From: Struthio camelus
Lineage: Eukaryota; Chordata; Aves; Struthioniformes; Struthionidae
Direction: 5' to 3'
Length of the DNA: 64,000 nucleotides
Assembly: GCF_040807025.1 (NCBI RefSeq)
Contig: NC_090968.1
Location: forward strand, 434,001-498,000
The position numbers were made by a program, and so were the translations under genes. Below, in pieces: positions 1 through 64,000 of the stretch. Each line of letters begins with the position of its first letter. Within the stretch, counting starts at the first letter, position 1. Below the pieces are notes generated by a model. The model was not told where the DNA came from. It ran no database searches and saw nothing but the letters and a program-made list of their open reading frames with translations.

Positions 1-2124
1 GCTCATGCTACGGCCTGACATAGGCTGGGAGCAGCACCATGAGGCTAAAGGGAGAGCAACCCATACGCCCCATCCTCAAGGACAAAAAGGATGAGGTCTG
101 CTATCCTTGCAGGTTTTTAAGGAACTGCTTGTTAACACCACATAAGACCCAAGTGCTTTGGAATTAAGTAAATCCTTGCTCAGGAACCAAAACAACCAAT
201 AGGCATGGCAGGGATTGAACTGCCAAGCCGGAAGGTCCAAATACATCGGCTCACTCAAGCAGCCTTGGAAGCGGATGCAGCAGCAGCCGCACTGCTGAGG
301 CTCTTGTGCATCCTGGTGCAATTCAGGGCATGCCCGCATCGTGACGGAGGAAGGATGAGCACTCTCACTGTCGGTTAGGTAACTGCCTTGCTCATAAGCA
401 TGTGAATTAATGAATCATCGAGTTAACAAATCAGTGAACTAGCTAATTAAGTAACTACAGAATTAATGACTTAGGCTAGTCTGCACAGAAAGGATTCACT
501 CTTTCTTTGCTTTTGGGTTTTTTTTTCTTTTTTACCTAATAAGCTCATAAGACTAAAGTTGGTTTCACAAAGTACGCTGTCCTGTAAATTTGAGAGATCA
601 CAACGTGACACACAGATCCGCCTTTTCCTGGGAGAGACCTACAACCAACACTCAGGGTAGCCCATGCTCATTGTGCTTTAAAGGCACCCAAGCCAGTATG
701 GTGATAAGAGACTCTGTACCTGACCAGATCATTTCGCAGTGGGCCCCAAGCATCACCACATTGATGTCTGCACTGACAGATGGGAAAGTGTTCGGAGAAA
801 AACCACGAGTCAGCTTTCAAGCACCATTAGATGTATGGGGCTCTCAGGTTATGAGGGACAACGCAGACAGATTCCTCATACGCACTGGCTGAGTAGGAAG
901 CGTCAACTCGGACAAAGAGGCCTTCTGACTATCATGTGAAAGTTGACGAGGACTGGAGCACGGCATCTGCTGGGGCTTTAACTGCAAGACTCCACACTGG
1001 ACCAAGTTAGTCATTTTGCAAGAAGGGATGCTGCTCCTGCCTCACAAGCAGAGCTTGTCATTTTGTACCACCCAACAGCCTTTCCTCAGATTCCAGGATC
1101 TACCCCAAAATAATTACAAAACTCATAGCTTTGCATAACAATGGCACAGACATGTGAAAAAAGTACTTGTCAACTACCACGTAAATAACAAACAGTGAAA
1201 AGAGGAAAAAAACCCAGCTCATGGGGACAATAGCAAATGTGTGCACATGACATTCTGACAAACTGCTGGCTAGAGAAGAAAATTGTTTGCCAGCAATCCA
1301 ATTACACCTGACCTCCCTGCAGGGGACAATTCAGGACACCTGCAACAGTTCCATGCCTTCAGCTTTCTAGAGAAGCTCCAGAGAAGACACGAACCTGATC
1401 TAAACAAGGGAACTTGGCTTGTCCCGAAAAGGTGCAATTTGCTTACTTGCTTTGGAAACTCTGCCATCATAAACAAACAAACAAAATACCATGCACACCC
1501 CCCCCAAACAGTTACAAAGGGATTATTTAAGAGTCTTGCCTAAAGTCTGCATTAATTTAAGACCAGGGCACCCAAAGGTGCACACAGAATTTGTCACTCA
1601 CCATTACTGCAAACAGCCAGAGACACTACAAAGGTCAGCCCGAGGAGAAGAGGGTTAAGTAACAATACCCACTCTTGACCAGAGAGACTGTTGTTCTGTC
1701 CTTCTTTACCAAACACTTGGTGCGTTAGAAGCTGTTTGATCACACAGGGCAAGACCCATTTTCTCCTCGTGATTCAGAAGGGAACAGGGGAGTCTTGGCT
1801 TTCCTAAAGCAGCCATAGCCAGGAAACACTGATGCACAGAAGGCAGAAGCAAGGAAACGTGAACCCCTGCTTAGCTAGCTCCGTCTCCAGCAGCAATGCA
1901 CACCTCGAGCAGAGGGTTTTGCTCTGTCTTTACCATTTGGGTTTAAGCAAGGGCCTGGGCGAAAGGAATTAAGGACATTTGTGTCGAGGAACATTGGAAA
2001 CAAAGGGAAGAAAACGGGCCCTAACCTGTAAAGGGTTTGAAAAAGTTCTTGATGCAAAGGAGAGCAACGGGCTTGAGCTGGCTTCAACCCACGTATTCCT
2101 TCCTGGCAACTGGGGAGGCCCAGC
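1..2124. other. Unassigned DNA, start of unit
   Basis: No recognised gene. It holds an AT-rich stretch near 400-470 with repeated aattaa/gttaac-like words, a T-rich run near 518-535, an (AAAC)n run near 1472-1484 and a C8 run near 1498-1505. An unrecognised 100-codon plus-strand frame (590-892) contains the segment VPDQIISQWAPSITTLMSAL. Same in units 2, 3 and 4 (20362-22485, 40729-42852, 61088-63211). Confidence 0.6.
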
Positions 2125-2313
2125 GTTGTGACAGTGAGCCCATGATAGTAATGGGTAAAGGGGATCACATTGGTGTTGTGATGGAACTGTATAATGCAAC
2201 TGCTAGAGTTTGTGAAGTGTACACTGGCATTGTGGTTTCAGACTGTTGCTGTATCGCTCTGCTAAATCAGACATCCCATGTAGCATCAAATACCTCGAAA
2301 GGAAACTGTTATG
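2125..2313 (+). repeat. Dispersed repeat, copy A, unit 1
   Basis: Homologous to copy B at 7800-7995. Shared landmarks in the same order: gcgttgtgac, cacattggt(g/a)ttgtgat, gaactgt, an attgtg block, gct(g)aatca, tgctaaatca, gtaacatca-like, cctc.aaa and gaaact. The two copies are diverged, so the element is older than the array. Family unknown; an LTR or short interspersed element are both possible. Confidence 0.6.
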
Positions 2314-2389
2314 GGGATGGGAGCTCTCACAGCTCCAGGCCTTTCTGCCCCTGTCGCGCTACAACACTGGCTGAAAGCACCACTCCGTT

Positions 2390-2720
2390 TCCCCCGGAGG
2401 GTGGCAAACAGCTCCCGCGCCCAGCTCAGGTTTCGGGGGCCAGTTCCCTTCCAGCGACTCCCACAGGGGAGCCCAGCAGAGCGGGGCCCAGCGGCAGCAG
2501 CCTTTCCTGGCGGAGGCTCCGCTGGAGGACAACTCCCACTGCCCCGGGGCCGGCCTCACGCTGCTGGGGCGAGGGCAGGAGCCGGAGCCGCCCGCGAGGC
2601 CGCGTGTGGAGAGAGCAGAGAGCTCGGAGCTGTGACGTGCGGGTCTGCGGGGGACCGGCCTCGGGCGGCGGTGGGGAGGGCAGTGGCACCTGGCGCTGCA
2701 GGGCCCCGGGCCTGGGCTGC
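2390..2720. promoter_or_regulatory. CpG island, unit 1
   Basis: GC-rich stretch with dense CpG (cccgcgaggccgcg, ctcgggcggcgg, tgtgacgtgcggg). A strong splice donor (gcccag|gtaatgag, after 2745) follows on the plus strand, so the island may be the promoter and first exon of a former or noncoding transcript directed at the fragment at 2800. No intact gene uses it in view. Confidence 0.45.
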
Positions 2721-2799
2721 TGAAGAGAAGGAAGGGGAGGCCCAGGTAATGAGAAGCTCCTGTGTGTCTTCGGCCTTGCGGCTGAGGAAGTAAAAGGGG

Positions 2800-3105
2800 G
2801 TGATTGTGGTGGTGCTGATGAGGGGCCTGGAGGACATCCCCTGTCTGGAGATGGTCAGCAAGAGCATGCTGGTGCTGGCCAAAGTGGTGCATGAGCTGAA
2901 GGGCAAGGACCTGGGCTCCGCTTTCAGGGACACTGCCAAGTGCAAAGACCATGGCGGGGCACGGTGGCCCTCACGAGTCCACAACGTCTGCTCGATTCAC
3001 ACGCCGTCTCCAGGCTCGGACGCCTTTGCCTGCTCAACACCCTGGGACAAGACAACCCCAGGCCTTGGAAAGTACACCGAGTACACCAAAGGAAGGAAAC
3101 CCTGA
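2800..3105 (+). pseudogene. MROH-like exon fragment, unit 1
   Basis: The open frame contains GLEDIPCLEMVSKSMLVLAK followed by VVHELKGKDLGSAFRDTAK. This recalls a helical repeat of maestro HEAT-like (MROH) proteins, a family with many copies in birds. After about position 2941 the resemblance stops and the frame continues as low-complexity sequence into a C tract. There is no start codon with a clear upstream exon and no intact neighbouring exon, so it reads as a decayed fragment. It lies just beyond the 3' end of the TMCO5-like gene. Family call from memory of the repeat pattern only. Confidence 0.35.
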
Positions 3106-3106
3106 A

Positions 3107-3121
3107 CCCCCCCCCCCCCCC
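3107..3121 (+). repeat. C15 homopolymer
   Basis: Pure C15 in unit 1. Units 2 and 3 have C5-T-C7 near 23467 and 43834. This accounts for the 2-bp length difference. Confidence 0.9.
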
Positions 3122-3319
3122 AACAACCACCTCAAATCACCCCCTGCCCACAAAGGCCACCATGTGAAAAGACTCTGGGGCTCCAAGGGCCTCTCTCTGC
3201 GTGCGCACAAAGCACACTCGACCACACCAAAGTGGTCTCCGAGGACGTCTTATTCAGCGGGCACCCAGCAGGCTCCACGAGGCCGAGACCTACGGAGACG
3301 CGGGGCTGGGCGACGGCTG

Positions 3320-5762
3320 TCAGGAAGGCAGCAGCCCCTCACTCCACAGGCTCAGGGTCTCTCCCAGCACGTACACCAGGTGAGCATAGCTCTGCTCGGG
3401 TAGCAGCCACAGCAGCAGCCGGTAGAGGAACTCCTGGTCATACTGGGAAGCGTAGAGCACCACGGCGCCCAGCACGAAGCCGACGACCAGCTCCAGGCAG
3501 ATGAAGAGCATGCAGAGTCTCCTGGGGCACAGCGCAGGCATGGGAGAGGGCGCAGGGCAGGTGCATCCCAACCCTCTCCTGCCCTGCACCCACCGCTGGG
3601 CCACGCGGGCCCCTTCAGCCAGCCCCACCGTCTGCACCCCCACCCCCCAACACGCACTGCTCGTCGCTCCCTGGTGGAGGGTTGCAGAAGAGCCGCCAGG
3701 AGCCCAGAAAGAAGAAAGCTTGGCGCAAGGAATGCGCTGCCGGGGCGTGATTCCCAGCTGCAAAGCCCACAGCCAGTGAGCAGGACCCGCCAGGCCGCAG
3801 CCCGCTCGCTGCACAGCAGCCCACACGTGAGCCGCAGGGCATCAGGGACCCCAGGGGCAACTCACTGCAGCCACGTAGCCATGCCGCATCTCTTTGCCAG
3901 CTCCTGCCTCTCCTGCAGGCCAACACAGAGCGGGGACACTTGTGGGACCCACACGGGGCTGCATGGCGCCCCTCTCCCCAGCAAGACCCTGCCAGCTCCT
4001 GCAGGCTTTGGCGCTGCCTCTCCCCCTTACCAGCTTCGCTTCCAGCAGCTCCGGCAGCACAGACCCCTCCACCTCGGGCTCCTGCTCCATCTGCTGCTTG
4101 CTGCAGGCAACAGAGCTTGCTTGGGCGAGCGCTGACCTCCATGGCCGCTGGGGCTGCCCGTCGCAACATACTGCTGCCCCACAGCAGCCATCGGGGTCTC
4201 CTGTCCCGCCACATGCTGCACAGAGCCCCTGCATCCCCTCCCCGAGGCCGGCACTGGCGTCCTCTGGCCCTCCAGCTGCAGCACAGAGCTGCTGCATGCG
4301 CCTGTGGGGAGAGGTGTCCCCGGTGCCCACTCACTAGGCATTTTCCAGCTCCAGCTCCTCCACTTCCTCTCGAAGTGGCCTCAGTTCAGCCCGCAGCACC
4401 TGGCAGACAGAAGGGGCCCGGTCCACGTGCCTGCTGCAGCCTCCTCCAAAGCCCCCGGCCAGTGGGCGCCCACCACCCTCTGCCCTCGCCCCTTTGGCAC
4501 TACCTTTGCCCGCTTCTCCTGCTCACGCAGCTGCTGCTTCAGCTGGGCCGAGCGCTGCTGCTCCTGCAACTCACAGGGCACACAATGCAATGCCACCAGT
4601 GGAGCTGGCAGCTGGGCAGCCCCCTCCGCCTCCAGCCCCAGGGCTCGGCCCCCTCGCAACTGCCCCGCCCCAGGGCCCCGGGAGGGCTGGCCACAGACAA
4701 GGCCAGCCAAAGGGGAGTCACGGCCCCTGGGGCTAGTGCCCTCCCCAGGCCCACTGCTGGCCAAGGCTGAGGGGTGCACCGATGCCAGCACTGGCACCCC
4801 ACCAGCACTGGCACCCCACTGCTGCCAGCGCAGCTCTCCCTCTCCCCTGTACCTCGTCGAGCTCCTGCAGCCTCATGCGCCTCTCCTCCTTGGCTGCCTG
4901 CAAGCGCTCCTGCGGCAGAGGAGAGGAAGAGGAGCACTCAGCAGGGCACGGGCTCTCTCCTGTGAGATCTGCTCCTGGCAGCGGGTCCCAGGCCCTCCGC
5001 CCTCCCGGCTGCCCTCGGCCCCCAGCTCCCACTCTGCCACTGTCCCTCGCACGCGCCTCCCCTCTGTACCCAGCTCTGCAGGCACCAGCGGGCAGCCAGA
5101 GGCCCCTGGCTCCGCTCACCTCCAGCTGGGGCAGCAGCTCCTCCATCACCTGCAGCTCCTGCTGGCTGCTGCAGCACCGCTGCCTGAGGGCACAGTTCTC
5201 CCGCGCCAGCTCCTGGGCAGCAGCCTGCAGCTCCTGCTTCTCCTCCTGCTGCATGGGGAAGGGGGCAGAGCAGGGCTTCAGAGCCAAGCAGAGGGGGCAC
5301 AGAGCAGGCCTTCAGCGGGGGCACCACCAGCCCCGCGCACCAAGGCCACTCCACGCCTACCAGGCACCGCAGCAGCTCCTTGCAATGGCCCCTCTCCTCC
5401 TTGCTTTCATTCAGCTGCTCCAGCAGCCTGCTGTGCTCGGCCAGCAGCCCTTCCAGCTCCTCCGCCCCTCTCCTGCGCCTCTGCTGCCTGCAGCAACGGG
5501 GTGCCATCACACCACACGCACCGGCACAGGCCCTCCCACCTGCCTGCCCTTCCTCCGCCAACCTCCGCACACCTCCCCAGCCTCCTGCATTCCCGCGCCC
5601 AGCCACGTCGCGATCACCCCACCTGGCCACCTGCTTGGTCAGGCGGGCGTTTGTGCCCTGCAGCGCCTCATAGTCCTTCTCCAGCGCCTCCAGGAGATTC
5701 AGCAGCTCCTGCTTCTGCGCCTGTACCCGCTGCAGGGCCAGCTTCACATCCGCCACCTCCAT
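3320..5762 (-). CDS. TMCO5-like coiled-coil membrane protein, copy 1 (9 coding exons, 298 aa)
   Basis: Coding exons on the minus strand, in order: 5762-5623, 5487-5361, 5248-5120, 4909-4853, 4563-4504, 4399-4335, 4100-4031, 3912-3866, 3521-3320. Each junction has GT..AG ends and matching phase, and the joined frame is 897 nt with a single terminal TGA. The start MEVADVKLAL is the first in-frame ATG after a plausible 5'UTR acceptor. Residues 1 to about 230 are rich in E, Q, L, K and R with heptad-like leucines, as in a long coiled coil. About residues 235-255 (CMLFICLELVVGFVLGAVVL) form one membrane segment, followed by a short tail ending in EGLLPS. The length, coiled-coil plus C-terminal anchor layout and the tail resemble my recollection of mammalian TMCO5A/B (about 288 aa), which is reported in spermatid manchettes. 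The family call is tentative. The gene model is strong because nine phases agree. Confidence 0.72.
4784..4818 (+). repeat. Short tandem duplication in a TMCO5-like intron
   Basis: ccagcactggcacccca occurs twice in tandem inside the intron between exons 4 and 5. Also present in units 2 and 3 (about 25143 and 45510). Confidence 0.8.
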
Positions 5763-6112
5763 GGCTTGGGCTGTGCGCTGGGAGGCAGCACGGTGTGAGG
5801 GGGCTACAGCCCGTGTGCTCGGGCACACAGGGACGCTCACGTGGTCACTACCCTTCCCGGCATATACACACATAAACACTCGTGCACACTTACAGACCCA
5901 TATTGCGTGTGCTCCAAACGATGTCCTTGTGCACAGCTGGAAGCAGCCACCCTGCTCCCCCACAGTCCACGTGTGCCAGGCACACATGTACAGCCCTGGC
6001 CCACGGGCAGGCACACTCGGGCTGTGGCGCTGGCAGTTCCCCGAGTCCCACCGCCCCCACCGCCCGGCCCGACCCGGTCCAGCCCGTGCTGGACGTCCCC
6101 CACGCAGCTCAC

Positions 6113-6362
6113 CTCCACTCTGCAAGCACGCCCCGTGGGAGCCCAGCCGCCTCTGCCAGGCAGGGCACGAGGAGGCACAGGCAGCGGTGCCTCTGGCGAG
6201 CGGTACCAAGGTCTGCTGCCAGCCCCAGAGCACGAGCCCAGCACCAGCCCCAAAAGCCTTGCTCGACCCCCCGCGCCTCACACCCGAGCTTGGCACGAGT
6301 CTGACCACCAGGCAGCTGGGCGAGACTCTGCAGCCGCCCGAGGCAATGCAGCAGCGCTGCGC
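6113..6362 (-). other. Candidate noncoding first exon of the TMCO5-like gene
   Basis: On the minus strand a strong donor (GTGGAG|GTGAGC, exon end 6113) lies upstream of an acceptor (CTGCCTCCCAG|CGCAC, exon start 5777), which sits 15 nt before the ATG at 5762. Splicing these gives a 5'UTR exon joined to the ATG exon. The 5' boundary near 6362 is a guess. Equivalent regions are 26472-26721 and 46839-47088. An upstream open frame starts at 6387 and would overlap the main start out of frame. Confidence 0.4.
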
Positions 6363-6410
6363 TGTCACAAGAGGTTGGGGCCATCACAAAGGGCCGTCAC
6401 AAAGGGCCCC
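6363..6410 (-). promoter_or_regulatory. Triple TCACAA motif upstream of TMCO5-like copy 1
   Basis: The plus strand holds three TCACAA motifs at 6365-6370, 6384-6389 and 6397-6402. The last two lie in a near-perfect 13-bp tandem (ccatcacaaaggg / ccgtcacaaaggg). The position just upstream of the candidate first exon suggests a proximal promoter element. No TATA box is evident. Promoter role is inferred from position only. Confidence 0.35.
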
Positions 6411-7799
6411 CGAGAGCGCTGGCCAGGGGTGGCCAGTGCCCCCCGGCAGGCACCCGCCTCTTGTGCTCCCCCAGCCTCCTCCCCGGGCACGGAGGCCTAA
6501 AGCCCAGGGCTGGAGATGGGAGGAGAAAGCCCTGGGGAAGCCCTTCATCCCCACAGCCTCTGCTGCAAGATGCCAGCTGGCCTGGCCCAAAAGGGCTCTG
6601 CGCTAGAGCCCAACCACTGGGGACCCTGTGGCAGCAGGGGCAGACAGGCAGACGCCTTTCCCAATGCATGGCAGACTCATTTCCCGCCATGGGGATGGTG
6701 GCCTTGCTTGGCCCACAGCTCCCAAGCCGTTCCTCTGAAACAGAGGCCAGCCTCCAGTCCCCTTTGCACGGAGAGCAAGCCAGCTTTCTGTGCAACAGTT
6801 GTGGCCAGTCACTCCCTGTGTCCTCTGAGCCGGCCTGCCTTGTTGGGGTCTAGCGGTCAGTGGCACAGGGCGCCGGCAGGAGCCAGCAGGGCAGCAGGGA
6901 CAGGCGTCGCACCTGGAGCCCACACGTTGCCCAGAGCACAGCCCGGTAGGGGCATGCTTAGACTCATGTCATGGCTCTTCACTAATGGGCGGGTATCAGA
7001 TCTACTGGCAGAATGATGAACACTAACAGAAGCGCAGATCTACTAGCAGAATTGCTAACAAGGCCATCTCAAGTACAAGGAGATCCCATAGGGGCCCCTG
7101 CACTGTGTGCTTCCCAGGGAGATAGCTTGGAGTGGGCCATAGCTGATGCATCGCATGGCGGGTATGCTGCCTCTCTCTCACATCTTGCATGCAGATCAGA
7201 GACACTGCAGGTTCAGTTCTCGGACGTGCTCCCCAACCAACAGCATACCGAGAAAGAGCACGCCAACACCCACTCCCCCTATCAGCTAGCTGAGAGAGAG
7301 GAGCTTCCCGCTGATGCCAGCTACCCACAGCTATTGTCTCGCGGGAAGCTCAGGGGCTGTGCTCCAGCGGGCAGACCCCTCACGCGCTATAATCACCCTT
7401 TTCGCAGTGTTGTCCTGGAGCGATCAGTCCAGCCTTGCTGATCCGCTGCGCTTTGGGCCTGGGAATCTGCGGGGGACAGATCACTAAGCCTCAGGGAGAC
7501 AAGCTGTGCCTGTGCTGTTTGGCAGCCACCCTTAGTTTTCATGCTTAACGCCCGAGCTCTCCTTCCTCCTAGCCGTAAGCTTATTGAAGCCAGCCTGGAC
7601 ACCAGTTTGTCCACAGCACAGGCTCAGGTGACAGGTATTTTTTTGCAGTAAGCGGTCATTCCTGCGAGAGCCTACTGTGACTGACCAACAACGCCTACAA
7701 TGGGAGAAGGCTCAGAGGGCAAGGTGCCCCATGAATCGCAAGGACAGTGTAGGATGCAGCTCACTAACCGCAGCTGTTGCACACAGACCTGACCAGCGT
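6411..7799. other. Unassigned DNA between the TMCO5-like promoter and repeat B
   Basis: No gene recognised. Near 6996-7055 there is an imperfect direct repeat (agatctactggcagaat and agatctactagcagaat, about 36 bp apart). A 142-codon plus-strand frame (7013-7441) has no recognised domain. Equivalent regions are 26770-28158 and 47137-48525. Confidence 0.55.
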
Positions 7800-7995
7800 T
7801 GTGACGCTGAGCGTGTCTGAGACTGGAAATGGCAACCACATTGGTATTGTGATTGGTATTGTGCTTGAACTGTCTAGCTAGATGTTGTTCACACTTGTAC
7901 TGTGATACACTTGAATTGTGCTCTCAGGGCATTGCTGAATCATTGTGCTAAATCAACACCCCCTGTAACATCAGATTCCCTCAAAAGAAACTTTT
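7800..7995 (+). repeat. Dispersed repeat, copy B, unit 1
   Basis: Second member of the diverged pair, directly upstream of the CR1 end. It lacks the 7-bp gtgtata present in unit 2. Confidence 0.6.
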
Positions 7996-8000
7996 GAGGC

Positions 8001-8202
8001 CTGTGAGGGTGACGGAGCACTGGCAGAGGTTGCCCGGAGAGCTTGTGGAGTCTCCTTCGCTGGAGATTTTCAAAACCGGCCTGGACGCGGTCCTGGGCAA
8101 CATGCTCTAGAGGACCCGGCTTGAGCAGGGGGGTTGGACTAGATGATCTCCAGAGGTCCCTTCCAGGCTTGGCCATTGCGTGCTTCTGTGTGATTCTGTG
8201 AA
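8001..8202 (+). mobile_element. CR1 LINE 3' end, unit 1
   Basis: Contains the diagnostic run of CR1 3' ends: a cactggcagaggttgccc segment, ggagtctcc, ttcaaaaccggcctggacgc, tgctctag, ggggttggactagatgatct, ccagaggtccc and a terminal tgattctgtg. It is 5'-truncated, as is usual for CR1. It identifies a sauropsid, most likely avian, genome. Confidence 0.9.
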
Positions 8203-8374
8203 CCTGACAGCCACTGCAGGCAAGGCTGACACTGATTATCACACGGCCAGCTGATGCTCTGGCAGGGTTTGGGTCTCATAGTTGCTCTATCAGAGCAAGC
8301 AGGCGCTTGCACGCGTCTTGGCCCACCGCTGTCCCTTCAGAAGTTCAAAGGTGTTGGTGTGTGCAGGGCGGATT

Positions 8375-8406
8375 CCCCTCCTCCCTCCCTCCCTCCCTCC
8401 ACCTCC
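8375..8406 (+). repeat. (CTCC)n microsatellite
   Basis: About five CTCC repeats with flanking degenerate copies. Same length in the other units, at 28742-28773 and 49101-49132. Confidence 0.9.
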
Positions 8407-8889
8407 ACTGATTACAGTGGGAGCTTAGACAAGGAGCTGGCATGCAGACAGCCATTTTGTGCTCACCAAAACTGGGGACAGGGGAATCCCCCCTCCTGAG
8501 AGTGTGTGGAGTGCACGGGATGGAACGGAATCCCGCTTCATGCCAGGGCCTTCTCAATGTATTGTTTACCTCCTCTAAATCAGTCCCTGAAGCATGAGGA
8601 AAGTAACTCCCTTCTTGGCCCTGTCTAGGAGTCCTGTCTTCTCATGAGATGGGAATAGGGCCTTCTAGCGGGACATTTCCGGCTGTAAGGGTGAGGCGGG
8701 GGCAAGGCCTGGACTCCTGGCAGGGACAGATACACTGTTTCTATCACTGTGTCAGAGCGGGCTTCTCTGTAATAAATGGGGATTTCCTCAGTGCAGTGCT
8801 TGAAGGTTGGGCTCTTCTTCCAAAGGTGGAGTCAACAATGCGCTCAAGGGCTTTCAGCCTGAAGGGGCCTGTTGCTTTTTGGGGGTTCT

Positions 8890-8917
8890 CCATGGGCTCG
8901 AGGCGATGAGCCCATGG
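8890..8917. repeat. Perfect 10-bp inverted repeat
   Basis: ccatgggctc, an 8-bp spacer, then gagcccatgg. Also at 29257-29284 and 49616-49643. Intergenic; function unknown. Confidence 0.7.
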
Positions 8918-10339
8918 GATGATGTGTTAGGGAAGGAGGGCTGGATTCAGCTCTCGCTTGTGGGTAGCCAGTGCTCCTGGAGGTGGTGAATGGTCAAGTG
9001 GTATCTCCCAAACGACAGGGCTGGAGACTGATTCCCATCCTTCTCCAAGGGAGTATGGAGCCACCAGGAGAGCACAGGGCATCTCCAAGGGCACCACGTG
9101 CCTCGGGGTGGGCAGTGAATGGAGCTTCACAAAATCAGGTGGAGTCATCCAAAGGTAAAGGCCTAAACCAATGAATGTGCAGGCCAGTGAGAGCCCTACA
9201 GTCCCACGAGAGGCAGTGGGGACCCCGGAGGCCCAGGGAAAGGAGCCTGGAGAGCGGTTCACGTCACCTTCAATGAAAAGCCATGGGCTTGATCTAGGGC
9301 CACACCTGAACACAGCCTGAGCTGTTTGAAGTGCCCTGCGATTGCTCAGAGCATCGTCCATGGCCACCTACCCTTTGGTAGGGGGTTGTCTGTCCCGCGG
9401 GGTCTGCTTCCCACCCTGACCACCACGGCCAGGGCGGAGTCACCCTGTGGCCCCAGGGCACCACGGTCCGCTCCCACTGCAGAGCAGCACCCCCAGCTCG
9501 GGTCGCTACACAGGGGAAGGCTCCAGGAATGGCCGGGCAGGCCAGCGCCGATGCACTCACCTGGGGAAAGGCTCTTTGGGCAGCAGGAACGTCCCTGGAG
9601 AGCAGCAAAGCAACAACCGTGTGCTTGCAAGGAGGAATAAGCGAGCGAGAAGTCTGTTTCTCTGTGTGTCAGCTAAGGGCAGGCTGGTGTGTCCTGGGGG
9701 CAGCAGGAGCTGCCTGAGGAGCCGCAGGGCAGGGACTCTGGCGCTGTCCTGGAGGGAGGCGCTGGCACGAGGGAGCTGCAGGCCGTCTGGGGGCAGGGAA
9801 TCTCCTTGACACAAGAACAAGGGGCACAGAGTGTCACTGTCCTCTGCTTCCTTGTGTCCCTGGGGCCAGGGACAGTTTGGAAGCTGACGAGGTAGCTGAC
9901 ACCCTGCCCCTACCCACCCCTTCCCCCGTGCTGCTGTGCTTTCAAGGGGGCTTGGGCTGTGGTGTGAGTGCTACTGTGCCGCAGAAACACGGGCCTCGAC
10001 CCCTCGCTGCAGCCCCCACTGCCCTCCTGCCCCTGCCCTGCCGCCCTGCCGTCCTCCCCACGCTGCCCTGCCTCCTGACTCCTCTCCCCACACCGCAGGG
10101 CCCGGCAGTGCAGCAGGCGCAGGCACAGCCCCGCAGCTGCTGCCTGGTCCCCGGCCCTCCCCGCCTCCCTCCACACCAGGGCTCCAGCCCCAGCCAGGCA
10201 GCAGGTCCGGCCTCTCCCCCCAGCTCCTGGCCTGGCTCCTCCCGCACTCCCACCCCCTGGCAGGGAGCTGGAGCTGCCCTGGTCCTGGGCAACTGGCCAG
10301 CACCAGGGCTGGCATAGGGCCCGGGTGGACAGGCAGTGC

Positions 10340-10359
10340 GGGGGGGCAGTGGGGCAGGG
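10340..10359 (+). other. Potential G-quadruplex motif
   Basis: A G7 run, cagt, G4, ca, then G3, enough for four G-triplets on the plus strand. Equivalent positions are near 30707 and 51066. The preceding 400 bp are strongly C-rich on this strand. Confidence 0.4.
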
Positions 10360-11068
10360 CGAGCAGCCTCCCTCAGGGCCCCACGGCTGGGCCAGGAGGG
10401 ATGAGGCCATGCGGCCAGCTGGGCTCCAGCTGCTGCTTTGATGTCAGCTCCATGGAGGGACCGTTGGGGTTTGCTCCCTTTGCAGGGGAATGGCTGGAGG
10501 CGGAGACCTTACCGGGGCCTGGCCCAGACCGGGGCAGTGCGCTACTGATCAAATTGAAGGACGCAGCCCCCTTTTCCTCCACCAAAATGATCCACAGACT
10601 ATTAGGGCACGTGCGTTTAATCCACAGTACTCCTTATGGGACCGAAGGCAAAAGAAATGTGCTGTCCGTTCTTCTAGGTGAAAAAACGACGTTGGTTTGT
10701 GTCGCCATCTTTGCCCTTCTAGCTTCCAGGACTGTTAAAACAGCAGTGAATTTTGTGGTGGGAACAAAATTGAGAAAGGGTTTGTTGAAACGGCTTAAGA
10801 GAAAACCTGAAACAATTTCTGATTTTGTTACCTATAGGCCACAAAGATTATGTTACTCTTTTGCTATTCCCGAGGGGAAGGCATTTACAGCCACAGCTGA
10901 AAAGTGAGCTTAGGTTGTCCCAGTTGGGTCAGTCATTTTTCTCAACTGCTATTGTTTCTCTGTCTCTACTGCTGGGAGGCAACTCTCTGGACCGACTGAA
11001 CTCAGTTATGCCTCTAGGATCTTTGGCTTGGGCCGGCATGAGGTGCTGCCATGCTGTGGTGGCAGAAA

Positions 11069-11212
11069 GAAATGCTAGAGAGGCTGTGGAGTCTCCCTCA
11101 CTGGAGGTATTCAAAACCCAACAGGGCCCGGCCCTGAGCAACCTGCTCTAGCTGACCCTGACCATCTCCAGAGGTCCCTTCCACCCTCCGCCATTCCGTG
11201 GTTCCGTGACCC
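11069..11212 (+). mobile_element. Older CR1 LINE 3' fragment, unit 1
   Basis: A more diverged CR1 tail: gagaggctgtggagtctccc, ggaggtattcaaaaccc, gcaacctgctctag, gaccatctccagaggtcccttcc, and a degenerate attccgtggttccgtg end. It lies about 630 bp upstream of the TOPORS-like start codon. Confidence 0.82.
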
Positions 11213-11648
11213 TGCAGTTGTTGATATTCAACTCTCAGAACAAGCCTGAGTTCTACCGGACGGAGGTGACGCCGCACTGCAAGCTCAAAAGCTTCCTGGT
11301 CTTGGGAGGTGCACAGACAGTGTATTCAGAGTGAGCAAGCAGGTAGATCTTCCTTTAAAAAGCAGAACCACTCAGAATTCACTGAGCTCAAGGGGAGGTC
11401 CTTGCCACCTCCCTCTGGTCTGCAGGAAACACATCTGGCTGCCCTTAGACAGTTCTCGGCCGTCCTGGATATCCCACCTCAGCTATTCATGCCTCAGCTA
11501 GGCATTACCTCCCCCCACTCCCCAGGAGCCCTCTCCTCCAGGCTTCTCCTCCTTCTTCCTAAGTGCTGGCTAATTCCACAGATTCATGCCTTGCTTCTGC
11601 CTCCCTTTATGGTACCTACGATGACTTCTCTGAAGTTCTGGGGCCGCC

Positions 11649-11654
11649 TTTATA
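11649..11654 (+). promoter_or_regulatory. Candidate TATA-like element of TOPORS-like copy 1
   Basis: TTTATA within gccgcctttatacagcc lies about 190 bp upstream of the predicted ATG, with GC-rich sequence just before it. Equivalent sites are 32016-32021 and 52375-52380. Only a motif and spacing argument; transcription could also start further upstream. Confidence 0.22.
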
Positions 11655-11843
11655 CAGCCGCAGTTACCAAGCCACGTGCAGGATTTTCCCCTAACTGCAG
11701 CCTGTTCCCTTTACAGCCACATACAGTCGTGTGCTCTACAGGCCCTCAAGCTGACAGCGCGCCAGAGAGAGCGCACCTGAACCCTTGGAGGAGGTGAGGC
11801 ACGTTTGGCTCCCCCACCCGCACGGCCCCCAGCAGAGGAGCCC

Positions 11844-14525
11844 ATGGAGGTAGGTGCCACCCACCCTCGCCCCTCACCCCACGAGCGGCAACACAGGCAG
11901 AGGGAAGGGGCTTGCTCTTCTTGCGCTGAGAGGGGCCATCGCACTGCCGCCAACGCCAAAAGGTTCGTCACCTCTCCACCAATCCTTTGAAAAGGGTGAG
12001 GGTCAGAGCTGCCAGGGGCAGGGCAGGGCTTGTGGACTTCTGCTGCAATTTGGCTGGGCGGCAGGGCACATACTCCTGCTGGGCTCACTTGGCTGACAGG
12101 CATGCTGTGCATCTGTGGCCAGTGCCGTGTGTGTAGCAAGAGGCTGCAGGGGTCTCCAGGAGTGCTGAGAGACCTCGTTGCCTCTTCCTCGGAGTGCACT
12201 TGCAGCTGTGGTGAGCTGCACTTGGAACTATGCTGCAGGCTGGGCTGTGCAAGGAAGCAGAGGTGGTCAGTGGGGTTTTGGGAAGTGCTGAGTCCCAAGC
12301 AGCAAGGGCATGCTTTTGAAGAGGGCAAGGAGAAAGGGCAGGGTGCCCAAGAATGGCAAGGATGCCCACGTTCCCCGGGGGCAGCATGTTGGTTCCTGAG
12401 CTTTCTGGCAGCTCCCAGTTCGTAAAGGAAGAGTTGCTCTGAGAACTGTCTGAATGCATGCTCCCCCAGCCTCCTGTGCTCTGCTGATGCGGCTGGTACT
12501 GGTGCAAAGAGGGACCTCTTCCTTTCCGGAGGAAGGAGGGAGGCAGATGTCGGCAATTCCTAGGCAGTTCCTGAGCCGGGACATTTTTCAATGTCTTTCC
12601 TTCCTCTCTTGCTGAGTTAGGAGGAGACTGACCCATGACACCTCCCTGTCATGGGAGGGCACCGAGGCCTTCCTGGGTGATAGGCACCAGTGCCTGTGTT
12701 CTTTCTTCTCATCCTGAAAGCAGCCTCGTGTGGGTTTCTGTACCAATGGCTCTTCTGCACCGCTGCCTGCACCATAGTCCGCCCTCCACACTGCCCTCCG
12801 CAGTCTTCCCAGGAAGGGCAATGATCTCGGCCTCTCTTTCTGCAGCGGAGTGCAGCATCAGCAGCTGAGGCACCTGCAACGGATGGCAGCTCCTTACCCT
12901 CAGCTCCCCCCAGCCCTCTGCAGCAGACAACACCAAGACCTGCAGCTCCAGACGCTACGTGTCCCATCTGCCTGGACACCTTGGACAACGTGGCCTACAT
13001 AAAACCTTGCTTCCATAAGTTTTGCTTTAGTTGTGTGTTCCGGTGGTCGAAAACAAAGGCCGAATGCCCGCTGTGCAAGCAGGCTTTCCGATCAATTCTG
13101 CACACAGTGGTGGCAGAAGATGACTACCAGGAGCATGTCATCAGGCCCCCCGAAGATGGTTCTGTTGCCAGCCATCAGCAACGGAGAGCTCCTCACCGCC
13201 CTGCCATCCGGAGGCGCCGTCACCCTGCAGCTCACCCGCAGCAGCCTTCCCCTTCTCCTCAGATGCGACCCTCTCCGCAGAACAGCAGCAGGCTGGAGGG
13301 AACCCGGAGGCACACCAGGCAGAGGCAGAGAGAGGGAGGGCTGCTGGAGCCACGCCAGAGGCTGTCCCCACAGAGGCAGGCCAGGGCTGACAGGAGACCT
13401 CAGGGGCATGCGGCAGCGACGGAGGAGGAGACGCTGAACTTCCGCCGCTCTCTGTACCGCACAGGGATGCGCGTGCAAAGGGCTCCCAATGGCGGCCACC
13501 CCCAGGACATCTCGGCAGACTTCTTCTGCCGCAGCCCGGCCAGCATTCAGAGACTGCTGCCCTGGCTGCAGCGGGAACTGAGAGTCCTCTTTGGAGTCCA
13601 CCAGACATTGCTAACTGTCACGGAGCTCATTGTCCTGACAAACCTGAGGAGGTACGACCTGGACAGTCAGGCCTTTGCTGAGGACTTAGAGCTGCTTCTG
13701 CTGAGTCGCACCGAGCAGTTCCTCCACGAGCTCATCAGCTTTGCCCGCTGCTCGTGCAGCATGGAGACCTACGACCAGCAGGCCATGTATGGCTACCGTG
13801 CTCCCAGCCGGCACGAAGGAAGCCCCTCAGCCTCATTGAGCCTGGCAGCTGCTGCAGGGACGGCCCGGACTCCTGTGCCAGCCCAGAGCCCATCCCGAGC
13901 TAGTAGCCCTGGGCTCACGGAGCTTCCTGGCCCCTCGTACGCCATCCCCCACGAGCTTGCCGCAGCCACACAGTCTGCCCAGCAGCCGCGGCGAAGCTCT
14001 GATGATGGGGCAGCTCGAGCAGGAGGAGAAGCCTGGAGAGAGTTGCTGGCTCCTGCTGACCCCCAGGACAGTGACTCCTCGTCAGACAGTTGTGTCCTTG
14101 TAGGGTCCTGGAAGCCCTGGGCAGAGGGAAGCCCTGAATGCATTGTGCTCTCCTCAGACTCAGAGCACTCAGCCGCGGCAGAGGAAAAGGAAGCTGGGCA
14201 GAATGAGCAGCCGCTCCATGGGTCCAGCCGGAGCTGCAGCAAAGCCAGCGGGAGCTGCTTGCCCAGCTCCGCCATGCCGAAGGAAACTGGCTGGAGCTGC
14301 CGCAGCTGCTGCCCCACTGCCCCCAGGGAGGAGACAGAGCCCCGGCAGGGGCAGGTGGAGGATGTGGCTGGTTGCTCTGTGCAGGGCTGCAGCCAGATCC
14401 CCTTTGCTCCTGGCAGCGGCAGGCAATGCTCACCCGGGAGTCCCCGGCTGCCCAGAAAGAGGAGGGCAGGCAGCCCCGAGGCCTGTACCCAGCCCAGCAA
14501 GAGGCAGGCATGGCCTCAGCGTTAG
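11844..14525 (+). CDS. TOPORS-like RING E3 ligase, copy 1 (561 aa, two coding exons)
   Basis: Exon 1 codes only Met-Glu (11844-11849) and ends at donor GTAGGT. Exon 2 runs 12846-14525 after a CTCTCTTTCTGCAG acceptor. A stop at 12822 and no in-frame ATG before the RING mean the start must come by splicing, and the phase-0 exon 1 fits. Residues 41-79 form a C3HC4 RING: C41, C44, C57, H59, C62, C65, C76, C79. Residues about 201-317 match the conserved TOPORS central domain, with anchors FRRSLYR, DISADFF, PWLQREL and RYDLDSQAF. Later come GPSY, CVLVG (418-422) and CIVLSSDSE (434-442), the last like a phospho-regulated SUMO-interaction motif, and a basic PRKRR tail. TOPORS proteins are nuclear ubiquitin and SUMO E3 ligases. 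Human TOPORS is about 1,045 aa, so the long RS-rich C-terminal half is absent here. Family assignment is strong; exon 1 is moderate. Confidence 0.85.
12632..12655. repeat. Perfect 9-bp inverted repeat in TOPORS-like intron 1
   Basis: cccatgaca-cctccc-tgtcatggg. Also at 32999-33022 and 53358-53381. It could form a small hairpin in the pre-mRNA; no known function. Confidence 0.7.
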
Positions 14526-16399
14526 GAAGGAGAGAGGAAGATGGCCAGGAAGCAGAGACGAGAGCAGCCAGAGAAGCCTGTGGCAATGGCGGCTAGGTAA
14601 GAAGACCGAAAGAAGTGGAAAACGGGCTGGACTGCTGCCCTCCAAGGGTTGTCTTCAGCGGTACAAGGTCTGGCAGTCAGCTGACTGTGAGTAGTGGCCT
14701 CCTTGGGAGAAGGTAGCAATGCTAGGGCAAAGACTGGTTCAGGTGTTCTTAATGAGGCGATGGAGGGCTCTCGGGGCAAGCTTGGAGTAGGAGTTGGACT
14801 AGACGCTGGCAGATGCAGGGCCCACACGGATGAGGAAGTCTGTCAGTCCCCCCAGCAGTTATTCTAGGAGATGGCTGTCTGAAAGCACCTTTGGCAGGAC
14901 ACTGCGGGGCCAGGTTTGTATAAAGACCAGTGCAATCCAGCTGGTTGCCGTGACAAATGCTGAGGAGAGTGAAGGGGTCCCTCGTGACTCACTTGCCTTC
15001 TGTCACCCTCTGCTCTCCCTTGGCAGGCAAGGAAGTGGTGGGTTTTCCGCACAGACCTGAGGTGCACCGAGCCCCTCTCCTTGTGTGTGTGTGGGCCTCC
15101 CACCAAAATGCCTGAGCTCCCCTGCAGCTGTTCCCCAAATGGCCCTGTCTGGGCTGGAGAACGGGGAGGCATAAAACTCCCCAGCATACACTTCTGGGGA
15201 GGAACCCTCTCAGCTTCCCCTCTGCTGGAAAAGTGGCTTGCCTCCGTGTTTCTGCTCCTTTCGCTCTCACCCCACCTGCTCTAGGGGCTTTTAATCTCCT
15301 TGCGTGCCTTACTTCTTCCCCTTTGCGTTGCTGGCGTGCAGTGCTAACCACGGTGTTGGAGCGGGTGCCACCTTCCAGGTAAGAAGCTGGCCCTGGGGTT
15401 TTTCACCAGTGCTGCTGCTGGCTAAGGAGCTCGTCACCTGAACGCACTTAAGGCACCTGGGATGTGAGCTGCTGGAGAGCTGCCAGAGCTCAGGATGCAA
15501 GAAGACTGGCTTGAATTGTCTAGCTCTCCTCAGCTTGGAGGCAGAGCTAGCCCTGCCAGGACATGGCTTCCAGGCTGACAACCCTGCTTTGAAGCTTCTT
15601 TGAAGCAGGAGCAAAATCATTTCTGGGAGGTGTGTCACATTCCGCATGTCCGATGGCTGCTGAGGACCGGGCTGCAGCAGTGGTGAGCGTAGCTGTGGCT
15701 GTGGGGGTTGGCAGGGCTGAGCAATGCAGCCTCTGGCCTCTCTCCCCAGGCCCCCTGCAATGAGGTGAGGAACTGCTCACTGAGGTGAGCCCATCTCCAT
15801 GCTTGTGCCTCAGGGGGCATGTTATTCCCAGCTCACAGAGGCCTTCAGCTTTCCCACATGTTAACTTAGGAGTTAACATCTCTGCCTGAAAGCAAACCCT
15901 GGGACTGCAACCTTGGCTAGGTTTTGGTAGGAACAACGGGAACTCCCAGCTCGATACAAAGGGAGGCACTCCCAGCGCAGCACCCTAAGCCCAGGCTGAC
16001 GGAGGCAGGCTCTCTTGTGCTCCTGCTTTCTGAGCCAGGGACTCTGGGGTCCTTGGCTGCACAAAGGCACAGCTCCAGCTGAAGTGGTGCCGGTTAGACT
16101 CGCCAACCCAGCAGCCACTGTGTGCTCCGGCTTCCCTAAAACACAGGCGGCATCTCCCCTTCCTCCTCTCGCAGCTCTTCCAGAGAACACTTGTGCGCAA
16201 CTAGCTTTCAGGACTGGTCTCTGATGTCCTATGGCTCCCTGTCAGCGTGAGTCAGAGAGGATTTGGGGCAAACTCCCGTCCTCAGGCTTTTCCCTTAGCC
16301 AGCACCAGGCAACACCATGCCGAGATGAGATTTCCCTCACTTGTCTATCGAGATATATTTCTCTGGAGTCACGAGAGTGATAACAGGAGTGCAGTGAGA
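14526..16399. other. 3' flank of TOPORS-like gene
   Basis: No clear AATAAA follows the stop codon closely. A donor-like tag|gtaagaag lies at about 14595, so the 3'UTR may be spliced. A small plus-strand block 15342-15378, flanked by a pyrimidine-rich acceptor and a cag|gtaaga donor, could be a 3' exon. Equivalent regions are 34893-36766 and 55252-57125. Confidence 0.4.
15858..15879. repeat. Perfect 8-bp inverted repeat
   Basis: atgttaac-ttagga-gttaacat. Also at 36225-36246 and 56584-56605. Downstream of the TOPORS-like gene; function unknown. Confidence 0.7.
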
Positions 16400-16741
16400 A
16401 ATTAAATAATAACACAAGCTTGTTCTTCCAGGAAAAAAGTATTGCCTACTCACCCGCAGGATTCCGCAGAGGCGCCAAAACCTCGTCCAGCTGAGATGCT
16501 GGGGAAGCTTCACCTACAGGCACACCTGCAATCAGAGAGGAGATTTGCTTCCCTTCTATACCATGACATACGTCTTTTGAGCCAGCATCGGGATTACAGA
16601 GGGGGAAAAGAAACGCTTAAAAAGAGACAAAGCTTGTCCTTGCCAGCAAAAAAAGTCTGACTCCTTACCAGTGGCGTCCTGCAGAGGCTCCCTTACCTCT
16701 CCCAGCTGAGCAGCTGGGTACGCAGTGTCCACGGGCACATC
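16400..16741 (-). repeat. Duplicated exon-like block, unit 1
   Basis: Two related minus-strand blocks of exactly 72 nt, 16740-16669 and 16525-16454, lie 215 bp apart. Read in the same phase they give VPVDTAYPAAQLGEVREPLQ + DATG and VPVGEASPASQLDEVLAPLR + NPAG. Each ends in a good donor (GTAAGG and GTGAGT). The 50 bp or so after each donor are also related (T-rich, then aacaagctt / gacaagctt), so intron and exon were duplicated together. The second block has a TTGCAG acceptor; the first has TTACCG, lacking AG. Gene identity unknown. Confidence 0.5.
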
Positions 16742-17744
16742 GGTAAGCAGACACGGAGCAGCAGAACTGCGCTGGGCCGACAGTGAACACCCAGGGACTG
16801 GCTGAGGCCCAGAGGGGAGAAATGACCGTCCCCACACTTGCCTGCCTGCAGTGCGCTGGAGCTGGGAGAGAACCCAGGAGTTTGGACTCCCAGTCAGCCC
16901 TTCCCCTGCTCTACGCCAATGACCCCTGCCCTTCCGCTTCCCACACGTTCCGAGTCCCAGAGCACCTCGCCAGAGCAGGAGAGACTTCCAGTCTCTACCA
17001 TTTCTCACTGCTGAGGACTTGCCTTTGCAATCTTGAGATCACGCCTAATTCAAGAAACTTTATTTTGAAGTGCCAAAATTCCTTCTGGAAACAACCACAC
17101 AAAGCTCTGGAGCCCTCAGGACACATCAGCACATTAGCCCCACTGAGCTTCCTTTCTTTTGCTTGAACTAAAAGAACTAACTGCAGCGGCAGGTTATTCT
17201 TTCTTAGGCAAAGCTGCAGCACAAGCACCTCACCCGTGTTTCTCCCAGTGCCTTATAGGCAGCAGAGGGATGCTGAAGCAGGAGAATAAGGAGCTGGAGA
17301 ATAAGTTCCATGTTTGCAGAGTGCTCTCCAGTGGCTCTCCCTCTCCCTGCCACGGGGCTCCTCAGCCCTTCTCTTCACCAGGGAAGCTCAGCTCAGGGGC
17401 TGTGTGGTGTCTCGTAAATGCTCGCCCATCTCTCACAGACTTTTCAGCACTCTTGCCGGCAACAAGGGACTCACTAGAACAGCAGAGGCGGCGCATCCAC
17501 AGCAACAGCTCTACACCTCCCCCCTTCCCCACTCTTGGCACTGAATCGGGAAAGCATCCGAGTTCCTCTGCTCAACAGAGGCAAGGGCAGCCCCCCTCGC
17601 AACCTGGCCAAATGGTCCTTCCCAGAGACACGGCTGGCCGCAGGGGCACCTCCCTCCCAGGGCTCCCCTCCACCTCCACGGCACGATGGAGAACACAGCC
17701 TGCAAACGGATCCCACCGCTCCTGCCAAGGCTCTTTTGAGAATG
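16742..17744. other. Unassigned DNA before the GTTA repeat
   Basis: No gene recognised. On the plus strand, from 17270, the short segment MLKQENKELENKFHVCRVL looks coiled-coil-like but lacks convincing flanking exons. Equivalent regions are 37109-38111 and 57468-58470. Confidence 0.4.
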
Positions 17745-18062
17745 TAGGGTAGTTACAGTGATAGGATGCTGTTAGGATAGCTAGCGTAGAGTTGGTTATC
17801 ATAGTCTTAGCGTGTAGTTACTTACAGTATTCTTAGAGCAGTTGGAGTATCCTTAGGTCATTGTAATTTCTCTAAGGGTAGGAGACAGCTAGTCTGCCTG
17901 GCTATACTTAGGGCAGTTATTATAGTTATCATATAGTTACCATTAGCATTATTACTTATAGTTAGAGTTAGTTAGAGTTACTGTTCGTAGTTATCCTTAG
18001 GCCATAGTAATTCTTGCTGGAGGGTAGTTAATGTTAGAGGAGAGTATTAGGATGGTTTCAGA
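17745..18062 (+). repeat. Degenerate GTTA/TTAG-rich repeat, unit 1
   Basis: About 320 bp dominated by variants of tagtta, gttag, cttagg and ttatagtta, including a clear gttagagttagttagagtta run near 17960. It is AT-richer than its surroundings and has no coding frame. It looks like an old short-period satellite. Confidence 0.75.
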
Positions 18063-20361
18063 TAGCTAGCCTGGCAGGAGGCTAGCTCCCCCACTCCCCA
18101 CCAGCTGGGGCACAGCAAGCTCATGGGCTTGCACTTTAGGTGCAGTAGCTAACTCCTAAGAGAGGAACTGTCTGCACAGGCAGGACAAGAAGAAAAAAGC
18201 TTAATCCCTACGTTGCAGCCGATAGAGGAAAATCGGAGTGCTGGCTGCTTTTTGGAAGAAGGCGTCAGAAACATAATTAACACGAGAGTTCCTCAGCAGG
18301 AGGTGATCACAGTGTTACCCTCACAGGGCATGTCTCCCCACAGCTGCTGCGGCGTTGTTTCCCACACCATCTTCCTGCAGAAGGAAGACCCTTGACTCGC
18401 ACCCGAAAAACATGCCACTGAAAAGGAATCCTAGGAGAAAGCAGCAGAAATACGCTTAAGCATCCCAGCTGCCAAGTCTTTCAGGTGACAAAGTTCATCT
18501 GAGGAACACCCCATACCTGCCACTTTGGGGGCAGCATGGTTTTGCCCACCCCCCTCCTGAATGGGGGCAAGACAGGACAACCCAGCAAAACCACATCGCC
18601 TTCACTAACAACAGCTTGCAAGCCCCTGAGGAAAAGCTGCCCCTCAAAACAACTCCTGTTTTAACAGGTCACAGGGTTAAACACCTTCCTCCCCTAAAGA
18701 CATTACAAAGCCATTGGCTGCCGTCCCTTGCCCAAGAGGAACTGCACAGCTTCTGCTGGCAAGCAGGTATCAGAAATCCAGGCAGACAACACAGCTCTGC
18801 CCTGTGAGCTTCCAGCCCTGATCCCACCCACCAAACATGGGGGAGCTACAAACCCCCCCGGGCCCTGCCCCGGACACTTCACAGCTACAGAACTGCCCCA
18901 CTTCTCTCATTTCGGCAAGGCATCTGTTACTGTTCAGGAGTTCCTCTCACCCGTGTGAAATGACACGGGTTTGTCTCTGGAGACACAATCTGCCTACTTG
19001 CCCAGAAAAAACCCACAGCCGCTTCCATTCAGTCACTGTGGAATTTCCAAATGAATGCAAAACAGAGGGAGAACTTTCCTCTCTCTCGGTTTCCCAGCCC
19101 ACTTGCCCTCTCAGCTGGTACATCAAGAACAGGACGAGATGCCTGTGGGCTTTCTCTAAGAGCTTAGGCTCAGTAGTACAGATTAAGGCCTCATGAGGAG
19201 GAGGTCCAGTTCCCTTTTCCGGGCGGAACAACCCACTCCGGAACAGAGATGTCTTTGTAACGCCTCCTTTGTAGCGCCGCCTTCTGATGTCTTTGCGCCT
19301 TCCCTTCTTCCGGCAGAGAGTGGCTGCTTAAAACAAAACCAAAGCAAAAAAGCACCCCACTCATTCATCTCCCTGTTTTGGGCCAAAAGAGCTGCAGAAG
19401 GATCAAAGGACACCGAATGGCTGCGCAATAAAGCATCAGAGGATATTCACTGCAGGGGAAGTAAAGCATCTAGGGGGCCAAAACACCCAAACCTTAACTT
19501 TACATGCACAAATGACAGGCTGTGACCTAGTGGTTATTGGCCAGGGAGACCCAGCCAGTCAAGCAGAGCGCTCCATGAAAGCACGTGCTCCTTGCTTTGC
19601 CGAGGTCAAAAGGAGGAAAGCAAATGCAAGAAGAAAAGGGACAGAGAATCAGGCAAGGAACCGCATTAGGCCCTTCCACAGATTCACGGTGTGCCTGAGT
19701 GGGTGCCCCTCTGCAAGCACAAATACAGGAAAGGCCCTTGGGCTACTGCCTCTGGCAGGGGAAGCTCCCAGGCCACAGCCTGCTGGAAGAATGCTCGGAG
19801 GAAAAAAAAAGAAAACATCAGTATATAGTGCCCTCTTCTGATCCTCCTTCCTAGACAGCTGCTGTTCAACACTGCCCAAGAGAGTGCCAGTGTGAACCAA
19901 CAGCTCGTTTGACCCAGTGGACCCCGCTGCTCCTGCTCTGGAAAGCTGTTGGTGTAATCGTCTTCCCCACCTCGGCATCAATGGCAAAGACATCTAAGGA
20001 AGCCAGGTTAGCTAGAGATTTGTGTTACGCCAGCTAACACATGCAGAAATGCTTGCTAACGCTGCAGAGCTGCAATAATTTGGAAGCTCTAACAGTGGGA
20101 GGTGCCAGGAGGAGAGTTACAAAGCTCTTGGAAGAACGCAATGCCCTCCGTGGACAGCACGCTTCCGCTTCAGCTGTCAGGCTGCTACTAGGAAGCCCCT
20201 CCCCGACAGTCTGCCCTCAGGTCAAAAGCCTAGCTTTACTGATTGCTCTCTAAAGGCAGTTCCTTTGTGCCAGGGGCCACCACGTACTTCACAGCAAAGC
20301 TTTGGCTCTGAATATACTGGGGAGTTGGCACAACCCAGGCATCCAAGACCCTGCAAGGAGG
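18063..20361. other. Unassigned DNA, end of unit
   Basis: No gene, RNA gene or mobile element recognised; frames are short. Equivalent regions are 38430-40728 and 58789-61087. Confidence 0.55.
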
Positions 20362-22485
20362 GCTCATGCTACGGCCTGACATAGGCTGGGAGCAGCACCA
20401 TGAGGCTAAAGGGAGAGCAACCCATACGCCCCATCCTCAAGGACAAAAAGGATGAGGTCTGCTATCCTTGCAGGTTTTTAAGGAACTGCTTGTTAACACC
20501 ACATAAGACCCAAGTGCTTTGGAATTAAGTAAATCCTTGCTCAGGAACCAAAACAACCAATAGGCATGGCAGGGATTGAACTGCCAAGCCGGAAGGTCCA
20601 AATACATCGGCTCACTCAAGCAGCCTTGGAAGCGGATGCAGCAGCAGCCGCACTGCTGAGGCTCTTGTGCATCCCGGTGCAATTCAGGGCATGCCCGCAT
20701 CGTGACGGAGGAAGGATGAGCACTCTCACTGTCGGTTAGGTAACTGCCTTGCTCATAAGCATGTGAATTAATGAATCATCGAGTTAACAAATCAGTGAAC
20801 TAGCTAATTAAGTAACTACAGAATTAATGACTTAGGCTAGTCTGCACAGAAAGGATTCACTCTTTCTTTGCTTTTGGGGTTTTTTTTCTTTTTTACCTAA
20901 TAAGCTCATAAGACTAAAGTTGGTTTCACAAAGTACGCTGTCCTGTAAATTTGAGAGATCACAACGTGACACACAGATCCGCCTTTTCCTGGGAGAGACC
21001 TACAACCAACACTCAGGGTAGCCCATGCTCATTGTGCTTTAAAGGCACCCAAGCCAGTATGGTGATAAGAGACTCTGTACCTGACCAGATCATTTCGCAG
21101 TGGGCCCCAAGCATCACCACATTGATGTCTGCACTGACAGATGGGAAAGTGTTCGGAGAAAAACCACGAGTCAGCTTTCAAGCACCATTAGATGTATGGG
21201 GCTCTCAGGTTATGAGGGACAACGCAGACAGATTCCTCATACGCACTGGCTGAGTAGGAAGCGTCAACTCGGACAAAGAGGCCTTCTGACTATCATGTGA
21301 AAGTTGACGAGGACTGGAGCACGGCATCTGCTGGGGCTTTAACTGCAAGACTCCACACTGGACCAAGTTAGTCATTTTGCAAGAAGGGATGCTGCTCCTG
21401 CCTCACAAGCAGAGCTTGTCATTTTGTACCACCCAACAGCCTTTCCTCAGATTCCAGGATCTACCCCAAAATAATTACAAAACTCATAGCTTTGCATAAC
21501 AATGGCACAGACATGTGAAAAAAGTACTTGTCAACTACCACGTAAATAACAAACAGTGAAAAGAGGAAAAAAACCCAGCTCATGGGGACAATAGCAAATG
21601 TGTGCACATGACATTCTGACAAACTGCTGGCTAGAGAAGAAAATTGTTTGCCAGCAATCCAATTACACCTGACCTCCCTGCAGGGGACAATTCAGGACAC
21701 CTGCAACAGTTCCATGCCTTCAGCTTTCTAGAGAAGCTCCAGAGAAGACACGAGCCTGATCTAAACAAGGGAACTTGGCTTGTCCCGAAAAGGTGCAATT
21801 TGCTTACTTGCTTTGGAAACTCTGCCATCATAAACAAACAAACAAAATACCATACACACCCCCCCCAAACAGTTACAAAGGGATTATTTAAGAGTCTTGC
21901 CTAAAGTCTGCATTAATTTAAGACCAGGGCACCCAAAGGTGCACACAGAATTTGTCACTCACCATTACTGCAAACAGCCAGAGACACTACAAAGGTCAGC
22001 CCGAGGAGAAGAGGGTTAAGTAACAATACCCACTCTTGACCAGAGAGACTGTTGTTCTGTCCTTCTTTACCAAACACTTGGTGCGTTAGAAGCTGTTTGA
22101 TCACACAGGGCAAGACCCATTTTCTCCTCGTGATTCAGAAGGGAACAGGGGAGTCTTGGCTTTCCTAAAGCAGCCATAGCCAGGAAACACTGATGCACAG
22201 AAGGCAGAAGCAAGGAAACGTGAACCCCTGCTTAGCTAGCTCCGTCTCCAGCAGCAATGCACACCTCGAGCAGAGGGTTTTGCTCTGTCTTTACCATTTG
22301 GGTTTAAGCAAGGGCCTGGGCGAAAGGAATTAAGGACATTTGTGTCGAGGAACATTGGAAACAAAGGGAAGAAAATGGGCCCTAACCTGTAAAGGGTTTG
22401 AAAAAGTTCTTGATGCAAAGGAGAGCAACGGGCTTGAGCTGGCTTCAACCCACGTATTCCTTCCTGGCGACTGGGGAGGCCCAGC

Positions 22486-22674
22486 GTTGTGACAGTGAGC
22501 CCATGATAGTAATGGGTAAAGGGGATCACATTGGTGTTGTGATGGAACTGTATAATGCAACTGCTAGAGTTTGTGAAGTGTACACTGGCATTGTGGTTTC
22601 AGACTGTTGCTGTATCGCTCTGCTAAATCAGACATCCCATGTAGCATCAAATACCTCGAAAGGAAACTGTTATG
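22486..22674 (+). repeat. Dispersed repeat, copy A, unit 2
   Basis: Same element as 2125-2313. Confidence 0.6.
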
Positions 22675-22750
22675 GGGATGGGAGCTCTCACAGCTCCAGG
22701 CCTTTCTGCCCCTGTCGCGCTACAACACTGGCTGAAAGCACCACTCCGTT

Positions 22751-23081
22751 TCCCCCGGAGGGTGGCAAACAGCTCCCGCGCCCAGCTCAGGTTTCGGGGG
22801 CCAGTTCCCTTCCAGCGACTCCCACAGGGGAGCCCAGCAGAGCGGGGCCCAGTGGCAGCAGCCTTTCCTGGCGGAGGCTCCGCTGGAGGACAACTCCCAC
22901 TGCCCCGGGGCCGGCCTCACGCTGCTGGGGCGAGGGCAGGAGCCGGAGCCGCCCGCGAGGCCGCGTGTGGAGAGAGCAGAGAGCTCGGAGCTGTGACGTG
23001 CGGGTCTGCGGGGGACCGGCCTCGGGCGGCGGTGGGGAGGGCAGTGGCACCTGGCACTGCAGGGCCCCGGGCCTGGGCTGC
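22751..23081. promoter_or_regulatory. CpG island, unit 2
   Basis: Same island as in unit 1. Two CpGs are lost by transition (cagtggcagc and ggcactgcagg). Confidence 0.45.
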
Positions 23082-23160
23082 TGAAGAGAAGGAAGGGGAG
23101 GCCCAGGTAATGAGAAGCTCCTGTGTGTCTTCGGCCTTGCGGCTGAGGAAGTAAAAGGGG

Positions 23161-23466
23161 GTGATTGTGGTGGTGCTGATGAGGGGCCTGGAGGACATCC
23201 CCTGTCTGGAGATGGTCAGCAAGAGCATGCTGGTGCTGGCCAAAGTGGTGCATGAGCTGAAGGGCAAGGACCTGGGCTCCGCTTTCAGGGACACTGCCAA
23301 GTGCAAAGACCATGGCGGGGCACGGTGGCCCTCACGAGTCCACAACGTCTGCTCGATTCACACGCCGTCTCCAGGCTCGGACGCCTTTGCCTGCTCAACA
23401 CCCTGGGACAAGACAACCCCGGGCCTTGGAAAGTACACCGAGTACACCAAAGGAAGGAAACCCTGA
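23161..23466 (+). pseudogene. MROH-like exon fragment, unit 2
   Basis: Same fragment as unit 1 with an identical core. The following C tract is interrupted by a T. Confidence 0.35.
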
Positions 23467-23678
23467 ACCCCCTCCCCCCCAACAACCACCTCAAATCACC
23501 CCCTGCCCACAAAGGCCACCATGTGAAAAGACTCTGGGGCTCCAAGGGCCTCTCTCTGCGTGCGCACAAAGCACACTCGACCACACCAAAGTGGTCTCCG
23601 AGGACGTCTTATTCAGCGGGCACCCAGCAGGCTCCACGAGGCCGAGACCTACGGAGACGCGGGGCTGGGCGACGGCTG

Positions 23679-26121
23679 TCAGGAAGGCAGCAGCCCCTCA
23701 CTCCACAGGCTCAGGGTCTCTCCCAGCACGTACACCAGGTGAGCATAGCTCTGCTCGGGTAGCAGCCACAGCAGCAGCCGGTAGAGGAACTCCTGGTCAT
23801 ACTGGGAAGCGTAGAGCACCACGGCGCCCAGCACGAAGCCGACGACCAGCTCCAGGCAGATGAAGAGCATGCAGAGTCTCCTGGGGCACAGCGCAGGCAT
23901 GGGAGAGGGCGCAGGGCAGGTGCATCCCAACCCTCTCCTGCCCTGCACCCACCGCTGGGCCACGCGGGCCCCTTCAGCCAGCCCCACCGTCTGCGCCCCC
24001 ACCCCCCAACACGCACTGCTCGTCGCTCCCTGGTGGAGGGTTGCAGAAGAGCCGCCAGGAGCCCAGAAAGAAGAAAGCTTGGCGCAAGGAATGCGCTGCC
24101 GGGGCGTGATTCCCAGCTGCAAAGCCCACAGCCAGTGAGCAGGACCCGCCAGGCCGCAGCCCGCTCGCTGCACAGCAGCCCACACGTGAGCCGCAGGGCA
24201 TCAGGGACCCCAGGGGCAACTCACTGCAGCCACGTAGCCATGCCGCATCTCTTTGCCAGCTCCTGCCTCTCCTGCAGGCCAACACAGAGCGGGGACACTT
24301 GTGGGACCCACACGGGGCTGCATGGCGCCCCTCTCCCCAGCAAGACCCTGCCAGCTCCTGCAGGCTTTGGCGCTGCCTCTCCCCCTTACCAGCTTCGCTT
24401 CCAGCAGCTCCGGCAGCACAGACCCCTCCACCTCGGGCTCCTGCTCCATCTGCTGCTTGCTGCAGGCAACAGAGCTTGCTTGGGCGAGCGCTGACCTCCA
24501 TGGCCGCTGGGGCTGCCCGTCGCAACATACTGCTGCCCCACAGCAGCCATCGGGGTCTCCTGTCCCGCCACATGCTGCACAGAGCCCCTGCATCCCCTCC
24601 CCGAGGCCGGCACTGGCGTCCTCTGGCCCTCCAGCTGCAGCACAGAGCTGCTGCATGCGCCTGTGGGGAGAGGTGTCCCCGGTGCCCACTCACTAGGCAT
24701 TTTCCAGCTCCAGCTCCTCCACTTCCTCTCGAAGTGGCCTCAGTTCAGCCCGCAGCACCTGGCAGACAGAAGGGGCCCGGTCCACGTGCCTGCTGCAGCC
24801 TCCTCCAAAGCCCCCGGCCAGTGGGTGCCCACCACCCTCTGCCCTCGCCCCTTTGGCACTACCTTTGCCCGCTTCTCCTGCTCACGCAGCTGCTGCTTCA
24901 GCTGGGCCGAGCGCTGCTGCTCCTGCAACTCACAGGGCACACAATGCAATGCCACCAGTGGAGCTGGCAGCTGGGCAGCCCCCTCCGCCTCCAGCCCCAG
25001 GGCTCGGCCCCCTCGCAACTGCCCCACCCCAGGGCCCCGGGAGGGCTGGCCACAGACAAGGCCAGCCAAAGGGGAGTCACGGCCCCTGGGGCTAGTGCCC
25101 TCCCCAGGCCCACTGCTGGCCAAGGCTGAGGGGTGCACTGATGCCAGCACTGGCACCCCACCAGCACTGGCACCCCACTGCTGCCAGCGCAGCTCTCCCT
25201 CTCCCCTGTACCTCGTCGAGCTCCTGCAGCCTCATGCGCCTCTCCTCCTTGGCTGCCTGCAAGCGCTCCTGCGGCAGAGGAGAGGAAGAGGAGCACTCAG
25301 CAGGGCACGGGCTCTCTCCTGTGAGATCTGCTCCTGGCAGCGGGTCCCAGGCCCTCCGCCCTCCCGGCTGCCCTCGGCCCCCAGCTCCCACTCTGCCACT
25401 GTCCCTCGCACGCGCCTCCCCTCTGTACCCAGCTCTGCAGGCACCAGCGGGCAGCCAGAGGCCCCTGGCTCCGCTCACCTCCAGCTGGGGCAGCAGCTCC
25501 TCCATCACCTGCAGCTCCTGCTGGCTGCTGCAGCACCGCTGCCTGAGGGCACAGTTCTCCCGCGCCAGCTCCTGGGCAGCAGCCTGCAGCTCCTGCTTCT
25601 CCTCCTGCTGCATGGGGAAGGGGGCAGAGCAGGGCTTCAGAGCCAAGCAGAGGGGGCACAGAGTAGGCCTTCAGCGGGGGCACCACCAGCCCCGCGCACC
25701 AAGGCCACTCCACGCCTACCAGGCACCGCAGCAGCTCCTTGCAATGGCCCCTCTCCTCCTTGCTTTCATTCAGCTGCTCCAGCAGCCTGCTGTGCTCGGC
25801 CAGCAGCCCTTCCAGCTCCTCCGCCCCTCTCCTGCGCCTCTGCTGCCTGCAGCAACGGGGTGCCATCACACCACACGCACCGGCACAGGCCCTCCCACTT
25901 GCCTGCCCTTCCTCCGCCAACCTCCGCACACCTCCCCAGCCTCCTGCATTCCCGCGCCCAGCCACGTCGCGATCACCCCACCTGGCCACCTGCTTGGTCA
26001 GGCGGGCGTTTGTGCCCTGCAGCGCCTCATAGTCCTTCTCCAGCGCCTCCAGGAGATTCAGCAGCTCCTGCTTCTGCGCCTGTACCCGCTGCAGGGCCAG
26101 CTTCACATCCGCCACCTCCAT
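23679..26121 (-). CDS. TMCO5-like coiled-coil membrane protein, copy 2
   Basis: Same nine-exon structure as copy 1, each exon shifted by 20359: 26121-25982, 25846-25720, 25607-25479, 25268-25212, 24922-24863, 24758-24694, 24459-24390, 24271-24225, 23880-23679. All splice dinucleotides are retained, and the predicted 298-residue protein looks identical to copy 1. The differences seen in this interval (for example c to t in gtgggtgcccacc near 24826 and cactgatg near 25139) fall in introns. A copy with only intronic changes is compatible with purifying selection or with very recent homogenisation. Confidence 0.72.
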
Positions 26122-26721
26122 GGCTTGGGCTGTGCGCTGGGAGGCAGCACGGTGTGAGGGGGCTACAGCCCGTGTGCTCGGGCACACAGGGACGCTCACG
26201 TGGTCACTACCCTTCCCGGCATATACACACATAAACACTCGTGCACACTTACAGACCCATATTGCGTGTGCTCCAAACGATGTCCTTGTGCACAGCTGGA
26301 AGCAGCCACCCTGCTCCCCCACAGTCCACGTGTGCCAGGCACACATGTACAGCCCTGGCCCACGGGCAGGCACACTCGGGCTGTGGCGCTGGCAGTTCCC
26401 CGAGTCCCACCGCCCCCACCGCCCGGCCCGACCCGGTCCAGCCCGTGCTGGACGTCCCCCACGCAGCTCACCTCCACTCTGCAAGCACGCCCCGTGGGAG
26501 CCCAGCCGCCTCTGCCAGGCAGGGCACGAGGAGGCACAGGCAGCGGTGCCTCTGGCGAGCGGTACCAAGGTCTGCTGCCAGCCCCAGAGCACGAGCCCAG
26601 CACCAGCCCCAAAAGCCTTGCTCGACCCCCCGCGCCTCACACCCGAGCTTGGCACGAGTCTGACCACCAGGCAGCTGGGCGAGACTCTGCAGCCGCCCGA
26701 GGCAATGCAGCAGCGCTGCGC

Positions 26722-26769
26722 TGTCACAAGAGGTTGGGGCCATCACAAAGGGCCGTCACAAAGGGCCCC
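26722..26769 (-). promoter_or_regulatory. Triple TCACAA motif upstream of TMCO5-like copy 2
   Basis: Same three motifs and the same imperfect 13-bp tandem as copy 1 (ccatcacaaaggg followed by ccgtcacaaaggg). Confidence 0.35.
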
Positions 26770-28158
26770 CGAGAGCGCTGGCCAGGGGTGGCCAGTGCCC
26801 CCCGGCAGGCACCCGCCTCTTGTGCTCCCCCAGCCTCCTCCCCGGGCACGGAGGCCTAAAGCCCAGGGCTGGAGATGGGAGGAGAAAGCCCTGGGGAAGC
26901 CCTTCATCCCCACAGCCTCTGCTGCAAGATGCCAGCTGGCCTGGCCCAAAAGGGCTCTGCGCTAGAGCCCAACCACTGGGGACCCTGTGGCAGCAGGGGC
27001 AGACAGGCAGACGCCTTTCCCAATGCATGGCAGACTCATTTCCCGCCATGGGGATGGTGGCCTTGCTTGGCCCACAGCTCCCAAGCCGTTCCTCTGAAAC
27101 AGAGGCCAGCCTCCAGTCCCCTTTGCACGGAGAGCAAGCCAGCTTTCTGTGCAACAGTTGTGGCCAGTCACTCCCTGTGTCCTCTGAGCCGGCCTGCCTT
27201 GTTGGGGTCTAGCGGTCAGTGGCACAGGGCGCCGGCAGGAGCCAGCAGGGCAGCAGGGACAGGCGTCGCACCTGGAGCCCACACGTTGCCCAGAGCACAG
27301 CCCGGTAGGGGCATGCTTAGACTCATGTCATGGCTCTTCACTAATGGGCGGGTATCAGATCTACTGGCAGAATGATGAACACTAACAGAAGCGCAGATCT
27401 ACTAGCAGAATTGCTAACAAGGCCATCTCAAGTACAAGGAGATCCCATAGGGGCCCCTGCACTGTGTGCTTCCCAGGGAGATAGCTTGGAGTGGGCCATA
27501 GCTGATGCATCGCATGGCGGGTATGCTGCCTCTCTCTCACATCTTGCATGCAGATCAGAGACACTGCAGGTTCAGTTCTCGGACGTGCTCCCCAACCAAC
27601 AGCATACCGAGAAAGAGCACGCCAACACCCACTCCCCCTATCAGCTAGCTGAGAGAGAGGAGCTTCCCGCTGATGCCAGCTACCCACAGCTATTGTCTCG
27701 CGGGAAGCTCAGGGGCTGTGCTCCAGCGGGCAGACCCCTCACGCGCTATAATCACCCTTTTCGCAGTGTTGTCCTGGAGCGATCAGTCCAGCCTTGCTGA
27801 TCCGCTGCGCTTTGGGCCTGGGAATCTGCGGGGGACAGATCACTAAGCCTCAGGGAGACAAGCTGTGCCTGTGCTGTTTGGCAGCCACCCTTAGTTTTCA
27901 TGCTTAACGCCCGAGCTCTCCTTCCTCCTAGCCGTAAGCTTATTGAAGCCAGCCTGGACACCAGTTTGTCCACAGCACAGGCTCAGGTGACAGGTATTTT
28001 TTTGCAGTAAGCGGTCATTCCTGCGAGAGCCTACTGTGACTGACCAACAACGCCTACAATGGGAGAAGGCTCAGAGGGCAAGGTGCCCCATGAATCGCAA
28101 GGACAGTGTAGGATGCAGCTCACTAACCGCAGCTGTTGCACACAGACCTGACCAGCGT

Positions 28159-28361
28159 TGTGACGCTGAGCGTGTCTGAGACTGGAAATGGCAACCACAT
28201 TGGTATTGTGATTGGTATTGTGCTTGAACTGTCTAGCTAGATGTTGTTCAGTGTATACACTTGTACTGTGATACACTTGAATTGTGCTCTCAGGGCATTG
28301 CTGAATCATTGTGCTAAATCAACACCCCCTGTAACATCAGATTCCCTCAAAAGAAACTTTT
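28159..28361 (+). repeat. Dispersed repeat, copy B, unit 2 (with extra 7 bp)
   Basis: Includes gtgtata near 28251. The related copy A has agtgtacact at the corresponding place, so this longer form is probably the ancestral state. Confidence 0.6.
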
Positions 28362-28366
28362 GAGGC

Positions 28367-28568
28367 CTGTGAGGGTGACGGAGCACTGGCAGAGGTTGCC
28401 CGGAGAGCTTGTGGAGTCTCCTTCGCTGGAGATTTTCAAAACCGGCCTGGACGCGGTCCTGGGCAACATGCTCTAGAGGACCCGGCTTGAGCAGGGGGGT
28501 TGGACTAGATGATCTCCAGAGGTCCCTTCCAGGCTTGGCCATTGCGTGCTTCTGTGTGATTCTGTGAA
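28367..28568 (+). mobile_element. CR1 LINE 3' end, unit 2
   Basis: Same insertion as in unit 1, so it predates amplification of the array. Confidence 0.9.
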
Positions 28569-31435
28569 CCTGACAGCCACTTGCAGGCAAGGCTGACACT
28601 GATTATCACACGGCCAGCTGATGCTCTGGCAGGGTTTGGGTCTCATAGTTGCTCTATCAGAGCAAGCAGGCGCTTGCACGCGTCTTGGCCCACCGCTGTC
28701 CCTTCAGAAGTTCAAAGGTGTTGGTGTGTGCAGGGCGGATTCCCCTCCTCCCTCCCTCCCTCCCTCCACCTCCACTGATTACAGTGGGAGCTTAGACAAG
28801 GAGCTGGCATGCAGACAGCCATTTTGTGCTCACCAAAACTGGGGACAGGGGAATCCCCCCTCCTGAGAGTGTGTGGAGTGCACGGGATGGAACGGAATCC
28901 CGCTTCATGCCAGGGCCTTCTCAATGTATTGTTTACCTCCTCTAAATCAGTCCCTGAAGCATGAGGAAAGTAACTCCCTTCTTGGCCCTGTCTAGGAGTC
29001 CTGTCTTCTCATGAGATGGGAATAGGGCCTTCTAGCGGGACATTTCCGGCTGTAAGGGTGAGGCGGGGGCAAGGCCTGGACTCCTGGCAGGGACAGATAC
29101 ACTGTTTCTATCACTGTGTCAGAGCGGGCTTCTCTGTAATAAATGGGGATTTCCTCAGTGCAGTGCTTGAAGGTTGGGCTCTTCTTCCAAAGGTGGAGTC
29201 AACAATGCGCTCAAGGGCTTTCAGCCTGAAGGGGCCTGTTGCTTTTTGGGGGTTCTCCATGGGCTCGAGGCGATGAGCCCATGGGATGATGTGTTAGGGA
29301 AGGAGGGCTGGATTCAGCTCTCGCTTGTGGGTAGCCAGTGCTCCTGGAGGTGGTGAATGGTCAAGTGGTATCTCCCAAACGACAGGGCTGGAGACTGATT
29401 CCCATCCTTCTCCAAGGGAGTATGGAGCCACCAGGAGAGCACAGGGCATCTCCAAGGGCACCACGTGCCTCGGGGTGGGCAGTGAATGGAGCTTCACAAA
29501 ATCAGGTGGAGTCATCCAAAGGTAAAGGCCTAAACCAATGAATGTGCAGGCCAGTGAGAGCCCTACAGTCCCACGAGAGGCAGTGGGGACCCCGGAGGCC
29601 CAGGGAAAGGAGCCTGGAGAGCGGTTCACGTCACCTTCAATGAAAAGCCATGGGCTTGATCTAGGGCCACACCTGAACACAGCCTGAGCTGTTTGAAGTG
29701 CCCTGCGATTGCTCAGAGCATCGTCCATGGCCACCTACCCTTTGGTAGGGGGTTGTCTGTCCCGCGGGGTCTGCTTCCCACCCTGACCACCACGGCCAGG
29801 GCGGAGTCACCCTGTGGCCCCAGGGCACCACGGTCCGCTCCCACTGCAGAGCAGCACCCCCAGCTCGGGTCGCTACACAGGGGAAGGCTCCAGGAATGGC
29901 CGGGCAGGCCAGCGCCGATGCACTCACCTGGGGAAAGGCTCTTTGGGCAGCAGGAACGTCCCTGGAGAGCAGCAAAGCAACAACCGTGTGCTTGCAAGGA
30001 GGAATAAGCGAGCGAGAAGTCTGTTTCTCTGTGTGTCAGCTAAGGGCAGGCTGGTGTGTCCTGGGGGCAGCAGGAGCTGCCTGAGGAGCCGCAGGGCAGG
30101 GACTCTGGCGCTGTCCTGGAGGGAGGCGCTGGCACGAGGGAGCTGCAGGCCGTCTGGGGGCAGGGAATCTCCTTGACACAAGAACAAGGGGCACAGAGTG
30201 TCACTGTCCTCTGCTTCCTTGTGTCCCTGGGGCCAGGGACAGTTTGGAAGCTGATGAGGCAGCTGACACCCTGCCCCTACCCACCCCTTCCCCCGTGCTG
30301 CTGTGCTTTCAAGGGGGCTTGGGCTGTGGTGTGAGTGCTACTGTGCCGCAGAAACACGGGCCTCGACCCCTCGCTGCAGCCCCCACTGCCCTCCTGCCCC
30401 TGCCCTGCCGCCCTGCCGTCCTCCCCACGCTGCCCTGCCTCCTGACTCCTCTCCCCACACCGCAGGGCCCGGCAGTGCAGCAGGCGCAGGCACAGCCCCG
30501 CAGCTGCTGCCTGGTCCCCGGCCCTCCCCGCCTCCCTCCACACCAGGGCTCCAGCCCCAGCCAGGCAGCAGGTCCGGCCTCTCCCCCCAGCTCCTGGCCT
30601 GGCTCCTCCCGCACTCCCACCCCCTGGCAGGGAGCTGGAGCTGCCCTGGTCCTGGGCAACTGGCCAGCACCAGGGCTGGCATAGGGCCCGGGTGGACAGG
30701 CAGTGCGGGGGGGCAGTGGGGCAGGGCGAGCAGCCTCCCTCAGGGCCCCACGGCTGGGCCAGGAGGGATGAGGCCATGTGGCCAGCTGGGCTCCAGCTGC
30801 TGCTTTGATGTCAGCTCCATGGAGGGACCGTTGGGGTTTGCTCCCTTTGCAGGGGAATGGCTGGAGGCGGAGACCTTACCGGGGCCTGGCCCAGACCGGG
30901 GCAGTGCGCTACTGATCAAATTGAAGGACGCAGCCCCCTTTTCCTCCACCAAAATGATCCACAGACTATTAGGGCACGTGCGTTTAATCCACAGTACTCC
31001 TTATGGGACCGAAGGCAAAAGAAATGTGCTGTCCGTTCTTCTAGGTGAAAAAACGACGTTGGTTTGTGTCGCCATCTTTGCCCTTCTAGCTTCCAGGACT
31101 GTTAAAACAGCAGTGAATTTTGTGGTGGGAACAAAATTGAGAAAGGGTTTGTTGAAACGGCTTAAGAGAAAACCTGAAACAATTTCTGATTTTGTTACCT
31201 ATAGGCCACAAAGATTATGTTACTCTTTTGCTATTCCCGAGGGGAAGGCATTTACAGCCACAGCTGAAAAGTGAGCTTAGGTTGTCCCAGTTGGGTCAGT
31301 CATTTTTCTCAACTGCTATTGTTTCTCTGTCTCTACTGCTGGGAGGCAACTCTCTGGACCGACTGAACTCAGTTATGCCTCTAGGATCTTTGGCTTGGGC
31401 CGGCATGAGGTGCTGCCATGCTGTGGTGGCAGAAA

Positions 31436-31579
31436 GAAATGCTAGAGAGGCTGTGGAGTCTCCCTCACTGGAGGTATTCAAAACCCAACAGGGCCCGGCC
31501 CTGAGCAACCTGCTCTAGCTGACCCTGACCATCTCCAGAGGTCCCTTCCACCCTCCGCCATTCCGTGGTTCCGTGACCC
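31436..31579 (+). mobile_element. Older CR1 LINE 3' fragment, unit 2
   Basis: Same fragment as unit 1. Confidence 0.82.
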
Positions 31580-32210
31580 TGCAGTTGTTGATATTCAACT
31601 CTCAGAACAAGCCTGAGTTCTACCGGACGGAGGTGACGCCGCACTGCAAGCTCAAAAGCTTCCTGGTCTTGGGAGGTGCACAGACAGTGTATTCAGAGTG
31701 AGCAAGCAGGTAGATCTTCCTTTAAAAAGCAGAACCACTCAGAATTCACTGAGCTCAAGGGGAGGTCCTTGCCACCTCCCTCTGGTCTGCAGGAAACACA
31801 TCTGGCTGCCCTTAGACAGTTCTCGGCCGTCCTGGATATCCCACCTCAGCTATTCATGCCTCAGCTAGGCATTACCTCCCCCCACTCCCCAGGAGCCCTC
31901 TCCTCCAGGCTTCTCCTCCTTCTTCCTAAGTGCTGGCTAATTCCACAGATTCATGCCTTGCTTCTGCCTCCCTTTATGGTACCTACGATGACTTCTCTGA
32001 AGTTCTGGGGCCGCCTTTATACAGCCGCAGTTACCAAGCCACGTGCAGGATTTTCCCCTAACTGCAGCCTGTTCCCTTTACAGCCACATACAGTCGTGTG
32101 CTCTACAGGCCCTCAAGCTGACAGCGCGCCAGAGAGAGCGCACCTGAACCCTTGGAGGAGGTGAGGCACGTTTGGCTCCCCCACCCGCACGGCCCCCAGC
32201 AGAGGAGCCC

Positions 32211-34892
32211 ATGGAGGTAGGTGCCACCCACCCTCGCCCCTCACCCCACGAGCGGCAACACAGGCAGAGGGAAGGGGCTTGCTCTTCTTGCGCTGAGAGG
32301 GGCCATCGCACTGCCGCCAACGCCAAAAGGTTCGTCACCTCTCCACCAATCCTTTGAAAAGGGTGAGGGTCAGAGCTGCCAGGGGCAGGGCAGGGCTTGT
32401 GGACTTCTGCTGCAATTTGGCTGGGCGGCAGGGCACATACTCCTGCTGGGCTCACTTGGCTGACAGGCATGCTGTGCATCTGTGGCCAGTGCCGTGTGTG
32501 TAGCAAGAGGCTGCAGGGGTCTCCAGGAGTGCTGAGAGACCTCGTTGCCTCTTCCTCGGAGTGCACTTGCAGCTGTGGTGAGCTGCACTTGGAACTATGC
32601 TGCAGGCTGGGCTGTGCAAGGAAGCAGAGGTGGTCAGTGGGGTTTTGGGAAGTGCTGAGTCCCAAGCAGCAAGGGCATGCTTTTGAAGAGGGCAAGGAGA
32701 AAGGGCAGGGTGCCCAAGAATGGCAAGGATGCCCACGTTCCCCGGGGGCAGCATGTTGGTTCCTGAGCTTTCTGGCAGCTCCCAGTTCGTAAAGGAAGAG
32801 TTGCTCTGAGAACTGTCTGAATGCATGCTCCCCCAGCCTCCTGTGCTCTGCTGATGCGGCTGGTACTGGTGCAAAGAGGGACCTCTTCCTTTCCGGAGGA
32901 AGGAGGGAGGCAGATGTCGGCAATTCCTAGGCAGTTCCTGAGCCGGGACATTTTTCAATGTCTTTCCTTCCTCTCTTGCTGAGTTAGGAGGAGACTGACC
33001 CATGACACCTCCCTGTCATGGGAGGGCACCGAGGCCTTCCTGGGTGATAGGCACCAGTGCCTGTGTTCTTTCTTCTCATCCTGAAAGCAGCCTCGTGTGG
33101 GTTTCTGTGCCAATGGCTCTTCTGCACCGCTGCCTGCACCATAGTCCGCCCTCCACACTGCCCTCCGCAGTCTTCCCAGGAAGGGCAATGATCTCGGCCT
33201 CTCTTTCTGCAGCGGAGTGCAGCATCAGCAGCTGAGGCACCTGCAACGGATGGCAGCTCCTTACCCTCAGCTCCCCCCAGCCCTCTGCAGCAGACAACAC
33301 CAAGACCTGCAGCTCCAGACGCTACGTGTCCCATCTGCCTGGACACCTTGGACAACGTGGCCTACATAAAACCTTGCTTCCATAAGTTTTGCTTTAGTTG
33401 TGTGTTCCGGTGGTCGAAAACAAAGGCCGAATGCCCGCTGTGCAAGCAGGCTTTCCGATCAATTCTGCACACAGTGGTGGCAGAAGATGACTACCAGGAG
33501 CATGTCATCAGGCCCCCCGAAGATGGTTCTGTTGCCAGCCATCAGCAACGGAGAGCTCCTCACCGCCCTGCCATCCGGAGGCGCCGTCACCCTGCAGCTC
33601 ACCCGCAGCAGCCTTCCCCTTCTCCTCAGATGCGACCCTCTCCGCAGAACAGCAGCAGGCTGGAGGGGACCCGGAGGCACACCAGGCAGAGGCAGAGAGA
33701 GGGAGGGCTGCTGGAGCCACGCCAGAGGCTGTCCCCACAGAGGCAGGCCAGGGCTGACAGGAGACCTCAGGGGCATGCGGCAGCGACGGAGGAGGAGACG
33801 CTGAACTTCCGCCGCTCTCTGTACCGCACAGGGATGCGCGTGCAAAGGGCTCCCGATGGCGGCCACCCCCAGGACATCTCGGCAGACTTCTTCTGCCGCA
33901 GCCCGGCCAGCATTCAGAGACTGCTGCCCTGGCTGCAGCGGGAACTGAGAGTCCTCTTTGGAGTCCACCAGACATTGCTAACTGTCACGGAGCTCATTGT
34001 CCTGACAAACCTGAGGAGGTACGACCTGGACAGTCAGGCCTTTGCTGAGGACTTAGAGCTGCTTCTGCTGAGTCGCACCGAGCAGTTCCTCCACGAGCTC
34101 ATCAGCTTTGCCCGCTGCTCGTGCAGCATGGAGACCTACGACCAGCAGGCCATGTATGGCTACCGTGCTCCCAGCCGGCACGAAGGAAGCCCCTCAGCCT
34201 CATTGAGCCTGGCAGCTGCTGCAGGGACGGCCCGGACTCCTGTGCCAGCCCAGAGCCCATCCCGAGCTAGTAGCCCTGGGCTCACGGAGCTTCCTGGCCC
34301 CTCGTACGCCATCCCCCACGAGCTTGCCGCAGCCACACAGTCTGCCCAGCAGCCGCGGCGAAGCTCTGATGATGGGGCAGCTCGAGCAGGAGGAGAAGCC
34401 TGGAGAGAGTTGCTGGCTCCTGCCGACCCCCAGGACAGTGACTCCTCGTCAGACAGTTGTGTCCTTGTAGGGTCCTGGAAGCCCTGGGCAGAGGGAAGCC
34501 CTGAATGCATTGTGCTCTCCTCAGACTCAGAGCACTCAGCCGCGGCAGAGGAAAAGGAAGCTGGGCAGAATGAGCAGCCGCTCCATGGGTCCAGCCGGAG
34601 CTGCAGCAAAGCCAGCGGGAGCTGCTTGCCCAGCTCCGCCATGCCGAAGGAAACTGGCTGGAGCTGCCGCAGCTGCTGCCCCACTGCCCCCAGGGAGGAG
34701 ACAGAGCCCCGGCAGGGGCAGGTGGAGGATGTGGCTGGTTGCTCTGTGCAGGGCTGCAGCCAGATCCCCTTTGCTCCTGGCAGCGGCAGGCAATGCTCAC
34801 CCGGGAGTCCCCGGCTGCCCAGAAAGAGGAGGGCAGGCAGCCCCGAGGCCTGTACCCAGCCCAGCAAGAGGCAGGCATGGCCTCAGCGTTAG
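32211..34892 (+). CDS. TOPORS-like RING E3 ligase, copy 2 (D217)
   Basis: Exon 1 is 32211-32216 and exon 2 is 33213-34892; splice signals are as in copy 1. The RING, central domain and SUMO-interaction-like motifs are intact. Residue 217, just before DISADFF in the central domain, is Asp (gat) where copy 1 has Asn (aat) and copy 3 has Ala (gct). Other differences are synonymous, for example GGA/GGG in RLEGT and GCT/GCC in LAPAD. Confidence 0.85.
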
Positions 34893-36766
34893 GAAGGAGA
34901 GAGGAAGATGGCCAGGAAGCAGAGACGAGAGCAGCCAGAGAAGCCTGTGGCAATGGCGGCTAGGTAAGAAGACCGAAAGAAGTGGAAAACGGGCTGGACT
35001 GCTGCCCTCCAAGGGTTGTCTTCAGCGGTACAAGGTCTGGCAGTCAGCTGACTGTGAGTAGTGGCCTCCTTGGGAGAAGGTAGCAATGCTAGGGCAAAGA
35101 CTGGTTCAGGTGTTCTTAATGAGGCGATGGAGGGCTCTCGGGGCAAGCTTGGAGTAGGAGTTGGACTAGACGCTGGCAGATGCAGGGCCCACACGGATGA
35201 GGAAGTCTGTCAGTCCCCCCAGCAGTTATTCTAGGAGATGGCTGTCTGAAAGCACCTTTGGCAGGACACTGCGGGGCCAGGTTTGTATAAAGACCAGTGC
35301 AATCCAGCTGGTTGCCGTGACAAATGCTGAGGAGAGTGAAGGGGTCCCTCGTGACTCACTTGCCTTCTGTCACCCTCTGCTCTCCCTTGGCAGGCAAGGA
35401 AGTGGTGGGTTTTCCGCACAGACCTGAGGTGCACCGAGCCCCTCTCCTTGTGTGTGTGTGGGCCTCCCACCAAAATGCCTGAGCTCCCCTGCAGCTGTTC
35501 CCCAAATGGCCCTGTCTGGGCTGGAGAACGGGGAGGCATAAAACTCCCCAGCATACACTTCTGGGGAGGAACCCTCTCAGCTTCCCCTCTGCTGGAAAAG
35601 TGGCTTGCCTCCGTGTTTCTGCTCCTTTCGCTCTCACCCCACCTGCTCTAGGGGCTTTTAATCTCCTTGCGTGCCTTACTTCTTCCCCTTTGCGTTGTTG
35701 GTGTGCAGTGCTAACCACGGTGTTGGAGCGGGTGCCACCTTCCAGGTAAGAAGCTGGCCCTGGGGTTTTTCACCAGTGCTGCTGCTGGCTAAGGAGCTCG
35801 TCACCTGAACGCACTTAAGGCACCTGGGATGTGAGCTGCTGGAGAGCTGCCAGAGCTCAGGATGCAAGAAGACTGGCTTGAATTGTCTAGCTCTCCTCAG
35901 CTTGGAGGCAGAGCTAGCCCTGCCAGGACATGGCTTCCAGGCTGACAACCCTGCTTTGAAGCTTCTTTGAAGCAGGAGCAAAATCATTTCTGGGAGGTGT
36001 GTCACATTCCGCATGTCCGATGGCTGCTGAGGACCGGGCTGCAGCAGTGGTGAGCGTAGCTGTGGCTGTGGGGGTTGGCAGGGCTGAGCAATGCAGCCTC
36101 TGGCCTCTCTCCCCAGGCCCCCTGCAATGAGGTGAGGAACTGCTCACTGAGGTGAGCCCATCTCCATGCTTGTGCCTCAGGGGGCATGTTATTCCCAGCT
36201 CACAGAGGCCTTCAGCTTTCCCACATGTTAACTTAGGAGTTAACATCTCTGCCTGAAAGCAAACCCTGGGACTGCAACCTTGGCTAGGTTTTGGTAGGAA
36301 CAACGGGAACTCCCAGCTCGATACAAAGGGAGGCACTCCCAGCGCAGCACCCTAAGCCCAGGCTGACGGAGGCAGGCTCTCTTGTGCTCCTGCTTTCTGA
36401 GCCAGGGACTCTGGGGTCCTTGGCTGCACAAAGGCACAGCTCCAGCTGAAGTGGTGCCGGTTAGACTCGCCAACCCAGCAGCCACTGTGTGCTCCGGCTT
36501 CCCTAAAACACAGGCGGCATCTCCCCTTCCTCCTCTCGCAGCTCTTCCAGAGAACACTTGTGCGCAACTAGCTTTCAGGACTGGTCTCTGATGTCCTATG
36601 GCTCCCTGTCAGCGTGAGTCAGAGAGGATTTGGGGCAAACTCCCGTCCTCAGGCTTTTCCCTTAGCCAGCACCAGGCAACACCATGCCGAGATGAGATTT
36701 CCCTCACTTGTCTATCGAGATATATTTCTCTGGAGTCACGAGAGTGATAACAGGAGTGCAGTGAGA

Positions 36767-37108
36767 AATTAAATAATAACACAAGCTTGTTCTTCCAGGA
36801 AAAAAGTATTGCCTACTCACCCGCAGGATTCCGCAGAGGCGCCAAAACCTCGTCCAGCTGAGATGCTGGGGAAGCTTCACCTACAGGCACACCTGCAATC
36901 AGAGAGGAGATTTGCTTCCCTTCTATACCATGACATACGTCTTTTGAGCCAGCATCGGGATTACAGAGGGGGAAAAGAAACGCTTAAAAAGAGACAAAGC
37001 TTGTCCTTGCCAGCAAAAAAAGTCTGACTCCTTACCAGTGGCGTCCTGCAGAGGCTCCCTTACCTCTCCCAGCTGAGCAGCTGGGTACGCAGTGTCCACG
37101 GGCACATC
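36767..37108 (-). repeat. Duplicated exon-like block, unit 2
   Basis: Same pair of 72-nt blocks as unit 1, at 37107-37036 and 36892-36821, with the same splice-signal states. Confidence 0.5.
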
Positions 37109-38111
37109 GGTAAGCAGACACGGAGCAGCAGAACTGCGCTGGGCCGACAGTGAACACCCAGGGACTGGCTGAGGCCCAGAGGGGAGAAATGACCGTCCCC
37201 ACACTTGCCTGCCTGCAGTGCGCTGGAGCTGGGAGAGAACCCAGGAGTTTGGACTCCCAGTCAGCCCTTCCCCTGCTCTACGCCAATGACCCCTGCCCTT
37301 CCGCTTCCCACACGTTCCGAGTCCCAGAGCACCTCGCCAGAGCAGGAGAGACTTCCAGTCTCTACCATTTCTCACTGCTGAGGACTTGCCTTTGCAATCT
37401 TGAGATCACGCCTAATTCAAGAAACTTTATTTTGAAGTGCCAAAATTCCTTCTGGAAACAACCACACAAAGCTCTGGAGCCCTCAGGACACATCAGCACA
37501 TTAGCCCCACTGAGCTTCCTTTCTTTTGCTTGAACCAAAAGAACTAACTGCAGCGGCAGGTTATTCTTTCTTAGGCAAAGCTGCAGCACAAGCACCTCAC
37601 CCGTGTTTCTCCCAGTGCCTTATAGGCAGCAGAGGGATGCTGAAGCAGGAGAATAAGGAGCTGGAGAATAAGTTCCATGTTTGCAGAGTGCTCTCCAGTG
37701 GCTCTCCCTCTCCCTGCCACGGGGCTCCTCAGCCCTTCTCTTCACCAGGGAAGCTCAGCTCAGGGGCTGTGTGGTGTCTCGTAAATGCTCGCCCATCTCT
37801 CACAGACTTTTCAGCACTCTTGCCGGCAACAAGGGACTCACTAGAACAGCAGAGGCGGCGCATCCACAGCAACAGCTCTACACCTCCCCCCTTCCCCACT
37901 CTTGGCACTGAATCGGGAAAGCATCCGAGTTCCTCTGCTCAACAGAGGCAAGGGCAGCCCCCCTCGCAACCTGGCCAAATGGTCCTTCCCAGAGACACGG
38001 CTGGCCGCAGGGGCACCTCCCTCCCAGGGCTCCCCTCCACCTCCACGGCACGATGGAGAACACAGCCTGCAAACGGATCCCACCGCTCCTGCCAAGGCTC
38101 TTTTGAGAATG

Positions 38112-38429
38112 TAGGGTAGTTACAGTGATAGGATGCTGTTAGGATAGCTAGCGTAGAGTTGGTTATCATAGTCTTAGCGTGTAGTTACTTACAGTATTCT
38201 TAGAGCAGTTGGAGTATCCTTAGGTCATTGTAATTTCTCTAAGGGTAGGAGACAGCTAGTCTGCCTGGCTATACTTAGGGCAGTTATTATAGTTATCATA
38301 TAGTTACCATTAGCATTATTACTTATAGTTAGAGTTAGTTAGAGTTACTGTTCGTAGTTATCCTTAGGCCATAGTAATTCTTGCTGGAGGGTAGTTAATG
38401 TTAGAGGAGAGTATTAGGATGGTTTCAGA
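38112..38429 (+). repeat. Degenerate GTTA/TTAG-rich repeat, unit 2
   Basis: Same block as unit 1 with no length change. Confidence 0.75.
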
Positions 38430-41400
38430 TAGCTAGCCTGGCAGGAGGCTAGCTCCCCCACTCCCCACCAGCTGGGGCACAGCAAGCTCATGGGCTTGCA
38501 CTTTAGGTGCAGTAGCTAACTCCTAAGAGAGGAACTGTCTGCACAGGCAGGACAAGAAGAAAAAAGCTTAATCCCTACGTTGCAGCCGATAGAGGAAAAT
38601 CGGAGTGCTGGCTGCTTTTTGGAAGAAGGCGTCAGAAACATAATTAACACGAGAGTTCCTCAGCAGGAGGTGATCACAGTGTTACCCTCACAGGGCATGT
38701 CTCCCCACAGCTGCTGCGGCGTTGTTTCCCACACCATCTTCCTGCAGAAGGAAGACCCTTGACTCGCACCCGAAAAACATGCCACTGAAAAGGAATCCTA
38801 GGAGAAAGCAGCAGAAATACGCTTAAGCATCCCAGCTGCCAAGTCTTTCAGGTGACAAAGTTCATCTGAGGAACACCCCATACCTGCCACTTTGGGGGCA
38901 GCATGGTTTTGCCCACCCCCCTCCTGAATGGGGGCAAGACAGGACAACCCAGCAAAACCACATCGCCTTCACTAACAACAGCTTGCAAGCCCCTGAGGAA
39001 AAGCTGCCCCTCAAAACAACTCCTGTTTTAACAGGTCACAGGGTTAAACACCTTCCTCCCCTAAAGACATTACAAAGCCATTGGCTGCCGTCCCTTGCCC
39101 AAGAGGAACTGCACAGCTTCTGCTGGCAAGCAGGTATCAGAAATCCAGGCAGACAACACAGCTCTGCCCTGTGAGCTTCCAGCCCTGATCCCACCCACCA
39201 AACATGGGGGAGCTACAAACCCCCCCGGGCCCTGCCCCGGACACTTCACAGCTACAGAACTGCCCCACTTCTCTCATTTCGGCAAGGCATCTGTTACTGT
39301 TCAGGAGTTCCTCTCACCCGTGTGAAATGACACGGGTTTGTCTCTGGAGACACAATCTGCCTACTTGCCCAGAAAAAACCCACAGCCGCTTCCATTCAGT
39401 CACTGTGGAATTTCCAAATGAATGCAAAACAGAGGGAGAACTTTCCTCTCTCTCGGTTTCCCAGCCCACTTGCCCTCTCAGCTGGTACATCAAGAACAGG
39501 ACGAGATGCCTGTGGGCTTTCTCTAAGAGCTTAGGCTCAGTAGTACAGATTAAGGCCTCATGAGGAGGAGGTCCAGTTCCCTTTTCCGGGCGGAACAACC
39601 CACTCCGGAACAGAGATGTCTTTGTAACGCCTCCTTTGTAGCGCCGCCTTCTGATGTCTTTGCGCCTTCCCTTCTTCCGGCAGAGAGTGGCTGCTTAAAA
39701 CAAAACCAAAGCAAAAAAGCACCCCACTCATTCATCTCCCTGTTTTGGGCCAAAAGAGCTGCAGAAGGATCAAAGGACACCAAATGGCTGCGCAATAAAG
39801 CATCAGAGGATATTCACTGCAGGGGAAGTAAAGCATCTAGGGGGCCAAAACACCCAAACCTTAACTTTACATGCACAAATGACAGGCTGTGACCTAGTGG
39901 TTATTGGCCAGGGAGACCCAGCCAGTCAAGCAGAGCGCTCCATGAAAGCACGTGCTCCTTGCTTTGCCGAGGTCAAAAGGAGGAAAGCAAATGCAAGAAG
40001 AAAAGGGACAGAGAATCAGGCAAGGAACCGCATTAGGCCCTTCCACAGATTCACGGTGTGCCTGAGTGGGTGCCCCTCTGCAAGCACAAATACAGGAAAG
40101 GCCCTTGGGCTACTGCCTCTGGCAGGGGAAGCTCCCAGGCCACAGCCTGCTGGAAGAATGCTCGGAGGAAAAAAAAAGAAAACATCAGTATATAGTGCCC
40201 TCTTCTGATCCTCCTTCCTAGACAGCTGCTGTTCAACACTGCCCAAGAGAGTGCCAGTGTGAACCAACAGCTCGTTTGACCCAGTGGACCCCGCTGCTCC
40301 TGCTCTGGAAAGCTGTTGGTGTAATCGTCTTCCCCACCTCGGCATCAATGGCAAAGACATCTAAGGAAGCCAGGTTAGCTAGAGATTTGTGTTACGCCAG
40401 CTAACACATGCAGAAATGCTTGCTAACGCTGCAGAGCTGCAATAATTTGGAAGCTCTAACAGTGGGAGGTGCCAGGAGGAGAGTTACAAAGCTCTTGGAA
40501 GAACGCAATGCCCTCCGTGGACAGCACGCTTCCGCTTCAGCTGTCAGGCTGCTACTAGGAAGCCCCTCCCCGACAGTCTGCCCTCAGGTCAAAAGCCTAG
40601 CTTTACTGATTGCTCTCTAAAGGCAGTTCCTTTGTGCCAGGGGCCACCACGTACTTCACAGCAAAGCTTTGGCTCTGAATATACTGGGGAGTTGGCACAA
40701 CCCAGGCATCCAAGACCCTGCAAGGAGGGCTCATGCTACGGCCTGACATAGGCTGGGAGCAGCACCATGAGGCTAAAGGGAGAGCAACCCATACGCCCCA
40801 TCCTCAAGGACAAAAAGGATGAGGTCTGCTATCCTTGCAGGTTTTTAAGGAACTGCTTGTTAACACCACATAAGACCCAAGTGCTTTGGAATTAAGTAAA
40901 TCCTTGCTCAGGAACCAAAACAACCAATAGGCATGGCAGGGATTGAACTGCCAAGCCGGAAGGTCCAAATACATCGGCTCACTCAAGCAGCCTTGGAAGC
41001 GGATGCAGCAGCAGCCGCACTGCTGAGGCTCTTGTGCATCCCGGTGCAATTCAGGGCATGCCCGCATCGTGACGGAGGAAGGATGAGCACTCTCACTGTC
41101 GGTTAGGTAACTGCCTTGCTCATAAGCATGTGAATTAATGAATCATCGAGTTAACAAATCAGTGAACTAGCTAATTAAGTAACTACAGAATTAATGACTT
41201 AGGCTAGTCTGCACAGAAAGGATTCACTCTTTCTTTGCTTTTGGGGTTTTTTTTCTTTTTTACCTAATAAGCTCATAAGACTAAAGTTGGTTTCACAAAG
41301 TACGCTGTCCTGTAAATTTGAGAGATCACAACGTGACACACAGATCCGCCTTTTCCTGGGAGAGACCTACAACCAACACTCAGGGTAGCCCATGCTCATT

Positions 41401-42852
41401 GTGCTTTAAAGGCACCCAAGCCAGTATGGTGATAAGAGACTCTGTACCTGACCAGATCATTTCGCAGTGGGCCCCAAGCATCACCACATTGATGTCTGCA
41501 CTGACAGATGGGAAAGTGTTCGGAGAAAAACCACGAGTCAGCTTTCAAGCACCATTAGATGTATGGGGCTCTCAGGTTATGAGGGACAACGCAGACAGAT
41601 TCCTCATACGCACTGGCTGAGTAGGAAGCGTCAACTCGGACAAAGAGGCCTTCTGACTATCATGTGAAAGTTGACGAGGACTGGAGCACGGCATCTGCTG
41701 GGGCTTTAACTGCAAGACTCCACACTGGACCAAGTTAGTCATTTTGCAAGAAGGGATGCTGCTCCTGCCTCACAAGCAGAGCTTGTCATTTTGTACCACC
41801 CAACAGCCTTTCCTCAGATTCCAGGATCTACCCCAAAATAATTACAAAACTCATAGCTTTGCATAACAATGGCACAGACATGTGAAAAAAGTACTTGTCA
41901 ACTACCACGTAAATAACAAACAGTGAAAAGAGGAAAAAAACCCAGCTCATGGGGACAATAGCAAATGTGTGCACATGACATTCTGACAAACTGCTGGCTA
42001 GAGAAGAAAATTGTTTGCCAGCAATCCAATTACACCTGACCTCCCTGCAGGGGACGATTCAGGACACCTGCAACAGTTCCATGCCTTCAGCTTTCTAGAG
42101 AAGCTCCAGAGAAGACACGAGCCTGATCTAAACAAGGGAACTTGGCTTGTCCCGAAAAGGTGCAATTTGCTTACTTGCTTTGGAAACTCTGCCATCATAA
42201 ACAAACAAACAAAATACCATACACACCCCCCCCAAACAGTTACAAAGGGATTATTTAAGAGTCTTGCCTAAAGTCTGCATTAATTTAAGACCAGGGCACC
42301 CAAAGGTGCACACAGAATTTGTCACTCACCATTACTGCAAACAGCCAGAGACACTACAAAGGTCAGCCCGAGGAGAAGAGGGTTAAGTAACAATACCCAC
42401 TCTTGACCAGAGAGACTGTTGTTCTGTCCTTCTTTACCAAACACTTGGTGCGTTAGAAGCCGTTTGATCACACAGGGCAAGACCCATTTTCTCCTCGTGA
42501 TTCAGAAGGGAACAGGGGAGTCTTGGCTTTCCTAAAGCAGCCATAGCCAGGAAACACTGATGCACAGAAGGCAGAAGCAAGGAAACGTGAACCCCTGCTT
42601 AGCTAGCTCCGTCTCCAGCAGCAATGCACACCTCGAGCAGAGGGTTTTGCTCTGTCTTTACCATTTGGGTTTAAGCAAGGGCCTGGGCGAAAGGAATTAA
42701 GGACATTTGTGTCGAGGAACATTGGAAACAAAGGGAAGAAAATGGGCCCTAACCTGTAAAGGGTTTGAAAAAGTTCTTGATGCAAAGGAGAGCAACGGGC
42801 TTGAGCTGGCTTCAACCCACGTATTCCTTCCTGGCGACTGGGGAGGCCCAGC

Positions 42853-43041
42853 GTTGTGACAGTGAGCCCATGATAGTAATGGGTAAAGGGGATCACATTG
42901 GTGTTGTGATGGAACTGTATAATGCAACTGCTAGAGTTTGTGAAGTGTACACTGGCATTGTGGTTTCAGACTGTTGCTGTATCGCTCTGCTAAATCAGAC
43001 ATCCCATGTAGCATCAAATACCTCGAAAGGAAACTGTTATG
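42853..43041 (+). repeat. Dispersed repeat, copy A, unit 3
   Basis: Same element as 2125-2313. Confidence 0.6.
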
Positions 43042-43117
43042 GGGATGGGAGCTCTCACAGCTCCAGGCCTTTCTGCCCCTGTCGCGCTACAACACTGGCT
43101 GAAAGCACCACTCCGTT

Positions 43118-43448
43118 TCCCCCGGAGGGTGGCAAACAGCTCCCGCGCCCAGCTCAGGTTTCGGGGGCCAGTTCCCTTCCAGCGACTCCCACAGGGGAGC
43201 CCAGCAGAGCGGGGCCCAGTGGCAGCAGCCTTTCCTGGCGGAGGCTCCGCTGGAGGACAACTCCCACTGCCCCGGGGCCGGCCTCACGCTGCTGGGGCGA
43301 GGGCAGGAGCCGGAGCCGCCCGCGAGGCCGCGTGTGGAGAGAGCAGAGAGCTCGGAGCTGTGACGTGCGGGTCTGCGGGGGACCGGCCTCGGGCGGCGGT
43401 GGGGAGGGCAGTGGCACCTGGCGCTGCAGGGCCCCGGGCCTGGGCTGC
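43118..43448. promoter_or_regulatory. CpG island, unit 3
   Basis: Same island. It keeps ggcgctgcagg like unit 1 but has cagtggcagc like unit 2. Confidence 0.45.
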
Positions 43449-43527
43449 TGAAGAGAAGGAAGGGGAGGCCCAGGTAATGAGAAGCTCCTGTGTGTCTTCG
43501 GCCTTGCGGCTGAGGAAGTAAAAGGGG

Positions 43528-43833
43528 GTGATTGTGGTGGTGCTGATGAGGGGCCTGGAGGACATCCCCTGTCTGGAGATGGTCAGCAAGAGCATGCTGG
43601 TGCTGGCCAAAGTGGTGCATGAGCTGAAGGGCAAGGACCTGGGCTCCGCTTTCAGGGACACTGCCAAGTGCAAAGACCATGGCGGGGCACGGTGGCCCTC
43701 ACGAGTCCACAACGTCTGCTCGATTCACACGCCGTCTCCAGGCTCGGACGCCTTTGCCTGCTCAACACCCTGGGACAAGACAACCCCGGGCCTTGGAAAG
43801 TACACCGAGTACACCAAAGGAAGGAAACCCTGA
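43528..43833 (+). pseudogene. MROH-like exon fragment, unit 3
   Basis: Same fragment with an identical core. The following C tract is interrupted by a T. Confidence 0.35.
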
Positions 43834-44045
43834 ACCCCCTCCCCCCCAACAACCACCTCAAATCACCCCCTGCCCACAAAGGCCACCATGTGAAAAGACT
43901 CTGGGGCTCCAAGGGCCTCTCTCTGCGTGCGCACAAAGCACACTCGACCACACCAAAGTGGTCTCCGAGGACGTCTTATTCAGCGGGCACCCAGCAGGCT
44001 CCACGAGGCCGAGACCTACGGAGACGCGGGGCTGGGCGACGGCTG

Positions 44046-46488
44046 TCAGGAAGGCAGCAGCCCCTCACTCCACAGGCTCAGGGTCTCTCCCAGCACGTAC
44101 ACCAGGTGAGCATAGCTCTGCTCGGGTAGCAGCCACAGCAGCAGCCGGTAGAGGAACTCCTGGTCATACTGGGAAGCGTAGAGCACCACGGCGCCCAGCA
44201 CGAAGCCGACGACCAGCTCCAGGCAGATGAAGAGCATGCAGAGTCTCCTGGGGCACAGCGCAGGCATGGGAGAGGGCGCAGGGCAGGTGCATCCCAACCC
44301 TCTCCTGCCCTGCACCCACCGCTGGGCCACGCGGGCCCCTTCAGCCAGCCCCACCGTCTGCGCCCCCACCCCCCAACACGCACTGCTCGTCGCTCCCTGG
44401 TGGAGGGTTGCAGAAGAGCCGCCAGGAGCCCAGAAAGAAGAAAGCTTGGCGCAAGGAATGCGCTGCCGGGGCGTGATTCCCAGCTGCAAAGCCCACAGCC
44501 AGTGAGCAGGACCCGCCAGGCCGCAGCCCGCTCGCTGCACAGCAGCCCACACGTGAGCCGCAGGGCATCAGGGACCCCAGGGGCAACTCACTGCAGCCAC
44601 GTAGCCATGCCGCATCTCTTTGCCAGCTCCTGCCTCTCCTGCAGGCCAACACAGAGCGGGGACACTTGTGGGACCCACACGGGGCTGCATGGCGCCCCTC
44701 TCCCCAGCAAGACCCTGCCAGCTCCTGCAGGCTTTGGCGCTGCCTCTCCCCCTTACCAGCTTCGCTTCCAGCAGCTCCGGCAGCACAGACCCCTCCACCT
44801 CGGGCTCCTGCTCCATCTGCTGCTTGCTGCAGGCAACAGAGCTTGCTTGGGCGAGCGCTGACCTCCATGGCCGCTGGGGCTGCCCGTCGCAACATACTGC
44901 TGCCCCACAGCAGCCATCGGGGTCTCCTGTCCCGCCACATGCTGCACAGAGCCCCTGCATCCCCTCCCCGAGGCCGGCACTGGCGTCCTCTGGCCCTCCA
45001 GCTGCAGCACAGAGCTGCTGCATGCGCCTGTGGGGAGAGGTGTCCCCGGTGCCCACTCACTAGGCATTTTCCAGCTCCAGCTCCTCCACTTCCTCTCGAA
45101 GTGGCCTCAGTTCAGCCCGCAGCACCTGGCAGACAGAAGGGGCCCGGTCCACGTGCCTGCTGCAGCCTCCTCCAAAGCCCCCGGCCAGTGGGCGCCCACC
45201 ACCCTCTGCCCTCGCCCCTTTGGCACTACCTTTGCCCGCTTCTCCTGCTCACGCAGCTGCTGCTTCAGCTGGGCCGAGCGCTGCTGCTCCTGCAACTCAC
45301 AGGGCACACAATGCAATGCCACCAGTGGAGCTGGCAGCTGGGCAGCCCCCTCCGCCTCCAGCCCCAGGGCTCGGCCCCCTCGCAACTGCCCCGCCCCAGG
45401 GCCCCGGGAGGGCTGGCCACAGACAAGGCCAGCCAAAGGGGAGTCACGGCCCCTGGGGCTAGTGCCCTCCCCAGGCCCACTGCTGGCCAAGGCTGAGGGG
45501 TGCACCGATGCCAGCACTGGCACCCCACCAGCACTGGCACCCCACTGCTGCCAGCGCAGCTCTCCCTCTCCCCTGTACCTCGTCGAGCTCCTGCAGCCTC
45601 ATGCGCCTCTCCTCCTTGGCTGCCTGCAAGCGCTCCTGCGGCAGAGGAGAGGAAGAGGAGCACTCAGCAGGGCACGGGCTCTCTCCTGTGAGATCTGCTC
45701 CTGGCAGCGGGTCCCAGGCCCTCCGCCCTCCCGGCTGCCCTCGGCCCCCAGCTCCCACTCTGCCACTGTCCCTCGCACGCGCCTCCCCTCTGTACCCAGC
45801 TCTGCAGGCACCAGCGCGCAGCCAGAGGCCCCTGGCTCCGCTCACCTCCAGCTGGGGCAGCAGCTCCTCCATCACCTGCAGCTCCTGCTGGCTGCTGCAG
45901 CACCGCTGCCTGAGGGCACAGCTCTCCCGCGCCAGCTCCTGGGCAGCAGCCTGCAGCTCCTGCTTCTCCTCCTGCTGCATGGGGAAGGGGGCAGAGCAGG
46001 GCTTCAGAGCCAAGCAGAGGGGGCACAGAGCAGGCCTTCAGCGGGGGCACCACCAGCCCCGCGCACCAAGGCCACTCCACGCCTACCAGGCACCGCAGCA
46101 GCTCCTTGCAATGGCCCCTCTCCTCCTTGCTTTCATTCAGCTGCTCCAGCAGCCTGCTGTGCTCGGCCAGCAGCCCTTCCAGCTCCTCCGCCCCTCTCCT
46201 GCGCCTCTGCTGCCTGCAGCAACGGGGTGCCATCACACCACACGCACCAGCACAGGCCCTCCCACCTGCCTGCCCTTCCTCCGCCAACCTCCGCACACCT
46301 CCCCAGCCTCCTGCATTCCCGCGCCCAGCCACGTCGCGATCACCCCACCTGGCCACCTGCTTGGTCAGGCGGGCGTTTGTGCCCTGCAGCGCCTCATAGT
46401 CCTTCTCCAGCGCCTCCAGGAGATTCAGCAGCTCCTGCTTCTGCGCCTGTACCCGCTGCAGGGCCAGCTTCACATCCGCCACCTCCAT
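44046..46488 (-). CDS. TMCO5-like coiled-coil membrane protein, copy 3 (N107S)
   Basis: Same structure, exons shifted by 40726 from copy 1: 46488-46349, 46213-46087, 45974-45846, 45635-45579, 45289-45230, 45125-45061, 44826-44757, 44638-44592, 44247-44046. One amino-acid change was found: base 45922 turns the AAC codon of copies 1 and 2 into AGC, so residue 107 in the ELAREN stretch of the coiled coil is Ser, not Asn. Frame and splice sites are intact. Further differences in the locus, such as caccagcac near 46248, are intronic. Confidence 0.72.
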
Positions 46489-47088
46489 GGCTTGGGCTGT
46501 GCGCTGGGAGGCAGCACGGTGTGAGGGGGCTACAGCCCGTGTGCTCGGGCACACAGGGACGCTCACGTGGTCACTACCCTTCCCGGCATATACACACATA
46601 AACACTCGTGCACACTTACAGACCCATATTGCGTGTGCTCCAAACGATGTCCTCGTGCACAGCTGGAAGCAGCCACCCTGCTCCCCCACAGTCCACGTGT
46701 GCCAGGCACACATGTACAGCCCTGGCCCACGGGCAGGCACACTCGGGCTGTGGCGCTGGCAGTTCCCCGAGTCCCACCGCCCCCACCGCCCGGCCCGACC
46801 CGGTCCAGCCCGTGCTGGACGTCCCCCACGCAGCTCACCTCCACTCTGCAAGCACGCCCCGTGGGAGCCCAGCCGCCTCTGCCAGGCAGGGCACGAGGAG
46901 GCACAGGCAGCGGTGCCTCTGGCGAGCGGTACCAAGGTCTGCTGCCAGCCCCAGAGCACGAGCCCAGCACCAGCCCCAAAAGCCTTGCTCGACCCCCCGC
47001 GCCTCACACCCGAGCTTGGCACGAGTCTGACCACCAGGCAGCTGGGCGAGACTCTGCAGCCGCCCGAGGCAATGCAGCAGCGCTGCGC

Positions 47089-47136
47089 TGTCACAAGAGG
47101 TTGGGGCCGTCACAAAGGGCCGTCACAAAGGGCCCC
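47089..47136 (-). promoter_or_regulatory. Triple TCACAA motif upstream of TMCO5-like copy 3 (perfect tandem)
   Basis: Here an A-to-G difference at 47109 makes the two 13-bp units identical (ccgtcacaaaggg twice). On the minus strand it also converts the second of two adjacent upstream ATG codons to ACG. Confidence 0.35.
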
Positions 47137-48525
47137 CGAGAGCGCTGGCCAGGGGTGGCCAGTGCCCCCCGGCAGGCACCCGCCTCTTGTGCTCCCCCAG
47201 CCTCCTCCCCGGGCACGGAGGCCTAAAGCCCAGGGCTGGAGATGGGAGGAGAAAGCCCTGGGGAAGCCCTTCATCCCCACAGCCTCTGCTGCAAGATGCC
47301 AGCTGGCCTGGCCCAAAAGGGCTCTGCGCTAGAGCCCAACCACTGGGGACCCTGTGGCAGCAGGGGCAGACAGGCAGACGCCTTTCCCAATGCATGGCAG
47401 ACTCATTTCCCGCCATGGGGATGGTGGCCTTGCTTGGCCCACAGCTCCCAAGCCGTTCCTCTGAAACAGAGGCCAGCCTCCAGTCCCCTTTGCACGGAGA
47501 GCAAGCCAGCTTTCTGTGCAACAGTTGTGGCCAGTCACTCCCTGTGTCCTCTGAGCCGGCCTGCCTTGTTGGGGTCTAGCGGTCAGTGGCACAGGGCGCC
47601 GGCAGGAGCCAGCAGGGCAGCAGGGACAGGCGTCGCACCTGGAGCCCACACGTTGCCCAGAGCACAGCCCGGTAGGGGCATGCTTAGACTCATGTCATGG
47701 CTCTTCACTAATGGGCGGGTATCAGATCTACTGGCAGAATGATGAACACTAACAGAAGCGCAGATCTACTAGCAGAATTGCTAACAAGGCCATCTCAAGT
47801 ACAAGGAGATCCCATAGGGGCCCCTGCACTGTGTGCTTCCCAGGGAGATAGCTTGGAGTGGGCCATAGCTGATGCATCGCATGGCGGGTATGCTGCCTCT
47901 CTCTCACATCTTGCATGCAGATCAGAGACACTGCAGGTTCAGTTCTCGGACGTGCTCCCCAACCAACAGCATACCGAGAAAGAGCACGCCAACACCCACT
48001 CCCCCTATCAGCTAGCTGAGAGAGAGGAGCTTCCCGCTGATGCCAGCTACCCACAGCTATTGTCTCGCGGGAAGCTCAGGGGCTGTGCTCCAGCGGGCAG
48101 ACCCCTCACGCGCTATAATCACCCTTTTCGCAGTGTTGTCCTGGAGCGATCAGTCCAGCCTTGCTGATCCGCTGCGCTTTGGGCCTGGGAATCTGCGGGG
48201 GACAGATCACTAAGCCTCAGGGAGACAAGCTGTGCCTGTGCTGTTTGGCAGCCACCCTTAGTTTTCATGCTTAACGCCCGAGCTCTCCTTCCTCCTAGCC
48301 GTAAGCTTATTGAAGCCAGCCTGGACACCAGTTTGTCCACAGCACAGGCTCAGGTGACAGGTATTTTTTTGCAGTAAGCGGTCATTCCTGCGAGAGCCTA
48401 CTGTGACTGACCAACAACGCCTACAATGGGAGAAGGCTCAGAGGGCAAGGTGCCCCATGAATCGCAAGGACAGTGTAGGATGCAGCTCACTAACCGCAGC
48501 TGTTGCACACAGACCTGACCAGCGT

Positions 48526-48721
48526 TGTGACGCTGAGCGTGTCTGAGACTGGAAATGGCAACCACATTGGTATTGTGATTGGTATTGTGCTTGAACTGTC
48601 TAGCTAGATGTTGTTCACACTTGTACTGTGATACACTTGAATTGTGCTCTCAGGGCATTGCTGAATCATTGTGCTAAATCAACACCCCCTGTAACATCAG
48701 ATTCCCTCAAAAGAAACTTTT
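48526..48721 (+). repeat. Dispersed repeat, copy B, unit 3
   Basis: Short form without the 7 bp, as in unit 1. Confidence 0.6.
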
Positions 48722-48726
48722 GAGGC

Positions 48727-48928
48727 CTGTGAGGGTGACGGAGCACTGGCAGAGGTTGCCCGGAGAGCTTGTGGAGTCTCCTTCGCTGGAGATTTTCAAA
48801 ACCGGCCTGGACGCGGTCCTGGGCAACATGCTCTAGAGGACCCGGCTTGAGCAGGGGGGTTGGACTAGATGATCTCCAGAGGTCCCTTCCAGGCTTGGCC
48901 ATTGCGTGCTTCTGTGTGATTCTGTGAA
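48727..48928 (+). mobile_element. CR1 LINE 3' end, unit 3
   Basis: Same insertion as in units 1 and 2. Confidence 0.9.
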
Positions 48929-51794
48929 CCTGACAGCCACTGCAGGCAAGGCTGACACTGATTATCACACGGCCAGCTGATGCTCTGGCAGGGTTTGGGT
49001 CTCATAGTTGCTCTATCAGAGCAAGCAGGCGCTTGCACGCGTCTTGGCCCACCGCTGTCCCTTCAGAAGTTCAAAGGTGTTGGTGTGTGCAGGGCGGATT
49101 CCCCTCCTCCCTCCCTCCCTCCCTCCACCTCCACTGATTACAGTGGGAGCTTAGACAAGGAGCTGGCATGCAGACAGCCATTTTGTGCTCACCAAAACTG
49201 GGGACAGGGGAATCCCCCCTCCTGAGAGTGTGTGGAGTGCACGGGATGGAACGGAATCCCGCTTCATGCCAGGGCCTTCTCAATGTATTGTTTACCTCCT
49301 CTAAATCAGTCCCTGAAGCATGAGGAAAGTAACTCCCTTCTTGGCCCTGTCTAGGAGTCCTGTCTTCTCATGAGATGGGAATAGGGCCTTCTAGCGGGAC
49401 ATTTCCGGCTGTAAGGGTGAGGCGGGGGCAAGGCCTGGACTCCTGGCAGGGACAGATACACTGTTTCTATCACTGTGTCAGAGCGGGCTTCTCTGTAATA
49501 AATGGGGATTTCCTCAGTGCAGTGCTTGAAGGTTGGGCTCTTCTTCCAAAGGTGGAGTCAACAATGCGCTCAAGGGCTTTCAGCCTGAAGGGGCCTGTTG
49601 CTTTTTGGGGGTTCTCCATGGGCTCGAGGCGATGAGCCCATGGGATGATGTGTTAGGGAAGGAGGGCTGGATTCAGCTCTCGCTTGTGGGTAGCCAGTGC
49701 TCCTGGAGGTGGTGAATGGTCAAGTGGTATCTCCCAAACGACAGGGCTGGAGACTGATTCCCATCCTTCTCCAAGGGAGTATGGAGCCACCAGGAGAGCA
49801 CAGGGCATCTCCAAGGGCACCACGTGCCTCGGGGTGGGCAGTGAATGGAGCTTCACAAAATCAGGTGGAGTCATCCAAAGGTAAAGGCCTAAACCAATGA
49901 ATGTGCAGGCCAGTGAGAGCCCTACAGTCCCACGAGAGGCAGTGGGGACCCCGGAGGCCCAGGGAAAGGAGCCTGGAGAGCGGTTCACGTCACCTTCAAT
50001 GAAAAGCCATGGGCTTGATCTAGGGCCACACCTGAACACAGCCTGAGCTGTTTGAAGTGCCCTGCGATTGCTCAGAGCATCGTCCATGGCCACCTACCCT
50101 TTGGTAGGGGGTTGTCTGTCCCGCGGGGTCTGCTTCCCACCCTGACCACCACGGCCAGGGCGGAGTCACCCTGTGGCCCCAGGGCACCACGGTCCGCTCC
50201 CACTGCAGAGCAGCACCCCCAGCTCGGGTCGCTACACAGGGGAAGGCTCCAGGAATGGCCGGGCAGGCCAGCGCCGATGCACTCACCTGGGGAAAGGCTC
50301 TTTGGGCAGCAGGAACGTCCCTGGAGAGCAGCAAAGCAACAACCGTGTGCTTGCAAGGAGGAATAAGCGAGCGAGAAGTCTGTTTCTCTGTGTGTCAGCT
50401 AAGGGCAGGCTGGTGTGTCCTGGGGGCAGCAGGAGCTGCCTGAGGAGCCGCAGGGCAGGGACTCTGGCGCTGTCCTGGAGGGAGGCGCTGGCACGAGGGA
50501 GCTGCAGGCCGTCTGGGGGCAGGGAATCTCCTTGACACAAGAACAAGGGGCACAGAGTGTCACTGTCCTCTGCTTCCTTGTGCCACTGGGGCCAGGGACA
50601 GTTTGGAAGCTGATGAGGCAGCTGACACCCTGCCCCTACCCACCCCTTCCCCCGTGCTGCTGTGCTTTCAAGGGGGCTTGGGCTGTGGTGTGAGTGCTAC
50701 TGTGCCGCAGAAACACGGGCCTCGACCCCTCGCTGCAGCCCCCACTGCCCTCCTGCCCCTGCCCTGCCGCCCTGCCGTCCTCCCCACGCTGCCCTGCCTC
50801 CTGACTCCTCTCCCCACACCGCAGGGCCCGGCAGTGCAGCAGGCGCAGGCACAGCCCCGCAGCTGCTGCCTGGTCCCCGGCCCTCCCCGCCTCCCTCCAC
50901 ACCAGGGCTCCAGCCCCAGCCAGGCAGCAGGTCCGGCCTCTCCCCCCAGCTCCTGGCCTGGCTCCTCCCGCACTCCCACCCCCTGGCAGGGAGCTGGAGC
51001 TGCCCTGGTCCCGGGCAACTGGCCAGCACCAGGGCTGGCATAGGGCCCGGGTGGACAGGCAGTGCGGGGGGGCAGTGGGGCAGGGCGAGCAGCCTCCCTC
51101 AGGGCCCCACGGCTGGGCCAGGAGGGATGAGGCCATGTGGCCAGCTGGGCTCCAGCTGCTGCTTTGATGTCAGCTCCATGGAGGGACCGTTGGGGTTTGC
51201 TCCCTTTGCAGGGGAATGGCTGGAGGCGGAGACCTTGCCGGGGCCTGGCCCAGACCGGGGCAGTGCGCTACTGATCAAATTGAAGGACGCAGCCCCCTTT
51301 TCCTCCACCAAAATGATCCACAGACTATTAGGGCACATGCGTTTAATCCACAGTACTCCTTATGGGACCGAAGGCAAAAGAAATGTGCTGTCCGTTCTTC
51401 TAGGTGAAAAAACGACGTTGGTTTGTGTCGCCATCTTTGCCCTTCTAGCTTCCAGGACTGTTAAAACAGCAGTGAATTTTGTGGTGGGAACAAAATTGAG
51501 AAAGGGTTTGTTGAAACGGCTTAAGAGAAAACCTGAAACAATTTCTGATTTTGTTACCTATAGGCCACAAAGATTATGTTACTCTTTTGCTATTCCCGAG
51601 GGGAAGGCATTTACAGCCACAGCTGAAAAGTGAGCTTAGGTTGTCCCAGTTGGGTCAGTCATTTTTCTCAACTGCTATTGTTTCTCTGTCTCTACTGCTG
51701 GGAGGCAACTCTCTGGACCGACTGAACTCAGTTATGCCTCTAGGATCTTTGGCTTGGGCCGGCATGAGGTGCTGCCATGCTGTGGTGGCAGAAA

Positions 51795-51938
51795 GAAATG
51801 CTAGAGAGGCTGTGGAGTCTCCCTCACTGGAGGTATTCAAAACCCAACAGGGCCCGGCCCTGAGCAACCTGCTCTAGCTGACCCTGACCATCTCCAGAGG
51901 TCCCTTCCACCCTCCGCCATTCCGTGGTTCCGTGACCC
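51795..51938 (+). mobile_element. Older CR1 LINE 3' fragment, unit 3
   Basis: Same fragment as units 1 and 2. Confidence 0.82.
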
Positions 51939-52569
51939 TGCAGTTGTTGATATTCAACTCTCAGAACAAGCCTGAGTTCTACCGGACGGAGGTGACGCCG
52001 CACTGCAAGCTCAAAAGCTTCCTGGTCTTGGGAGGTGCACAGACAGCGTATTCAGAGTGAGCAAGCAGGTAGATCTTCCTTTAAAAAGCAGAACCACTCA
52101 GAATTCACTGAGCTCAAGGGGAGGTCCTTGCCACCTCCCTCTGGTCTGCAGGAAACACATCTGGCTGCCCTTAGACAGTTCTCAGCCGTCCTGGATATCC
52201 CACCTCAGCTATTCATGCCTCAGCTAGGCATTACTTCCCCCCACTCCCCAGGAGCCCTCTCCTCCAGGCTTCTCCTCCTTCTTCCTAAGTGCTGGCTAAT
52301 TCCACAGATTCATGCCTTGCTTCTGCCTCCCTTTATGGTACCTACGATGACTTCTCTGAAGTTCTGGGGCCGCCTTTATACAGTCGCAGTTACCAAGCCA
52401 CGTGCAGGATTTTCCCCTAACTGCAGCCTGTTCCCTTTACAGCCACATACAGTCGTGTGCTCTACAGGCCCTCAAGCTGACAGCGCGCCAGAGAGAGCGC
52501 ACCTGAACCCTTGGAGGAGGTGAGGCACGTTTGGCTCCCCCACCCGCACGGCCCCCAGCAGAGGAGCCC

Positions 52570-55251
52570 ATGGAGGTAGGTGCCACCCACCCTCGCCCCT
52601 CACCCCACGAGCGGCAACACAGGCAGAGGGAAGGGGCTTGCTCTTCTTGCGCTGAGAGGGGCCATCGCACTGCCGCCAACGCCAAAAGGTTCGTCACCTC
52701 TCCACCAATCCTTTGAAAAGGGTGAGGGTCAGAGCTGCCAGGGGCAGGGCAGGGCTTGTGGACTTCTGCTGCAATTTGGCTGGGCGGCAGGGCACATACT
52801 CCTGCTGGGCTCACTTGGCTGACAGGCATGCTGTGCATCTGTGGCCAGTGCCGTGTGTGTAGCAAGAGGCTGCAGGGGTCTCCAGGAGTGCTGAGAGACC
52901 TCGTTGCCTCTTCCTCGGAGTGCACTTGCAGCTGTGGTGAGCTGCACTTGGAACTATGCTGCAGGCTGGGCTGTGCAAGGAAGCAGAGGTGGTCAGTGGG
53001 GTTTTGGGAAGTGCTGAGTCCCAAGCAGCAAGGGCATGCTTTTGAAGAGGGCAAGGAGAAAGGGCAGGGTGCCCAAGAATGGCAAGGATGCCCACGTTCC
53101 CCGGGGGCAGCATGTTGGTTCCTGAGCTTTCTGGCAGCTCCCAGTTCGTAAAGGAAGAGTTGCTCTGAGAACTGTCTGAATGCATGCTCCCCCAGCCTCC
53201 TGTGCTCTGCTGATGCGGCTGGTACTGGTGCAAAGAGGGACCTCTTCCTTTCCGGAGGAAGGAGGGAGGCAGATGTCGGCAATTCCTAGGCAGTTCCTGA
53301 GCCGGGACATTTTTCAATGTCTTTCCTTCCTCTCTTGCTGAGTTAGGAGGAGACTGACCCATGACACCTCCCTGTCATGGGAGGGCACCGAGGCCTTCCT
53401 GGGTGATAGGCACCAGTGCCTGTGTTCTTTCTTCTCATCCTGAAAGCAGCCTCGTGTGGGTTTCTGTGCCAATGGCTCTTCTGCACCGCTGCCTGCACCA
53501 TAGTCCGCCCTCCACACTGCCCTCCGCAGTCTTCCCAGGAAGGGCAATGATCTCGGCCTCTCTTTCTGCAGCGGAGTGCAGCATCAGCAGCTGAGGCACC
53601 TGCAACGGATGGCAGCTCCTTACCCTCAGCTCCCCCCAGCCCTCTGCAGCAGACAACACCAAGACCTGCAGCTCCAGACGCTACGTGTCCCATCTGCCTG
53701 GACACCTTGGACAACGTGGCCTACATAAAACCTTGCTTCCATAAGTTTTGCTTTAGTTGTGTGTTCCGGTGGTCGAAAACAAAGGCCGAATGCCCGCTGT
53801 GCAAGCAGGCTTTCCGATCAATTCTGCACACAGTGGTGGCAGAAGATGACTACCAGGAGCATGTCATCAGGCCCCCCGAAGATGGTTCTGTTGCCAGCCA
53901 TCAGCAACGGAGAGCTCCTCACCGCCCTGCCATCCGGAGGCGCCGTCACCCTGCAGCTCACCCGCAGCAGCCTTCCCCTTCTCCTCAGATGCGACCCTCT
54001 CCGCAGAACAGCAGCAGGCTGGAGGGGACCCGGAGGCACACCAGGCAGAGGCAGAGAGAGGGAGGGCTGCTGGAGCCACGCCAGAGGCTGTCCCCACAGA
54101 GGCAGGCCAGGGCTGACAGGAGACCTCAGGGGCATGCGGCAGCGACGGAGGAGGAGACGCTGAACTTCCGCCGCTCTCTGTACCGCACAGGGATGCGCGT
54201 GCAAAGGGCTCCCGCTGGCGGCCACCCCCAGGACATCTCGGCAGACTTCTTCTGCCGCAGCCCGGCCAGCATTCAGAGACTGCTGCCCTGGCTGCAGCGG
54301 GAACTGAGAGTCCTCTTTGGAGTCCACCAGACATTGCTAACTGTCACGGAGCTCATTGTCCTGACAAACCTGAGGAGGTACGACCTGGACAGTCAGGCCT
54401 TTGCTGAGGACTTAGAGCTGCTTCTGCTGAGTCGCACCGAGCAGTTCCTCCACGAGCTCATCAGCTTTGCCCGCTGCTCGTGCAGCATGGAGACCTACGA
54501 CCAGCAGGCCATGTATGGCTACCGTGCTCCCAGCCGGCACGAAGGAAGCCCCTCAGCCTCATTGAGCCTGGCAGCTGCTGCAGGGACGGCCCGGACTCCT
54601 GTGCCAGCCCAGAGCCCATCCCGAGCTAGTAGCCCTGGGCTCACGGAGCTTCCTGGCCCCTCGTACGCCATCCCCCACGAGCTTGCCGCAGCCACACAGT
54701 CTGCCCAGCAGCCGCGGCAAAGCTCTGATGATGGGGCAGCTCAAGCAGGAGGAGAAGCCTGGAGAGAGTTGCTGGCTCCTGCCGACCCCCAGGACAGTGA
54801 CTCCTCGTCAGACAGTTGTGTCCTTGTAGGGTCCTGGAAGCCCTGGGCAGAGGGAAGCCCTGAATGCATTGTGCTCTCCTCAGACTCAGAGCACTCAGCC
54901 GCGGCAGAGGAAAAGGAAGCTGGGCAGAATGAGCAGCCGCTCCATGGGTCCAGCCGGAGCTGCAGCAAAGCCAGCGGGAGCTGCTTGCCCAGCTCCGCCA
55001 TGCCGAAGGAAACTGGCTGGAGCTGCCGCAGCTGCTGCCCCACTGCCCCCAGGGAGGAGACAGAGCCCCGGCAGGGGCAGGTGGAGGATGTGGCTGGTTG
55101 CTCTGTGCAGGGCTGCAGCCAGATCCCCTTTGCTCCTGGCAGCGGCAGGCAATGCTCACCCGGGAGTCCCCGGCTGCCCAGAAAGAGGAGGGCAGGCAGC
55201 CCCGAGGCCTGTACCCAGCCCAGCAAGAGGCAGGCATGGCCTCAGCGTTAG
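52570..55251 (+). CDS. TOPORS-like RING E3 ligase, copy 3 (A217, Q385, Q393)
   Basis: Exon 1 is 52570-52575 and exon 2 is 53572-55251. The frame and RING are intact. Compared with the other copies, residue 217 is Ala, and two Arg codons CGA have become CAA (R385Q and R393Q). Both lie in the linker between the central domain and the SUMO-interaction-like motifs, and both changes are CpG-to-CpA transitions. They sit eight residues apart outside recognised domains, so function is probably kept. Confidence 0.85.
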
Positions 55252-57125
55252 GAAGGAGAGAGGAAGATGGCCAGGAAGCAGAGACGAGAGCAGCCAGAGA
55301 AGCCTGTGGCAATGGCGGCTAGGTAAGAAGACCGAAAGAAGTGGAAAACGGGCTGGACTGCTGCCCTCCAAGGGTTGTCTTCAGTGGTACAAGGTCTGGC
55401 AGTCAGCTGACTGTGAGTAGTGGCCTCCTTGGGAGAAGGTAGCAATGCTAGGGCAAAGACTGGTTCAGGTGTTCTTAATGAGGCGATGGAGGGCTCTCGG
55501 GGCAAGCTTGGAGTAGGAGTTGGACTAGACGCTGGCAGATGCAGGGCCCACACGGATGAGGAAGTCTGTCAGTCCCCCCAGCAGTTATTCTAGGAGATGG
55601 CTGTCTGAAAGCACCTTTGGCAGGACACTGCGGGGCCAGGTTTGTATAAAGACCAGTGCAATCCAGCTGGTTGCCGTGACAAATGCTGAGGAGAGTGAAG
55701 GGGTCCCTCGTGACTCACTTGCCTTCTGTCACCCTCTGCTCTCCCTTGGCAGGCAAGGAAGTGGTGGGTTTTCCGCACAGACCTGAGGTGCACCGAGCCC
55801 CTCTCCTTGTGTGTGTGTGGGCCTCCCACCAAAATGCCTGAGCTCCCCTGCAGCTGTTCCCCAAATGGCCCTGTCTGGGCTGGAGAACGGGGAGGCATAA
55901 AACTCCCCAGCATACACTTCTGGGGAGGAACCCTCTCAGCTTCCCCTCTGCTGGAAAAGTGGCTTGCCTCCGTGTTTCTGCTCCTTTCGCTCTCACCCCA
56001 CCTGCTCTAGGGGCTTTTAATCTCCTTGCGTGCCTTACTTCTTCCCCTTTGCGTTGCTGGCGTGCAGTGCTAACCACGGTGTTGGAGCGGGTGCCACCTT
56101 CCAGGTAAGAAGCTGGCCCTGGGGTTTTTCACCAGTGCTGCTGCTGGCTAAGGAGCTCGTCACCTGAACGCACTTAAGGCACCTGGGATGTGAGCTGCTG
56201 GAGAGCTGCCAGAGCTCAGGATGCAAGAAGACTGGCTTGAATTGTCTAGCTCTCCTCAGCTTGGAGGCAGAGCTAGCCCTGCCAGGACATGGCTTCCAGG
56301 CTGACAACCCTGCTTTGAAGCTTCTTTGAAGCAGGAGCAAAATCATTTCTGGGAGGTGTGTCACATTCCGCATGTCCGATGGCTGCTGAGGACCGGGCTG
56401 CAGCAGTGGTGAGCGTAGCTGTGGCTGTGGGGGTTGGCAGGGCTGAGCAATGCAGCCTCTGGCCTCTCTCCCCAGGCCCCCTGCAATGAGGTGAGGAACT
56501 GCTCACTGAGGTGAGCCCATCTCCATGCTTGTGCCTCAGGGGGCATGTTATTCCCAGCTCACAGAGGCCTTCAGCTTTCCCACATGTTAACTTAGGAGTT
56601 AACATCTCTGCCTGAAAGCAAACCCTGGGACTGCAACCTTGGCTAGGTTTTGGTAGGAACAACGGGAACTCCCAGCTCGATACAAAGGGAGGCACTCCCA
56701 GCGCAGCACCCTAAGCCCAGGCTGACGGAGGCAGGCTCTCTTGTGCTCCTGCTTTCTGAGCCAGGGACTCTGGGGTCCTTGGCTGCACAAAGGCACAGCT
56801 CCAGCTGAAGTGGTGCCGGTTAGACTCGCCAACCCAGCAGCCACTGTGTGCTCCGGCTTCCCTAAAACACAGGCGGCATCTCCCCTTCCTCCTCTCGCAG
56901 CTCTTCCAGAGAACACTTGTGCGCAACTAGCTTTCAGGACTGGTCTCTGATGTCCTATGGCTCCCTGTCAGCGTGAGTCAGAGAGGATTTGGGGCAAACT
57001 CCCGTCCTCAGGCTTTTCCCTTAGCCAGCACCAGGCAACACCATGCCGAGATGAGATTTCCCTCACTTGTCTATCGAGATATATTTCTCTGGAGTCACGA
57101 GAGTGATAACAGGAGTGCAGTGAGA

Positions 57126-57467
57126 AATTAAATAATAACACAAGCTTGTTCTTCCAGGAAAAAAGTATTGCCTACTCACCCGCAGGATTCCGCAGAGGCG
57201 CCAAAACCTCGTCCAGCTGAGATGCTGGGGAAGCTTCACCTACAGGCACACCTGCAATCAGAGAGGAGATTTGCTTCCCTTCTATACCATGACATACGTC
57301 TTTTGAGCCAGCATCGGGATTACAGAGGGGGAAAAGAAACGCTTAAAAAGAGACAAAGCTTGTCCTTGCCAGCAAAAAAAGTCTGACTCCTTACCAGTGG
57401 CGTCCTGCAGAGGCTCCCTTACCTCTCCCAGCTGAGCAGCTGGGTACGCAGTGTCCACGGGCACATC
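57126..57467 (-). repeat. Duplicated exon-like block, unit 3
   Basis: Same pair of 72-nt blocks, at 57466-57395 and 57251-57180, with the same splice-signal states. Confidence 0.5.
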
Positions 57468-58470
57468 GGTAAGCAGACACGGAGCAGCAGAACTGCGCTG
57501 GGCCGACAGTGAACACCCAGGGACTGGCTGAGGCCCAGAGGGGAGAAATGACCGTCCCCACACTTGCCTGCCTGCAGTGCGCTGGAGCTGGGAGAGAACC
57601 CAGGAGTTTGGACTCCCAGTCAGCCCTTCCCCTGCTCTACGCCAATGACCCCTGCCTTTCCGCTTCCCACACGTTCCGAGTCCCAGAGCACCTCGCCAGA
57701 GCAGGAGAGACTTCCAGTCTCTACCATTTCTCACTGCTGAGGACTTGCCTTTGCAATCTTGAGATCACGCCTAATTCAAGAAACTTTATTTTGAAGTGCC
57801 AAAATTCCTTCTGGAAACAACCACACAAAGCTCTGGAGCCCTCAGGACACATCAGCACATTAGCCCCACTGAGCTTCCTTTCTTTTGCTTGAACCAAAAG
57901 AACTAACTGCAGCGGCAGGTTATTCTTTCTTAGGCAAAGCTGCAGCACAAGCACCTCACCCGTGTTTCTCCCAGTGCCTTATAGGCAGCAGAGGGATGCT
58001 GAAGCAGGAGAATAAGGAGCTGGAGAATAAGTTCCATGTTTGCAGAGTGCTCTCCAGTGGCTCTCCCTCTCCCTGCCACGGGGCTCCTCAGCCCTTCTCT
58101 TCACCAGGGAAGCTCAGCTCAGGGGCTGTGTGGTGTCTCGTAAATGCTCGCCCATCTCTCACAGACTTTTCAGCACTCTTGCCGGCAACAAGGGACTCAC
58201 TAGAACAGCAGAGGCGGCGCATCCACAGCAACAGCTCTACACCTCCCCCCTTCCCCACTCTTGGCACTGAATCGGGAAAGCATCCGAGTTCCTCTGCTCA
58301 ACAGAGGCAAGGGCAGCCCCCCTCGCAACCTGGCCAAATGGTCCTTCCCAGAGACACGGCTGGCCGCAGGGGCACCTCCCTCCCAGGGCTCCCCTCCACC
58401 TCCACGGCACGATGGAGAACACAGCCTGCAAACGGATCCCACCGCTCCTGCCAAGGCTCTTTTGAGAATG

Positions 58471-58788
58471 TAGGGTAGTTACAGTGATAGGATGCTGTTA
58501 GGATAGCTAGCGTAGAGTTGGTTATCATAGTCTTAGCGTGTAGTTACTTACAGTATTCTTAGAGCAGTTGGAGTATCCTTAGGTCATTGTAATTTCTCTA
58601 AGGGTAGGAGACAGCTAGTCTGCCTGGCTATACTTAGGGCAGTTATTATAGTTATCATATAGTTACCATTAGCATTATTACTTATAGTTAGAGTTAGTTA
58701 GAGTTACTGTTCGTAGTTATCCTTAGGCCATAGTAATTCTTGCTGGAGGGTAGTTAATGTTAGAGGAGAGTATTAGGATGGTTTCAGA
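58471..58788 (+). repeat. Degenerate GTTA/TTAG-rich repeat, unit 3
   Basis: Same block as unit 1 with no length change. Confidence 0.75.
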
Positions 58789-61700
58789 TAGCTAGCCTGG
58801 CAGGAGGCTAGCTCCCCCACTCCCCACCAGCTGGGGCACAGCAAGCTCATGGGCTTGCACTTTAGGTGCAGTAGCTAACTCCTAAGAGAGGAACTGTCTG
58901 CACAGGCAGGACAAGAAGAAAAAAGCTTAATCCCTACGTTGCAGCCGATAGAGGAAAATCGGAGTGCTGGCTGCTTTTTGGAAGAAGGCGTCAGAAACAT
59001 AATTAACACGAGAGTTCCTCAGCAGGAGGTGATCACAGTGTTACCCTCACAGGGCATGTCTCCCCACAGCTGCTGCGGCGTTGTTTCCCACACCATCTTC
59101 CTGCAGAAGGAAGACCCTTGACTCGCACCCGAAAAACATGCCACTGAAAAGGAATCCTAGGAGAAAGCAGCAGAAATACGCTTAAGCATCCCAGCTGCCA
59201 AGTCTTTCAGGTGACAAAGTTCATCTGAGGAACACCCCATACCTGCCACTTTGGGGGCAGCATGGTTTTGCCCACCCCCCTCCTGAATGGGGGCAAGACA
59301 GGACAACCCAGCAAAACCACATCGCCTTCACTAACAACAGCTTGCAAGCCCCTGAGGAAAAGCTGCCCCTCAAAACAACTCCTGTTTTAACAGGTCACAG
59401 GGTTAAACACCTTCCTCCCCTAAAGACATTACAAAGCCATTGGCTGCCGTCCCTTGCCCAAGAGGAACTGCACAGCTTCTGCTGGCAAGCAGGTATCAGA
59501 AATCCAGGCAGACAACACAGCTCTGCCCTGTGAGCTTCCAGCCCTGATCCCACCCACCAAACATGGGGGAGCTACAAACCCCCCCGGGCCCTGCCCCGGA
59601 CACTTCACAGCTACAGAACTGCCCCACTTCTCTCATTTCGGCAAGGCATCTGTTACTGTTCAGGAGTTCCTCTCACCCGTGTGAAATGACACGGGTTTGT
59701 CTCTGGAGACACAATCTGCCTACTTGCCCAGAAAAAACCCACAGCCGCTTCCATTCAGTCACTGTGGAATTTCCAAATGAATGCAAAACAGAGGGAGAAC
59801 TTTCCTCTCTCTCGGTTTCCCAGCCCACTTGCCCTCTCAGCTGGTACATCAAGAACAGGACGAGATGCCTGTGGGCTTTCTCTAAGAGCTTAGGCTCAGT
59901 AGTACAGATTAAGGCCTCATGAGGAGGAGGTCCAGTTCCCTTTTCCGGGCGGAACAACCCACTCCGGAACAGAGATGTCTTTGTAACGCCTCCTTTGTAG
60001 CGCCGCCTTCTGATGTCTTTGCGCCTTCCCTTCTTCCGGCAGAGAGTGGCTGCTTAAAACAAAACCAAAGCAAAAAAGCACCCCACTCATTCATCTCCCT
60101 GTTTTGGGCCAAAAGAGCTGCAGAAGGATCAAAGGACACCAAATGGCTGCGCAATAAAGCATCAGAGGATATTCACTGCAGGGGAAGTAAAGCATCTAGG
60201 GGGCCAAAACACCCAAACCTTAACTTTACATGCACAAATGACAGGCTGTGACCTAGTGGTTATTGGCCAGGGAGACCCAGCCAGTCAAGCAGAGCGCTCC
60301 ATGAAAGCACGTGCTCCTTGCTTTGCCGAGGTCAAAAGGAGGAAAGCAAATGCAAGAAGAAAAGGGACAGAGAATCAGGCAAGGAACCGCATTAGGCCCT
60401 TCCACAGATTCACGGTGTGCCTGAGTGGGTGCCCCTCTGCAAGCACAAATACAGGAAAGGCCCTTGGGCTACTGCCTCTGGCAGGGGAAGCTCCCAGGCC
60501 ACAGCCTGCTGGAAGAATGCTCGGAGGAAAAAAAAAGAAAACATCAGTATATAGTGCCCTCTTCTGATCCTCCTTCCTAGACAGCTGCTGTTCAACACTG
60601 CCCAAGAGAGTGCCAGTGTGAACCAACAGCTCGTTTGACCCAGTGGACCCCGCTGCTCCTGCTCTGGAAAGCTGTTGGTGTAATCGTCTTCCCCACCTCG
60701 GCATCAATGGCAAAGACATCTAAGGAAGCCAGGTTAGCTAGAGATTTGTGTTACGCCAGCTAACACATGCAGAAATGCTTGCTAACGCTGCAGAGCTGCA
60801 ATAATTTGGAAGCTCTAACAGTGGGAGGTGCCAGGAGGAGAGTTACAAAGCTCTTGGAAGAACGCAATGCCCTCCGTGGACAGCACGCTTCCGCTTCAGC
60901 TGTCAGGCTGCTACTAGGAAGCCCCTCCCCGACAGTCTGCCCTCAGGTCAAAAGCCTAGCTTTACTGATTGCTCTCTAAAGGCAGTTCCTTTGTGCCAGG
61001 GGCCACCACGTACTTCACAGCAAAGCTTTGGCTCTGAATATACTGGGGAGTTGGCACAACCCAGGCATCCAAGACCCTGCAAGGAGGGCTCATGCTACGG
61101 CCTGACATAGGCTGGGAGCAGCACCATGAGGCTAAAGGGAGAGCAACCCATACGCCCCATCCTCAAGGACAAAAAGGATGAGGTCTGCTATCCTTGCAGG
61201 TTTTTAAGGAACTGCTTGTTAACACCACATAAGACCCAAGTGCTTTGGAATTAAGTAAATCCTTGCTCAGGAACCAAAACAACCAATAGGCATGGCAGGG
61301 ATTGAACTGCCAAGCCGGAAGGTCCAAATACATCGGCTCACTCAAGCAGCCTTGGAAGCGGATGCAGCAGCAGCCGCACTGCTGAGGCTCTTGTGCATCC
61401 CGGTGCAATTCAGGGCATGCCCGCATCGTGACGGAGGAAGGATGAGCACTCTCACTGTCGGTTAGGTAACTGCCTTGCTCATAAGCATGTGAATTAATGA
61501 ATCATCGAGTTAACAAATCAGTGAACTAGCTAATTAAGTAACTACAGAATTAATGACTTAGGCTAGTCTGCACAGAAAGGATTCACTCTTTCTTTGCTTT
61601 TGGGTTTTTTTTTCTTTTTTACCTAATAAGCTCATAAGACTAAAGTTGGTTTCACAAAGTACGCTGTCCTGTAAATTTGAGAGATCACAACGTGACACAC

Positions 61701-63211
61701 AGATCCGCCTTTTCCTGGGAGAGACCTACAACCAACACTCAGGGTAGCCCATGCTCATTGTGCTTTAAAGGCACCCAAGCCAGTATGGTGATAAGAGACT
61801 CTGTACCTGACCAGATCATTTCGCAGTGGGCCCCAAGCATCACCACATTGATGTCTGCACTGACAGATGGGAAAGTGTTCGGAGAAAAACCACGAGTCAG
61901 CTTTCAAGCACCATTAGATGTATGGGGCTCTCAGGTTATGAGGGACAACGCAGACAGATTCCTCATACGCACTGGCTGAGTAGGAAGCGTCAACTCGGAC
62001 AAAGAGGCCTTCTGACTATCATGTGAAAGTTGACGAGGACTGGAGCACGGCATCTGCTGGGGCTTTAACTGCAAGACTCCACACTGGACCAAGTTAGTCA
62101 TTTTGCAAGAAGGGATGCTGCTCCTGCCTCACAAGCAGAGCTTGTCATTTTGTACCACCCAACAGCCTTTCCTCAGATTCCAGGATCTACCCCAAAATAA
62201 TTACAAAACTCATAGCTTTGCATAACAATGGCACAGACATGTGAAAAAAGTACTTGTCAACTACCACGTAAATAACAAACAGTGAAAAGAGGAAAAAAAC
62301 CCAGCTCATGGGGACAATAGCAAATGTGTGCACATGACATTCTGACAAACTGCTGGCTAGAGAAGAAAATTGTTTGCCAGCAATCCAATTACACCTGACC
62401 TCCCTGCAGGGGACAATTCAGGACACCTGCAACAGTTCCATGCCTTCAGCTTTCTAGAGAAGCTCCAGAGAAGACACGAACCTGATCTAAACAAGGGAAC
62501 TTGGCTTGTCCCGAAAAGGTGCAATTTGCTTACTTGCTTTGGAAACTCTGCCATCATAAACAAACAAACAAAATACCATACACACCCCCCCCAAACAGTT
62601 ACAAAGGGATTATTTAAGAGTCTTGCCTAAAGTCTGCATTAATTTAAGACCAGGGCACCCAAAGGTGCACACAGAATTTGTCACTCACCATTACTGCAAA
62701 CAGCCAGAGACACTACAAAGGTCAGCCCGAGGAGAAGAGGGTTAAGTAACAATACCCACTCTTGACCAGAGAGACTGTTGTTCTGTCCTTCTTTACCAAA
62801 CACTTGGTGCGTTAGAAGCTGTTTGATCACACAGGGCAAGACCCATTTTCTCCTCGTGATTCAGAAGGGAACAGGGGAGTCTTGGCTTTCCTAAAGCAGC
62901 CATAGCCTGGAAACACTGATGCACAGAAGGCAGAAGCAAGGAAACGTGAACCCCTGCTTAGCTAGCTCCGTCTCCAGCAGCAATGCACACCTCGAGCAGA
63001 GGGTTTTGCTCTGTCTTTACCATTTGGGTTTAAGCAAGGGCCTGGGCGAAAGGAATTAAGGACATTTGTGTCGAGGAACATTGGAAACAAAGGGAAGAAA
63101 ATGGGCCCTAACCTGTAAAGGGTTTGAAAAAGTTCTTGATGCAAAGGAGAGCAACGGGCTTGAGCTGGCTTCAACCCACGTATTCCTTCCTGGCGACTGG
63201 GGAGGCCCAGC

Positions 63212-63400
63212 GTTGTGACAGTGAGCCCATGATAGTAATGGGTAAAGGGGATCACATTGGTGTTGTGATGGAACTGTATAATGCAACTGCTAGAGTTTGT
63301 GAAGTGTACACTGGCATTGTGGTTTCAGACTGTTGCTGTATCGCTCTGCTAAATCAGACATCCCATGTAGCATCAAATACCTCGAAAGGAAACTGTTATG
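63212..63400 (+). repeat. Dispersed repeat, copy A, unit 4
   Basis: Same element as 2125-2313. Confidence 0.6.
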
Positions 63401-63476
63401 GGGATGGGAGCTCTCACAGCTCCAGGCCTTTCTGCCCCTGTCGCGCTACAACACTGGCTGAAAGCACCACTCCGTT

Positions 63477-63807
63477 TCCCCCGGAGGGTGGCAAACAGCT
63501 CCCGCGCCCAGCTCAGGTTTCGGGGGCCAGTTCCCTTCCAGCGACTCCCACAGGGGAGCCCAGCAGAGCGGGGCCCAGTGGCAGCAGCCTTTCCTGGCGG
63601 AGGCTCCGCTGGAGGACAACTCCCACTGCCCCGGGGCCGGCCTCACACTGCTGGGGCGAGGGCAGGAGCCGGAGCCGCCCGCGAGGCCGCGTGTGGAGAG
63701 AGCAGAGAGCTCGGAGCTGTGACGTGCGGGTCTGCGGGGGACCGGCCTCGGGCGGCGGTGGGGAGGGCAGTGGCACCTGGCGCTGCAGGGCCCCGGGCCT
63801 GGGCTGC
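63477..63807. promoter_or_regulatory. CpG island, unit 4
   Basis: Same island. It has an extra CpG loss (cctcacactg near 63647) besides cagtggcagc. Confidence 0.45.
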
Positions 63808-63886
63808 TGAAGAGAAGGAAGGGGAGGCCCAGGTAATGAGAAGCTCCTGTGTGTCTTCGGCCTTGCGGCTGAGGAAGTAAAAGGGG

Positions 63887-64000
63887 GTGATTGTGGTGGT
63901 GCTGATGAGGGGCCTGGAGGACATCCCCTGTCTGGAGATGGTCAGCAAGAGCATGCTGGTGCTGGCCAAAGTGGTGCATGAGCTGAAGGGCAAGGACCTG
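63887..64000 (+). pseudogene. MROH-like exon fragment, unit 4 (cut by window end)
   Basis: First 38 codons of the same frame, truncated by the end of the window within the VVHELKGKDL part. Confidence 0.35.

Follow-up and report, generated by a model that had tools for sequence, protein, structure and literature searches.

The 64-kb window analysed here (64,000 nucleotides, C27:434001-498000 of a bird genome of 1,451,902,618 bases in 262 contigs) is an internal part of a block of at least 28 tandem units, each carrying a TMCO5/TMEM191-like coiled-coil gene and a TOPORS-like RING gene. The block is best explained, with a probability of about 0.6, as an ampliconic and probably germline-expressed array that is kept uniform by exchange and conversion and lies beside satellite heterochromatin on an autosomal microchromosome. 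Table 1 gives the features of the window.

Table 1. Features of the array in the 64-kb window (positions are those of the window)
Feature	Position	Strand	Remarks
Array unit 1	1..20361		20,361 bp; 32-mer repeats and unit alignment
Array unit 2	20362..40728		20,367 bp; 32-mer repeats and unit alignment
Array unit 3	40729..61087		20,359 bp; 32-mer repeats and unit alignment
Array unit 4, partial	61088..64000		unit starts and alignment
TMCO5/TMEM191-like gene, unit 1	3320..5762	-	nine-exon model, 298 aa
Exons 1-5 of this gene, unit 1	5762-5623, 5487-5361, 5248-5120, 4909-4853, 4563-4504	-	
Exons 6-9 of this gene, unit 1	4399-4335, 4100-4031, 3912-3866, 3521-3320	-	
TMCO5/TMEM191-like gene, unit 2	23679..26121	-	open 298-aa frame
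TMCO5/TMEM191-like gene, unit 3	44046..46488	-	open 298-aa frame
Conserved block upstream of TMCO5-like gene	6082..6550		71-72% in C33 and C167 copies
Dispersed repeat, presumably CR1-like	7985..8202		shared with C1 and C9 array units
~0.9-kb segment	8696..9597		between the two genes; missing from one short-type unit read (C27:400001-407000)
Non-coding block upstream of RING exon	12564..12643	+	71% over 80 bp, E 1e-8
TOPORS-like RING main exon, unit 1	12825..14525	+	566-codon stop-to-stop frame
TOPORS-like RING gene, unit 2	33192..34892	+	same open frame as unit 1
TOPORS-like RING gene, unit 3	53551..55251	+	same open frame as unit 1

Exact 32-mers recur in the window at offsets of 20,359-20,367 bp, and 62,407 of the 63,969 32-mer positions are repeated at least once. 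The units are 99.80-99.87% identical in pairwise comparison, with 48 substitutions in the three-way alignment of the full units (27, 40, and 29 in the pairs). The same alignment has exactly three indels, one of 2 bp in the C tract (3107-3108), one of 7 bp at position 7890, and one of 1 bp at position 8214. Partial unit 4 and unit 1 disagree at 7 of their 2,913 aligned positions. A preliminary description had claimed a tandem array of ~20.36 kb filling the window with three full units and part of a fourth, almost no divergence among them, three small indels (2, 7, and 1 bp) accounting for the unit lengths, and no array edge; the 32-mer offsets and the unit alignment bear out all of this, and the edges lie at ~C27:550,798 on the right and beyond the contig start on the left. 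Rfam models scanned at the gathering threshold have no match in the window.

The block occupies C27 from base 1 to ~550,798. A TMCO5-like probe detects at least 27 full copies, all in one orientation, between C27:2306 and 521,236, and one partial inverted copy at C27:550,211-550,798 (the best 40 of 61 candidates were scored). The terminal unit at the right end is inverted, the orientation switching between C27:531,450 and 540,001. On the left, the contig starts within a unit, which makes the copy number a minimum; the true array is longer. Unit spacings fall into three classes of ~20.36, 19.46, and 18.66 kb that occur in runs along the contig, the window containing the long class only. The two broken RING copies are those of the two units ahead of the 18.66-kb steps.

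The identity of at least 99.8% among the window units would also fit an assembly in which one or a few real units had been duplicated artificially. This is very hard to reconcile with units that have variants of their own, namely the three length classes arranged in runs, the 0.9-kb indel, the two RING deletions, the inverted end copy, and 26 RING copies with 23 different sequences, and an artefact is accordingly rated as highly unlikely. Many near-identical head-to-tail copies with intact genes are what characterizes an ampliconic array, and the ampliconic reading of the preliminary description is upheld by these gene-bearing units together with the runs of length variants, the inverted end copy, and the adjoining satellite.

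In the coiled-coil gene, all 10 of the C27 copies examined (out of at least 27, chosen as best-ranked by the probe or located in the window) have an open frame and GT/AG at every splice site. The predicted protein has a heptad-like pattern, with E, K, R, and Q making up 50% of residues 1-230, followed by a single hydrophobic segment at about residues 230-258 (hydropathy peak 2.7 at residue 236). By these simple measures of hydropathy and composition, it combines a coiled coil with a C-terminal membrane segment, as expected of the TMCO5 family. The TMCO5 model (PF14992) scores 20.4 bits (E 3.6e-4; curated cut-off 32.2) in an alignment spanning positions 4-280 of its 280 positions, and the TMEM191C model scores 16.8 bits (E 0.008; curated cut-off 32.7). 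A relative on contig C41 reaches 12.8 bits with TMCO5 (E 0.07) and has no match to TMEM191C within an E limit of 0.1. Across the genome, neither the TMCO5 nor the TMEM191C model yields anything above its cut-off (best E 0.43 for the latter). The TMCO5 model also gives sub-cut-off matches in 2 of 14 control genomes, both bacterial; its weak scores may thus stem from the coiled coil alone, and the family name is tentative. Because the score lies below the curated cut-off, the gene is named TMCO5-like, and TMCO5/TMEM191 are tentatively its nearest families.

One copy of this gene from each of C27, C41, and C33 shares all nine exon lengths, with no indel across 897 coding bases and many in the introns; one donor site of the C33 copy reads GG. 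Between C27 and C41, dN is 0.088 and dS is 0.233 (dN/dS 0.38, Fisher p 6e-6), and intron divergence is 0.21, near dS. Judged by these rates, the comparison of the C27 and C41 arrays demonstrates coding constraint. The corresponding dN/dS values are 0.70 for C27 and C33 (p 0.07) and 0.64 for C33 and C41 (p 0.02). The conserved block upstream of the gene, which also falls within a 79% alignment to the C41 unit, is a possible candidate for its promoter.

The RING gene is represented by a main exon with a likely splice acceptor at 12845/12846. Its C3HC4 zinc-ligand pattern is complete, and RING models are the only Pfam family above cut-off in 27 frame searches (some frames repeated), which covered a subset of the many more frames of at least 90 codons in the window. 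Among solved structures, the best sequence match is to the RING of equine herpesvirus 1 (E 1.1e-9). A TOPORS core is evident from 45% identity over 551 aa to a 1,005-codon frame on C41, which we take to be full-length TOPORS; dN/dS between the two is 0.35 at a dS of 1.28. The RING gene retains a motif resembling, in our labelling of it here and in TOPORS, a SUMO-interaction motif, and stops near the start of the RS-rich half of TOPORS. Since the long RS-rich C-terminal half is absent, it is filed as TOPORS-like and not as TOPORS. The non-coding block upstream of its exon matches the corresponding place upstream of the full-length C41 gene, which argues for duplication at the DNA level rather than retroposition, and the homology points to a TOPORS derivative that would have arisen in this way.

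Within the 566-codon frame, there is no in-frame ATG ahead of the RING. The relatives on C41 and C9 have an ATG in the matching exon, and in those on C1 it lies closer to the RING. Comparison with the TOPORS region, made to find a 5' exon that could supply a start codon, yields only the non-coding homology. An upstream exon must therefore provide the start; otherwise no protein containing the RING is made. Among at least 28 RING copies found on C27 (best 80 of 133 candidates scored genome-wide), 26 have open frames of 561-566 codons and two are broken by deletions. The earlier claim that each unit holds two intact-looking genes thus stands for the coiled-coil gene, in the three window units and in each of the 10 copies, and needs qualification for the RING gene, which is open in 26 of 28 copies, broken in two, and devoid of an ATG before the RING.

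Variation within the array carries no purifying signal for either gene. The 26 open RING copies differ by 21 nonsynonymous and 4 synonymous changes (p 0.19, against a nonsynonymous expectation of 71%, also with CpG sites weighted), and the 10 coiled-coil copies by 4 and 1 (p 1.0). Most changes in the array are CpG transitions: 36 of the 54 C>T/G>A polymorphisms fall at CpG, which constitutes 10.5% of C+G sites (p 8e-23), and other kinds of polymorphism account for 14 sites. Read from this spectrum, mutation in the array is demonstrably CpG-driven, and the dominance of CpG transitions leads us to infer germline methylation of the array.

The missing purifying signal and the missing RING start codon make a neutral macrosatellite the main rival. 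Here the unit would have been multiplied with two genes in it by chance, its copy number would be unselected, and the RING copies would be decaying passengers, as the two broken copies and the mostly CpG-type changes could suggest. It is appreciably less probable than the ampliconic, germline-expressed array, because both gene families have been amplified again on other chromosomes, the frame and exon lengths of the coiled-coil gene are preserved in three arrays, and the RING copies on C27 and C1 differ with a dN/dS of 0.54-0.60 while their frames are still open.

The further arrays of both families are spread over several contigs. Among the best 80 of 133 TOPORS-like candidates, C1 holds at least 10 near-complete frames at 7.99-8.04 Mb, where the basic spacing is 4.7 kb, at least three at 22-23 Mb, at least four near 139 Mb, and at least two with a stop at 134 Mb. 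C9 has at least 25 matches, of which 21 lie at 3.16-3.33 Mb with a spacing of mostly 8.3 kb, C20 has at least two frames, and broken pieces occur in at least two places on C41. One C9 unit contains a reverse-transcriptase frame, presumably of CR1 type; on this frame and on the Dmrt1 and Nipped-B_C matches given below rests the assignment of the genome to a bird. Among the best 132 of 396 candidates for the TMCO5-like last exon, at least 27 lie on C27, at least 18 on C41 (mostly 7.86 kb apart), at least three on C33, at least four on C47 (three being shorter matches), and at least three on C167, 63.9 kb apart. The same two gene families have thus been amplified repeatedly in one genome, and together once.

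The array lies on neither the Z nor the W. Contig C27 is 7,997,582 bp long and ends on the right in telomere repeats. Both matches of the Dmrt1 model are on C41 (89.9 Mb) and all eight of the Nipped-B_C model on C40 (70.4 Mb) and C41, with none of either on C27. The genes matched by these models are sex-linked in birds, and we read C41 as the Z and C40 as the W, which leaves C27 as an autosome. The preliminary description, in proposing a comparison of male and female read depth, had hinted at a sex-chromosome setting, which the separate contig C27 does not support. The human TSPY array consists of a tandem gene-bearing unit of ~20 kb and is Y-linked. The C27 array resembles it in unit size and in the tandem gene-bearing design and differs in its genes and location, by which the TSPY identity suggested by unit size is ruled out. 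For a sex-chromosome ampliconic region of this type, the assignment of Z and W to C41 and C40 and the TOPORS-like and TMCO5-like genes of the array leave a next to negligible probability.

A satellite with a 31-bp unit adjoins the array from ~C27:550,798. One 10-kb piece contains 297 copies at 73% matches, with three sub-motifs recurring 3,253 bp apart. The satellite fills all 13 samples of 500 bp between 565 and 950 kb of C27 and matches the 2.0-Mb sample at 71%; the 500-bp samples at 1.0, 1.1, 1.25, 3, 5, and 6.5 Mb do not match it. Such a satellite-adjoining position on a microchromosome is typical of avian ampliconic regions of the heterochromatic type, and from the satellite we infer that the surroundings of the array are heterochromatic.

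Near this satellite, unequal exchange would have multiplied a two-gene unit composed of the TMCO5/TMEM191-like gene and the truncated TOPORS paralogue, and exchange together with gene conversion would hold the units near-identical. In 26 loci of ~4.6 kb, two copies differ on average by 10 bases, nearby copies are slightly more alike than distant ones (Mantel r 0.17, p 0.03), and two adjacent pairs are nearly alike, one identical and one with a single difference. The low effect of distance and the near-identical neighbours suggest exchange and conversion throughout the array, with blocks of units duplicated recently. Many copies could be favoured by selection for a high dosage of both proteins; a germline role and such dosage selection are likely. 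A more specific and rather doubtful proposal is that two germline genes engaged in a copy-number contest between chromosomes have been joined in the C27 unit, a pattern that post-meiotic drive and its suppression would lead one to expect. In this reading, the contestants are TOPORS-like ligases without the RS tail, amplified on several autosomes, and the spermatid-type membrane protein, amplified on autosomal contigs and the Z.

The RING gene resembles TOPORS in its RING, TOPORS core, SUMO-interaction-like motif, and upstream homology, and differs in being multicopy, in lacking the RS-rich C-terminal half, and in the missing ATG at the matching place. TOPORS is a broadly expressed dual ubiquitin/SUMO ligase; combined with the complete RING pattern, this might favour amplification for dosage in a somatic ligase role, for example in stress or immune responses. 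Such a role is very unlikely, as the gene amplified alongside is similar to one for a spermatid protein and the testis amplicons of chicken have a matching setting, although both arguments are indirect. The coiled-coil gene is like TMCO5/TMEM191C in its coiled-coil-like region and C-terminal membrane segment and unlike these families in scoring below the curated cut-offs and being amplified in arrays. In the mouse, round and elongating spermatids contain Tmco5 mRNA, and the protein is located on the manchette (PMC6687282). Male-germline expression of the array genes is what we would expect from this likeness and from the chicken amplicons.

Amplification of TOPORS-like or TMCO5-like genes in birds is not mentioned in the titles and abstract openings among the open-licence PMC articles listed, and the word topors occurs in a few of the bird papers listed. 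It has no occurrence in the accessible text of PMC9974502 (chicken dot chromosomes), PMC10172847 (the blue tit germline-restricted chromosome), or PMC12954441 (gene loss from dot chromosomes). The HINT1W array of the chicken W, with 52 copies of a 5,648-bp unit, is likewise gene-bearing and tandem but, unlike the C27 array, is sex-linked and has one gene and a smaller unit (PMC9974502). For the dot chromosomes of the complete chicken genome, PMC9974502 describes satellite-rich pericentromeric heterochromatin that holds multicopy genes, which are testis-biased on 7 of 10 of these chromosomes. The satellite unit is 31 bp here and 41 bp in the chicken CNM repeat. Unlike the GC-rich chicken dot chromosomes, C27 is 8 Mb long with a GC content of 0.41-0.48 in samples at 3, 4, 5, and 6.5 Mb. 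The two systems share many gene copies, satellite-rich DNA, and a small chromosome (PMC9974502), and the C27 array looks like an amplicon of the same kind with different genes. The C27 array apparently extends what is seen in chicken, gene amplicons in the heterochromatin of microchromosomes, to another bird genome and a different gene pair. It allows one to ask directly whether arrays of this kind are under selection for dosage, are driven by conflict, or arise as by-products of exchange in DNA rich in satellites.

The TOPORS-like RING frames of the C27 array, the near-identical gene-bearing units on the microchromosome C27, are open in 26 of 28 cases (window 12825-14525 and its copies). Despite these open frames, the TOPORS-exon ATG appears to have been lost from the C27 copies. 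Elsewhere, TOPORS-like RING genes form tandem arrays of their own, L043, L045, and L044, with frames of 624, 508, and 359 codons, respectively; the single copy read from each array has an ATG upstream of its RING.

At its right end, the C27 array makes a head-to-head turn, with the turning point within C27:531450-540001. The 31-bp satellite on this contig exhibits recurrences at 3,253 bp.

The single TMCO5-like frame on C5 aligns to TMCO5 model positions 7-280 with 25.1 bits, below the cut-off, and may be either a retrocopy or a relative that has not been amplified. TMCO5-like copies separated by very large steps make up an additional group on C33, C47, and C167 (loci L050 and L051). Among the matches listed, the spacing is 64 kb on C33 (one pair), 42-61 kb on C47, and 63.9 kb on C167. 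L050 and L051 share 99% identity across 6.0 kb, though they lie on different contigs.

Coordinates of the satellite, the lone frame, and the separate RING arrays
Feature	Location	Source
GC-rich satellite, 31-bp unit	C27:550798-950500, also 2.0 Mb	
TMCO5-like open frame, single, 312 codons	C5:17374958-17375770	genome profile search with TMCO5 model
TOPORS-like RING tandem array L043	C1:7.99-8.04 Mb	
TOPORS-like RING tandem array L045	C1:139.65 Mb	
TOPORS-like RING tandem array L044	C9:3.16-3.33 Mb
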